Below, one piece after another: positions 1 through 64,000 of a stretch of 64,000 nt of DNA. A model generated the notes under the pieces. That model did no database searches. It was not told the origin of the DNA and saw only the letters and a list, made by a program, of their open reading frames with translations. Source of the DNA: Hexactinellida sp. DTS-2022 (lineage: Eukaryota; Porifera; Hexactinellida); assembly GCA_028753945.1 (NCBI GenBank), contig JAPNXP010000010.1, positions 5,211,042 to 5,275,041 of the forward strand. The letters are read 5' to 3'. How positions within the stretch are numbered: the first letter of the stretch is position 1; each line of letters opens with the position of its first letter. The translations under genes and the position numbers were made by a program.

Positions 1-494
1 TAATTCCCCAAACAAATTTCATTGTATAACATTCTTATGAGGGAGATTTAAGGTTATCAATTCTATTTCATTATCTATTTCATTAAACCCTGATTCAGGA
101 TGTCTTGACTATTTCGTATGACAATGAACTGCGAGATAAATAGTAATTAATGTTAATTAGTGGTTATGGTTATACCACATTGAAAGGTGAAACGTCAATA
201 ACGAAAACTAGAATAATTACATACTAAATACACAAATTAATCAGAAAGAAAGAAGAAGAATAGTAATAATGAGTAAATAGAAAACGTCACCAATTGATGG
301 ACAAGAGTAATAAGAAAGAATATAAGAAAAAGCACACTTAGTAGTTGACATAGTATTATGAGTCAATTCATGTAGGTCATGGAATTACAATTATGTAGTC
401 ACAGCCTCAGGAACATTATTGAAGGTAACTCCTATTTCATCTAGTTTCAATTCTTCAGCTTCGAGATCATCTGATTCCTTAACAGAGCAGTTTA
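1..494. other. Intergenic, AT-rich, no gene seen
   Basis: Low-complexity AT-rich DNA. The only recognisable content is the probable 3' flank of the minus-strand EGF gene relic that ends at 495. Confidence 0.5.
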
Positions 495-1450
495 TTACTC
501 GTAACTTGTCCAGCTGTGCAAGTGATAGGACCGTTGTGCCAGAGAGCTCAGCAGTTGAATCTTTTTCCTGAAGTACACATACAAAATAATCAATAAAATC
601 AACATGAATATACTAGCAATGAGGAATACCAAAGTTAAGAACAGTAGAACATAAAACATAGGCTGTCTTACTAAGGAACTTTGTGCATCAGTCGCTGCAT
701 CAAGATCACGTTCACAATGGCTACTATTTACGGAAGTTAATTTGAAACCTTCAAAACACGAACAAACAATAACATCATTGGTATGATCATGATTACAGAT
801 ATGATGACAACCCCCATTATTAATAGCACAGACATCAATGGAAATGCACTCTGTAAAACCTGCTTTGATACCCTTGTATACAGGAGCACTTGTAAGAACC
901 TACTGTATTAATACAGTAATGGGAACAATTTCCTCTGTAAATAATGCACTCGTTGATATCAACACAGTCGGAAAATCCCTTCTTTGTGTACCCATCGATA
1001 CAGGAACATTCAAATGATCCAAATGTGTTGGTACAGTTTTGAGAACAATTTCATTTGGAAATACTGCACTCATCGATATCCGTACTATCGGAAAATCCCT
1101 TCTTTGCGTACCCATCGATACAGGAACATTCAAATGATCCAAATGTGTTGGTACAGTTTTTGGGAACAATTCCCACTTCCGGTAGTGCATTCATCTACGT
1201 CTGTGCAAAATGGTTCATTCAAGTTTAGGAACCCCCCACGACAATCACATCTGTAGGAACCTATTGTATTTGTACATATCTCTTCGCAGATGCTAGTGTC
1301 CTCGCATTCATGAATATCGGAGCTTATTTGACTGGCGTTATATGTTTGTGGTACATAAGTGCAATTACAACCATCTTCAAACAGCTTAACCACAAATCTG
1401 AGATTCTCAAAACTGGTTCTAATGGTAGGCCATGGATTAACTAATTGCAA
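495..1450 (-). pseudogene. Broken EGF-repeat single-pass membrane protein gene
   Basis: Reading the minus strand gives a run of EGF modules, including calcium-binding types (SDIHECEDTSICEEICTN, DVDECTTGSGNCSQ, DINECIIYRGNCSHYC), then a cysteine-rich module, a hydrophobic transmembrane stretch rich in L, I and V (about 610-680), and a short basic tail (YFRKKIQLLSSL) ending in TAA at 495. The frame is broken at least three times. An extra T lies in the T-run near 1157-1161, an in-frame TGA at 1051-1053 falls just before an NCSQNC repeat, and there is an extra base near 862-867. Two EGF units (about 985-1060 and 1105-1180) are nearly identical in DNA, so the array expanded recently. Known role of the family: extracellular adhesion or receptor ectodomain. 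The two indels lie in homopolymers, so assembly error is an alternative for those, but not for the stop. The 5' end (1381-1435) shares sequence with the foldback element at 4258-5012. No signal peptide exon was found. Confidence 0.75.
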
Positions 1451-1478
1451 TATACTAAGTACACATCAATTCCAAGTA

Positions 1479-1650
1479 CAGTGATCGCTGGTTATAAGCA
1501 CATCGTCGGGAATTGCATTTGATGTGCTTATAACTGACATGTTATTATAACCGACATAAATTATATAGGGTATATGGCAACCGTTTTCCAACATGGTGTT
1601 CTTATATCCGATATGTTCTTATAACCGGTGCTTATATCCGACATCTACTG
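1479..1650. mobile_element. pogo/Tigger-like MITE (TA target)
   Basis: A 172-bp element with ends CAGTGATCGCTGG and CGACATCTACTG flanked by TA on both sides. The inside repeats 'cttataaccggtgcttatatccgac'-type subterminal motifs in both orientations. It is non-autonomous with no coding region. Confidence 0.6.
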
Positions 1651-1970
1651 TATTTCAATTGTAGCAATTATTTACAAGCTGTCGTTCTGACTCGTTCAGC
1701 GTACGGTAGTTCCGTTCTTGCAATAGGACTTACCGCCCTCGCAAAACTTCATGTGTTAGGTAGAAGAAATAATACTTTAATGGAAGGAATAGCTGTTCAA
1801 TGTGATATAATTATATTTCTGATTCACTTAAATTTATTTCTGAGCACTAGAGTTCAAATTTCCAGAGGATATTCCTGGAAACCCTTATGAAGTGGCTTTG
1901 CACTGTGTCCACTAAATGTATAGCTTTTAATTGCTACGAGCCTTATTCTCTAAATTACAGCAATAATAAT

Positions 1971-2251
1971 GAGCACTTTCGGTCTCGTTCGCTTCGCGAC
2001 CGATCACTCAACTGCTAGTCTGCTACGCGGTCTGGATTTATTTAAATACAGTAGAACATGTTACTTATTTTTGTAAACAATAACTATAAATATGTAAATG
2101 CGAAATTCGTGTTCAGCATTCTTGTTTACCTATAATAACAATTGAAAGTTAGTCTCTATCTCAATTATAAATGCGGTTTCTATTCCCCCACCACTTTACT
2201 ACAATCCGGACAAACAAACAAACACACAACAAGCGAGGTTTAATAATATTG
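1971..2251 (-). mobile_element. Helitron-like repeat, short copy
   Basis: Begins with a degenerate GAGC...TTCGGTCTCG / TCGCTTCGCGACCGA block and ends with GAGGTTTAATAATATT, which are the two conserved ends of a family seen at least eight times in the window. The internal part holds the CCCCCACCACTTTACTACAAT / CCGGACAAACAAACAAACAC block. Family assignment to Helitrons rests on the lack of terminal inverted repeats, the hairpin near one end and the T/A-rich insertion sites. Confidence 0.45.
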
Positions 2252-2323
2252 GTTTTTCAAAAAAGTGAAACATTATAAATATATATCCATTTTGCAAAAT
2301 ATAAATTAATGTTTCCCAATAAT

Positions 2324-2944
2324 TCAAGCTAGAACACATCCGTTGAGATCAACACGTGAGTTGACAGCGAATATAATTACATCCACTACCCACCAGATGC
2401 TCACAATAGAGCTCGCAATTAGTGCCAACACTCCTATAACAACAATAGCTATAAGCAGAGATAACTTGGCTATTGCATTGTCATCGTTGGTTTTTAGTTT
2501 TTTCTGTAACAAATTTTGTAATACTTCTAGAACACAGGATAGGATGAGCATCAGAATAAACACGAATAGCTGTCCTCCTCCAAAGGCAAACCGTCCTATA
2601 TAGAAGTTAGCAGCGCCTAATACTCCGAGAAATATCTGTAACAACAGTGCAATTATTCGCCCACGAGCAGTGCTCTCACAACCTTGAATAAGAGAGTATT
2701 CAAAGCACTGTGTATTAAGTACACAAGTGTCAAGTAACGAAGCGCTGTTATTATTGAATAGAAAGCAGTTGTCTGCACACTCGCAACTATTACTCAAGCA
2801 TTGTACTGGAAGATTACTAGCATTTGGGTTAAGTACAGTACTTGTGCAGTTTTGTGCGGTAATACAGGCAGCAGATTGAGCATATACAGCTGTTGTCACC
2901 AAACTACTGAACAGTAAATACGGTATTAGTTGGTTCTGGTACAT
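2324..2944 (-). CDS. TM2-domain-like secreted-path membrane protein, 206 aa
   Basis: A single-exon gene with an ATG at 2944. Residues 1-22 form a signal peptide ending near AVYAQS. Residues 25-90 are an extracellular cysteine-rich part (about 10 Cys, several N-x-S/T sites). From about residue 93 the pattern of a TM2 domain follows: a helix with FLGVLGAANFYIGRFAFGG, a second and third hydrophobic helix, and a closing SIWWVVDVIIFAVN that matches the family's W-W-x-x-D signature, then R-x-D-x-NGC. Known TM2 proteins are small two-helix membrane proteins; animal TM2D members pair a cysteine-rich ectodomain with TM2, as here. This protein has an extra long helix pair between the halves, so it is divergent. 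A TATATAAAG-type box lies upstream at about 3009-3021 on the same strand. The specific role is not inferable. Confidence 0.75.
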   Translation of the reverse strand: MYQNQLIPYLLFSSLVTTAVYAQSAACITAQNCTSTVLNPNASNLPVQCLSNSCECADNCFLFNNNSASLLDTCVLNTQCFEYSLIQGCESTARGRIIALLLQIFLGVLGAANFYIGRFAFGGGQLFVFILMLILSCVLEVLQNLLQKKLKTNDDNAIAKLSLLIAIVVIGVLALIASSIVSIWWVVDVIIFAVNSRVDLNGCVLA

Positions 2945-3302
2945 TCTAATTTGGCCTAAAAAGGGATATAATTATTGTGCACTTGCAAATTGTAATAGTA
3001 CACAGATAAACTTTATATGGCACTCTTATGGTTTCTATAAATTGTTTGGACAGTGTTTGTTTTAAAGAAATATACTATTAAGGAGAACCAGAGCATTTTA
3101 TACACAAGGCAATGGTTCATATACGTATTAACTAAATGGATGTCAAGTTGGGGGGATAGAGCTGTGGTATAAATTTTAGCCCGCCAGTTAATGGTAGAGT
3201 GGAGTTATAACCAGATGCATCGTGCTCACTTTTTGCTGCTGGAATTGCTGCTAACTTCACATCCATATTAACTAAATATTAAATTCAATTATTTTCGAAT
3301 GA

Positions 3303-3460
3303 CAGTGCAACCTCGATTATCCGAACTCGTTGGGACAGCCAAACATTTTCCCATAATTTAGAGCTGAACTAATTGATGGAATAATATTGGGACCAACCAG
3401 GTTTGTTCGGATGATCGAAGAGTTCGGTTAATCGAACTTCGGGTAATTTAGGATGCACTG
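3303..3460. mobile_element. pogo/Tigger-like MITE
   Basis: Ends CAGTGCAACCTCGATTATCC and GGTAATTTAGGATGCACTG are inverted and imperfect. The flanking TA is degraded. It abuts the hAT target site of the next element. Confidence 0.6.
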
Positions 3461-3472
3461 CACTACTAACTC

Positions 3473-3785
3473 CAGGGGTTTATCTAGGATTTTCTTGGCA
3501 GGCACTGTATTATAGAGGTTTATACGGCACCCTAAAGGTGTTAGCCATAATACTGATCGGTATAATTCAATGATGAGACATGATTTGAGGGAGGTAAATT
3601 TGTACGGAACCCAAACAGGGGTTTATCCAAGAATTTCTGGGCCAGAAAATCTGGCCAGACACCGGACACAAATTAAGTATCAACCCGGAACCTAAATGGA
3701 ATCACACTGCAAGCACTTTGCGCCTCAACCGATGCCTGGCTGGCACCTAAAGTGCCGGCCAGGCACCTAGTTAAACCAACCCCTG
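3473..3785. mobile_element. hAT-type MITE, 313 bp, TSD ACTAACTC
   Basis: Starts CAGGGGTTTATCTAGG and ends AAACCAACCCCTG. The 8 bases ACTAACTC stand directly on both sides (3465-3472, 3786-3793), which is the hAT hallmark. No coding capacity. Confidence 0.8.
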
Positions 3786-3973
3786 ACTAACTCTACTAAC
3801 GAGAGTAGACTGAATAACAAAAGAGAATTAGATTTGATAATATATCTACATCATTAATCTTTACAATAAAGTAATAATATTATACCATATGTAGTAATAC
3901 AGCTACTACGCTGGTTTATCGAATGACCACAAAATGCTGATTAATTAACTTAATTAATTAAAGAAAATTAACA

Positions 3974-4131
3974 AACTATCCCGTTATAACGAAGTCGGAT
4001 ATAACGAAAGGGATATTTCCCCCCAGAGCTGAGCACTAAATGCATTAATTATTATCCGCTTATAACGAATATCCGGATACAACGTAGGAATTACAGGTCC
4101 CAAGCACTTCGTTATAACGAGAGTTGGTTGT
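3974..4131. repeat. pogo-like degenerate MITE
   Basis: Carries repeated 'cgttataacgaagtcggatataacg' type blocks at both ends in opposite orientation. It is related to the copy at 17402-17592. Ends are not sharply defined. Confidence 0.45.
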
Positions 4132-4257
4132 ACATCAGGCTTATACCGGGTCATGATTTCATGAGCCGGTAAGTTCTGACCCGGTGACCCGGCTGATCCG
4201 GTAAGTAAGTATACAGTGACCAGCGATACCAAATAAGTTTGAATTGACTACTATGTC

Positions 4258-5012
4258 CATGGCCTACTTAATATACGGCTAGATATGTCACCGAGAAGGC
4301 CATAAAACGAGAAGGCCAGTTTCTAATTTTCATTTTAAGATAAACTATGCCTCCTATTGTTGCTATTTGGGTTGTATATGGGGTAATCAACCATTGCGAG
4401 TCCATTAGAACCACTTTAGAGAATCTCAGATTTGTGGTTAAGCTGTTTAGGCGCAATTTAATGATGACGGTAACAATTTATGGTAAAATGAAAAAAATTT
4501 AAAAATCATAAATTTCAGTTTCTTCCTACTTTCTAATAATTTTATAATAGGAATACTAATATAGGGATATATTTCATACCCCAAAGGCTACTAAATCTCA
4601 AAATGGCGACATCTGCTAAAATACAAGTAGTATCCGAATTAATATTTACTATTTTCGTACATAAAACGTATATAATTGCTGGTTTATATATATTCATTAT
4701 CATCATATATCCGGAAAATGTATTCGAAGTATATTAGAAAATTATTTTCATTTTCTCGCAGTTCTTTAGACTCAAATTTTATATTTTTGTATATTTGTGG
4801 TGTCATCATTAAATTGCGCCTAAATAGCTTAACCACAAATCTGAGATTCTCAAAAGTGGTTCCATTGGACTCGCAATGGTTGATTACCCCATATACAACC
4901 CAAATAGCAACAATAGGTGGCATAGTTTATCCTAGAATTAAATTTAGAAACTGGCCTTCTCGTTTTATGGCCTTCTCGCTGACATATCTAGCCGTATATT
5001 AAGTAGGCCATG
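4258..5012. mobile_element. Foldback element with about 205-bp inverted arms, TSD CTATGTC
   Basis: Arms 4258-4467 and about 4803-5012 are near-perfect inverted copies starting CATGGCCTACTTAATATACG. The 7 bases CTATGTC flank both ends (4251-4257, 5013-5019). The spacer of about 330 bp is unique and AT-rich. The open frames in the arms are mirror images of each other and are not genes. A segment of the arm (agcttaaccacaaatctgag and neighbours) also occurs in the first exon of the EGF relic at 1381-1435. Confidence 0.75.
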
Positions 5013-5019
5013 CTATGTC

Positions 5020-5549
5020 TCATAACTATTAAACACCTTACGATATTAGATGAATCTTTCTAAGTTTTATTAATCTACAACCAATAAAATTTTATTAGCA
5101 TTACTGTGAAGAACCGGGTCAAATCAATATTAAGTGACCCGGTTGTCCCGGTTAACCCGATCCAAGCCTGCTGTACATACAATACTGTATGTCTGAATAG
5201 AGCCTAAACAACTGTAATTACGCTAATATGTAATAAATATACGTAAATATTAAAAAGTTATTAAAACACTATTAATGTCAAAGGTAAGTGTTCATCGTTT
5301 AAAGAGTGATAAGTAGAAGATCCCTTATTTCATTAAATAATGAATGAATTAAATGTATTTTACTTGTGACACAAATTAAAAATAGAGTGTCTTCCAAATA
5401 CTAATAACGCCCTATTGAATCACATAAGTTTCTCATAAAATTATCTCAAATTCCATTCAATTACGTAGAGTATTGTATTACTTGAGTACTGTGCATGTTT
5501 CGGAGTGAGTTATTATAATAAACTGAAGTATTCCTTAAGAAAATACTCG
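5020..5549. other. Intergenic, 3' flank of the carnitine acyltransferase gene
   Basis: AT-rich unique sequence; no gene or clear repeat seen apart from a short GGGTCA/CCCGGTT stretch near 5110-5160. Confidence 0.4.
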
Positions 5550-7580
5550 TTATAGTTTAGCTGTATTCCCGAGATGTAGCGTATGCTGCATCTGCATTAG
5601 AGACTCCTCGATGTTACGTATCATCCCAGCTGTTGAGGTGGTGGGACAGCTTCTAAACGTGCTCACACATATACGGAACTCGTTCTCTCTCGGATTATAA
5701 CACACTCCGTATCCGTCTGGCACTACAGGCCCGAAGCATAGCGTTAGTTGGTGCTGAGAGGGCACTTGACTGGTGGAGAGGGTTATATGCTGGCTGTGAG
5801 CGTAGCCGGGATCTGAGAAGAGGGAGGGTAGAGGGAATCCTTTCTCTTTCGAAGTTAATTTGAGACCGAGCAGATGCCTATCTACTCCCTGTCCGTTAAC
5901 AGCCTCTATAGTGAAGTTACGGTGTGCCTCTACAGCGGCCCGCAGGAGATGAGCTCGCTTCTCATTGGACAGATCGCTCTGCGACATAGCCTCTACGAAC
6001 TCCTGGGAAGCAGTCGTGGCAGACCGGATGGTCTCAGTTCGGCCCTGGTAGAACTTCCGCGTGGACCCGCTCTCGTAGGTAGAGGGGATTTTGCCGCTTA
6101 TCTTGTGGTAAGCCAGCTGTAGTGCTACCTGAAAGAAACTGTCGGGACTGAGTCGGTAGCTCTTGGGCAGATCCTTACCGAACTCTCTGAATAGGAAGCA
6201 CTGCAAGTCTGTGTCAGACACCAGGGAGTCCATTTCCTCTCTCGCCACTGAGATCTGCTGCTTGCTGGCCGGCGACAGCTCCCATAGCAGTTCCTCTGGG
6301 TCCGCTAGCATCGGGTCCGGGAGAGACATGACGTCACTCGGCTCCTGTGAAGCCGCCAGGGTCCTGTCCAGCAGGTTAATCACAGGCGGAGCGTCCGAAT
6401 TGGAGTGCTCGTAGGTAATTCCATAGTACCCGTCCTTGCCAATAAGGAATTGTACACCGGAGTCAAACCATCTGTTGGCGGAGTGTACGGAGCTGCCATT
6501 GCCGTGCAGAGTTATTCTAGCCGCAGTTGTTTGCTCGGGGTCTGCGAGGTGCGATATTTCGGAGGTGGGAATGGGTGAGGTGGGGTTGTCAATACAGATG
6601 GTGAATATCGCGGTTTCTATCTGGTCTAGCGTGCCTGCGTTTGTTGGAGAGGCGATCAGCTCTTGTCTGGCAGTGACTAACTTGTCTCTGTGCAGACTGG
6701 TTAGGATCCCTACGCCGTTCTCGCACGGAGTCTCGCTCCGTTGCAGCACGAGCTGCAGCTGGGAATGAATGGCTTCTCGCGAGGCGGGGTTTCCCTCTCG
6801 CGTGAACACCGGCACTCTGAAAAACCTGCCCTGATGCAGGACTAGAATGTGTCGGCTCTCCTCGCGACTGGCGCGTCGCTGAGTGTCCACGTCTCGGCTC
6901 GCGATGCGAGTCGCAGCCAGGATATTCTTGTACGGACTCATGTCCAGAGTGACGGGGCCCATCATGTCCGGCGGGATACGGTCCTCCAGCACGTCCAGGT
7001 AGAAGTCAATGGCAGCGCGTGTGACCTTAGAGCAGAAGGAGAGCATCTGGCTCTGGGATGAGAACTCCTGTTTGACCGTGGCGACCCCTGGAGACGAGTG
7101 TACGACTACGGGAAGTCTGAAACCGAGATAGGCGCACTCCAGCCACCACTGGTGCAGCCAGCTGTCCCGCGTCTTAGCTCGCTCCATGAGAGCTCTCTGC
7201 AGCTCGGGGCCCGGCCCGCTCTTGAAGGCCTGGACTTCTTTCTGCGTCCGAGAGAGCTGCTCGGGCGATAGCAGCGGCCTCAGCACCTGCAGGTACTTAT
7301 CCAGGGTCTGGTCGAGAGGGGGGACCGGCAGACGGGGGATGCCGGTCGAGGTGAAGAGAGCGTCGCTGCTGGCGGAACGCGCGCTCAGGAATGGGAGAGC
7401 CATTGCGCTAGCGGGGACGTGGGAGAGGACAGGCTGGGAATTGGGCTGTTTATGGAATGGAGGCTTGTGTGACGTCATAATGTATGTAGAATAGGAATAT
7501 GCAGGGAATAGTTGTGATGTTGGATTCGTCAATATTCTGTTCGAATAAGTAGAGAGAGTTGCGATGCGTGAGAATGCCAT
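5550..7580 (-). CDS. Carnitine O-acetyltransferase, 676 aa, intronless
   Basis: Transfers acyl (mainly acetyl) groups between CoA and carnitine. The choline/carnitine acyltransferase fold is covered end to end: IPRLPVPPLDQTLDKYL (81-97) is the family N-terminal signature, and YEHSNSDAPP carries the catalytic His392. FGKDLPKSYRLSPD (467-480), TYESGSTRKF (501-510) and GRTETIRSAT (513-522) are the CoA/carnitine-site blocks. The first 35 residues are rich in S, T and R with no acidic residue, as in a mitochondrial presequence; Met35 and Met60 are possible internal starts. The protein ends AKL, a peroxisomal PTS1 as in animal CRAT, so dual mitochondrial and peroxisomal targeting is likely. The gene is one uninterrupted exon and far more GC-rich than its surroundings. 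Animal homologues usually have many introns, so retroposition or mass intron loss is suspected. The frame is intact, with a CCAAT motif near 7620. Confidence 0.92.
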   Translation of the reverse strand: MAFSRIATLSTYSNRILTNPTSQLFPAYSYSTYIMTSHKPPFHKQPNSQPVLSHVPASAMALPFLSARSASSDALFTSTGIPRLPVPPLDQTLDKYLQVLRPLLSPEQLSRTQKEVQAFKSGPGPELQRALMERAKTRDSWLHQWWLECAYLGFRLPVVVHSSPGVATVKQEFSSQSQMLSFCSKVTRAAIDFYLDVLEDRIPPDMMGPVTLDMSPYKNILAATRIASRDVDTQRRASREESRHILVLHQGRFFRVPVFTREGNPASREAIHSQLQLVLQRSETPCENGVGILTSLHRDKLVTARQELIASPTNAGTLDQIETAIFTICIDNPTSPIPTSEISHLADPEQTTAARITLHGNGSSVHSANRWFDSGVQFLIGKDGYYGITYEHSNSDAPPVINLLDRTLAASQEPSDVMSLPDPMLADPEELLWELSPASKQQISVAREEMDSLVSDTDLQCFLFREFGKDLPKSYRLSPDSFFQVALQLAYHKISGKIPSTYESGSTRKFYQGRTETIRSATTASQEFVEAMSQSDLSNEKRAHLLRAAVEAHRNFTIEAVNGQGVDRHLLGLKLTSKEKGFPLPSLFSDPGYAHSQHITLSTSQVPSQHQLTLCFGPVVPDGYGVCYNPRENEFRICVSTFRSCPTTSTAGMIRNIEESLMQMQHTLHLGNTAKL

Positions 7581-8049
7581 AAGCGAGCGTACACTGAATT
7601 TATAGTTGTAATCTGTTATCCAATCAAATTGTAGAGGCGTACAACTTGGTCATGTGATTAGACATAAGAATTACGTAAATAATTCAGTTAATAAATTAGG
7701 TTACCACATAACATAGCTAGAGTATATTGACGTAATCTTTCATATTGATAGAATTGAGTATACGTTAATTACGTAAGCATTTTTGAGGTATCAAAAGTGA
7801 AAGATCACTATTTAGAACTCAAGAAAACATAAGTTTGGGTATCATCTAACTTGGATACATTATGTTAGTAAAACTGGGTTCACAAAATCAAATAATTTGC
7901 CTTAAATAGATTCTCAAAAAATATAAATATATTTAGCCATTTGTTTTACTAATCATAATCTCATACTGGTTCTAACAATCTAACAACAGTCCATCGAAGT
8001 GATTTGGGATCCAAAAATTTACCCAATATTTACAGTTACAGTTCAATTC
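7581..8049. other. Intergenic, upstream of the CRAT-like gene
   Basis: Holds a CCAATCAAATTG motif at about 7620 that could be promoter sequence for the minus-strand gene. The rest is AT-rich with nothing recognisable. Confidence 0.35.
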
Positions 8050-8975
8050 ATCATGCCAATTAATTAATACGATATAATATCCGATTTCATTTAAACGGGA
8101 GTAATTTAAGCTATAACTTAATATTTGTGCAATATAGTCGAATGCTGGCTTTATTAATTAATTAAGAATCATTCTCCAAAAGGAGTCTCGAGCTCCTCCT
8201 TGAACAGTTTAACTAATTAAAATCATAATTTGGAGAAAAAATTAAGTGCAGTCAATTTCGCTTAATAAGTAACCTCGGGGACCAGGTTACTTTGACCAGA
8301 TTAAGCGGAGAGATCTATTAACTGAAAATATTTTAAGCCAAACTGTCATTCTGTCCTATAAATCCTGTGAAATTTTGACCCCATTAAACTGAGAACTCTA
8401 TTAACCGGTGACTAATATTTAGCGGAATCGACTGTATTTATATCTATACGTATATTATTAAAACTCGATTTGTTGTTGTGTGTGTGTGTGCTATTAGTTT
8501 GTCGGTCCAGATTGTATTAAAGTGACGGGGGAATAGAAACCGTTTTTAACATTGAGCTAGAAACTAACATTCAAATGTTATTATAGATAAACAAGTGTCA
8601 GTACGACTGGTAACCATGTGGAAGGACACATGGGCAGTACGAGCCTGCGAGGTAGGATGCCGCAGCCCGGCAGTCCAGGGGAATGAGTCAATTTCCAGGG
8701 AATTCTTGGCATGAGTCCAAGGATTAGCCTGGGCTAAGTTATCAGGCAGATATTATTTTAACTTGAGAATACCCTAAATCCTGACCCCCATGCAGGGGGT
8801 CAGCATTTAAACTTAGGGTGAGCGGCTGCCCCCCCCCCTGGCGCCGCGCCAGTCGTGCACATAAAATTCACACTTGCAAGTGCATACCCTACTGTCCTTA
8901 TTACACTCGAATTAAAGCTGATAATAAAATCATGTGTATTTTCTAATACGTAGTTAAATTATACACAAATTATTT
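8050..8975 (+). repeat. About 0.92-kb composite repeat, copy A (inverted copy at 24022-24932)
   Basis: From TCATCATGCCAATTAATTAA to ACACAAATTATT the sequence matches 24022-24932 on the opposite strand with few differences. It contains a pogo-like MITE (8249-8434), a Helitron-like 5' fragment (about 8441-8600) and a GC-rich block with a TGACCCCC...GGGGGTCA hairpin (8780-8806) and a CTGGCGCCGCGCCAG palindrome (about 8839). The right end cuts straight into the seven-helix pseudogene. Confidence 0.75.
8249..8434. mobile_element. pogo/Tigger-like MITE in composite repeat
   Basis: Ends CAGTCAATTTCGCTTAATAA and GCGGAATCGACTG are inverted; the right flank is TA. The same element recurs at 24535-24719 and as a fragment at 40908. 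Confidence 0.6.
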
Positions 8976-9110
8976 TCTAAACCATCTTAAGAATCTCAAG
9001 ATACGTTCAATTATTGTTAGTGCTATAATTGGTGTACTAATCCTAGAATTTATTTAAAATATGTCTTATGTGATCTACTTACTCCCTGACTGGACTATAC
9101 TATTTGGTGC

Positions 9111-9411
9111 TGTTATGAGATGAGGCCACGGCTCAGTATGAAGACTAGCCGCTATCTCGGCCGACCTCATCCCATAGGGAAGTTATGTGTGTGGTTTCGT
9201 CCCATTGCAGGGACTCATCAGGAGGGTAACCCTCGACCTACTTATTGCACCTAGCACCAGGTACCTTTACGCATACCAGTTACCAGTCCGTACTGCCGGC
9301 CTGTGAATACATCACTAACTCACACTGCGTGAGTCTGCCCGTACTGCCAACCTACCCAGGGCTCCTCAACCCCAAGTACTCCCGAGGACTCCAGGTAATG
9401 TCTATAACAGG
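9111..9411. repeat. Dispersed 300-bp repeat inserted in a gene copy
   Basis: It interrupts the seven-helix relic exactly (the uninterrupted site is at 13905 in the paralogue). Ends CTGTTATGAGA and TCTATAACAG are inverted. The internal block 'gtggtttcgtcccattgcag' followed by 'gactcatcaggaggg' recurs at 51828-51865. The class is uncertain: a SINE or a small DNA element. Confidence 0.6.
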
Positions 9412-10062
9412 GCAAATATAGAAATAGAATTTAAATTCCTCTGTTGATGGATTTATTATGGCGGATATATAGGAAATTCGGTTATAAGTATACTATCGCC
9501 AAATGGATTGTATACATAGTGATAAGAGCTCTGTTCATGTTTGTTTGTCACTTTCTATTAATTTATTGTGACAAAGGTGGACCAACTGATTACTGTATGC
9601 CTCTTGGTTTAATATATAATATATTAACGGGATGTTTTTATATTTTTGATTTTATTCAGTTTGTCATTATTCAAGGAAATTTTACCTACATCTCAAGAGT
9701 AGGGAAAAAGAGATTCGATTATTTTATTTCGACAAAAAGGCCTATCTTGATAGCAAATTTATTCGCATACATTTTCAGGTAGCCACCACCATGGTTGTTA
9801 TTTCCTTATTTTTTTTCACTTTCGGATATTCTTTGTGGGAATTTTTAGAACCTAGAGTTTATTTATTTGAATTGCTAAATCAGGATATTGAAGATAATTT
9901 CGGGGTAGTACCCCAATCTATAATCAGTTATGTCTGTTTTCCATCAATTATAATATATAAAATTTCGATAAATGTTAATTATTTGTATATTGTATCAACT
10001 TTTGTTTATAAATCTTTCAGAAAGAGACAGGATTTCGCTAACATCAATGACAAAATAAGACC

Positions 10063-10270
10063 CAGTGATGTTTTGGGGGGGGGGGGGCTCGGGCCCCCCC
10101 CCCCACTTATTTCGCTAGGGGGGGCGCTTATATCCCAGGGGGGGCGCTCCTTCCTATCAGTTATCTATAGAATTCATTATTGGGGGCCGTTTTCACTTAT
10201 GTTTTCTAAGAAAATGCTAAATTTGAAAGGGGACCGTCCCCCCACTTATTTTTTTGGCAAAACACCACTG
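10063..10270. mobile_element. hAT-type MITE, 208 bp, TSD ATAAGACC
   Basis: Starts CAGTGATGTTTTG, ends CAAAACACCACTG; ATAAGACC flanks both ends (10055-10062, 10271-10278) and occurs once in the intact paralogue. Contains G- and C-runs. Confidence 0.85.
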
Positions 10271-10464
10271 ATAAGACCCCTAATTGAGAAATACCATAAT
10301 AATTTATATAGGGCTAAATATAATCATATGTAACAGTATTATTTACTTGCTCTATTTATATTAATTCAATACATTATGTATGAATGTATGAAATTAAAAT
10401 TTATTTGCATTTAAATTGATCAATTCAAGGAAAAACAATTCGAGAAGAGCATTATTACCGAAGT

Positions 10465-10700
10465 CATTTAAGCAAGTTGTATGATTCTACTGTACATAAC
10501 AACTGTGCTAGACAGTACACCAGAGACGTCGCCACGGGGAGCATAGGGGGGCAATGCCCCCCCTGGTAAAACATTTGTAACTATGTATTTCATTCCTCTG
10601 ATCCATCCCTGTACCGCTGTACGAGGCTCCAATTTTCCCCTGTACATTGGCCAAGATCCCTGGACACCCAAATATTTTCTCGCTCGTTCCGCTCGCTCGT
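10465..10700. repeat. Fragment of the 'CATACCTGCCAACC' repeat type
   Basis: Shares the blocks CCCCTGTACATTGGCCAA and CGCTCGTTCCGCTCGCTCG with 41460-41600 in opposite orientation. Ends are eroded. The open frame here reads repeat sequence and is not a gene. Confidence 0.45.
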
Positions 10701-11026
10701 CTAAGATCTAAATTTACACTTATACTGAAATGAATTACACTAACCAAATCTTTGTAATATGTTTGTCAAGATAAACATGCGATCATGTTATTTAATCTTC
10801 AGTTTGACATAAATGAAAATGAATAAATGATCACTTAGGAACGCAGAAAATTTTGAATTATATACAGAGAATCCCTATACGCTTGAATAGGGTATTAATT
10901 TACACAAAATAAACTTCTACATTTTAGGGTTTAAGCATTTTTAGGTATTATTCGACAGGCAATCAACAATTTTTCCAAACTATTAATTAATATACAAATT
11001 TATTACATCCCTGTACGTATGGACTG

Positions 11027-11152
11027 AAAAATCCAAAATTGCAGCGTGTGCCGACGCATGTTCAGTTGGTGGCAATATATTTTGTTGGTGGTTTATTGAT
11101 AGTACCTCCAAAGGAATATGCTGTCGGCACAGGCTGCAATTTTGGATTTTTT
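11027..11152. repeat. Snap-back hairpin repeat, copy 1
   Basis: Two arms of about 55 bp (AAATCCAAAATTGCAGC... and its reverse complement) with a short loop. A DNA foldback or source of a long RNA hairpin. A sister copy is at 11862-11993. Confidence 0.65.
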
Positions 11153-11861
11153 TCGCCAAGTCATCAACGCCCAAGGTGTGAAGAACCATTTGTTAATTGG
11201 TCCGAGTCACAAGGAACGGTAGATAAATATGAAGTTTGTTTCTATCATAAACCATCTTGAGTTTAATGCCATTCATTCATTATGTATTGATAATAAATTA
11301 TATTTTAGTTATTTATTTTAGCAATGTTATCCACGGTTGGTTGAGCTGAGTCAACAAATTCCTTATATTAAATTATTTTATTTAATCCATTGTATAGTAA
11401 TACTAGAATTAAATAGAAGCCAGCTGGAATTTATAAGTTAAATCAATATATTTATCGCAAGTTGAAACAATAGAGTAAGATTTAACAAGTTAAATCAATA
11501 TAATTATTACAAGTTGAAACAATAGAATTAGATTTAACAGTTTTACTGAATCTCAAGTGTGAGGAAATAGTGGAGATTGGCACCCAAATTATGGCTGAAA
11601 CTACGGACAAATTTAAAATTCGTATCCTTCCAAAAGGTGTAAAATTAAATTCTCTTTCCAATCATTTAAATTTGATCAATCTCATCATTATTAATTTAAT
11701 GTTATGAGGTTTAATTAGATTAAATAGGTGTTAAGAATTTTTGAACGGAAATCGTAACCCCAGGTGCAAATTAGACGGTCACTCCGCACCTACATGCCAA
11801 GTTTTAGCCCTTAATGTATAAAGGTGAGGGCAGGGTACCGTCTACGGAGAAATAATATTAA

Positions 11862-11993
11862 TAAAAAAATCCAAAATTGCAGCCTGTGCCGACGCATGTT
11901 CCTTTGGTGGCACTATATTTTGTTGGTTGTTTATTTATAGTGCCTCCAAAAGAACATGCTGTCGGCGCAGGCTGCAATTTTGGATTTTTTTTT
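11862..11993. repeat. Snap-back hairpin repeat, copy 2
   Basis: Same hairpin as at 11027-11152 with better-matched arms; the CTGTGCCGAC motif of the arm also ends the neighbouring satellite unit as GTCGGCACAG. Confidence 0.65.
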
Positions 11994-13074
11994 CGCCATG
12001 TCATCATCACTATGAAGGTGTTAAATTATTTCAAAAAGGTGTTACAGAAGGCATCGACCCTTAGAGTGGTGGAAGTTTCCATTTAGTTCATATAATTTTA
12101 GAGATATTCAAGTTTGAGTAGAATATAATAGCTAATGACTCAGCATATTTTATGTGAGTGTTGGGTCATCACCCAACATCAACTAACCTATTTTAAATAT
12201 CAAATTAGCAAAATTGTAAAAACACATTTTTTTAACGATGTCATCATCACCTCAAGGTGTCAAGACCCACTTGTATAGGTGGCACGTGCCATAAGGACCA
12301 ATTGATAATTTGAAAGTTTGTTTCTATCTTCTATGATCTCTGAGATTTATGATATTTAATTAATTAGTATAAATAATTATTAATAATATTTATAATTTAA
12401 CACCAATTTCAATGTCAACTTATATTTATTAAGTTTAATTATTTTGTCATAAATAATTAATTAATTAATTTGGCTATCAAATTTCAATTCCGCACACTCG
12501 ATAACCCCTAATAAACAAATTGGGAGCATCTATATAAGTCATATACTGACTTAATTAATTATTATTAATTACGTCAGTATATTAACAGTGCAAGAGTATT
12601 CTTGCAGAAGGAAATATAATCACATAATCTGTCGTTGTTATGGAATGTAGAATCTTAGTTTTCAATTGGAAAATAGAAGCCTACTCGATCTCACAAGTTG
12701 AATCAATATAATAATAACGAGTTGAAACAATAGAATTAGATTTAACACTTTCAATTGAACTGAAGTGTTAGTAAACAAAGGAAACTTGCAACTCAATTGT
12801 GGCACAAACTAAGTACAATTTGAAAATTCGTGCACTGTGAAAAGGTGTAGAATTTAATTCTCTATCGAATGCATATAAATAGAATATTCGCGCACTATTT
12901 ATTGTTCTTTTTCTAATATTAAACAGGTGCAAAAATGTGTCCAAAAAAATGTGATAATAAAACGTGACCCCAGGTGCACATCTGTAACCCATGAGACACA
13001 TATCCTGAAAATTTGGGCTCTTAGTTAGTAAAACTCTGTTCAGTAGAGAGGCTACGGACTAATAACTAACCAAA

Positions 13075-13250
13075 GCACTAAGATTAGAACTGGGCCACTA
13101 TACTATAGTATAGTCGGCACAGTAATAAAGGCAGTAAGATTAGAACTGGGCCACTATACTATAGTATAGTCGGCACAGTAATAATAATAATAAAGGCAGT
13201 GATTCCAATACTGGGCCACTATACTATAGTATAGTCGGCACAGTAAAAAC
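13075..13250. repeat. Tandem satellite of three units with palindrome core
   Basis: Three units of about 55-65 bp, each with GGGCCACTATACTATAGTAT then AGTCGGCACAG; the core ACTATACTATAGTATAGT is a perfect palindrome. One more copy is at 49840-49870. Confidence 0.8.
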
Positions 13251-13568
13251 CAAACTACGTATAGTTGAAATCCCTGTACGGTTGACAGGAATGGTAATAA
13301 ACTACAACTATCAATTCTGGGATTATACTGGAAGAAACAGCATTTACTATTGTATTAATTAATTGTTGAATTATGTCTTATTCCTACTTGAAAATATTTC
13401 AGTATTAGTATTACCTAACTCCTATCATATAGTAGTGTAAATTATCTGAAAGCTAACTGGTATAAGTTAATATCAATCATTCAATTTAATGATTTGGTTT
13501 CAAGAAGCATTTTATATTTCCCAATGAAAGTTTACTCAAGGTTAATTTGTTAGCATATCAATCGGAAT

Positions 13569-13576
13569 TATAAATA
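13569..13576 (+). promoter_or_regulatory. TATA box of the 13609 gene
   Basis: TATAAATA, 32 bases before the ATG, implying a very short 5' leader. Confidence 0.6.
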
Positions 13577-13608
13577 AGTTTGTTTCACAATAGAAATTAT
13601 AATTGATA

Positions 13609-14670
13609 ATGAACTTGAGTACTTATCGAATTGATACCCTCATCCTAACCATTGTGCCTCTTCCCTTCTGCCTCATGACAGTAGGTGTACTAATCTACTT
13701 TATACGCATAAAGTACAGACTGTATCGAGAAATACGTTATGTTACTGATCAACTACTCTTAAAACAATCTTACCAAAACCATCTTAAGAATCTCAAGATA
13801 CGTTCAATAATCGCTAGTGCTATAATTGGTGTTCTAATCCTAGAATTTATTCAAAACGTGGCTTATGTGATCTACCTACTCCCTGACTGGACCATAATAT
13901 ATGGTGCAAATATAGAAATAGAATTTAAATTCCTATTTAGAATCAGAACGAATATTGAATTTCTAATCATTCCGATAAGGCTCTCGCTCGTCCCTACATT
14001 ATCTCTGTTGATGGATTTATTATGGCGGATATATAGGAAATACGGTTATAAGTATACTATTGCCAGATGGATTGTATACATAATGATAAGAGCTCTGTTC
14101 TTGTTTGTTTGTAAGTTTCTACATAATCATTGTGATGGATGTGGACCAATTGATTATCGGATGTCTCTTGATTTAATATATAATATATTAACGGGATGTT
14201 TTTACATTTTTGATTTTATTCAATTCATTCATTATTCGAGGAAATTTTACCTACATCTCAAGAGTAGAGAAAAAGAGATTCGATTATTTTATTTCGACAA
14301 AAAGGCCTATCTTGACAGCAAATTTATTCGCATACATTTTCAGGTAGCCACCACCATGGTTGTTATTTCCTTATTTTTTTTCACTTTCGGATATTCTTTG
14401 TGGGAATTTTTAGAACCTAGATTTTATTTATCTGAATTGCTAAATCAGGATATTCAAGATAATTTCGGGGTAGTATCCCAATCTATAATAAGTTATGTCT
14501 GTTTTCCATCAATTATAATATATAAAATTTTGATAAATGTTAATTATTTGTATATTGTATCAACTTTTGCTTATAAATCTTTCAGAAAGAGACAGGATTT
14601 CGCTAACATTAATTTCAATATAAGACCCCTAATTGAGAAGTATCATAATAATTTAGATAGGGTTAAATAG
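13609..14670 (+). CDS. Intact seven-helix membrane protein, 353 aa, unknown family
   Basis: Intronless; the ATG at 13609 sits just after a TATAAATA box (an in-frame TTG lies at 13603). No signal peptide. Hydrophobic helices at about 10-32, 66-91, 117-139, 154-171, 189-209, 246-268 and 292-319. Basic residues crowd into the loops after helices 1 (KYRLYREIRY), 3 (RIYRKYGYKYT) and 5 (RKFYLHLKSREKEIRLFY) and into the tail (KSFRKRQ), so the positive-inside rule predicts N-out, C-in, the GPCR topology. Most conserved among the window's copies are the third inner loop (DKKAYLDSK...HFQ) and the tail motif NIN..I.P....YH. I see no DRY, NPxxY, class B or class C signature and no extracellular cysteine pair linked to helix 3. 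A chemoreceptor-like role is inference only; a transporter or channel is not excluded. Confidence 0.85.
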   Translation: MNLSTYRIDTLILTIVPLPFCLMTVGVLIYFIRIKYRLYREIRYVTDQLLLKQSYQNHLKNLKIRSIIASAIIGVLILEFIQNVAYVIYLLPDWTIIYGANIEIEFKFLFRIRTNIEFLIIPIRLSLVPTLSLLMDLLWRIYRKYGYKYTIARWIVYIMIRALFLFVCKFLHNHCDGCGPIDYRMSLDLIYNILTGCFYIFDFIQFIHYSRKFYLHLKSREKEIRLFYFDKKAYLDSKFIRIHFQVATTMVVISLFFFTFGYSLWEFLEPRFYLSELLNQDIQDNFGVVSQSIISYVCFPSIIIYKILINVNYLYIVSTFAYKSFRKRQDFANINFNIRPLIEKYHNNLDRVK

Positions 14671-16039
14671 TATATTTTTATGTAACAGTATTATTTACTT
14701 GCTCTATTTTATATTAATTCATTGTCTTATGTAATTATATTTGAGAATTATATTATCTGCATTTTAATTGTTCAATCTCAAGACTACTATTATTTGGGAT
14801 ATTTGTATATTGCCTAGATGTGGAGACTTGTTTAAACCAAAATGCAAAATACGTAATAGGCTGAAGAATCAGGCTAGACAAATAACTAAATACAATAGTA
14901 AGATTAGCTTGTTTATGCTGCGAGCATGTTAAACTCACCTTGCTAAACTTTGATATAAATATTCTTTATATTTCTCCATTTTAGTCCCTATTTCTCATGG
15001 TCACCATCTTATTATGCTTTAGCCTAATTCTCTAAGATAACTGGCAGGCCTCAAGACATTTTCTTTCCTGGGGTTAACTACTCATATATAGATCAATTCA
15101 GTATGATAACAGGGGGACATGAGAGTAAATATACTCTCATATGGGTCCCCTCGTGCTCTAGGGCCCTGGGGAAAATTCCTTACCTATAGACTATCTCCCT
15201 TGGTGACCTGTACTTATGACATTAATTCTTAATTTCTTATTAGATTATGGATGTACCTCCGAGGTCCTGACCTCTCAACCGGGCACCCTTATTGGTTTAA
15301 ACCAAGCTAATTATGAATTAATTTAACCAATAATGGAGTTTAATGACAACATATTGTACCAAACACATATCTTAAATTTAATATCCACAATCCCTTAAAA
15401 AGATATGTTTTCATTTTTGAATGAATCTAGAAAATAAGGGTTATACACATACTTTCGGATAGCATATGTCTAGCCATTGTCTTTCTGAGATTCGGGAAAA
15501 TCAGTTACGGGTACCCTCCGGACGACAGTGCCCAGATATGGGAGTTTTGAGTGTATTATTTATTTATTATGGCGGACGCAGATATGCTAGTGATAAATAT
15601 AAAACTGTGGTCGTACTCAGCAAAAAAGAGTTAACTCGAGAGACCAACTATTTTAGATTTGATTCGCAGTTGGCTATTTCATGATACGTATATTTTAATC
15701 ACTTATACTAATGTCAAGTATTACATTATCATATTACTTGACTGCATTACTTGGTTAATTGCTCAGAAATTATATTATACATAATGAGATCACACAAATT
15801 AGCCTCAATCATTAATTAAATGGTTATCTTGTGAAAATAGACTCCACTATTTTTGCTTAGCTTGCTTTCCTAATCAAATGAGTCATAAATTACTTTGTAA
15901 ACAAAAATTCTGATAAACACTAAATCATTCCTTGAAATAAATAGTTATGTGTCGTAAATTCCTAATCTAGGAAAAAAATCATTTCAACTAATCTATAACA
16001 ATTGTGTAACGATAAATGATCAGGAGTTTCCATTGTTGG
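14671..16039. other. Intergenic between two seven-helix genes
   Basis: A short frame at 15560-15600 (tttattatggcgga then a Tyr/Lys-rich stretch) faintly recalls the RxYRKY loop of the seven-helix family but is too short to call. Otherwise unannotated, with repeat-like pieces near 15040-15190. Confidence 0.35.
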
Positions 16040-16047
16040 TATAAATA
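16040..16047 (+). promoter_or_regulatory. TATA box of the 16102 gene
   Basis: TATAAATA 55 bases before the ATG, similarly placed to those of the paralogues. Confidence 0.55.
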
Positions 16048-16101
16048 ATAAGCTTTTCATAATCTGTAATAAAATTTCAATTATTCTCCACAGTTCATGA
16101 A

Positions 16102-17148
16102 ATGTCACAACTATATAACAACAGTCGTCATGTCCATGATAAGGTTGAATCTGTAATTAGTTTGCTAATTATAATCCCCTATTCAGTTGGAGTACCAGTT
16201 GCATTAGTAAATTTCTTGATTTTGACTTATTCATCTAGATACTGGAAACAAATGAGAAATAAAGCGGAATATATAAATGATGCCAATTACAAGAAGGCCA
16301 CCATGAATTATGTCAAATTTGGTTTGGCAAGCTTAGTTTTATTGATGGAAATATTATTAGTTCTCCTATTGGCATTATCTGTAGTAATTGACTCTATACC
16401 CTGTAACATATTTATGTACTACCCACTAGAATGCAATTTAGGCTATCTGCTGACTCCTTTGATCATCGTAAGTGTTATGCTCCCAGTTTTCTTTACGAAT
16501 ATGTTATGTCTTTACTTAATACAAGTAATAACGAAATCAAATGTTGAATTTGGTGTACTCTATAGAGAAGGATGGATAACTTTCTGGGTGTGTATTACAA
16601 CATTTGGTTTACGTGCATTTGGAATTGAAATAGTGAGAGATATCGGTGCATTTCTAATCGGGGCCATTCATATCGTCTTATTCTATATCTTGTGTAAAAG
16701 AGTGAGAAAATTATACCTTTGCTTGAAATCAAAAAGTTTGGATTATTTTTATGAACCGAAAAAACATAAATATTTCCGTTCTCAAGCAACAAACTTTAAA
16801 AGGAGCTCTTTAATAGTCGTAATTTCGTTAGGAGCATTTATGATATTTAATGCAATACTTACAATGTATGAGAGTATTTTCATATTGATATCCAAAGGAT
16901 TGGGTATCATAAATATGCTTCCCACTCAATTCAACACATACCTCGAGATAATACATTATAAAATAGAAGATATTGCAGATGTCGCCTTGATGAACTGGGC
17001 ATTAATTTCCACTTTCCTAAACTTTATTCTATTGTTGGCTTTTATCAGGAAAGGTATTTTGTACAGACGCTTCATGTCTAAACCTATTCATTATAAGATG
17101 ATGTATTCAGAAGATTCCCGTATTATATATAAGAGAGTTTATTATTAA
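16102..17148 (+). CDS. Divergent seven-helix membrane protein, 348 aa
   Basis: Intronless and intact. Seven hydrophobic segments fit the same spacing as the 13609 gene (helices near 18-42, 70-98, 112-140, 153-172, 180-196, 232-255, 288-315). The third inner loop reads VRKLYLCLKSKSLDYFY then KKHKYFRSQATNFKRSSL, aligning with RKFYLHLKSREKEIRLFY and HFQVATTMVVISL of the relatives, which supports distant membership. Helices and outer loops have diverged beyond easy alignment. The tail is short and basic (SKPIHYKMMYSED). AATAAA signals follow at about 17229. Function is unknown; a receptor-like membrane protein is inferred from topology only. Confidence 0.8.
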   Translation: MSQLYNNSRHVHDKVESVISLLIIIPYSVGVPVALVNFLILTYSSRYWKQMRNKAEYINDANYKKATMNYVKFGLASLVLLMEILLVLLLALSVVIDSIPCNIFMYYPLECNLGYLLTPLIIVSVMLPVFFTNMLCLYLIQVITKSNVEFGVLYREGWITFWVCITTFGLRAFGIEIVRDIGAFLIGAIHIVLFYILCKRVRKLYLCLKSKSLDYFYEPKKHKYFRSQATNFKRSSLIVVISLGAFMIFNAILTMYESIFILISKGLGIINMLPTQFNTYLEIIHYKIEDIADVALMNWALISTFLNFILLLAFIRKGILYRRFMSKPIHYKMMYSEDSRIIYKRVYY

Positions 17149-17159
17149 TATTTGTTTGT

Positions 17160-17410
17160 AATACTACTATATATAATTATTTTGTATATAAATTTCCCAA
17201 CTAATTACTAGTGTGTAAATTATTATTAAATAAATAATAAAATATGTAAATATTCCCTAATTCGAACAGATACTGTATATTTTGATCAGAATTAATGTAG
17301 AATTTTGATCAGAAAATCAATATATAACTTTGATCAGAAAAGTCGAACTTTGATCAGAAAATGTTTAACTATGATCAGAAAATCAATGTAAAACTTTGAT
17401 CAGAAAAGTC
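17160..17410. repeat. Duplicated 3' flank with TTGATCAGAAAA tandem motif, copy 1
   Basis: Contains AATAAATAATAAAAT and then about six 'ttgatcagaaaa' units. About 200 bp match 18097-18320, so the 3' flank of the 16102 gene exists twice. Confidence 0.65.
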
Positions 17411-17592
17411 AATAACTTATAGGCTATATGACTTCGTTATAAGCGGAATTTCGTTGTATCCATTTCGTTGTAAACGAAGTTTTAATAATGTTATAAGATA
17501 CTCACAGAAGGATTTCCGAAACATTGAACGACTTTGTTATCAGCAGGTACTTCGTTATATCTGACTTGGGTATAACGGGAGTTGCCTGTATA
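17402..17592. repeat. pogo-like degenerate MITE
   Basis: Inverted blocks 'gacttcgttataagcgg' and 'ctgacttgggtataacggga' resemble the element at 3974-4131. A GC-rich G-run element follows at 17598-17635. Confidence 0.4.
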
Positions 17593-18096
17593 AGTATTGG
17601 GGGGGGGCCACGGCGCCCCCCCCCATTTCCTACGCCCCTGAGTTTGTTACTTTGTACATTAATCGACCATGTTAGACAGCGATTTTCATCCAACAATAAA
17701 AATATTTTTTTCCAATCTTGCCATTTATTCAAGCAATTTCGCCCGTTTCTTTTGATCAGTGTATAAGTACCCATAATTATACATGGATATCAAGTTCCTA
17801 TAGTAATAATTTATTGAATTCATGAGCAAAGAGCGCTCCTCAAATTATTGACCTCACTCCCGCTCCGCGTTCTTTGTCTCAAAAAGGAACGCACTCTCAT
17901 TCATAGGCGCCGATCTTTGCTGGACAAAGGTTCTGCCTCGGGGAGCCGACTTCTGGGGGTCAATTTTTATTGCATATAAAAGACTTGGTTTTCGGATCCT
18001 GGGTGTCCGGACACCCACTGCCTCGAGGAAATGAAGCGGTGCTTGGAGTGACACCCACTACACCCACACCTCATAATACATGGCGCCGGCAATGTC

Positions 18097-18320
18097 TATA
18101 TATAATGATTTTGTATGTAAATTTCCCAACTAATTACTACATAGTATGTAAATTATAATTAAATAAATAATAAAATATATAAATATTCCCTAATTCGAAC
18201 AGAGACTGATATTTTGATCAGAATTAATGTAGAATTTTGATCAGAAAAGTAGAACTTTGATCAGAAAATTAATATAGAAGTTTCATAAGAAAATTAATGT
18301 AGAATTTTGATAAAAATATG
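18097..18320. repeat. Duplicated 3' flank, copy 2
   Basis: Matches 17160-17340 closely (atttcccaactaattact, attccctaattcgaacag, ttgatcagaa). No seven-helix coding sequence precedes it, so either only the flank was copied or the gene part was lost. Confidence 0.6.
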
Positions 18321-18471
18321 GAGTTAGATTAAATAGTAACTCTTATATGGGTCATGGGAAAAGTTGACCTTTTTGAAAAGTGTCGTATGGTACCTAGCGG
18401 AAAAGATAAAGTCGAGGTGTGCATAGAGTGTATCCATTGTTTAAAAAATTCAGAATCCCATTGAAAAGAAC

Positions 18472-19036
18472 CAGGGTTGGGTTCAAGTACAATTTACTTA
18501 AGTACTTCTGTAATTAAGTACATTTTTTGAGTACTTGTACTTGTACTTAAGTACTTTCACCATTTTTCCGTTGTACTTGTACTTGTACTTAATTACTTTC
18601 CTCATTTTTCTAAAGTACTTGCACTTGTACTTGAGTACTTGTTACTCGTGACTTTTTTATCATTCAATATATTTCCAACACACATCATTGATGTTCCTCA
18701 AATCCCATCTCAAATCAAGTAGTGTTACTTAATACTTAGTATATTAGGAATTGTGTTCGTGTCAAGGACTACTGCTAAATCAATTAAATAGATTTGGATG
18801 ATACTATATAAACTATGTATTTAGCAATTTCTACTATTAGTACGAGAGATTTATCATAAGAGCTTGGGAAGTACTTGTACTTGTACTTAAGTATTTTCCT
18901 AATTTTTTCATTGTACTTGTACTTGTACTTAAGTACTTTAAGTTTACCTGTACTTGTACTTGTATTGTACTTGAATATCTGAAAAGTAGTAGTACTTGTA
19001 CTTAAGTACTTTCAAATGTACTTGAACCCAACCCTG
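18472..19036. mobile_element. hAT-type element, 565 bp, TSD AAAAGAAC
   Basis: Starts CAGGGTTGGGTTCAAG, ends CTTGAACCCAACCCTG; AAAAGAAC stands on both sides (18464-18471, 19037-19044). The subterminal regions are filled with GTACTTGTACTTAAGTACTT repeats. No coding region. Confidence 0.85.
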
Positions 19037-19253
19037 AAAAGAACACAGGCGGGTTCTGATGTGTGTTCTAAGGCCCAGAGAAAGACGCAACCTTATGTGA
19101 GTGTGTCGAATTGGAAAGAGGGAAAACACTGGCGTTCTGAGTGAGAGGAATGGCTCAGGAGAAAAGAATCGACTTTCTAAGTGTCTGTTATATATATAGG
19201 GGGAAACACTGAGATATATAAGTGTCTTCTATGGAGAGATTTTGTTATCTGAA

Positions 19254-19657
19254 CAAGGCTGGACTTGGTGAACCGGCTAACCGGTAAACCGTTGCGAATA
19301 TCGTTACAGATTTTATCAACCAGTTAGCCGATTTGTTGGAATCAGCAGTGTAATTTGAAATTACTGTGTAAAATATAAAATTATCTGAATTTTGTTAAAA
19401 AATAATTATTTTTTAACAAAATTTCCAACATTACAATATCAATTTTCTGTAAGAACATTGTTTCTAAGTTACCTAAAGTACCAAATGTATCAGTTCATGT
19501 ACCTTGGAGGTAATACTTTATAAAGCGAGTTATAGTACTATTATCAAAAGTATTTATATGTTATAATTAAAGATTTGATGGGCGGTTAACCGGTTAACCG
19601 TGGCGAGAAATCGAATCGTAACCGTAGCCTCAGAATGGTTAACCAACCCAACCCTTG
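19254..19657. mobile_element. 'CAAGGCTGG' foldback-type element, copy 1
   Basis: Starts CAAGGCTGGACTTGG, ends CCAACCCAACCCTTG, with GGTTAACCGG motifs near both ends. The flanks match in 6 of 7 bases (ATCTGAA/CTCTGAA). Further copies are at 25796-26208 and 33973-34406. Confidence 0.65.
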
Positions 19658-19698
19658 CTCTGAATAATGATAAACATAATGGTTTAAAATTACAAATA

Positions 19699-20587
19699 CA
19701 GTAGACCCTCGCTAATGCGAACAACGATGTTTTGATGTTTTTCTGTTCCTATTAGTGAACTCGTTGGGATTAGTGAAGTGCACATTTCTATAGGCATCTA
19801 TGAAATGAGAAGCTCGATAATCAGAACCAAAATTCTCCAAACTTTTTTAATCTGAAATTTTGAACAAAATGTCTAGAGCACTACTTAAAATGCTTGTCTG
19901 AGACTTATTTTTATACTACTTATCTATATTATTAAATTTCGATTGTTGTGTGTGTGTGTGTGTGTGTGTTTGTGTGTTTGTCCGGATTGTATTAAGGTGA
20001 TGGGGGAATAGAAACCGCAATTAATATTGGATATAAACTAACTTTCAAATGTCATACTAGGTAAACAAGTAAGCTGATTTCGAATTTCGCATTTACAAAT
20101 TCTAATATGAATATTTATTGTTGTTGTTTACAAAAAGAAGTAAACTAATTAATGAAAATTCAAAATCGACCTAGAAGTTAGCTTTGATCGGGTATCATAA
20201 GTAACAAGTATGCTAAACCCGAATTTCGCATTTACAAATTCTAATATGAATATTTATTGTTGTTGGTTACAAAATAGATAAACAAATTAATTAAAATTCA
20301 AAATCATAGCGAACCTTTTTTTCTACCATTTTCCATGGCAGAAAGGTGGAGTAAGGCTGCACAGTGGTCGTTAACTTGAGTCGCAAAGCGACCGAGACTG
20401 AATGGCTCGTATTTATATATACGTACGTATCAGGGCCGGCGGAAGCATTTATAAAGTCGTCAGGCCATTGCCTGACCCCTCCGCCGCCCCTGCGTATATA
20501 TAATACATACATTCCCCACTATTTTTATAATAATATTTTGGATTTCCCCCTCGGATTGGGGAAGTTCGGATTAACGAGGGTCTACTG
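19699..20587. mobile_element. pogo/Tigger-like MITE with a nested Helitron-like copy
   Basis: Ends CAGTAGACCCTCGCTAATGC and GATTAACGAGGGTCTACTG are inverted. The left flank is TA, the right TG (decayed). A Helitron-like repeat (19921-20410) sits inside. Confidence 0.7.
19921..20410 (+). mobile_element. Helitron-like repeat nested in a pogo-like MITE
   Basis: Begins TATCTATATTATTAAAT with a TGTG run, ends GTCGCAAAGCGACCGAGACT then GGCTCGT. Same two conserved ends as the copies at 54419, 61594 and 45441. Confidence 0.5.
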
Positions 20588-21180
20588 TGTGATCCTTTTA
20601 GTTTTTGCATTAACTGCTGATATGAATCTTTGAAGGTATGTGGCATGAACTTTAATAATCATAATATCCAAATTTCTGCTTCACAATTCCTTATAAAAAG
20701 TATAATTGTCAATTTGACCATAAGGCCATAACTTTATATCTTGACTGTATTTTACCCTACTTTAGTGTACTTTCGATTTCGATATTAGTCTATGTCAGCG
20801 TGTATTTTATCAAACTTACTCAATAGTTATATTGTGAACAAATTGAGATAATTACTACTAGAACAAACAAGCTTAGTAATGCTTTATTATATTTTATTTA
20901 GTTTACTACGTAGTTATTATTTGCAGATAGTAGAAAAAAATACCTAAACTTATAACTAGTCTAGGTAATAATTATTGATCTAATTTTGTTAATTAAGATG
21001 AAACACGATAGGTAAATCTTTAATCTTTCCAAGAAACATTAAACCTCAAAGAAGAAAATCTATTATCAGGGCAACTAGCAGACTATATGCATGATGCAGG
21101 TTGTAATTAGGTTCACTTTCAAAGTTAGAGTAATTACAATATCCTATACAACTCAGGTAGTTGAGTTGTTGACTAAGTAG

Positions 21181-21188
21181 TATATAAA
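21181..21188 (+). promoter_or_regulatory. TATA box of the 21231 gene
   Basis: TATATAAA 42 bases before the start codon. Confidence 0.5.
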
Positions 21189-21230
21189 CTGTTGTATTTG
21201 ACTCAAAACTAACCAAGAAAATAAACTGAA

Positions 21231-22292
21231 ATGGCATACAATAAGAATTACTCAGAGATTTCAAGCTACCCAGCTAGTTCAGAATCATTGAAGCAACAGT
21301 TCAAAGAACAACTCGGCTTCTCCATCACTTCCATCTCTTCACAAGATGTCACAGAAGCCATCAGTCTATTCACAGAGGACATATCTGCTCTGTGTCAGAG
21401 AGCTGCCAGTCAGCTGATTTATCTCATCAACTTGCACATACCCACGTGTAAGGCCACTCTCCCAATTCATTATTCGAGCACGAAACAGGTGTGTCTGCAG
21501 CTGCAGTTCCTCCCCAGCGCCTTTCCATTCTCTTCCACGCATTCTCTCGCCAGTGACACCTCCGTACAGTCGAGTCTCCTAAAACTGGACCAACTCACTC
21601 AGCACGTGTCTAAACAGCTGCAGCAGGCCACCGGCCTGTCCAAGCAGCTGATCTACAAGCACCTCAGCATCAGTGCTGTCAAGTGGGAACACTGCACTGT
21701 GTTTGTTAGTGTGTCTCTGTCTGTGTTGCTCGGCTGTCTCGCTGTCAAAGGTTACACATTCTCTCCCAAGTGGAACAATACTGCGTACGAGAAACTGTTC
21801 AAACAAGCTCTCATCACTACCAGCTATAAACACGACCAGATAGACCAAAGAATAAAGCAACTAGACACTGAAACGAGTCCTGGAATGAAACGAACCATGA
21901 ATTCAAAGTTAAGTTTGCCATTAAGCAGCCCAGGGAGGATAGTGCTCGACGCAAAACGTTCTAAAAGTATCAATTTAACACAAACAACGCTTTGCAACAG
22001 CTTCGATTGCACTGATAAAGAATTATTCAACTTCAGTAAGAAGAATTTAACCATCTTACAAGGTGAAGGAGCTGGTTCTACATACCACAATCATCATGAT
22101 GGCAGCAACATAGCACTGGTTGGTATGATGGACTTGCTAGGCTTCTCAGTAAGGAAAGAAGAAATGCGATTGAGGGAGTCCTTGATAACAACTCTCTCTC
22201 TGGAAGAAGATAGAGACGGTTTGAAATTCAAACTAAGATTCTATCAAAACTCAAAAACTGCTTTACCAAAACGAAAAATCAGCTCTGTATAG
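21231..22292 (+). CDS. Unrecognised one-exon protein, 353 aa
   Basis: An intact single-exon frame with higher GC than its surroundings, a TATA box just upstream and AATAAA at about 22391. The first half is leucine- and glutamine-rich and looks helical (KLDQLTQHVSKQLQQATGLS). A hydrophobic stretch near residues 157-174 (VFVSVSLSVLLGCLAVKG) is more likely a buried helix than a membrane span. The C-terminal third is polar, with basic clusters (DAKRSKSINLTQ; LPKRKISSV) that could act in the nucleus. I do not recognise the family. A paired helical (cyclin-like) fold was considered but is unproven. It could be lineage-restricted. Confidence 0.7.
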   Translation: MAYNKNYSEISSYPASSESLKQQFKEQLGFSITSISSQDVTEAISLFTEDISALCQRAASQLIYLINLHIPTCKATLPIHYSSTKQVCLQLQFLPSAFPFSSTHSLASDTSVQSSLLKLDQLTQHVSKQLQQATGLSKQLIYKHLSISAVKWEHCTVFVSVSLSVLLGCLAVKGYTFSPKWNNTAYEKLFKQALITTSYKHDQIDQRIKQLDTETSPGMKRTMNSKLSLPLSSPGRIVLDAKRSKSINLTQTTLCNSFDCTDKELFNFSKKNLTILQGEGAGSTYHNHHDGSNIALVGMMDLLGFSVRKEEMRLRESLITTLSLEEDRDGLKFKLRFYQNSKTALPKRKISSV

Positions 22293-22399
22293 TACTCCTC
22301 TTAGCATCTGTTTGTCTCGTACATTGCGCTTTACATTAATTACTGCTTTAATTAATTAATTTGTGCTATTTTATTAAATATAACGCCTCAAATAAACCA

Positions 22400-23107
22400 G
22401 ATTTTCTTATTTTTAATTACTATTTGCAAAGGTTGGGGATTATTTTCATATCTTAAATAACTTGTTTAGTTTGTTAAACAATTTTAAAACGTCAAATTCC
22501 GATTTACAGAACAAAAATAGAATAGTTAAAATAATAAATATAAGATAGCCAGGACTGGAAACAGGAATTTCTGTTACGGATGTTCAGCATTAAGTGCTCC
22601 TCCCGCTCCTCACAAAAAGGAGCGCATACGCATTTCCGCTCCGAATTATCAAAAGGAGCGCGCTCCTTTGGTATTTGCCAGGATAGCGGTTAGGATATTC
22701 ACATACCGCATCATCAGATCCCGAATGGTGCATTTGTACCCGAGAAATGTCTAATGGGAGTTTGGACGAAAAAAATATTTGTTTATCTAATCTTTTTGGT
22801 TTTTAACTTTTTATGGCTTAAGAAAAATCCAACAACTAATGGGCAAAAATTCGTAAAAATAATTATGAATATAATTTATCACAAATGTTTATAGAAAGTT
22901 GGAGCTTGCTATACCTTTCGCTCCTTAGAAACAAAGCAACAAGATTTACCTCCTTACCTAGTCTTTCTTTAGAGATCGTATTATTATATTTTCCTAAACT
23001 AGCAATTAATGGATCAAATAAGAGTTAAATGAAGTAGCTAAATTGCTGGTAAAGAATGTCATTAACATTAACAGCATTTGTAATCCTTAATTAATAATGG
23101 AGTGACA
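22400..23107. other. Intergenic, AT-rich
   Basis: Includes a short GC-rich repeat near 22600-22690 with paired AGGAGCGC/GCGCTCCT motifs. No gene seen. Confidence 0.35.
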
Positions 23108-23116
23108 GCCAAATGT

Positions 23117-25026
23117 GGGGCTGACTGAATAGTGGAATCTAGTGGAATCCAGTGGAATCTAGTGGAATCTAGTGGAATCCAGTGGAATCTAGTGGAATCT
23201 AGGGTGACTGAATGGTGGAATCCAGTGGAATCCAGTGGAATCTAGTGGAATTACTAAATTTTAGTGGAATTGACTGAACGGTGGAATCGAGTGGATTTTC
23301 TAAAAACCGACTGAACAGTGGAATCGAGTGGAATCTTAGACTGAATAGTGGAATCGAGTGGAATTTGACTGAATAGTGGAATCGAGTGGAATTTGACTGA
23401 ATAGTGGAATCGAGTGGAATTTGACTGAATAGTGGAATCGAGTGGAATTTGATTAAATTGTTAAACACTACGTATATGCTATAAGCTACGTGTGTATCAT
23501 ATTACGTTAATTTTCGCCCATGTAAAATTGTTTGCAATGATTAAACTAGTGTTCTGCATGAAGTGGCACAATATGATACTATATTAGCATTCTTACTAAT
23601 CATCTCTATTGAACTGCCCAATGAATACCAACTGGATTTGATAAGGAATTGTTGATAAATAATGTTAATAAGATGTGTCTAAGTAACATGGTAACAAAGC
23701 CTAACTAATAAATCCTATTGTGTCACTTCATGTACTTCACTTCATGCGAAAATTAACGTAATATGATACACACGTAGCTTATAGCATATACGTAGTGTTT
23801 AACAATTTAATCAAATTCCACTCGATTCCACTGTTCAGTCGGTTTTTAGAAAATCCACTCGATTCCACCGTTCAGTCAATTCCACTAAAATTTAGTAATT
23901 CCACTAGATTCCACCATTCAGTCACCCTAGATTCCACTAGATTCCACTAGATTCCACTGGATTCCACTATTCAGTCAGCCCCCACTCAATGCGTTTATAC
24001 TTGTAGTATAAAAAAGAGAATAATTTGTGTATAATTTAACTACGTATTAGAAAATACACATGATTTTATTATCAGCTTTAATTCGAGTGTAATAAGGACA
24101 GTAGGGTGTGCACTTGCAAGTGTGAATTTTATGTGCACGACTGGCGCGGCGCCAGGGGGGCAGCCGCTCACCCTAAGTTTAAATGCTGACCCCCTGCATG
24201 GGGGTCAGGATTTAGGGTATTCTCAAGTTAAAATCATATCTGCCTGATAACTTATCCCAGGCTAATCCTTGGACTCATGCCAAGAATTCCCTGGAAATTG
24301 ACTCATTCCCCTGGACTGCCGGGCTGCGGCATCCTACCTCGCAGGCTCGTACTGCCCATGTGTCCTTCCACATGGTTACCAGTCGTACTGACACTTGTTT
24401 ATCTATAATAACATTTGAATGTTAGTTTCTAGCTCAATGTTAAAAACGGTTTCCAAACAAACAAATAAACAAACAAACAAACTAACACACACACAACAAA
24501 TCGTGTTTTAATAATATACGTATAGATATAAATACAGTCGCCTCCGCTAAATATTAGTCACCGGTTAATAGAGTTCTCAGTTTAATGGGGTCAAAATTTC
24601 ACAGGATTTATAGGACCGAATGACAGTTTGGCTTAAAATATTTTCAGTTAATAGATCTCTCCGCTTAATCTGGTCAAAGTAGCCTGGTCCCGAGGTTACT
24701 TATTAAGCGAAATCGACTGCAATTAATTTTTTCTCCAAATTATGATTTTAATTAGTTAAATTGTTCAAGGAATTATCCAGGAGCTCGAGACTCCTTTTGG
24801 AGAATGATTCTTAATTAATTAATAAAGCCAGCATTCGACTATATTGCACAAATATTAAGTTATAGCTTAAATTACTCCCGTTTAAATGAAATCGGATATT
24901 ATATCGTATTAGTTAATTGGCATGATGACACTAGATTCCACTAGGTTCCACTAGATTCCACTAGATTCCACTGGATTCCACTAGGTTCCACTAGATTCCA
25001 CTAGATTCCACTATTCAGTCAGCCCC
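23117..25026. mobile_element. Foldback element of GTGGAATC repeats, 9-bp TSD GCCAAATGT
   Basis: Outer ends GGGGCTGACTGAATAGTGG and CCACTATTCAGTCAGCCCC are inverted, with GCCAAATGT on both sides (23108-23116, 25027-25035). A 9-bp duplication is typical of Mutator-like elements. The arms are tandem runs of about 10-bp units (gtggaatcta / gtggaatcga); a longer inverted pair lies at 23440-23520 and 23745-23815. The 0.9-kb composite repeat at 24022-24932 is nested inside. Open frames over the arms are repeat peptides only. Confidence 0.72.
24022..24932 (-). repeat. 0.9-kb composite repeat, copy B
   Basis: Inverted counterpart of 8050-8975, including the pogo-like MITE (24535-24719) and the Helitron-like fragment (about 24415-24530). 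It lies inside the GTGGAATC foldback element. Confidence 0.75.
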
Positions 25027-25035
25027 GCCAAATGT

Positions 25036-25795
25036 TATTAACATCATGCATCATTTCTACCAACCTGAAACGTAAAACATGATGGAATACGCGATTAATT
25101 GGAAAAGTAGATTAATATTACACTCATTAATTATAAATTAATTATATATATTTCGTAGGACTTCGTTAGATAGTATTAGTAACTTTGTCTAATAATAATT
25201 GTAATATAATATGAATTACATCCCTACAAGTATCTTGTGACATTAAAAATCCAAAATCATTTCATGAACTATACAGTTTACGGAGATTTAATAATTATTT
25301 CCAGAATGAAAACAATATTAACACAATTGACTACGAATACAAGAAATGCATTCTGTCTCAGTAGCTAATAGCTAAAGCACTAACAAGTATTGTATTTACA
25401 TAAATTATAAATGTGTTTAGTACACAATTCAAAAAGAGATTAGGAAAATCAAGTTAACGAATTTCATAGTTTAGTCGAGATGTTAATACAATTAATTTTA
25501 TGCTCATATTTAAAGTCGCGTCAATGTGAGAAATTTGCATACTGTTGGAATTTAAATATGAAATAGTCATCATCATTTCATCAACGTTTACGAAATTTCA
25601 ATAATTTAATGAATTATCAATATACCTCGCCTGCTGCCATCTACATCATACAAATGAAGTAATGAACAACCATGTTATTCAGGTCAGCAAAATTGAAATG
25701 CTTTCAAGTTGTTTATGTACAGTAACTCCTTTAAAATGATTAAAATTCAAGAAATGATCTTCAAAGGACTGGGCAATTTTAAACTTTCAATGAAG
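25036..25795. other. Intergenic, AT-rich
   Basis: Unique-looking sequence with no gene, RNA or clear repeat that I can support. Confidence 0.35.
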
Positions 25796-26208
25796 CAAGG
25801 CTGGATTCGGTTAACCGGTTAGCAGCCGCTAATGATGGTTAACGGTTACGGGTTTATTGATCAGTTAACCGATGTGTTAACATTAGCATTATAAGTACAT
25901 AATTTTTGGATAAAAGTGTGAATTTGAAGGCATTTTGTTCAGATTATGATAATTTTTTGTCTTATTACCCTTACTCATACGATATATTTTGGTGACAAGT
26001 TGACAACACAGTGTATAAGTAATCTGAAGTGATAAACTTGTATGTAATTGTACTTATAGAGTACTTGACTAAAAGAATGTCTTTTTCGGTTACTACAATT
26101 TAAATATATTCTGAGAAAATATCTATATATTTTCTTTTAATTTTCACCGGTTAACCGTAGTGTGGAGACCAATCGTAACCGTGGCCTCAAAACGGTCAAC
26201 CAACCTTG
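25796..26208. mobile_element. 'CAAGGCTGG' element, copy 2
   Basis: Starts CAAGGCTGGATTCGGTTAAC, ends GGTCAACCAACCTTG; the flanks AATGAAG/AATTAAG agree in 6 of 7 bases, matching the 7-bp duplication of copy 3. Confidence 0.6.
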
Positions 26209-26230
26209 AATTAAGTGAAATAATATTAAC

Positions 26231-26459
26231 GAGCTTTTCGGAATCGGTCGCTTCGCGACGGATAACTCAACCGTTACGCAGTCTCCCTCTTTTTAATAGA
26301 CAATAAATATTTATAATAAATTTTACAAAAAATTGAATTTGTAATCAGCATACTTGTTTACCTTTCCTAACATTTGGAAGTTAGTTTATATCTCCAATAA
26401 CTTTAATACAAACCGGACAAACAAACACACAAACAACAATCGTGTTTTAATAATATAGA
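26231..26459 (-). mobile_element. Helitron-like repeat, short copy
   Basis: GAGCTTTTCGGAATCGGTCG then TCGCGACGG at one end and AATCGTGTTTTAATAATATA at the other, as in the other copies. Confidence 0.45.
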
Positions 26460-27950
26460 TAAACCTTCATTTCTATTTGATTATGCTTCTATTCATTAGA
26501 AGTATGTATATTAATTACCCACACTTGGAAATAATTAGATATCTTTCAATTATAATTATTTATGTTGTATAATAATGAAAGCAATAAGAAAATACTTTGA
26601 TAATCCTGGAAAGTATTTAAAGTAAACTCTCGTTAATACGAACAGCACAGTCGAAATATGTTCATATTACCTATCCGGAAAATCGTACTATCTTAAGTCA
26701 CTTGCATTGCATGCATTTGTAATTAAACTCCTCCTTAACAGATAATACGTGAATCTTAGGGCTGCATACAAAGTAGATTTGTAAATCAGTTATTACATAT
26801 AATGTATGTATTGTATTACGTATGTAATATATCATATAATCTTACGTAAATTTAGAAACAACAAAGCTAATATTCATGTGAGGTTGTTTAGGGATGGATT
26901 TAGTTTGCTAATTAAGTCATGACTTCGTAAGGCAAGATAAGATATTTGTACCAATCAATTCTTAAAAACGAATTTGAAATATTGCATACTGACTGACAGC
27001 GCAAGTAGTATAATCAGAAAATTGTATCATATAACAATGATATAACTACAGTTGCATAAAATAATAATTATAGTATCAACCAGAGCATATTAATCACAGT
27101 AAAACCTCCATAAGTTAATAGTACTTCTATCATGGAAGTCTAGGTAACTGGCGGGCCTCATCGCTTTTACTCTCCCGAGTCCCTCGAATTTGGTTAACTA
27201 CTGGGAAACCGGAGCAAGCGTAGCGAGCGAAACTAAGGGGGCCCCCTATTTTTGCTCATATTTTAATTGCAATAATCTTTCAAGGTGGGGAACGTGCCCC
27301 TTGTGCCTCCCAAACAATTCCGCCACTGTTATATACCGTTTTCCAGAATAAGCGCGGGCGCTTATTGTTTTCGTGGACCAAGTATGCCCTCAATATTTTA
27401 GAAAAATTCAGAAAATATTAGTTAGTACGTGGATTCCAATGGTCCTCAGCTACAGTAAATATACCGAAATTGCATAAATTAATGTATGTATTTACACTCA
27501 GTTATCAATTAATGGGTATTAATTTTATCCTACATATGGCATTTTATTGCCCCGGCGCATATTCAGGGAAATACGGTAATATGGTTTCCAATCCCCTAAT
27601 TTATTAGACAATACACAATTTGTTTCCTATAGAGATGTATTACTCCTTGGACCAAGTAACACCTCTCTACGTATACAAAATTTTTTCAGACAAAATGGGT
27701 TCCATAGAGAGGATATATTTAGGCCTTCACAACAATTCTTATTGGCATTTTCTTGATGCCCAAAAGAAACTGGACATGAAGTGGTTTGAAATGTTTGCAA
27801 GCCCAGCAGCGAAATCATTCCAAGCGTAATCGCATTTATTAAGCCAGTTTACTATAGAATAATAAGAAACATACTATTTCCTAAACATATATAGTATATA
27901 AAAAAATTCAAACTGCCATCAAGTATAAATTAGTTAAGCGGATAATTATG
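26460..27950. other. Gene-poor stretch with a MITE at about 27333-27579
   Basis: The MITE has ends TACCGTTTTCCAGAATAAGC and GCATATTCAGGGAAATACGG with TA-like flanks. A pogo-like left end (TAAACTCTCGTTAATACGAAC) is at 26629. A 69-codon frame at 27620-27829 has no recognisable features. Confidence 0.4.
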
Positions 27951-29003
27951 CTAGTAAATAATTCCATGGTACTGACTAATGATGGGCCTGATCAAGTTGT
28001 TTATATTTTTCAATCTCTCTCTGTCTCTGAAGGATTTGTAAACAACAACAAAAAAAATATACAAATAGTTCAAAGTAAATGCAAATTTACAAATTATTAG
28101 CGGAAAACTACCAATAAAATCACGAAATAATTCATATATAACTTGAAAATTATGGTTCAATTTTGACGATATAGGGATGTAATAATAAATATGACTAAAT
28201 ATATTGAATATATAAATAGAGCTACATAAAGTAAAGAAGAAGAGAGCTATTGTTACCAATATAGTTGCTATTTTAAAGTGTATGCGAAGGTATTTAGCGT
28301 CAAGATAGGCATAATTATTTGTCAAAGTAGAATATTCGAATTTCTTTTTCTCTGCTTTTCAGATGAAAGTAAAATCTTCTGGCGTAATAGACATATTGTA
28401 TATAATCAATTGTGCGCATTATTGCTATAATAATATTGCATGCATCATTATAGATATACGTGTACGTATGTAAAAATTGTATTATTTGAGCTATTATATT
28501 ATAAAAATATCTCATTAGAAAAAGAAACAACGCTCTCATCACTATGTAGTACGTCCACCTAATGAGTGTATGTCTGTAGCGTACTTCCTATATGCCAACC
28601 ATAGGAAATTCATTAGCAGACACAGTACTGGGACATATACAAATTGCGTTGGGAATAAACACCTTGCTGCAAAATTTGAAAATTTAATTTCGCTTAGATA
28701 ATTAAATTAGGTTTCATTCACAAATGATGTGATCATATGGGGAAAAAAGATAATTATTAATGTTATATTTTGTACAATTTCAATTACTAGTAATATTACA
28801 ATAAAATTATTGATTATGCATTTAATTTTAGGTTCTTATAAGATTGCTTATAAAGAAGTTCCTGTGGAATCAGTTTAATTTCTCGATACAGTTTGTATCT
28901 CCTCCGTACGTAGTACACGAATAAGAACACCACTCAATAAGAACAATGGTAAAGGAACAGTAGTGTCCATTGAAAAATCGACTGTTAGAATAGTGTAGAT
29001 CAT
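27951..29003 (-). pseudogene. Seven-helix family member, decayed full-length copy
   Basis: Minus-strand relic with pieces from helix 1 to the tail in order: PLPLFLLSGVLI, then a shift to YYVRRRYKLYREIK, a damaged loop ending in stops (about 28810-28830), LLMNFLWLAYRKY, MMRALFLF, YARRFYFHLKSREKEIRIFY, and after a 4-base insertion near 28318 AYLDAKYLRIHFKIATILV through NINNLIRPIISQYH. It needs at least four frame corrections and crosses several stops, so it is dead. A TATAAATA box (minus strand, 29086-29093) remains about 85 bases upstream. Nearest relatives in the window are the 42871 and 62568 copies. Confidence 0.85.
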
Positions 29004-29650
29004 TTGAAGATTAATTTGTGATAGATTATTTCTTAGAAGTGTTTTTGAATGTCTATTTTTGAATGTCTGAAATGTCTATCTTCGTATTTATAATCATTTG
29101 GTTGTAGCAGAATATATAATTAATGCACCTATCAAATTTGTGTAGAAATATTTTATATTGAGTCACAGGGCTGTAAATAAATAATTTTTTGAAACAAATT
29201 AAATCAAATTTTGAGATTTCAAATCAAATAACATCAAATCACTACTCACTCAAAATACCATTGAATCAAATCAAAAAGTAAAATACCGTATTATCGCTAG
29301 AACCTAGGCTACTATTAATTTAAATACGGTATTTATATTTGATTATATTTACTCAAATATATCTGGCCCCAAAAAAATCGTCAACGGCCATGCCCATTAA
29401 GAGTATGGTATGGTAAGAATAACAATGCATGATTATTGATTACACAGTGAGTATAATCTGTAATTATTAAACTCTGAACTATAAATAATAATTTATGTCA
29501 TAATCATTGGCCCCACGGAGATTAATAATTAATTCTAAAGTATGGTTCAAAATTATTTCTATCAGAGTGTCAATAGCCAAATTGTGTCTCTTAATAAGGC
29601 TATTCTCTAATTAATGGAAAAATAATCCGTATTATTATTATTATTATTAC
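29004..29650. other. Upstream flank of the decayed gene
   Basis: Includes the surviving TATAAATA motif. A weak hairpin-like pair AAATACGGTATT / AATACCGTATT is at 29282-29333. No gene seen. Confidence 0.35.
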
Positions 29651-30646
29651 GAGCCCTTCGGTCTCGGTCGCTTTGCGACTGTTCGGCGCTTCGCGTCTCA
29701 ATTGACGGCCCCTGCGCGGCCTTACTACGCCTTGAAACAAATCATTTAGTATTATACATCTCTGTGGTGTATTAAATATATTCCTCATAAAGTCTCCTAA
29801 TAAGAACGCTATACAATGTATTGAATGTAATTTGTTTGGGAAATTCAAATACTCCCATTAGTAGCTCAATAAATTTCAGTTGCACGATATAGCTCGAATT
29901 TAAATAATACTAAAAGAAAAACATGCAATAGAAATAGAATAGACAAATGATTGATTGGTTAGAATCCGTTAGATGAATTTATTTTCACTCAATCAGATTG
30001 CAGCCGCAGAAAATCTTTCTATTATGCACAAGCTATTTATACTAATAGAATGAAGTATAGCTAATCCATACTAACAAACCCTCGAATTTAATTAGCTAAC
30101 ATATTTTGTCACTTTGTCACCTTTAAATGTGAATATTTCTCTTAAAAAAACCAATGCATTGTTGTCGCAGTACAAAATTACCCCTGTATACAAATTTTCA
30201 GCTATCTAGGACTCGTAGTATTTCCTAAGTTGTTTAATACGTTTTTTATTGGTTACGTATTACGTATAATACGTATACCTTACTTATAATATCGAGCTCA
30301 TGGAATTTGCTTTGAACAACTTTCGGTTTAATCGTTATTATTTTATTGTTAATCGACTAGTAGTATAGTTTGTATAGTACAAATATGATTATTTGCTAGA
30401 TGTTGTATTTACAGCAAGAATTAGAAATATTCTATATATTGAATTTACTTCGAAAACATCCCTGGTTGATCATAGATTTAACGTATAATACGCTACGTAC
30501 TGGTGGATCGTGTATTGCGTATAATTCGTATAATACGTATTATACGCAATACGCGTATTAATCAACTTAAGAGTATTTCCAATTAATTCTGGACAAACAA
30601 ACAAATAAACACACAAACACACAACAATCCGCTTTTAATATTTAGA
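29651..30646 (-). mobile_element. Helitron-like repeat, about 1 kb
   Basis: One end GAGCCCTTCGGTCTCGGTCG then CTTTGCGAC, the other ACAACAATCCGCTTTTAATA. The middle differs from the other copies, so either a long variant or two half copies. Confidence 0.4.
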
Positions 30647-30944
30647 TAGATAGATTTTCAAAAGATAAGAAAAATATATATCCGGACGGAGGGTGTAAAT
30701 TGGGACGGACGGGATGATAAACAAGTTATTTAATTTATATGGCCTAACTCAAAGTTGTCAACAAAATAAAAGAACATAATGAAAAATAAACAAAATAAGT
30801 AATAAAACTGTGGCCTGTTGATAAGATTATCTAAAATCTAAAAACTAACAACTAACAAGCCAAGGCAGTCATTTCAAGATGGCTCACTAGGCAGTAGATA
30901 AGTAAGATAACACAGTAACAAGAGTTCATGAAATGTTCACATGT

Positions 30945-31850
30945 TCAACATAGATAATTAATCATGTCTGTTAATCTATAGACATTAATTCTGCCATTAG
31001 GAGCAATTATAATGACCTGATAATTGTTTGTTAATAGAATTTGCCTATATTCTTTTCCCTCAAACATGATGCGGCTTAATTCGCCATCTTTCCGCCAAAT
31101 GTGAATTCCATTATTTGTGCAAAGAAAAATATTACTGAACTGATCAATACAGATTTCATTCAAACGTTGGTAATAAAATTTAGAAAGTTCAAAATGTTTT
31201 ACAAATTTCCCTGTTGACCGGACAAATCTATGAACTGTGCCAACTGAATTATTCTCCCTGGACAGTACAACCATGGTATCATCCCTAATATGGAGAGAGA
31301 ATATAATAGAATTATCTGGTAGGTCAATATTTAGCATTTCTTTGAACTCCAAATTCTGTGAATAAACAGCAATTTTGTTTCTTTCACCACCATTTGTGTA
31401 GATATTTCCTGTCTCGTCGAACTCAATAAAAGCTACTTTGTGTACAAACAAAGGGAATTTGAGTGAGAAATCAGTTAGAATAGCAGGTCTAAAGAAACCG
31501 TCACATACCATTATCATGTGATCTGTACACCTAACATTCCCAATCATTAGATTATAACAGATTTTCTTCTTCTCTATTATTTTCCTTGTTACATGATAAC
31601 CATCTAGAGTAAATATGTCAATAGAACGCACCTCCTTAAAAAACCCAAAACGCCAACTTATCACCAGTCTATTAGTTCTCTTTACACTACAGATCAGTAT
31701 CAAGTTTCTATCATGCATCAGCGCTGAGCAAATAATAATATTGTGTTTTACAGTTGGGAATGTGGCTACCAGTGAACTTGTACAATCATCATTGTTGGTT
31801 TTCAGCCTTTTAGAGCTTCTATCGAATAAGGCACTAACAGATCTCCTCAT
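30945..31850 (-). CDS. Putative beta-propeller (NHL-like) protein, 301 aa
   Basis: One exon, ATG at 31850 (a longer frame begins at a TTG). The N-terminus is basic with a possible nuclear motif (RSSKRLKT). From residue 35 onward there are repeating beta-strand blocks with the shape 'I..c....i....': SIDIFTLDGYHV, GNIYTNGGERNKIAVYSQ, DTMVVLSRENNSVGTVHRF, SNIFLCTNNGIHIWRKDGE and NYQVIIIAPNGRINVYRL. This rhythm resembles the NHL propeller of the neighbour at 34942, but the repeats lack the classic D.....NHRVQVF core, so the assignment is tentative. A TATATATA run (31883-31890) lies upstream. The frame is intact. The protein is likely cytosolic or nuclear, with unknown partner. Confidence 0.65.
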   Translation of the reverse strand: MRRSVSALFDRSSKRLKTNNDDCTSSLVATFPTVKHNIIICSALMHDRNLILICSVKRTNRLVISWRFGFFKEVRSIDIFTLDGYHVTRKIIEKKKICYNLMIGNVRCTDHMIMVCDGFFRPAILTDFSLKFPLFVHKVAFIEFDETGNIYTNGGERNKIAVYSQNLEFKEMLNIDLPDNSIIFSLHIRDDTMVVLSRENNSVGTVHRFVRSTGKFVKHFELSKFYYQRLNEICIDQFSNIFLCTNNGIHIWRKDGELSRIMFEGKEYRQILLTNNYQVIIIAPNGRINVYRLTDMINYLC

Positions 31851-31979
31851 TACAATGAACAATAACTATAAATTGAAGCAGATATATATATTTCTAAATG
31901 TGCTAAATAAGATAGGCTCTATCACTATAATTTTTATGCATACCGCCACGGTGGGTTATTTTGGCTAAATATTATAGGA

Positions 31980-33850
31980 TATAACTTCATTATTATTTAA
32001 GTTAATATATCTCCCTTAAATTTTGGCTACTTTAGTTTTGATGGAAGACTATTATTTTGGTCATGACAAATTTCGGGCAGGACTTGGAATTTCCAAATTA
32101 TGACCTCATCGTTGATTTAGCAATAATTATGTTACATTTTCTGCGGTTTCTTAAATTTCTAGACAAAACAAGTGATTTTACTCAATATATTATTCCTATA
32201 ATTTACACAAGTACTTAAACAACTTAGAGTAAAATGATTACTCTTAATTATTTTACAAAAATTCAAATTTATTGTTACGTACGTCTTAATTATGACATTG
32301 CATCACACAATTACGTAGATCATTATGATAGTTCCAAAAGTAACCTAAAATTTGTTAATTAGAATAAAGTTCATATTAACGCTATTTTAACAATAGGCTT
32401 ATATATGCACATTAGTACGTAAACACAAAATGCCGTGTAATTCTGGAACTAACTCCTTAGTGGAACCCAGTATATTTCCCGAGGTCTCCCTTCGAAGAGC
32501 TTTCGATTGATATTTATTTCGTCAGGATCGGGTGATGTAGCAAAGAGTTACAGGGGCGGGCGGACGGACCAAGCTTTCTTAATAATATACATAGATGACA
32601 ACATGATTTGTGAGTTATGAATTTCCCTATTTTGACCCATTCGTTAATAATCAGCTACCAAAGCTTTAAATGTATGTACTAGTTATCATAGCTTACAATA
32701 ACAAGAATGATTCAATAATATAATTTCTAATAAATACATCCGATATCATCATAACAAGGAACGTATAATATGATTTGGATTCAATTTAAGTAAATTAGCT
32801 AGCTTAAATTGAGTCGAATATACTATAAGGAACTGGTAGTACAATCTCGTGATAATTTAATATATTACTTGAGAGATGCGTGTACTTAGATTCTGTGAAA
32901 TATATCTAAGTATAAAGTTTTCTCACGAGGTAGCATACATTAAATATTCAGAATAGATAAACTGTGGATGACAAATAGCTGAAGTCGACTGATAATCTAT
33001 TTACTAGAATCAAACAACAGATAATTTAACATTTTAATTCACTAAAATAAATATTTTAATTTATTAAAAGAGTAAGGCACTGTGCCTTAAATTGTTACTG
33101 TAAATATAAGACCCACTAAAATAGACGAGTCTATTGCCAATATTTAGCACGTCCGTATTTTGAGATAATTACTTCCATGAATTTTGTCCCGTTTGATTGT
33201 ATTAATTATGTAAAACATTTCGTTCGCGCTACGGGGCTTTTTAAATCTTGCACTAGGACAGTGTTTCTCAGCCTGGGGTCCACAAGATCTCAAAATTATA
33301 TTACGGTCAATGTGAGGGGGTCCACAGAATGTCTAATATTTGCTATAGGGGGTCCACAGTTGAATAAGGTTGGCTAGGACTTACCGCCCTCGTATAATAT
33401 TCAGACATATTATACGTAGACTCCGCGGACTAGAGTGGCCCATTTGAAGTGGAGCCGACTGAATATTATAATATATTATGTGGTGAAGTAATGAATCGAA
33501 TTTCTGCGTAAGTAATAAATTAAATCCGGGAGAAAATATTGGGACAAACGGGTATGTTAAACATTCAATATTGATGGTATTACTTTCTAAGATATCGTAT
33601 ACTAACTTGAATATATAGTATGTAACAGTATTTAATCAATGAGTTAATTAATCGAGCGCGTACAAAGAAAGTAAATTAATAGAAACGAGATTGTAGGCTA
33701 TCTACTATACTAATACTATATATAGACATTGTTAGATAGTTAAAGGACTTTTTGATTTCAGATTAAACTTGTATTATTATACTGTTTTATTTACGGAAGT
33801 ACTATAAATATATTGGTACATACATAATCTACTTCGAGAACAAACAACTA
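31980..33850. other. Gene-poor region with a hAT-like fragment
   Basis: At 33270 CAGTGTTTCTCAGCCTGGGG opens a Charlie-like hAT end; the opposite end was not found. The rest is AT-rich with a GGACTTACCGCCCTCG motif (33377) shared with about 1728. Confidence 0.4.
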
Positions 33851-33920
33851 AGCGCAGAGGCGTGGCTAGGACTGCATGAAGGAAGGTGCGGTATGGGAGT
33901 GGCATCTCCGCGCTATAGTA

Positions 33921-34548
33921 CAGTCGAAACCGGTTATTTCTAACCAATTCTTTGCATGGAAATAAAGTAAGACAAGGGTGGGGTTGGTTAACCGATCTGA
34001 GGCTATGGTTACAATTCGATTTCTCGCCACGGTTAATCGGTTAACCGCCCATCCTACTCAATACAATAAATCCTTTATAAAAATTTGATATACTACAGAA
34101 TAAGACTCAGCTGTGTAAAGTATAACCGCATATTTGGCGCATAAGTATATTAACTGATAAATTTCATGTTTTAGTATTTTAAATCAATGTTGTCTAAGAA
34201 AATTTATTAAGTGACAGTGGTAATGAAAAATGGATTTAGGACTAACATATTCTGATAAAATTCAAAAATTTTAATACTTTTTACATTAATTTCCCAATAA
34301 CTCTGCTGATATTCAACAGACCGGCTAACTGGTTAATATAATCTCTAACCGTTAATAGATGTTAGCAACGGTTAACCGGTTAGCCGGTTAACCGAATCCA
34401 GCCTTGAGTAAGAAAAATCCGATAGTTAGAATAAACCGATTCAATATAACACAAAATTGGAATTTCTTACACGTTTAAAATAAATAGTTAGTTAGAAAAA
34501 ACCGATTAGTTAGAAATAACCGGTGTTAGAATAAACCGGTTTCGACTG
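33921..34548. mobile_element. pogo/Tigger-like MITE split by a second element
   Basis: Ends CAGTCGAAACCGGTTATTTC and ATAAACCGGTTTCGACTG with TA on both sides. The 'CAAGG' element at 33973-34406 sits inside; the unsplit form is at 44184-44276. Confidence 0.8.
33973..34406. mobile_element. 'CAAGG' element, copy 3, TSD AGTAAGA
   Basis: Starts CAAGGGTGGGGTTGG, ends CGAATCCAGCCTTG. AGTAAGA occurs on both sides (33966-33972, 34407-34413) but once in the empty relative at about 44228, which proves a 7-bp target duplication. Confidence 0.85.
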
Positions 34549-34941
34549 TATTATACTAGTAGGCATTTTGGTGGCACAATTATATTGGGTGCGGCCTGTG
34601 CCCCAAGTGCCGCACCCTGGCTACGCTCTGAAATTTAAGCGCTGTTCAATTTTGGGACCTCCTTGTCTTAAAAAGAAGCATTTGGATTATAATTATAATT
34701 TTTTGACCGCCTACGTATAAGAAAGCTCGTACATTTAACTCCACTATATTAAATTGATAGGTTGAAAATAAAATTTAATAAATAAATAAAGACCTACAAA
34801 TAGGACTATTCCATTACTAGTATTAACAGAACCAATTGGTAAATTCTATATGAAATAACAAATTAATACTGAAAAGAGTAAATAATATTCAAGTGACATG
34901 ACAATAGAAATAGTTCATACACTACTACGAAATAGAAATTT

Positions 34942-36213
34942 CTAAAAGAATTGCAACCTACCCATGTCTTTCTGACAAACGACAATAATTCTTCCAGAAC
35001 CATCCAATGCAATACCCCAGGGATAAATAAACTCGCCAATACCCTGACCGTTCTTCCCAAACTTGTGTATTTGTTTACCATCCTCACTAAACACATACAC
35101 ACAGTGGTTACTGTAGTCCGTGATAATAATATTATACTCTCGATCTATGTCGAAACAGTTGGGATTAGTTGCTTGTTTACCATTACCACGGGTTATTAGT
35201 CTCTTGATTAGAACGTGTTCTGAATCGAATACAAATATACACGGATTACTTTGGTCTAGCACCAATACTCTATCTCGTGTAGTTTTAATATCACGTGGAT
35301 AATTAAACACACCGATTCCTAGCATGGAATGGAATATGAGATTATTTGTGAAGATTTGGACTCTGTTATTATTACAATCGCACACATAGACATTGTTAGT
35401 TCTAGCAGAGACATCTACACCGTGTGGACTGCTGAACTGAGCTTCTCCACATCCATTTATACCAACACTATGGATTAGTTTGCCTTCTAGATCGTACAAG
35501 TTAACACAATGACCACTGCACTGTGTGACATACACTCTATCTTGTATGATACAAATGCCTCTTGGGGAATTCATCTTCTCGTCGAACTTGCGAAGATAGT
35601 CTCCGTTACTGCCGAACACTTGTACTCTGTGGTTATTCTGATCCGCTATGTAGACATGTCCAGTCTTGTAATGCACTGCTATGCCTCTAGAAACATTAAG
35701 TTCCCCTGGAGCTTTCTGTTCGTTAGACTTCCTGCAGCAGTAAGCTGTAGGCAGTTGTTTCGCCTTGTAGTCGGGCACTACAAGTTTAACTTTAGGAGAG
35801 AAGGTGCGGGTGGGAGATGTGGTAGTCTGATCATTAAGCTTAATGTTCCCCAGCTGTTCAATGTCAGAATAGAATAGAGTATCCCACTCAAACTCAATGC
35901 TACTGTCTGTGGACTCTTTCAGTTCTGAGATTCTACTGTCGAACAGCTGCATCACTCCATCGCGGGTAATCATTAGCTTTTGAGCTGTGAGAGTAGTAGA
36001 GCTGAAAGATTTAGTTTTGTCAAGCGCTTCGAACAGCTCCTCCAGCTCCTCTGTTTTGGCTATATACTCACTCTCTATTTGGTCTATTCGGGAGAGTAGG
36101 GTGTCCTCTCTCGTATGGAGAGCCTCGTGAGAACGCTGGAAACTGTGCCGAATATTTTCACGAGCTAGTGTCAGTTGTTCAGGGAAGTTAGTGTATTCTT
36201 GAATGTCAGCCAT
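34942..36213 (-). CDS. Coiled-coil plus NHL-repeat protein (TRIM-NHL-like without RING), 423 aa
   Basis: One exon, ATG at 36213 (a longer frame starts at TTG). Residues 10-105 are charged and helical (SRIDQIESEYIAKTEELEEL) as in the coiled coil of TRIM proteins. Residues 173-423 make a six-bladed NHL propeller, about six blades of 40 residues (about 173, 216, 262, 302, 350 and 394), with clear cores such as GHVYIADQNNHRVQVF, NNVYVCDCNNNRVQIF and IIITDYSNHCVYVF. Neither RING nor B-box precedes the coil, so there is no E3 zinc site; binding of RNA or protein through the propeller is the known theme of NHL proteins. The frame is intact. A TATA-like sequence at 36226-36235 lies too close to the ATG to be its normal promoter. 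Confidence 0.88.
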   Translation of the reverse strand: MADIQEYTNFPEQLTLARENIRHSFQRSHEALHTREDTLLSRIDQIESEYIAKTEELEELFEALDKTKSFSSTTLTAQKLMITRDGVMQLFDSRISELKESTDSSIEFEWDTLFYSDIEQLGNIKLNDQTTTSPTRTFSPKVKLVVPDYKAKQLPTAYCCRKSNEQKAPGELNVSRGIAVHYKTGHVYIADQNNHRVQVFGSNGDYLRKFDEKMNSPRGICIIQDRVYVTQCSGHCVNLYDLEGKLIHSVGINGCGEAQFSSPHGVDVSARTNNVYVCDCNNNRVQIFTNNLIFHSMLGIGVFNYPRDIKTTRDRVLVLDQSNPCIFVFDSEHVLIKRLITRGNGKQATNPNCFDIDREYNIIITDYSNHCVYVFSEDGKQIHKFGKNGQGIGEFIYPWGIALDGSGRIIVVCQKDMGRLQFF

Positions 36214-37129
36214 CAAACAGTATCTCTATTTATAGAATAAAATAATGAGCTTCGGTTTCGTTACATTGCAATTTGTAACTCAGTCACTATGGGTATGCCT
36301 AATTTCCGGGACCGTCCCGGAAATCCAGATACCTAAAGTACGGGAGGGGACAGGTAGTAGTAAATTATTAATTACGATTACATGGACTAAAACAGTTGTT
36401 TTTAAGGTTGCAGTATACTTCCAAATTTTCCACTTTCGGGTACTTTGCCACTTATAGGTTTTATATCATTTCTGGATTGAACAGCCTATGCCGCATCTCT
36501 ATTCCAAATTTTGTATAGAAATATTGAAAACCTTTAATAATACCGACTTTTTTGTGACCTCCACCTAAGCCACTCCTGTAGGGGGTCATTTTTTTCTGAC
36601 CCCGCCATCTCCAGTCGCAACTTTTGTCGATTCAGGATACCCATTTTGGCTCATATACAACCTAGAAACAAAATCTCAACGGTTTTGGACAGCTATCAAC
36701 GAGTTCTATCATGTGATTACAGGGATTTCATTAGTAACATTTCTTTCTAATTTTATTAGATTTCTTAATCATAAAAAAGTGATGTCCACTGTTATTGATG
36801 AAAAATTGGACTCATAAGTAATCAAAAGAAGTTGTATATCCACATGTTAGATTAGAAGCTTCTCTATGTAATAAAACAGGAAACAAGTCTTAATCATTAA
36901 CTGGTGGGGCATGGATCATTGCCTTTGTGTAAATATAAATTCTGAGAACTTAAAAGAGTCTATATGTCAATAATACTTCACTTTTGAGTCGATATATTTC
37001 ATTCAACTAATTATGGACATCCTCATGAGTCATGAGTCATGTTCCAATTTTGAACATTTATAACGCGTTTAACTATGTAAAAAGCAGGCTATAAAAACAC
37101 GATAATTCCCACGGAAAATGAGGTAACAA
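36214..37129. other. Intergenic
   Basis: Contains a short palindrome TTTCCGGGACCGTCCCGGAAA at about 36302 and a GC-rich patch (36540-36620). No gene seen. Confidence 0.35.
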
Positions 37130-37410
37130 AAAGTACACAGAGCATGCTCATAAGGTACACAGAGCATGCTCATAAGGTACACAGAGCATGCTCATAAGGT
37201 ACATAGAGCATGCTCGTATAAAAGTACATAGAGCATGCTCGTAAAAGTATACATAGAGCATGCTCGTGAAAGTACATAGAGCATGCTCGTAAAAGTACAT
37301 AGAGCATGCTCGTAAAAGTACATAGAGCATGCTCGTATAAAAGTACATAGAGCATGCTCGTATAAAAGTACATAGAGCATGCTCGTATAAAAGTACATAG
37401 AGCATGCTCG
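37130..37410. repeat. Tandem array of 12 GAGCATGCTC palindrome units, left arm
   Basis: Units of about 20-25 bp (gtacacagagcatgctcataag, later gtacatagagcatgctcgtaaaa). The inverse array is at 40690-40863, so both may be arms of one 3.7-kb element starting AACAAAAAGTACACAG. Frames across it give only repeated CSMYF peptides. Confidence 0.75.
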
Positions 37411-37436
37411 TAAAGATCAATGATATTTACTCTAGT

Positions 37437-38490
37437 ACAGTGGCGTGGCCAGGGGGTCCAGCCGGGGCCAGGCCCCGGGTAGCGCAGCTCAGGTCCCGGT
37501 TGTCGCACCTGGGGTGGAGCCCCACCTTCTCAGTATTTCAACTTTCGGAACCTGCTGAAATACATAGTCAGGGCCTGCTGCAAAGGGGGATCCAGACAAG
37601 AAGGGGTGCAATTATATTATTCATGGGTACTGCCCTATTATTGTTCAAACCTAGCTTAGTAAAATCTAAATACTCTCATATTTTCTCGAGCATTTTTTTC
37701 AAATAAGTGCAACCTCTATTATCCGAAATCGTTGGAACAAGTACAAAGGGTTCGGATAATCGAGGTTCCGCTATACATAGATCACTATGTATTGGGATAG
37801 CAGATTAGGACCTGATACCATTGGGCATGATCGGCTATTCGAATTTCGCATACTCAAGATCGCGTCGTCTACGATCCCTAAATTACATGTAATTATAACT
37901 AGATCACTACTGGGGCGGATCCAGGATTTACTAGAAGAGGGGGTTGTGGCTTCCAGGGCGAAGCCCCTGAAAGCTATAAAAAAAAGCGTGCTATTCGACC
38001 AAATTTCAATACTTAACAGATGCTATACTCAGTAGATTATTCTGGACGTCGGAAATTAACAGGACATATGCCACACTGTACCCCAAGGAGCGGACGTTGT
38101 TTCTTTGGATGGTCCACTTTCTCAACAAGGGTTTGGAGGCCCCTATTGTGTCGAGGTATGCTAAGGGAAATATGTGACCCTAAGACCAAACATCTACAGT
38201 GCCCTACCAAAAGAATTTGTACTCTCCCGAAAAATTCTTCATTGAAATTAATCATTCGCAAGGATGTCTAAATTCATGCAAAATAGATTTGATGTTGAAT
38301 TAACTCGCACAATTAACTATAAAGGCTGCGCACTATGACATAATTATTAGTGTGCTTCTTCTAGTAAAAACGTTATAGTAGGGTCCTACTTTAGTTTTAT
38401 ACTATAAGTGCACAGTATTGAATTTTAAATCTGTCGGACTTCCGTACGCGATGGCCTGACTATACCATTTGGAATGACTGTTATTATTAT
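37437..38490. other. Gene-poor, hAT- and pogo-like fragments
   Basis: CAGTGGCGTGGCCAGGGGG at 37439 is a hAT-like left end. 37711-37773 is a small pogo-like element (GCAACCTCTATTATCCG...). GGGGCGGATCCAGG at 37914 is another hAT-like end. Short frames here are not supported as genes. Confidence 0.4.
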
Positions 38491-38494
38491 TATT

Positions 38495-38646
38495 AGAGAA
38501 TACTTATCCACCGATCATCGGCGTTTGTATTAAAAAAGCTCGCTACTTTCTACTGATGATGTTTTTTATAAACATAAAAAAACAATCGGTAGAAAGTAGC
38601 GAGCTTTTTTAATACAAACGCCGATGATCGGTGGATAAGTATTCTC
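38495..38646. repeat. Near-perfect 63-bp-arm hairpin (snap-back MITE)
   Basis: Left arm AGAGAATACTTATCCACCGA... and right arm its reverse complement, about 28-bp AT loop. Flanks are TATTATTAT on both sides, a possible duplication. Confidence 0.75.
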
Positions 38647-38649
38647 TTA

Positions 38650-39528
38650 TTATTATGCTAGTTGTTTGTAAGTGAATATGTGTTTCATAAGAAACACTTG
38701 AAACATTTTACAATGTTAATGATTCAAAATATAGTAACGTAAATACCCGCGAATTCCTATTTCTATTTGTAATCATTAATCTTACTTTAATTAATTAAAG
38801 ACTATTCTTATTTGGAAGTCTTTATGATTCAAACATTAATTAATTAAAATTATATTAAAATAAGATGAAATGTAATTTGAATTCTATTTAAATCCTTCCT
38901 TGTATCTACAATGCAATACTATTCAAGGTTTGAAAATCAACCAGAAGAAGCACACTCCCATCCCGTCTGTAAGGGTTTTTTGAAAACATGAGTACTCTAT
39001 CTTTCACAAAAATACAGTAGAGAGATAGAGAGCGGACGGAAAATCTAAACAACTTTATTCCTATTATTGTATTACAATTAGTTGGAATACAATATTACTA
39101 TTCATTGACTCACTCACCAGGGTTATTGATTATATTCTTATCCATTAATTTAAATGCAGATGTTAAGTGTACGACTAGTTTGGTAGGGTAGGGTATAAAA
39201 AACACATGGAAGAGAAGGTTAAATTTGTTTCGGTAATCTTAGACTTAAATATTAGTAAATGTCAAAATATTCACATAGTACATATACTATTACTACTATA
39301 TGAGGAGCAGGTGCAGCAGGTGCGGGCTTGGCCGCAACAATATTTTAGGTAGCCGCATCAATATTCTGGTAGCATTTATGTCACACTGAGATTCAATAAC
39401 TCGACGTCACTTCGCCGCACCAATAATAATTGGCTTGCTCGAGCATGTATGAGATTGTTATAAATAATGGAAGGTAATTATTGTATCTGGAACTAATGTA
39501 CACTAATAACGAGAGTTGTTGTGATTAG
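38650..39528. other. Intergenic, AT-rich
   Basis: No gene or clear repeat recognised; contains GGTGCAGCAGGTGCGG near 39310. Confidence 0.35.
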
Positions 39529-39529
39529 T

Positions 39530-39561
39530 ACCACACAACAACCGCTAAGCGGTTGTTGTGT
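39530..39561. repeat. Short palindrome
   Basis: CACAACAACCGCTAAGCGGT and onward reads as an inverted repeat with 15-base arms. A cruciform, or the relic of a tiny MITE. Confidence 0.6.
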
Positions 39562-39820
39562 GGGTATTACAGGTCTGGAAGCAACTCAGCAAGCGTAGCG
39601 CGCTAGTATAATAAAATATTATAGCTAAAATTACTTAGTAGTATGGGATGCCGTATCCCCTATTATTATAATGAATGATTGCATGACTAGTACCAGCAAG
39701 AACAATAATGCTTTGGTAGTTAACATAAACTCTGTTAATTTTTTTACCGGGGTTATACCCGCAGGCCCCCATTCGATCGATCGCTGGATTTACCTTTGAC
39801 CCCCCTAGATTTTATTCTGG

Positions 39821-40439
39821 CAGGGACGGATTAGGGTTGGTCGGGGCCCGCGGCATATTTTCATCGCGGGGCCCCTTGATCGTATTGCAAACGAATAATA
39901 TTGCCGATTTTTGCTCACGGAATGCTGAGTTTTGGTGGGATGGTTCATGGAGTGCAAGGGAAAATTTCCCTTACTCAGAAAATATTTAAGATTAAACGCA
40001 GTTCCTTTTGTCCCCTACTCCATTAACATTTCACCTGTATCTTTACTTGTAAGGAAATATACATCAGAGTTTAGTCTGATATTCAATGTACTTGTCTAGT
40101 GCATGACACATGCCTAATAATATCGAATATAAAAATTAAAAAATTACTGTTTTCTAGTTAATCTACATACATAGATATACTTTTAGGTAAAATCTGGCTG
40201 ATTGTGAAAATAATAATAAACCTTATCGTGGGTCTTCTAAAAGTTATGTTTACGGGATTTCACAGGAGCAAAAAACGCGGGACAAAGAGACTATGTGGTA
40301 GTATACTCAACTGTGACAAATAAAGTTAGTCCATCGATTACGAACATTTTTTCAAAAATGAAAACTACCCACCGCGCGGGGCCCAAAAATACAAAAGCGC
40401 GGGGGCCCCGGCATCTGCCGTATGGTAAATCCGGGCCTG
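39821..40439. mobile_element. hAT-type element, 619 bp, TSD TATTCTGG/TATTTTGG
   Basis: Starts CAGGGACGGATTAGGG, ends GGTAAATCCGGGCCTG; the flanking octamers differ at one base. GC-rich ends (GGGGCCC), AT-rich middle, no coding region. Confidence 0.75.
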
Positions 40440-40689
40440 TATTTTGGCCACGCCGTGGGTGAGTGCCCCAAGTGTGCCCAGGTTGGCCTCAAGGTCTGGC
40501 TACGCCACTACCCTAATATAATAATCACAAGTATAATATTTACTACTTATGAATTGCGTTCCAATTTGATACACACTTATAGCAACACTTATAAAAATAA
40601 TACACGTCGTAATAATTGTAGCATTATTTTAGAACATCTATATTAGATCTTATTAAGAATTGAATATATTTCCAAATTCGCATTTATTT

Positions 40690-40863
40690 GTATGCTTTTA
40701 TACGAGCATGCTCTATGTACTTTTTACTAGCATGCTCTATGTATACTTTTACGAGCATGCTCTATGTACTTTTATACGAGCATGCTCTATGTACCTTATG
40801 AGCATGCTCTGTGTACCTTATGAGCATGCTCTGTGTACCTTATGAGCATGCTCTGTGTACTTT
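40690..40863. repeat. Tandem array of 7 GAGCATGCTC units, right arm
   Basis: Inverted relative of 37130-37410, ending GTGTACTTTTTGTTA as the left arm begins. Confidence 0.7.
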
Positions 40864-40907
40864 TTGTTATATGCGGAAAATAGCGATTACGTAATCAAAT
40901 GGTGATA

Positions 40908-41020
40908 CAGTAGACTCCGCTTAATCGGGACACCAGGTAATCGGTTTCTCCGCTTAATCGGGTCAAAATTTCACCGGATTTATGGGACGGAATTACAATT
41001 TGGCTTAAAATATTTTCGGT
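40908..41020. mobile_element. pogo/Tigger-like MITE fragment
   Basis: CAGTAGACTCCGCTTAATCG with TA at the left; close to the 8249 element; the right half is missing. Confidence 0.5.
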
Positions 41021-41268
41021 TTGTCATATTATAGTACATGTAAATGGTGAATGAAGTGATATTACAAAATTTCAATATTCAATTAATTTCTCAGATCATC
41101 CAAATAAATAACAAATCGTCAAATAAATTCAAAAAACAACATAAAATAATTTGAATCAATTTTCAAGTCATTTCCAGATATCTAGGTGCCTTTTCGAAAT
41201 AAATAAAGTATTGAGAAAACAACATCAACAAATAATACAAAATTGGATATCAAGTGGCTGGTGACACT

Positions 41269-41667
41269 CAGTGGCGTAGCTAAGGTTTCGGGGCCCCGGT
41301 TCAAACACATTTTGACGAAGTATGATCGAAGTATATCTGATATCTGCATATGGATAATTTTGGAACCTTTCAGCATACCTGCCAACCGTACAGGGATTCC
41401 CTGTACAGTATATAATTCAATGCTTTGTCCTTTCCAAAGTGATAATATTTATATCTAAGTGTATAGTAATTCCCTGGACGAGCGAGCGCAGCGAGCGAGA
41501 AAAATTTTTGGGAGGTGTACAGGGATTTGGCCAATGTACAGGGGAAAATTGGAGCCCTGTACAGGAATATGACTCAAATAGGTTGACAGGTATGCCTTTG
41601 GGGGCCCCCGAGACATCGAGGGCCCTGGTTCAATGAACCGCCTGAACCGCATATAGCGACGCCTCTG
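41269..41667. mobile_element. hAT-type element, 399 bp, TSD GTGACACT
   Basis: Starts CAGTGGCGTAGCTAAGG, ends ATAGCGACGCCTCTG; GTGACACT on both sides (41261-41268, 41668-41675). A 'CATACCTGCCAACC' repeat (about 41377-41595) is nested inside. Confidence 0.85.
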
Positions 41668-42690
41668 GTGACACTCACTAACACAGATAGTACTGAAATG
41701 TCCTTTACTAGTATTATTTAAATTAGTATAATGTATATGAGGGGGAAAGTAGGGGGGCTGAGCCCCCCCCCTATTTCAAAAGTAGGGGGGCTATAGCTAA
41801 GGTGATCAGATGGCTTTGACAGAAAACCTGAACATCCTGGACTCTCTAAGCTCATATGTACTTACCAAGTTACAGTCAGATATGTAAATATGGAACTAAA
41901 TGACGTGTTATTAATATATAGCAATCTTTAGCTGGGAATATGAATGAATTTAAGGTACTTATAGCTGATGGCCCATTTTTTACCCCAGTTGAGTTAGATT
42001 GTGGGACATTTTGATTTATCCTGACAATAATATACCATAGAATATTCCAGAGTAAATTCTGAACGACTAATTATGGACTTCCAGTCATGGGCATAAAAAA
42101 TTGCAGCGTTCTGAATAACTTTATTCGGACATACAATAGAAACTTGGCTAAATATTATTGCCTCTCTCCTTTATACAATTATACGACCTAGGTTATTACA
42201 ATTATACAACTTAGGTTTATACAATTAATTATACGACTTAGGTTTATACAATTATGCGACTTAGGTTTAACGGTTTTAACTTCTAAGTTCCTTGCTGGGT
42301 TAATTAATTAATAAAATATTTTATTTTTCAAATAAATAAAAATCGGAGTTTTTTATTTAAATCTGATTTATGTATTAGATTAGTGAATAATTTTATATGC
42401 ATTGATCTATTTTTGGAACCACCCATGATTATTATCCACATATGTTAAAGATTCGTAGTTTGAATTTACTCTATTGATTATTTCCAGGCGCATTAATTTT
42501 TATTTTCCCATATGAATCGAGGTAAGTTAGACAATTCGAATTGTCTGTAACAAGTGGTTGTTGTTTGAATTAATTTGTGGTATGCATACTTGATGACATC
42601 CTTTCGTAAGATTACTAAGAAGGATAATTTGCATTGTGATGTGTGTAAACTGCTTTAGGTATAGTTTCAAGTTGGGAAATGCAAATGTTG
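41668..42690. other. Gene-poor, with a short tandem repeat
   Basis: 42171-42272 holds about four units of 'tatacaattatacgacttaggtt'. A G/C-run repeat is at 41740-41800. No gene seen. Confidence 0.45.
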
Positions 42691-42806
42691 GTTAAGTTTC
42701 TGGTTATTAGGTAAGTAATCTAATTTTTTTGGCACATAATAGTTTGTCCATAAGAGTATTAAATAGAAACCACACTTTTAATCAGATGGTGTTCGTGTTC
42801 CTAGAG

Positions 42807-42814
42807 TATATAAA
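42807..42814 (+). promoter_or_regulatory. TATA box of the 42871 gene
   Basis: TATATAAA 57 bases before the ATG; the same box and its surroundings are preserved at 63708-63715 in the inverted copy. Confidence 0.65.
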
Positions 42815-42870
42815 TGTTGGATCTCTCTCAATATATTTATACCAGCATATAAAACAATCGGATTATCATC

Positions 42871-43950
42871 ATGTCCATGTACAAATATGAAAATATCCTA
42901 TTCACCGTTTCTGAAGTAGAAAGCCTCGTGTTCTCCTTAGTCCTTATCCCATTCTGTCTACTGACTCTATTTACATTGGTGTACTACGTACGGAGAAGGT
43001 ACAAACTGTATCAGGAGATTAAGAGGGTTCCACAGGAAATGCTAATACTGCAATCATATAACAATCATCTTAAAAATCTTAAAATAAAATGCTTCGTCAA
43101 TAATTTCATAATTGTAATTCTAGTTTTAGAATTTGTGCAAAATATCAGTGTAGTAATATACTATCTTCCTTATTGGGTATTGATATTTGATGCGGACAAC
43201 CAAACCATTTTCCCTTTCATATCTGCGCTCAGACATAAAACTGGTTGGTTACTATTCACTATAAGATTTGCAGTTGTCCCTGTGCTTTCTTTTCTGATGA
43301 CGTTCTTATGGCTCGCCTACAGGAAATACGATTATAAATATACTATAATTCGGTGGATAGTTTACATAATAGTAAGGACTTTGTTGTTACTGTTTCTAAA
43401 TATTATTTTTTATAATCCCATTTTCTCAAGCGCTTATCAATCGAACTTTGAAATTCTCTTCGGAATGTTGAGAATATTCATCTTTATTTATGACTATATA
43501 CAATTTCTTTATTTGTCCAGAAAGTTCTATTTGCATCTGAAAAGCCGTGAAAAAGAAATTCGATTATTTTACTACGACAAGAAGGCCTATCTCGACAGCA
43601 AATATCTCCGAGTACATTTCCAGGTTGCAACCACTTTGGTAGCGATTGCACTCTTCTTTTATACTTTAGGATTATCAAATTTATTTGCTCCGATCGCTTC
43701 ATTTTTGGATTATTTACCAATTCCTCTCCATATTAAGAATGGAATCGATTTGTTCGCATTTTCCATGGAATTCTTTGTATACGTACCTTCACTAATCCTC
43801 AGTAATGTATTGTTTACTGTTAACTATTTGTATATATTTGTTGTTGTTGTTTACAAGTCATACAGAGACAAGCAAAAGATGGAAAATATAAACAGCTACA
43901 TCAAGCCCATCATGATACAGTACCATGAAAGTGTTTATAACAGATATTAA
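42871..43950 (+). CDS. Intact seven-helix membrane protein, 359 aa, unknown family
   Basis: Intronless, intact, ATG 57 bases after a TATA box, AATAAA at about 44003. Same plan as the 13609 gene: seven hydrophobic segments (about 16-40, 74-98, 125-148, 164-183, 197-217, 255-279, 301-328), basic inner loops (RRRYKLYQEIKR; AYRKYDYKYT; SRKFYLHLKSREKEIRLFY) and a tail YKSYRDKQKMENINSYIKP. The loop after helix 5 is nearly identical to that of the 13609 protein while helices and outer loops differ, a pattern expected when the cytosolic face binds a shared partner and the outer face diverges. No known GPCR signature is seen. An inverted near-copy with one stop lies 19 kb away. Receptor function is inferred from topology only. 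Confidence 0.85.
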   Translation: MSMYKYENILFTVSEVESLVFSLVLIPFCLLTLFTLVYYVRRRYKLYQEIKRVPQEMLILQSYNNHLKNLKIKCFVNNFIIVILVLEFVQNISVVIYYLPYWVLIFDADNQTIFPFISALRHKTGWLLFTIRFAVVPVLSFLMTFLWLAYRKYDYKYTIIRWIVYIIVRTLLLLFLNIIFYNPIFSSAYQSNFEILFGMLRIFIFIYDYIQFLYLSRKFYLHLKSREKEIRLFYYDKKAYLDSKYLRVHFQVATTLVAIALFFYTLGLSNLFAPIASFLDYLPIPLHIKNGIDLFAFSMEFFVYVPSLILSNVLFTVNYLYIFVVVVYKSYRDKQKMENINSYIKPIMIQYHESVYNRY

Positions 43951-44183
43951 ATTAATTTACTTAATTATTAAAATGTTGTTGCTGTTGTTGTTGTTGTTAA
44001 CTGAATAAATATTTGTTATCTCTCTTCACAAGTTCATAGCTTGAATATAATATTAACAGACCCATCCAATGTCATCCTAATCGATTCTTTGATTTGTAAA
44101 ACTTTGAATATACATCTGATATTTATCCATCACAAATTCGACTTCTCCACATATTCTGTTACAAGTTACTGCATACAACAATA

Positions 44184-44276
44184 CAGTCAAAACCGGTTTC
44201 TCTAACCAATTCTTTGCATGGAAATAAAGTAAGAAAAATCCGATAGGTAGAATAAACCGATTGAAAATAAAACAAA
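44184..44276. mobile_element. pogo/Tigger-like MITE fragment, empty-site reference
   Basis: CAGTCAAAACCGGTTTCTCT with TA before it. Matches 33921-33972 joined to 34407 onward, without the 'CAAGG' insertion. The right part is lost where the GPCR relic begins. Confidence 0.65.
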
Positions 44277-44283
44277 AATACTC

Positions 44284-44890
44284 TATTGTAATTCTGGCCG
44301 ATACAATTCCGCCGAATACTACAGAAACGTAAGTTAAATATGTTCTGTAAACAAGTTACGAATATACAGTCCATGATATATTCAATTTATACTCTAGATT
44401 GATAAGTGACGTCATTTCGATATTCGCCAGCAACGAATTGATTGGAGAACTAACGATTGTTTTCCAAATCGAAAATGGAATTAAATATGTAAGTTTACAT
44501 TGCATTGGATGAAATATATTTTCAGAATTGACTTTAAGTACTATATTCTATATTTAAGAGGATGGAGATATTCAATGTGTTTTCCTAAACCAACAATACA
44601 ATAGAGTAAGTATTTCCTAATAATTAACTGCAGATAGATTTTGCAGTTAATTTTGTAGACCTAAATGACACTTTTGTGCAACCAAAATTTGGTGTCACAT
44701 TTAGAAGAAATCAAACTTACGCGCCTCTTTGCATAACTACTCTGAAATAACTAATGAATACCACTAATATTTTTTAGTTTTGTAACTATTCTATTTACCA
44801 ATAGGGAATGGTCAACAGAAGGGATAACTACAGTCATAGGATTCAATGGAAGCATAGAGTGTACCACAAATCATCTTACAATTGGTGGGG
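44284..44890 (+). pseudogene. Relic of adhesion GPCR exons 13-16 (upstream copy)
   Basis: About 600 bp match 56350-56960 in exons and introns, so this is a DNA-level duplicate, not a retrocopy. It keeps the membrane-proximal stretch (GPNTTE-like, SNLYSRLISDVISIFASNELIGE) and the GPS start (ECTTNHLT) and stops right there, at a G-run. The AG used by exon 14 is lost (TTCTG), and the exon 15 acceptor has gained a base. Confidence 0.85.
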
Positions 44891-45440
44891 GGGACACTGT
44901 GCCGCCCAATTGATACTTAGCGAGAACACTGGCGCTAACCCGCAGGAAGAATCTCCGCCCCGCCCCGCCCCGCCCCGTTTCGCCCCGCCCCGCAATATAT
45001 TCTGATCCTTTGACCCACAAGAACCCGTGGGTTGCGGGCATGGGCGCAAAGTTTACAAGTATGAAGTTAAATTTGGGGGCGCGCGGAGCGAGTGTAGCGA
45101 GCGATCCTTTGGGAGATCTGGGAGCTTTGCCCCCAGAAAAAAAATTGATTGCGAGATACCCAGATATCGATTAGTAACCATTCATGGAATCAATAGAGTA
45201 ACAAGTCCATACTAAATAATGTAAATATCCTATTATATTGAACATTTTATTTTTATCCAGAGGGCACGGTAACACCCGAACCATTAATGATGCCCTCTTC
45301 AACTTTACGGCGGAGGGAGCACGCTCTCCCCGCGCCCGCCCGGCCGCCCCCATGTTTGCGCCACTGTTGCAGGTCCTGCAACCTGCATGTATTAACCCGC
45401 CCCGCGCGAGATATACAACTACATATGTATTTACATTAAC
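44891..45440. other. GC-rich repeat debris
   Basis: Includes CGCCC tandem units (44955-44992), a block with GGAGCGAGTGTAGCGAGCGA and an inverted TGCAGGTCCTGCA motif. No gene supported. Confidence 0.4.
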
Positions 45441-46310
45441 ACGAGCCCTCCGGTCTCGGTCGCTTTGCGACAGATCGGTACTACGCACCTCAAGTTAACG
45501 GCCGCTACGCGGCCTTACTCCTCACTAAACAATTGATTACATAGTTAGTAATATTTGTCATAGTTATATACTACTTATAATCAGTGGCGGTGGAATGAAT
45601 AAATTTTAGGGGGGCGGAAAATCGTAACAGAAAAATTATAGGTAATATTAGTGATTGTTGGTATATAATTATACTAAGTGCTTCTTAATAGTAAGACATA
45701 AAGTGGAATTTACTACTTAAAGTGGAAATTAAATTAGGACAGCATTCACAGGCAATAAACAGTATTTCTGGATTTGATGTGTAAATACAAAATTTGTTTT
45801 TAGCCATGTAAAGATTAAACAAGTATATCACAGTACTTGATCTATAATCCTATACAAGCCTGAACTTTAGGGGACTAAGCCCTCCTAGAATTATCTTCAG
45901 GGGAACTATAGCCCCCGTATCCCGCGTGGTTTCGCCGCCACTGCTTATAATACCCGTTTACTAATACGTAATACCCGTTGTAAGCAAACTTCTAGGAAGA
46001 TTTTGAATTTTCATCAATTTGTTTACCTATTTGTGTAAACAACAACAACAAATAGTCATAATATAAATTTAGAAATGCGAAATACGAAATTAGCTAAATT
46101 TATATTATGACAAATAGTCATAATATAAATTTAGAAATGCGAAATACGAAATTTTACCCTTGATAACATTTGTTTACCTTTTATAACATTTGATTGTTAG
46201 TTTATATCTCTTATATAAATGCGGTTTCTATTCCCCATCACTTTAACACAATCCGGACAAACAAACAAACACACAAACAAACACACAACAATCGACATTT
46301 AATAATATAG
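45441..46310 (-). mobile_element. Helitron-like repeat carrying a hAT insertion
   Basis: ACGAGCCCTCCGGTCTCGG / CGCTTTGCGACAGATCGG at one end, AATCGACATTTAATAATATA at the other. The hAT element at 45582-45943 lies inside. Confidence 0.55.
45582..45943. mobile_element. hAT-type element, 362 bp, TSD CTTATAAT
   Basis: Starts CAGTGGCGGTGGAATG, ends TTTCGCCGCCACTG; CTTATAAT on both sides (45574-45581, 45944-45951). Confidence 0.85.
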
Positions 46311-46595
46311 ATATTGTATAAAAGTCGATATACTAACTAATTTGGATGCTATTGGATGCTACGATATGTAAGGTTAAATAACCTGCAACATATAAGATAG
46401 CATAAGTTGATTCAAAATACATTTCATATCATACTTGTGATATCTCCAATGATACGTAGAAACATAATGCGAGGTTAGAAAAAAATTGCTTAAGATCCTA
46501 CTACATTAATTATGCTAAATTTCCTGGTTAATCCTAATATGAACATATTCCGCCTTAAGAAATACGATATTAATATATGTACGACACTTTAAGGC

Positions 46596-46602
46596 TATAA
46601 AT
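46596..46602 (+). promoter_or_regulatory. TATA box of the adhesion GPCR gene
   Basis: TATAAAT 41 bases before the first ATG. The sequence upstream (46315-46460) recurs at 58555-58990. Confidence 0.55.
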
Positions 46603-46643
46603 TGAACTAATTTAAGGTTATTTGAAAATACTTTCTGTTTATA

Positions 46644-49600
46644 ATGAGGACATTTCCGATAATTGCTGCCCTATTTCTCTATTTTGAGACATTTTCACTA
46701 CAAACAACAGGTAAGCAAGTAGTATAGTCATGTTATAACTTATAACGAATCCCATGGAATCCTTTTACTTCGATATAATAAAAATAAGAAAGTCAAGCTT
46801 TATCTGTCTGGTGAATACGTGTATATGTTATGTCGATTTTGTCAAATGTTGATTTTACAAAATCAACATGAATCAACAGAACTAAAACAAGTGTTCGACT
46901 TTGGCTATATTACTCGGATAAGCCTAGGTTTTGTTGCATTTTGTTCAGAATCGCTTCATCCAAGTGTATATCGACTTGTATGAAAAAATATTTTTACCAA
47001 AATGAACTTTTTTTACTAGAATGAAAAAAATTCCAGGGTGATTTTGCAAAATCAACGAATAAAATATGTCGATTTTATAAAATCTACATTTTTTATTAGT
47101 TGATTTTGTGTCCCAATCGGACGCTAACGGTTAATTGGGAGAAGGGATGAAATGTTACAAGTGAACAACATTTTAAATATTTTCTAGATGAAACAAAAAT
47201 AATTAATTTAAATTACGGAAAACTATTAAAGTATTGACTCGAATCAGCCAATGAAATTATAAGCAAGATTCGTTGCGCATTACAGGGTCACCAATTTCCA
47301 ACCCTAGAAGCGTGAAATGAGTGTTTTTTTGGCTAATTTTAACTGGTATTATCTTCAAATAATTGATGTACGTATAACAAATTTATTGCCCATATTCGTG
47401 ATCAACATTAAATTTCGCGTCATACAATTTATCCTAGACTGAATACGAATAGTTGTATAGAAATGGTTAGACATTAATTGTTGAAGATATTTTGAATTAA
47501 ACAACTTCAAAACGTGTCCCTTAAGTGATCAATTGTCGAAACATTTGATTTTCGATTTAATAATAGCAATATTTTGAAAAATACATAATTTGCATTGAAG
47601 AACAAACCTGGAAAGTTAGAATAATATCTTTAAAAAACAAACAACACTATCTGCCACACTAATACTGCATGCATGGACGTCTTTTGCGTTACCACAGGGC
47701 AGTCGAATGGTCAGTTACAATTATAATGACTACACAAGAAGACATAATAATAAATTGTCAAATATAAAATGGACGTTTGTTTGTAGCACCTTCAAGCGGT
47801 TGTGCTGCAATTTCAGAAAAAGGTAGATGCTACAACTCTTTCACAAGCTCTGGTATAAACTGGCAAGATGCTAGAGATATGTGTTTAGCGCTGGGAGAAG
47901 ATCTAGCTACTGTTACATCTCTCGAGGAGGATACAATGTTGCTCGGCATTAAACCATCCACTTGTTGGATAGGACTAAATGACATAGATGTGGAGGGGAC
48001 TTTTGTCTGGGCAGATGGTAGCGAAAGCACCTATAGAAAGTGGAGTCCTGGTCAACCAGATGATACTGGGTCAAATGAAGATTGTGTGGATAATTGGTAT
48101 AAAAGTAACTGGAATGATAGACCATGTGGACATACAATAGGTTGCTATTCCTGTAGCACAACAGGTCAGTCAGTCCCTCGAATGAAAAGTATACAAAATT
48201 GTGGGTACGAAAATTAGTGGAGTATGTATTTGGGATCAAAAGTAACACTCTCCATTATTTGAGCACGAATAACAATTTACCAGCTTCGAACAAGTAATTA
48301 GAAAATTCTTTTTGTAATCAATGTTTGAACATTTGGTAGAAAAAATGATTAGCTTTACCTTTAAAATCAAATCTAAATTAGTACTATTTGCAAGGTGAAT
48401 CTAGTAAATACAGTGTGTTTATTGTCTGATAACTACATGTTTATAATTAAATTCCGTCTGGGCTGCATTTAGGGGGGGGCGGGGGGGGGGGCTTTCGCCC
48501 CCCTGGGTTTCCTTTTGCCCCCCTGGGCTGCCTTTTTCCCCCTTAGTTGGATGGGCTTAGCCCCCCTTATTTCTTTAACCAACCCCATTTGCCCCCCTGA
48601 CCTAAAAACCTGTATGCAACCCTGTCCGTGCTACGCAACTGTTATGATGATGGCGGTAGGGCAAATTATTCAGAATTATAATGTTTTTCAAACCTACAAG
48701 GCATAATGGCCGCTTAATAAGAATGGTACACAATGTAATTTGTTTGGGAAATTCAAATTCTCAAACGTATTAATAGCTTAATAATTTCAACTGCACCATA
48801 AAACTTATATAGATCGTTGTCGCTGTACAAATACAAATTTTGAGCATTCTGGGTTCGTAGTTTTCCGATTAATTCTGGACAAATAACCCAGGCGATCACA
48901 CACAGAGAATTGTGTTATTAATAGGGAGAAAATTATAATTTCCATAAATACAGAGTGTTTAGAGAATAAGAGAATCTGAAGTTGAGCGTGTTTATATTGT
49001 TAGTGAGCCCATTTGGAGAACAGATCAGTCCAAACACATACACACCATTAAAAGAGAACTCACTTTTGAACACAAACACTACTCTTTACTGCATAACAGA
49101 GACTAAAAACATGTCACAAGTTACCTGGAGCTTTGAAGATAAGGAGGGAATAACAACTAATCTCTCTGCTATAACTAATGCTACAACAGGAGTCAGCACT
49201 CTCTATGCTACTAGTGATAAGCCAGGATACTACAGCTGTGTAGTTAGTCAGAACGGAGGGGACACTAGAACGTATACAGCTGAGATGCTAGGTAGCTGCA
49301 GTTTGTGGTATATAATAAATTTTTTTAATTACAGCTGTGCCTAGAGCACCTTTTTTGTGGCACTAAATCTTTGGAAGCGTGATTGTGCTTCTAAAGTAAA
49401 ATGCTGTGGGCACAGGTGTAAAGTTATCACTTTAACAATAAAATTATATTTAACATTTTTGATTGAACTCAAATGTTGCTAAATTGAGGAAATTATAAAC
49501 CCAATTATGGTACAAACAAAGCCCAATTTGAAATATGTCCACAGCTAAAAGATATACAATTCAATTTTCAATCGAATTAATAGAAATTAAACAATGATCA

Positions 49601-52600
49601 CCATATATTTTTCCTGTCATTAAATGTAAAAATGGGTATGAAAATGTGTCCAAAAATTTATCAAGAAGTCAGTTATTATGTGTAGAGAATATCAACCAAA
49701 ATATACAAAGGGCATATCAGCCACTACTAAGTATTCGGCAGTATTAATAATAATAAATAACGAAGTGATTTCAGAACTGGCCTAATTCACAGTTGTCGGC
49801 ACAGCACAATAACTTGCCGAAGCAGTGATATCAATCCTGGGCCACTATACTAAAGTATAGTCGGCACAGTAAATGTTAAAACTATAACACAAGATTGGAA
49901 ATCAACTATTGTATATTAGGTGCGCCAGTCTTAACATTGAATTATGGAAGTTCCTATGCGTTCTCTCTGCTCCCTCCTGCTATCAACAGAGCTGATATTC
50001 CTGTACTCACACAGAATGTAATACTGAGTGCTAATCTAGTTGGAAGATGGCAGACACCAGATGGCAGCTATGTCGACAATGATTCTATCACAATCCCAAC
50101 TCTCTATGTGTCTCATGCTGGACTGTACAAGTTCTATGTCACTAACTGGGATGGAGTATGGACACTGGCTATTCAGATAGATATATCACCTGTTGGTAAG
50201 TTGCTTGCAATTAAAAGTAAACAATGTCAAGCTCATATGGGCGCAAAACTCACATTCCACAAATATTTGAGGCAATGCAATATGCCAATGGACTCCCAAA
50301 TATGACTTCCTATTCGATAATAATACATTTCCTGTGTCTAGCATTAGCGGATTACGAAATATCAATAAGTACGCAATGGACCCAAGTTCCAGACCCGAGT
50401 AGGCAGCCTACAGTCCTTTATTTAAGTAGTCTATGGGTGCACCAAATCATGCTATACACGTATATTGATATACAAATAACTTATATAGAGCTCAGCTCTA
50501 GTAGAGTTCAGTTTTTCAGTATGTGTATACAGGCACTGAGAAAGGTCAGTTTTCCCCAGAGTTTGAAATTGACCTTTAGAAAGTAAGCCTGGGCTTTTAG
50601 TATGGGAAAAATCTGAACTCTACTAGAGCTCAGCTCTATATAAGGATTCTCATTGATATATATGTCATGTCGATTTTGTCAAATGTTGATTTTACAAAAT
50701 CAACATGTCGATTTTACAAAATCAACATGAATCAAACGGAACTAAAACAAGTGTTCGACTTTGGCTATATTGCTCGGATAAGCCTAGGTTTTATTGCATT
50801 TTGTTCAGAATCGCTTCATCCAAGTGTATATCGACTTGTATGAAGAATTTTTTACAAAAATGAATTTTATTACTAGAATGAAAAATCTTCCAGTGTGATT
50901 GTGCAAAATCAACGAATAAAATATGTCGATTTTATAAAATCAAGACTTTTTAATAGTTGATTTTGTAAAATCGACATTTCTAATTAGCTGATTTTGTAAA
51001 ATCGACATTCTGAAATGTCGATTTTACAAAATCAACTAATAAAATATCTTGATTTGTAAAATAAACTATTTTACAAATTAAACTTAAGTTTGTATGTTGA
51101 TTTTACAAAATCGACATTTTGGATGTTGATTTTGTAAAATCGACTATTTGACAAAATTGACATAACATAGTATATATAACGCGGGCATTTCATTTCTGTA
51201 CGAAGACTAGTCGCTATGGTCGACTTCAACTCATAGGGACAGAGGGTCCGAATGGATCGGAACATGTATCCATATCCGCTCCATAATCCATTACATCTAG
51301 AATTAAAATTCCAATCCGTAACATTATCCGTTCCATATCCGTAATTACGGATTTGGAATCCGTAAATCCGTAATCCGTACGGACCCTCTGTTCATATCTG
51401 ATTTTTAAATTCTAATAAAATCCATACAGATTCCAAATCCATACGGATTTCCTAAATCCATAAGAACTTGCAAATCCATTGGGATTCCCGAAATCCATTC
51501 GAATTTCCAAAATCCATACGTTTGTCCAATTTATTTTGAATTGCATATACTACATACGGATGTCTAGATGCAGATGGTGGCTTTCTAGTATTTATCGTGT
51601 GTATATTTATTTAATTTAGGAGGTACCAAGTACATTCTCAATCCAAAAATCCATTATACATTTTTTCCATAAAGGATTTTAGATAGATTTGAGAATATTT
51701 TCCAAATCCATTAAAAATCCGATATTTACGGATTTGACGGATTCCAAATCCGTAAATCCGTAATCCATCCGGACCCCCTGCATAGCAGGGCCGGAAATCC
51801 GGCCCTGCTGCATAGGGATGATATGTAGGTGGTTTCGTCCCATTTCAGAGACTCATCAGGAGGGAACCCTCGACCACCACGCGTACTGCCGTATAACCCA
51901 TATGCCACCACACGGTACTAGTCCGTACAGACAGGTAGCTACGGTATGGTAGATCTCCGTATTGCCAACTTGTGCAGGGTCCCAAGACTCCCAACCTTAC
52001 ATACTTTACTGTACTTTAAATGATCGTTAGGAATCTTAGGATGCTCTTCTAATTGGACAAATACTGACGGAATTTTCTACAAAGTATTCGAGGATGTTGT
52101 AAATCTAAACTGGGATTCTGCTCAAACAATGTGTATGTCGTTTGGAGGCTATTTAGCTGAATTTCCAAACTATTTTGTCCAAACAACAATAACAAATGGG
52201 TTAAACAATCAATGTTGGATCGGACTCAGAAGGAATGGAACTTATTTTCAGTGGAGAAGCGGAAGAGAATTAGATGAATTCCAATTTTGGAGAGATGGGG
52301 ATCCTGGAACCGCAGATTGTGTATCTGTAAATGGAGAAATATCCGAGTGGATTACAAAGAGTTGTCCCGATTTGATCAATTGCTATATATGCATGAATGG
52401 TAAGGAAGCTCATACATTTAATTTAGTACAACTGAACAGTAGTAGTGTATGCAATGTTATAGGCTTTGATAGGGAAATGACCCTACCAATAATTTGCTGG
52501 AATGGTTTTACAGTATATCCCACTTAATAGAGCCACGGGTTAATAGATTTCTCACTTAAACAGGTCAAACTACCCTATTAAGTGGAGTCGACTGTATTTA

Positions 52601-55600
52601 TATGAATCATAATGCAAATTGTTCCAAAAGGCCCTACAATGATGACCATAATGACCATAGGTCATACTAATCCCTTTATTGAGTCTATGCCACTGTTTGT
52701 ATAATATTATCAATAAAAATATGAGAAATTAACCGAAGGCTTTTTTCTAGAAATAAAACCATTGTATTTTATTAGCTTTCTATGAATAATCAACATATTA
52801 ATTTATAAATACAATAGACTCTCGTTAATACGAACACGGATAAAATTTCGCCCTGGTGTTCGTATTAACAAGAGTCTTCTATACTATATAATGCTAATTT
52901 ATATAAGTTTCATAAAGAGCAACCTTATATGTATGTAAACGGTATATTTCTAGACGGTCTATAAAAGCCATACAAATAAGCCAAAAATTATAAACCGTCT
53001 ATAAATTCTGTAGACCAAAAGCCATGCCGTCTATGGGTATTACTAATTATGAAGAAAACCTGGTCTAGAAATAGACGGTCTACATATAAGTAATTTCTCT
53101 CATAAAATAGGTTCAATTTATCCTCCTCCACTGCCAACTCCACAGATTGGTTGCAATAACGGAGTTGTCATAGAAAGAAGGTGTTATCAAGAGGTGGGCG
53201 GACAAGTGAGGATACCATGGCAAAGAGCACAATGGGAGTGCGAACTGTTGGGAAGCAATCTTGCAGAATTCTCAAATATCTCTATTTATAACCAAATTAA
53301 GGACAGACTTGATGGTCATGAATACTGGATTGGTTTGAGACTTAATACTGAAACTGACAAATATGAATGGAGAAATGGAAGAGAGTTGAATGATACTTCA
53401 ATTAACTGGGAGAGTACAAGCCCGAGTAGTAATAACCAAGACAACTTCGATTGCGCAGTTGTATTTAGGAATGGAAATTGGGATTTGATAAATTGTGATG
53501 AGAAATCGCATTATATCTGTCAGAGTGGTGAGTTATTATACTTAGCAATTAATTTGCATGGATGGTAATACTGTATTATTTTTTCAAATTTGTTTCTCAG
53601 TTTGTGGTTCTTTTGAAACTACAAATGCTCTTTAATGCATGTTCAGTCACTAATAACTTAGTTCCATAAATGTATCGCCATATTAACCGGATGTTATCCA
53701 TAATATTCCATAGGAATTACTCAAATACCAGATATTCAAACTATACATGCAATTGTGTATGTAATCGAAACAACATTCCCAACTTCTATTTCTACATCGT
53801 CATTTCCTATTACGGATAAAGGAGAGGAAGATGTGTTAAATGAAACAGGTCAGCTATAACATTGTTTTGTTATATCTGCTAAATTATAATTGCTAGCTTT
53901 AGTTGAATGTTATAATTATCAATTAATTTATTACAAACTTTCGGCCGGGTACACGCTTCGCCACGGAATTTAAAGTTTGGCCCCGAATTTTCTCCAAATG
54001 GTAATTTATTTGGAGCTATGACAGGAACAATCAATCATAGTTCATTTCTAGTTAAGTATATTAGTGTTAAGTGAGCCATAATAACCTAGATGTACGGTAG
54101 GGAATAATAAAGAAGCCTTCGTACCGATTTTATACACTCCGTAGTACTCGGTATGGACACAGTACGGACAAAATTTATCGTTCACGCCAGAGTGGACCAT
54201 GGGTCGATGGGTCATGACTCATGGGTCAGATGGGTCACCTAAATCGATCGGTCAGATGGGTCATGGGTCACGGCTCTGTGACCCATGACCCATGACCCAT
54301 TTGGAATTTCGATGTTCGTCCAGTTATAGTACGAATCAAATTAACCCAGAAACATTACAGGGTATTTCTTTGGTATTAGAAGTCTACCAAAATAAATTGA
54401 TTGACAAGCATCATACATCTATATTATTAAATCTCGATTGTTGTGTGTGTGTGTGTGTGTTTGTGTGTTTGTTTGTCCGGATTGTATTAAAGTGATGGGG
54501 GAATAGAAACCGCATTAATATATGAGATATAAACTAACTGTCAAATGTGAAAATTGGTAAACAAATGATATAATAGGAAAACAAGTATGCTGAACACGAA
54601 TTTCGCATTTATAAATTTATAATATGAATATTTGTTGTTGTTGTTTACACAAAATAGGTAAACAAATTAATGAAAATTCAAAATCAACCTAGAAGTTAGC
54701 TTTCAACGGGTATTATAGGTAAACAAGTATGTTGAACACGAATTTCGCGTTTATAAATTTCTCATATTAATATTTGTTGTTGTTGTTTACACAAAATAGG
54801 TAAACAAATTAATTAAAATTCAAAATCAACCTAGAAGTTAGCTTTCAACGGGTATTATAGGTAAACAAGTATGCCGAACACGAATTTCGCGTTAAAAAAT
54901 TTATAATATGAATATTTGTTGTTGTTGTTTACACAAAATAGGTAAACAAATTAATTAAAATTCAAAATCAACCTAAAACTATGGAAATCTTATAAAGAGA
55001 TGTATATAACGTCCCTTTCTACCATTTTCCATGGCAGAAAGTGTGAGGAGTAAGGCCGCACAGCGGCCGTTAACTTGAGGTGCGTAGCACCGATCTGTCG
55101 CAAAGCGACCGAGACCGAAGGGCTCGTTTATTATAAGTCGGATTGTGTTACATAATGTTTAGATATTTAAAAATAGATATTTAAAAAGCTCAATGGGTAC
55201 ACGATGGTTCAAAGCGTTACTTGATGGGTCAATGGGTCACTCGATGGGTCATGGGTCAATGGGTCAATGGGTCATGGGTCACCAATGTTGACCCATGATC
55301 CACTCTGGTTCACGCGCACGCGTATAATTTTATCAATATTTGGGACTTATAATTTATAATCGAGATATGTACGGATTCCAAACTATTAATTATTAATTAT
55401 CAATTGTAAATCAAATATAATAAAATTAATAGACTTGTAATGTGTTCTTTAGACCCAACCGTCTCCTCATTTACACTCAGCATCAGTGAAAATGGTAAGC
55501 TATTGCTTCATGATTATATTATTGAATATGAGGATGCATCATGTTAGAATGTACGTAGTATTCAAGGGAAAAAGTGTGCATAATATTGTATATAATTTCT

Positions 55601-58007
55601 ACTTTTAACAGAAACTGTCAGTTGTCCTTTGCCAGATACAAACCTCAGCTTATTATGTACATCATTGGAAGTTAGTTATTTGAACTGTAATATTGAATTC
55701 AGATTTGTAGTTATGTGCTTGTACTCATTCTATAGTTTGCAATGGAAACACAAAATGAAACCTTAATTGGGGTAAGTACAAATTAAATTTATAGTTACTG
55801 AATAAAACATAAATATGCAGTAGAATCTCGTTGTTACGAATACGGATAAGGCGAAAAATGAGTTTAATTCTCCTATACCTATATACAAATGCATGCAAAT
55901 GATTCCGGATAACATGAACAAAATTCTACGGTCCCCTGATGTTCCTATTAACGAGTGTCTACTGTTTTAAGTTAGTTATTCAAATAATATCGTATATGCG
56001 TTATTTGTGTATAGGTTTCACTTTTACTGCAAAGAGAAGTGATATTGCAGAGGATTCTTTTGAAAGTGAATATAACAACAGGAATAACTCTAGTTCTTTA
56101 TATTTCCCAATCTATAGGTAACTTGACTGAAAAATGTGCATAAATATCAGTGTCATATTTTATTTATTGTTCGTATTTAGTTGTGGTTATTACTCGAGTG
56201 AGTGATGATATGAATATAACTATACAAGTTGAGGGAAATAGCATAAAAATAGCAACAGATTCCTTTCCAGGTAAATAAATTTTAGACGCTTTGATGAAAT
56301 TATAACAATGCGGTATATTCATAAGTTATAATTTCAATCTTTAGCTGATACGACTATTGTTATTCTGGCCGATACAATTCCGCCAAATACTACAGAAACG
56401 TAAGTTAAATATGTTCAGTGAACAAGTTGCGAATATTACAGTCCATGATATATCCAATTTATACTCTAGATTGATAAGTGACGTCATTTCGATATTCGCC
56501 AGCAACGAATTGATTGGAGAACTAACGATTGATTTCCAAATCGAAATTGGAATTAAATATGTAAGTTTACATATTTAATTTGGATGAAATATCTTTCAGA
56601 ATTGACTTTAAGTACTATATTCTATATTTAGGAGGATGGAGATATTCAATGTGTCTTCCTAACCTACAATACAATAGAGTAAGTATGTATTTCCTAATAG
56701 TTAACTGCAAATAGATTTTGCTTTGTAGACCTAAATGACACTTTTGTGCAATCAAAATTTGGCGTCACATTAGAAGAAATCAAATTACGCGCTTGATTGC
56801 ATAACTACACTGAAATAACTAATGAATACCACTAATATTTTTGAGTTTTGTAACTACTCTATTTATCCATAGGGAATGGTCAACAGAAGGGATAACTACA
56901 GTCATATTATTGAATGGAAGCATAGAGTGTACCACAAATCATCTAACAACATTTGCCGTCCTATTCTCTTCAGCAAAGCAGTGTGGTAGGGATCCCAATG
57001 ATATATGGAGATTAATCTTGACCATTACTAGCTACACATTGTTGGGCATCTCGTTGTTGTTTCTTTTGTCTTCTGTAGCAATATTCGTCCTCTCTGGGAA
57101 AAAGTTCTTTTCTGTCGAGATTAACATCCTTCATTTCAACCATGCGCTAAGTCTATTACTCGCGGTTGGTGTATTTGTACTCTTAGTGCAATCTGCGTCA
57201 AGTGTCCACTGGCTCTGCACTGCTGTAGCATTCTTGCTACACTTCCTTTGGACAAATGTGTTCCTGTCCTCTCTAGCGATAGGAATACTCGTATTCTATT
57301 CTATCTGGGTAGTCAGTGTTAAACGCCCTTCTATAAAGCTGTACAAGTATTTAGTCCCTATTGCTTGGTGTCTCTCGCTATTATGGTCTCTGGCATGGTT
57401 GGGATACGGGAAACTGACCAATCAATACCTGGGTGTCGATACGCATAATCACTCTTCCGATAAAGCCTGTGAGTATTCCTGCTTTCTGAACATAGAACAG
57501 AATCTCCACTTGTCATTCCTGGTCCCCGTATACGTTATTCTTCTGCTCAACACCATTCTCCTCAGTCTCTGTCTGTATAGGATTAGGATAGCCCTCAAGA
57601 AGAAGCACAGTTCTGAGAATGAGCTATCCAGGCTCCGTAGAGTCTCAATGGGCGCTATGCTACTGATGCCAGCTCTCAGTCTGCCGTTCATAATCTCGAT
57701 TCCTCTGTCCCTCTCGACCGACAAAGGAATAATGCATCTGGCATTCGAATGGGCCTTCATTCTGTCCAACGCTCCAATTGGCTTCATTCATTTTCTTCTA
57801 ATAACCGTCCAAATCCCCGAAGCACGAATACCCAAATTATTCCGATCCAAAGCGCAACAGCCAGCTACATCAATGACGGAAGTTAGTCCAGTAAAACAGG
57901 CTATTCCTAGTGTACAGTCCCTGCAATTCAACATTGTGCGTCCCAAAGTTCGCGACAAGGATGATTGTACTGGTTATGTGGATCTTTGTGTAGAAACTAG
58001 CTTGTAG
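46644..58007 (+). CDS. Adhesion GPCR with three C-type lectin and two Ig-like modules, about 1209 aa
   Basis: Proposed exons: 46644-46710, 47787-48164, 49004-49291, 49920-50195, 52040-52399, 53111-53527, 53714-53848, 55453-55494, 55612-55670, 55736-55771, 56015-56117, 56181-56270, 56345-56399, 56419-56560, 56632-56678, 56873-58007. They join to 3630 bases, a whole number of codons, all with GT-AG borders. Order: signal peptide (1-22), lectin 1, Ig-like, Ig-like without cysteines, lectin 2, lectin 3, Ser/Thr stalk, GAIN-like part, GPS (CTTNHLTTFAVLF, cut expected between Leu856 and Thr857), and a class B2 7TM core (about 870-1140) with polar tail. Known family logic: the ectodomain binds a ligand, the GPS self-cleaves and the stem acts as tethered agonist. 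Exons 1-8 are all in phase 1. Introns hold many transposons. The least certain join is the 19-base gap between exons 13 and 14. Confidence 0.85.
46822..47110. repeat. Palindrome-rich repeat in intron 1
   Basis: Contains TTGATTTTACAAAATCAA palindromes and a shared block (aaaacaagtgttcgactttg ... cttcatccaagtgtatatcg) found again in intron 4 at 50655-50960 in the same orientation. Confidence 0.7.
47787..48164 (+). CDS. Adhesion GPCR exon 2: C-type lectin domain 1
   Basis: One complete C-type lectin fold: WQDARDMC, CWIGLND, GTFVWADGS, then GQPDDTGSNEDC and SNWNDRPC. The QPD and WND motifs that hold calcium are intact, and QPD is the galactose-type variant. It is the only one of the three lectin domains with both motifs. 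Phase 1 at both ends. Confidence 0.88.
49004..49291 (+). CDS. Adhesion GPCR exon 3: Ig-like domain
   Basis: Shows the Ig pattern: TTLYCITE (first Cys), VTWSFED (Trp), and KPGYYSCVVS (D/G-x-Y-x-C). Several N-glycosylation sites. Phase 1-1. Confidence 0.8.
49333..49870. repeat. Intronic copy of the hairpin/satellite repeat
   Basis: Short version of the 11862-13250 unit: begins with a weak hairpin (AGCTGTGCCTAGAGCACC / GGGCACAGGTG), carries the same middle block, and ends in GGGCCACTATACTAAAGTAT then AGTCGGCACAG. Confidence 0.65.
49920..50195 (+). CDS. Adhesion GPCR exon 4: Ig-like domain without the cysteine pair
   Basis: Keeps the Ig rhythm (NVILSANLVGRWQTPDGS; LYVSHAGLYKFYVTNWDG) but the two core cysteines are Ala and Phe. 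Phase 1-1. Assignment by pattern only. Confidence 0.6.
50480..50644. mobile_element. Small foldback element in intron 4
   Basis: Perfect inverted ends of 32 bp starting CTTATATAGAGCTCAGCTCT, 165 bp in all. Target duplication unclear. Confidence 0.7.
50655..51165. repeat. Palindrome-rich repeat in intron 4
   Basis: More than ten TGATTTT(A/G)(C/T)AAAATC(A/G)A units. The left half matches the intron 1 copy at 46822-47110. Confidence 0.7.
51240..51780. mobile_element. hAT-type element, TSD CATAGGGA
   Basis: Starts CAGAGGGTCCGAATGG, ends ATCCATCCGGACCCCCTG; CATAGGGA flanks at 51232-51239 and 51811-51818 (the second is read after removing the tiny insertion). Inside are many 'ATCCGTAATTACGGAT' type blocks. 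Confidence 0.78.
51786..51807. mobile_element. 22-bp palindromic mini-element with TSD CTGCATAG
   Basis: CAGGGCCGGA followed by its inverse around an AAAT-like centre, flanked by CTGCATAG on both sides (51778-51785, 51808-51815). It looks like two hAT ends with nothing between. Confidence 0.65.
52040..52399 (+). CDS. Adhesion GPCR exon 5: C-type lectin domain 2
   Basis: WDSAQTMCMSFGGYLAEF, CWIGLRRNGTYFQWRSGRE, ADCVSVNG, and LINCYICMNG show the fold. The EPN/QPD and WND calcium motifs are missing, so binding without calcium or a structural role is likely. Phase 1-1. Confidence 0.82.
52511..52594. mobile_element. pogo/Tigger-like mini MITE (84 bp) in intron 5
   Basis: CAGTATATCCCACTTAATAG ... 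AGTGGAGTCGACTG with TA on both sides. A related remnant is at 52812-52881 (CAATAGACTCTCGTTAATAC). Confidence 0.65.
53111..53527 (+). CDS. Adhesion GPCR exon 6: C-type lectin domain 3
   Basis: Starts with a proline-rich linker (YPPPLPTPQ). Fold landmarks: WQRAQWECELLGSNLAEF, YWIGLRLN, YEWRNGREL, FDCAVVFRNGNWDLINC, SHYIC. QPD is absent and WND is changed to WDL. Phase 1-1. Confidence 0.85.
54188..55307. mobile_element. hAT-type element, TSD GTTCACGC, with a nested Helitron-like copy (intron 7)
   Basis: Starts CAGAGTGGACCATGGGTC, ends GACCCATGATCCACTCTG; GTTCACGC on both sides (54180-54187, 55308-55315). The subterminal parts are tandem ATGGGTC units. Confidence 0.85.
54419..55127 (+). mobile_element. 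Helitron-like repeat, best copy
   Basis: Begins CTATATTATTAAATCTCG plus a TG run, then GTCCGGATTGTATTAAAGTG and ATGGGGGAATAGAAACCGC. Holds three near-identical units of about 120 bp (54600-54975). Ends with hairpin-forming GTCGCAAAGCGACCGAGACC and GGGCTCGT. Confidence 0.55.
55818..55964. mobile_element. pogo/Tigger-like MITE in intron 10
   Basis: CAGTAGAATCTCGTTGTTAC ... TATTAACGAGTGTCTACTG. Confidence 0.65.
56873..58007 (+). CDS. Adhesion GPCR exon 16: GPS and seven-helix core
   Basis: A single long exon holds the second half of the GPS (ECTTNHLTTFAVLF) and all seven helices: WRLILTITSYTLLGISLLF, INILHFNHALSLLLAVGV, WLCTAVAFLLHFLWTNVFLS, the WxxxxKR loop, LVPIAWCLSLLWSLAWLGYG, LSFLVPVYVILLLNTILLS, MGAMLLMPALSLPFIISI and FEWAFILSNAPIGFIHFLL. 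Cys in the outer loop (CEYSC) can pair with WLC of helix 3. The tail of about 65 residues ends CVETSL, a possible PDZ ligand (T-x-L type). Confidence 0.9.
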
Positions 58008-58273
58008 TAAGATTATTAATATTAGTATAGTTTGTAATGTGTTTTCCCCATACTTTAGGCCCAACTTTAGATAATGTGTTGGATTTATTTATTGATATTT
58101 TTGCTCTTCCCTTCCTAAATATTACTCTTTTGTTATTTTGTATTTTGTTTTATGGAGTCTAATTCATTCGTATTTATTAAGGATAATTTGGCTGATACTG
58201 TATTTGCTGAATTAATTTATGAAATTATAGTTGTGTACATATTTACATGACCAATCTAATAATTATCATAATG

Positions 58274-58535
58274 TAGGGTTCCGCAAACTTTCATTTATAT
58301 CAGGCCACATAATCTTACAAAAATTTTCTCAGGCCGCAAACAATATCGAGAAATTTTTCGAAATTTATAACAAAACTATTATGTTGTCTAGACTAGAAGT
58401 CTAGAACTATACTAATTTCTAAGCAAAAAGTGCATAAAGGCCACACATGATACAAATTTCCATTGGACTATCAGGCAACACATAAGGTTGTTTCAGGCCG
58501 CATGCGGCCTGAAAAACCTAGTTTGCGGAACCCTG
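58274..58535. repeat. hAT-like MITE, flanks eroded
   Basis: AGGGTTCCGCAAAC ... GTTTGCGGAACCCTG inverted ends. CATAATG occurs on both sides but not directly at both borders. Confidence 0.5.
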
Positions 58536-58554
58536 TGACATAATGCATAAAACG

Positions 58555-59090
58555 TAAAGATCGATATACTAACTAATTAGACTACCCAATTGGATGTTAT
58601 GATATGTTATGATATGTAAGGCTACATAACCTTGAGCATATGAGATAGCATAAGGTTATTAAACAACGGCGGATTCCAGGGGGGGCGTGGGGGGGGGGTA
58701 ATTGCCCCCCCAGTTTTTTAACATTAGAATAACTGAAATTAATTTGCAACCAAGAAAGATATTATAATTTATTGGAAATTCTAATAGGATGAACACGTAT
58801 TAGCTAGCATGGAGAAATTGTAGTTTTAGTATGTGTACTGTGTAGTATTCTATAATGGAATCAAAAATTAGCTCTGATAAGTCGAATTTTGCCCCCGCCA
58901 GAAATTTTTAAAGAATACGCCACTGTTATTAAAACTTACACTTCGTATCATACTCGTGATATCTGCAATGATAGAAAGCAAAAACAACTTTCCCTACTAC
59001 AATTTCGGCACCTAATAGTATTCCTGATATAACTACTATTCCTATTACAGATGAAGGAGAGGAAGATATGTTAAATGTAACAGGCTAGCT
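58555..59090 (+). pseudogene. Relic of a second adhesion GPCR copy (promoter side plus exon 7)
   Basis: 58555-58663 and 58934-58990 match the region before the GPCR gene (46315-46460). 59000-59088 matches exon 7 (PITDEGEEDMLNVTG versus PITDKGEEDVLNETG), with the donor GT changed to GC. A hAT element splits it at 58664-58925. Confidence 0.75.
58664..58925. mobile_element. hAT-type element, 262 bp, TSD TTATTAAA
   Basis: Starts CAACGGCGGATTCCAGG, ends GAATACGCCACTG; TTATTAAA on both sides (58656-58663, 58926-58933). G-run near the left end. Confidence 0.8.
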
Positions 59091-60188
59091 ATAACGTGAA
59101 AATGATAGTATTTATAATGTATCTGTTAAATTCTAACTGTATATAATAACTAAACCTCCCTTACCAGGTACTGTCGTTCGGAGGGTGCCCGTAACTTGGA
59201 ATTTTCCCGGATCTCATAAATACAATGGCTAGTATATGTGCAATCCCAAAGTGTCGAATCCATATTTCTAGATTCATTCAAAAATAAAAACTTATGTTTT
59301 TAACGACTTTGGATAATTTAAGATATTCATTTGTTATATAATTTTGTCATTAAATTTTTGTTAAATGGAAACATATTTATTTTAGACCAAGCAATTCAGC
59401 TTTAATTTAAATATAACAATTTTATAAAAAAATTATAGGGACTCCATGGTCAAATATCTGAATTAACAAAGGTAGCATCAAACTTTATGATCACTATTAG
59501 TTTTAATCGTGGCGGAGCCAAGGGGGGGCAGGGGGGGCATGTGCCCCCTCCCTAAATTATACCTGCACCCCCCCCACTGACAACATCCGTGCCCACTCAG
59601 ACCTGAAAGTTCAGTTTCGCATATGGCACCAATTATATACCTTCAGTATTATTATAGATAGATATAACCAGGGTTGCCAATCCAATCCAATCGAGAGAAC
59701 TCATCGATTATCGGTTGCTGAATTTTGTATCGATTGGATTATCGATTGGATTGCCCAAAGTTTTCATCGATTGGATAATTATCGACGGATTTTTATCGAT
59801 TATCGATTTTTTATCTATTTTTTTCGATTTTACGAGTAAGGCGAATAATATTAATATATTTATTTGTTTGGACGAATAAGCATGAAAAACATGACAAAAT
59901 TATAGCTAATGAGTTAACACCTCCATAAAAATGTGAATTCAAAATTTTTGCTGTTTGCTTATACTTTATATACGGTATCGTTTTATGTAAATATCCATAT
60001 TGAAGCATCTATAGATGTTATTATGCTGCTCTAAACATAAATGTATAAATTCTTAATATTGTTGTTCAAATACTTTTGCCTGGGTAGTGTCATATTTCTT
60101 AATCATGGAGACAAGATAAAGAACCCTAAATTTATATTCTATAAATTAAAATAATTTACACAATCTATAAATAATCGATGGATAATTG

Positions 60189-60958
60189 CATACTTGCCAA
60201 CCGTCCCGCTTTTTGGCAAAGATTTTTGACGGGACGTCTCGTTTTATGTAATTGGAGCAAGGTTGATAATCAAATTATTACAATTATTAGGACTATTTTG
60301 AACTCTAATTATAGAATATATAGTATATGAATTATTATTAACTAGTAATAGTAATACAGTGCAACCTCTATAAGTGGGGTCTCAATAAATGGGGAACCTC
60401 CATAAGTGGGGAATCTTTTTACCATATTCGTTTATATCCATACAAATGAACCTCTATAAGCGGGGAAGTGGGGAATGGGGGACCATAAATTTCAAGGAGT
60501 TTTATCTCCATACAAAACAACCTCCATAAATGGGGGGAATGGACAAATCCTAACATGATTCTTATAAAATAATACAATATTTCCAATAAATCGACTCAAA
60601 AGTTCTACAGAAAAAATATTTTCGATTGATCTACTCTGATGTTTTTAGAAGAAATCACCTAGTGTAGATCAGCAGTTAACTAAATTGTCATAATATACAA
60701 ATAAGAACTAGAACGTGCATTAATGTGTGTGTTATATGAATATTTTGTATAATATAGCATATATAATGTTTTCCAATTGAATTTTATAACCGGGGAATGG
60801 GGGGCAATTGAAAATTTCCCCGTCCCATGCTCCCCCACTTATAGAGGTTCCACTGTACTACTTCACTTATTTATGTACTAATGTTCTTTGTCCCGCCATG
60901 TCCCGCCAAAATTCATTCCTCCGTCCCGCCAAAGACTTGCTATAGGTTGGCAAGTATG
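60189..60958. mobile_element. Third nested element: CATACTTGCC family, TSD TAATTG
   Basis: Starts CATACTTGCCAACCGTCCCG, ends AGGTTGGCAAGTATG; TAATTG on both sides (60183-60188, 60959-60964). A relative is inside the hAT element at 41269. Confidence 0.75.
60357..60855. mobile_element. Innermost nested element: pogo/Tigger-like, TA target
   Basis: Starts CAGTGCAACCTCTATAAGTG, ends CACTTATAGAGGTTCCACTG; TA on both sides. 499 bp, no coding region. Confidence 0.82.
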
Positions 60959-61593
60959 TAATTGATAGAAAATCGATAAATAATCAACAAATAATCGATA
61001 GAAAATCGACAAATAATCGATAGAAAATCGATAAATAATTGATAAATAATCCATAAATAATTGATAGATAATCGATTATTAAAATGATAAACAGTCTATA
61101 AATAGTCTATAATTTTAATCGATAGAGATGACAAATAATCGATAAATAATCGATAGAAATCGATAAATAATCGATAGATAATCGATAAAAACTCGATAAA
61201 TAAATAAATAATCGATAGAAAATCGACAAATAATCGATAAATAATCGATAGAATATCAATAAATAATCGATAAATAATCGAGGATTTTTATCGACTATCG
61301 ATTGGATTGGATTGTCAGATCAATCATCGATTGGATTGGTTATCGATATCGATTGCCAAAATTTACATCGATTGGATTGGATTGGCAACCCTGGATATAA
61401 CTCACTCACTATATATTATTCAATTCTATTTATATTTTAAGGATTTTGACTATTTGAGATATTATATGTTGAAAATTTAGTTAGGAATTTGAGGTGACAG
61501 ACAGCCCCCCTGAAATAGTATTAGCCCCCTCCCCCCCCCCCCCTCCCCCTGCTTCAGATTTGTGTCTGGATCCGCCTCTGGTTTTAATATCAT

Positions 61594-62092
61594 ACGAGCC
61601 CTTCGGTCTCGGTCGCATTTTATAATTGCGAAATTCGTGTTCAGCACACTTGTTTACTTATAATACCCGTTGAAAGATAACTTCTAGGTTGATTTTGAAT
61701 TTTAATTAATTTGTTTTACCTATTTTGTGTAAACAACAACAACAAATATTCATATTAGAAATATTAAACGCGAAAATCGTGTTCAGCATACTTGTTTACC
61801 TATAATACCCGTTGAAAGCTAACTTCTAGGTTGATTTTGAATTTTCATTAATTTGTTTACCTATTTTGTGTAAACAACAACAACAAATATTAATATGAGA
61901 AATTTATAAACGCGAAATTCGTGTTCAGCATACTGTTTACCTATTATAACATTTGTTTACCTAATATAAAATTTGAAAGTTAGTTTATATCCCAATGTTA
62001 ATTGCGGTTTCTATTCCCCCAATCACTTTAATACAATCCGGACAAACACACACACAAACAAACAAACAACAATCGAGATTTAATAATATAGA
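61594..62092 (-). mobile_element. Helitron-like repeat
   Basis: ACGAGCCCTTCGGTCTCGGT at one end and AATCGAGATTTAATAATATA at the other; holds two copies of the internal 120-bp unit. Confidence 0.5.
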
Positions 62093-62229
62093 TATTCAAG
62101 TTCAACTAACTTTATTCTCTCTTAAGATATTTTCGACGTAGATAAAATTGATGACCTTTTAAGGTCTCTATTAAATTCTGATATTAATTATGGAATATCG
62201 ACAGGAATCATATTTGATACGATAACTAT

Positions 62230-62382
62230 AGTAGAACCTCGTTAGTACCAACCGGTTAGCATGAACACAATTTGAGTCCCTACAAAGCCTTTTCAATGCA
62301 AATGATATTGGTCAATACGAATTCCGTTGAAGGCGAACACTTTTGACGGTCCTCTGAAGCTCGTACTAAGGAGGTTCTACTG
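62230..62382. mobile_element. pogo/Tigger-like MITE
   Basis: TAGTAGAACCTCGTTAGTAC ... GTACTAAGGAGGTTCTACTG with TA on both sides. Confidence 0.65.
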
Positions 62383-62567
62383 TAATATCTGGGAATACCT
62401 GGGATTGAAGAATATGGCTAATAATTACAGGAACAGAATACACAGTCTATAACTAATTCTATTTAAGGAGCCGTTCGTACGTAAAGTAAAGTCAACGAAA
62501 ACTATATACCTTGGAAGACAACAAATATTCATTCAGTTAACAACAACATTAATTAAGTACAATTAAT

Positions 62568-63650
62568 TTAAAATCTGTAATAAATACTTTCATGGTACTG
62601 TGTCATGATGGGCTTGATGTAGCTGTTTATATTTTCCATCTTTTGCTTGTCTCTGTATGACTTGTAAACAACAACAACAAATATATACAAATAGTTAACA
62701 GTAAACAATACAATACTGAGGAATACTGAAGGTACGATTACATACACTTCCATGGATTGTATGAACAAATCGATTCCATTCTTAATATGGAGAGGAATTG
62801 GTAAATAATACAAAAATGAAGCGATCGGAATAAATATATCCGATAATCCTAAAGTATAAAAGAAGAGTGCAATTGCTACCAAAGTGGTTGAAACCTGGAA
62901 ATGCACTCGGAGATATTTGCTGTCGAGATAGGCCTTCTTGTCGTAGTAAAATAATCGAATTTCCTTTTCGCGGCTTTTCAGATGCAAATAGAACTTTCTG
63001 GACAAATAAAGAAATTGTATATAGTCAAAAATATAGATTAATGTTCTCAACATTTCGATGAGACTTATCAAGATCCATTGGTAATCACTTGAGAAAATGG
63101 GATTATCATTAGTAATAATATTCAGAACCAGAATCAACAGAGTCCTTACTATTATGTAAACTGTCCACCGAATTAAAGTATATTTATAATCGTATTTCCT
63201 GTAGGCGAGCCATAAGAACGACATCAGAAAAGAAAGCACAGGGACAACCGTATATCTTATAGAATATACCAACAAACCAATTTTACTTGTGAGCGAAGAT
63301 ATGAAAGGGAAAATGGTTTGGTTTTCCGCATCGAATACCAATACCTAGTCAGGAAGAAGGTATATGACTAAACTCATATTTTGTATAAATTCTAAAACTA
63401 GAATTACAATTATGAAATTATTGACGACGCATTTTATTTTAAGATTTTTAAGATGATTCTTATAAGATTGCAGTATTAGCATTTCCTGTGGAACCCTCTT
63501 AATCTCCTGATACAGTTTGTACCTTCTCCGTACGTAGTACACCAATGCAAATAGAGTCAGTAGACAGAATGGGATAGGGACTAAGGAGAACACGAGGCTT
63601 TCTGCCTTCCTAATGGTGATCAGGGTATTTTCATATTTGTGCATGGACAT
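62568..63650 (-). pseudogene. Inverted near-copy of the 42871 seven-helix gene, one in-frame stop
   Basis: Reads without frameshift from MSMHKYENT to QYHESIYYRF except for TAG (63342-63344) where the sister gene has the codon for Trp (YLPYWVLIF versus YLLPD-stop-VLVF). All other motifs are intact (SRKFYLHLKSREKEIRLFYY; DKKAYLDSKYLRVHFQ; YKSYRDKQKMENINSYIKP). The TATA box and about 100 bp of upstream flank are conserved, but the downstream AATAAA of the sister reads AATGAA here. It could be a very young pseudogene, a null allele of a functional gene, or use readthrough. Truncation leaves only two of seven helices. Confidence 0.85.
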
Positions 63651-63707
63651 GATGATAATCCGATTGTTTGATATGCTGGTATAAATATATTGAGAGAGAT
63701 CCAACAT

Positions 63708-63715
63708 TTATATAC
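63708..63715 (-). promoter_or_regulatory. TATA box of the 62568 copy
   Basis: TATATAAA on the minus strand, same distance from the start as in the 42871 gene. Confidence 0.55.
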
Positions 63716-64000
63716 TCTAGGAACACGAACACCATCTGATTAAAAGTGTGGTTTCTATTTAATATTCTTATGGACAACTATTATGTCTCATGAAGAATGT
63801 AATTACCTACATAATAACCAGAAAACCAATAAATTGTCTGAATTGCATATCTACATATTTGTTTAATTTTATCTACATGCCCATAACCTGGATAACAAGT
63901 TAGTTGGCAAATACCTAATAATTATGTCTATGATTTCAGGTATATGTTAATGCGACAAATCATTGTGAGCCAAAATAATTAGATACCTAATAACCAGAAA

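Follow-up and report, generated by a model that had tools for sequence, protein, structure and literature searches.

The intronless seven-helix genes found in a 64,000-nucleotide stretch of DNA from Hexactinellida sp. DTS-2022 (the window) probably encode cell-surface receptors with a GPCR-like fold. The outer face of their most recent paralogs (A1) is under diversifying selection and the inner face is constrained. The case for a receptor role is stronger than in the first-pass annotation, which had suggested environmental or contact receptors. The intronless, seven-helix, N-out architecture and the conserved inner face are supported; environmental or contact sensing is one candidate function beside other outward-facing roles.

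Copies in the window and in the genome

The window contains six copies; the intact ones are listed with their TATA boxes.

13609..14670, + strand: intact single-exon clade A ORF, 7TM, 353 aa (ORF and genome search)
13569..13574, + strand: TATA box, -40 of the 13609 ORF
16102..17148, + strand: intact single-exon subfamily B ORF, 7TM, 348 aa
16040..16045, + strand: TATA box, -62 of the 16102 ORF
42871..43950, + strand: intact single-exon clade A ORF (recent expansion A1), 7TM, 359 aa
42807..42812, + strand: TATA box, -64 of the 42871 ORF
62568..63644, - strand: clade A copy of full length, interrupted by a single in-frame TAG (codon 100)
~8959..10330, + strand: broken clade A copy, truncated, with stops and inserted sequence
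~27952..28985, - strand: decayed old copy with 15 stop codons in the aligned frame

Three intact and three broken copies, each of one exon and about 350 residues, had been described previously; the ORFs and defects agree with this description. The broken copy at 8959..10330 shares 93% DNA identity with the 13609 copy over 626 bp. The 13609 and 42871 proteins are 45% identical and both belong to clade A, whereas 16102 shows only 19–21% identity to the three other window copies compared. Membership of 16102 in the same family is tentative.

An inverted pair of sequences about 930 bp long (8048-8978 and 24015-24928, 93.8% identity) is also present in the window, one member of which stops about where the broken 8959-10330 copy starts. 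The pair is possibly a repeat element whose insertion truncated this copy. A G-/C-rich insert with long homopolymer runs (10064-10270) lies near the C-terminal end of the same copy.

The searched genome comprises 112.4 Mb in 18 contigs, with the window on contig 2. The 13609 protein gave 60 matches, and the searches were then chained through more distant members, linking further clades. After merging of results by position (same strand, within 700 bases), 83 loci were obtained: 55 whose open frame runs without interruption for at least 330 aa, spread over 13 contigs, and 28 broken or partial. These counts are lower bounds. Among the loci counted, the weakest matches are those of a fragment (E 0.0087) and of the intact C11:595624 (E 0.0024); a fragment on C9 at E 0.057 was excluded. 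At L037, the family frame is apparently lost near the C-terminus. Five copies stand in tandem on C2 with a spacing of 2.7 to 3.1 kb.

Alignment and tree building employed 49 of the 55 intact copies, which fall into clades A (30 members, 13609 and 42871 among them), B (3, one of them 16102), C (8), D (6) and E (2). Each clade was recovered with a support of 0.69 to 1.0 (FastTree, midpoint-rooted). Clades A, C, D and E are connected by significant search scores; for example, a search with a clade D protein retrieves one of clade A at E 2.4e-9. As a whole-genome query, 16102 matches itself and two others. Clade B is like the main family in length and layout, and the profile alignment between the two is confined to some 40 residues in the third inner loop (hhalign probability 14%, E 0.0019). 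As a control for the HMM, 93 reversed or shuffled sequences were scored alongside the clade B members; one of the three members scored best (E 0.039; best shuffle, E 17), the second did not stand out (E 19) and the third was not among the best 12 matches listed. Clade B may be a sister family of the main family, a kinship that is unproved.

The previously noted pattern of birth and death with many pseudogenes is borne out by the 28 broken or partial loci among the 83. The family evolves in the mode of chemoreceptor genes, which does not imply homology: the copies are intronless, form clusters, include pseudogenes and show selection on the outer face (omega above 1 in A1, not in clade D).

The TATA boxes noted earlier near the starts of the window copies were confirmed. 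Among 20 representatives of the lineages, 19 have the motif TATAWA between -100 and -25 of the ATG; among 220 control windows from upstream DNA, 23 have it (Fisher p 1e-15, an optimistic value because related pairs remain among the 20). The representatives were picked from the copies for which 1 kb upstream was available, with one copy for A1.

Topology, sequence comparisons and predicted fold

The mean hydropathy profile of the 30 clade A proteins contains seven segments. The mean number of lysine and arginine residues per loop in this clade, from the N-terminus, is 1.4, 10.1, 1.9, 3.5, 0.1, 9.3, 1.5 and 7.3; this alternation is a positive-inside pattern and indicates an N-out orientation, in agreement with the basic inner loops described at first. 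N-glycosylation sequons of clade A lie in outer parts in 30 cases and in inner parts in five, with 22 and 13 expected from composition. Hydropathy, charge and sequons thus agree on a seven-helix N-out topology for clade A, and the predicted N-out orientation draws on three signals: the charge pattern, the sequons and the side of diversifying selection. Inner loops 1 and 3 of this clade are about 41 and 42 residues long and outer loop 2 about 8.

The mean profile of clade B also has seven segments, with a similar but weaker charge alternation. Clade C has nine candidate segments; clades D and E have seven, but with one in the TM4–TM5 region and two around TM6. Seven segments are thus counted cleanly in two mean profiles only, those of clades A and B. 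Scans of single proteins gave exactly seven segments in 25 of 49 and six to ten in the rest. Most of each of the 49 aligned chains is membrane helix, and the outer loops are short. The third inner loop is conserved (RKFYLHLKSREKEIRLFY) and the NIN..I.P tail is also real, both as first noticed; at eight positions of this loop, 40 to 44 of the 49 aligned proteins share the residue, across clades.

In a Pfam scan of 26 distinct family proteins (E limit up to 10 for some and up to 1 for others), no match exceeded the curated cut-off and no GPCR or chemoreceptor model was found, so the initial statement that the family carries no known GPCR sequence signature stands. The best match, to DUF5408 (E 0.009, in one of 15 proteins), is not meaningful. 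A PDB sequence search with two alignments and one protein gave no meaningful match. PF00002 and PF00003 matched none of the 26 proteins, and their genome matches lie off the family loci, as do two genome matches to PF00001. An HMM search linked the family neither to L001, the class A receptor of this genome, nor to L002, a weak 7tm_1 match. Pattern scans of viral and prokaryotic contigs yielded 134 pattern matches each, with no relative confirmed, and no comparable family was found in open-licence papers.

Class A GPCRs are characterised by DRY, CWxP and NPxxY motifs and by a cysteine at the top of TM3 paired with ECL2. Among the columns conserved in at least 70% of the 49 proteins, no equivalents of these motifs were seen by eye, and the class A TM3–ECL2 cysteine positions were not found in clades A, C, D and E. 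The one conserved cysteine of clade A is in TM1, its outer loops having none; clades C, D and E share cysteines in ECL1 and ECL3 in 14 of their 16 proteins.

The AF2 model of the 42871 protein, built with four sequences as input, is GPCR-like at low confidence, and its closest solved structures by shape are mostly class A GPCRs. The fold of the family is tentatively predicted to be GPCR-like; AF2 may, however, tend to place any 7TM chain with an N-out orientation in a GPCR bundle that it has memorised. In a viral structure library, a herpesvirus GPCR came first (E 0.069), from which no inference was drawn, and the absence of an OR/GR structure among the VIA matches listed for the model carries no weight either way. 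The first-pass annotation had held that a confident match to the GPCR clan would speak against an undescribed family; such a match appears only as the tentative predicted fold, with none at the sequence level. The family thus resembles class A GPCRs (PF00001) in its predicted bundle and in most of the closest shapes, and differs from them in the missing Pfam match, motifs and disulfide positions, as well as in the long first inner loop (~41 residues) and short second outer loop (~8) of clade A.

The genome has one PF00001 match above the cut-off and one weak match (eight candidates scored), 19 matches to PF00003 and 71 to PF00002; all these are lower bounds obtained exon by exon, and several of the PF00003 and PF00002 matches may belong to one gene. 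Class A receptors are very few in this genome, if this is not a search artefact. The genome encodes G-alpha genes. Between the 42871 and 62568 copies lies a 393-aa open frame (56826-58007, + strand) with a 7tm_2 match of 45 bits (cut-off 20.6), preceded by what we take to be a GPS-like stretch; it is apparently the final exon of a GPCR of the adhesion type. More 7tm_2 matches flank it on both sides of the same contig. Two adjacent opposite-strand ORFs, L002:1291-2421 (-) and L002:144-956 (+), are alike, and one of them is the weak 7tm_1 match; judged by eye, they are presumably similar to cAMP-receptor/GPR157-like 7TM proteins.

Selection on the outer and inner faces

Selection was analysed with our own implementation of a GY-type codon-likelihood model (F3x4) in 15 recent clade A paralogs (A1), excluding the near-duplicate L011 and pseudogenes; partition tests cover A1 and clade D. 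The mean dS of A1 is 0.119 (L011 included). A single omega for all sites is 1.32, and four partitions give 2.74 for outer loops, 1.94 for outer helix halves, 0.62 for inner halves and 0.41 for inner loops with the tail (2dlnL 367.9 against one omega, 3 df). An omega of 1 for the outer part was rejected (2dlnL 110.8), and M2a was preferred to M1a (2dlnL 276.1). Of the 44 sites with a posterior above 0.95, 29 are in outer loops, 11 in outer TM halves, three in inner TM halves and one in an inner loop. A helical-wheel test of the selected sites in TM5 (p 0.043) is too weak to use.

Since gene conversion can mislead a shared tree, a separate tree was also used for each partition. The outer part then has an omega of 2.14 (p 8e-8), or 2.25 without ECL2; ECL3 alone has 2.61 (p 0.0004), ECL1 alone 1.63 (p 0.059) and the TM outer halves 1.87 (p 0.0003). 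The inner part has 0.34 (p 2.5e-6). The TM inner halves have 1.28, which is not different from 1; the two TM halves thus contrast less strongly here than in the shared-tree test. A simple pN/pS count points in the same direction (outer 1.38, inner 0.35, TM 1.04, ICL3 0.14), and ICL3 is the most constrained part in A1.

Flanking DNA provided a yardstick independent of a codon model in those 87 of 105 A1 pairs whose flanks aligned over at least 250 bases. Mismatch in the flanks averages 0.087, compared to an outer pN of 0.189 and an inner pN of 0.034; the outer value exceeds the flank in 87 of 87 pairs and the inner value is below it in 87 of 87, with flank divergence understated, as mismatches were taken from BLAST-aligned stretches with gaps excluded. 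Clade D has an omega of 0.71 on the outer side and 0.34 on the inner side; the evidence for a burst of positive selection is thus limited to A1.

Proposed function and competing readings

In the proposed mechanism, each copy would bind a different external cue in the outer half of the bundle. The cue could be a chemical in solution or a molecule carried by a microbe or an adjacent cell. The signal would then pass via the shared inner face (ICL3, ICL1 and the tail) to a partner in the cytoplasm that all copies have in common; a heterotrimeric G protein would be the simplest candidate. We infer both ligand binding and G-protein coupling for the family.

Diversifying selection of outer loops fits polymorphic partners as well as chemicals, and the five tandem copies on C2 suit an allorecognition or immune repertoire, in which the 7TM scaffold would serve self/non-self or microbial recognition and not the detection of dissolved environmental cues. 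Such a repertoire is unlikely, the outer loops of the 49 aligned proteins being short, with no space for a separate adhesion domain. An arms race would be an alternative to sensing: the products might be 7TM proteins facing outward in some other role, for instance as transporters or as surface proteins exploited by a pathogen. Surface loops of such proteins are also known to evolve under positive selection, and the selection result does not separate the two readings. The arms-race reading is quite improbable in view of the eight ICL3 positions kept in 40 to 44 of 49 proteins; a shared signalling partner fits better with ICL3 as the most constrained part of A1 and with the GPCR-like model.

Seven helices and chemoreceptor-like gene turnover are shared with insect OR/GR and the 7TMIC superfamily, which would make the products ligand-gated ion channels. 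According to the section of the source considered here, 7TMICs are recognised by an intracellular N-terminus (PMC9998090); the N-terminus of clade A is predicted, by the three signals given above, to be outside, which is the opposite membrane orientation, and no Pfam chemoreceptor model matched the 26 proteins, so that a channel is very improbable. Dispersal of intact copies over 13 contigs might be expected of retrocopies or the cargo of a mobile element, and three dispersed loci (8 kb compared) share about 2 to 3 kb at ~85 to 93% identity. The ends of the shared stretch, however, vary by pair, and one 8-kb locus scanned for inverted repeats has weak ones only, none at the ends of the stretch. 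The inner loops of the ORFs are constrained relative to the flanks, and the upstream TATA regions, which retrocopies would lack, are duplicated with the gene, so the copies spread by duplication at the DNA level together with their promoter. Both readings were set aside after the flank comparison, and it is exceedingly improbable that the copies are not a gene family. A review of bitter taste receptors (TAS2R, class T) treats intronlessness as a hallmark of retroduplication, whereas the present copies spread with the promoter; the family has no sequence or Pfam match to TAS2R.

Receptors with a GPCR-like fold thus remain the preferred reading. As described in the part of the Amphimedon survey used here (PMC4302439), GPCRs were collected by matches to the Pfam GPCR_A clan, giving 126 Rhodopsins, compared to at least one PF00001 match above the cut-off in the present genome. 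The scanned family members match no Pfam GPCR model, and a survey by the method given there would miss them. The AqRho-A to -E groups, as presented in the same part, are similar in being expanded sets without clear orthologs elsewhere (PMC4302439). Choanoflagellates have GPCR families without known kin, Remi-Sans-Famille and GPRch1-3, to judge from an excerpt of their description (PMC12716839); by that description alone, they are like the present family in being 7TM proteins outside known GPCR classes (PMC12716839).

It is possible, though doubtful, that the family is a new GPCR-fold receptor class that current GPCR profiles do not see, serving as a main chemical or self/non-self repertoire of an early-branching animal, with recent selection on the ligand face. 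If true, this would be a repertoire of receptors for external cues with an origin independent of known chemoreceptor families. The ~55 intact genes missed by Pfam profiles would alter the GPCR count for this genome, and the family offers testable candidates for the detection of outside cues in an animal possibly without neurons. The recent paralogs form a natural data set in which outer sites changing under selection can be compared with a fixed inner surface. Other genes of the window include a 423-aa ORF with NHL repeats (34942-36213, - strand) and an intact single-exon choline/carnitine acyltransferase ORF of 676 aa (5550-7580, - strand).
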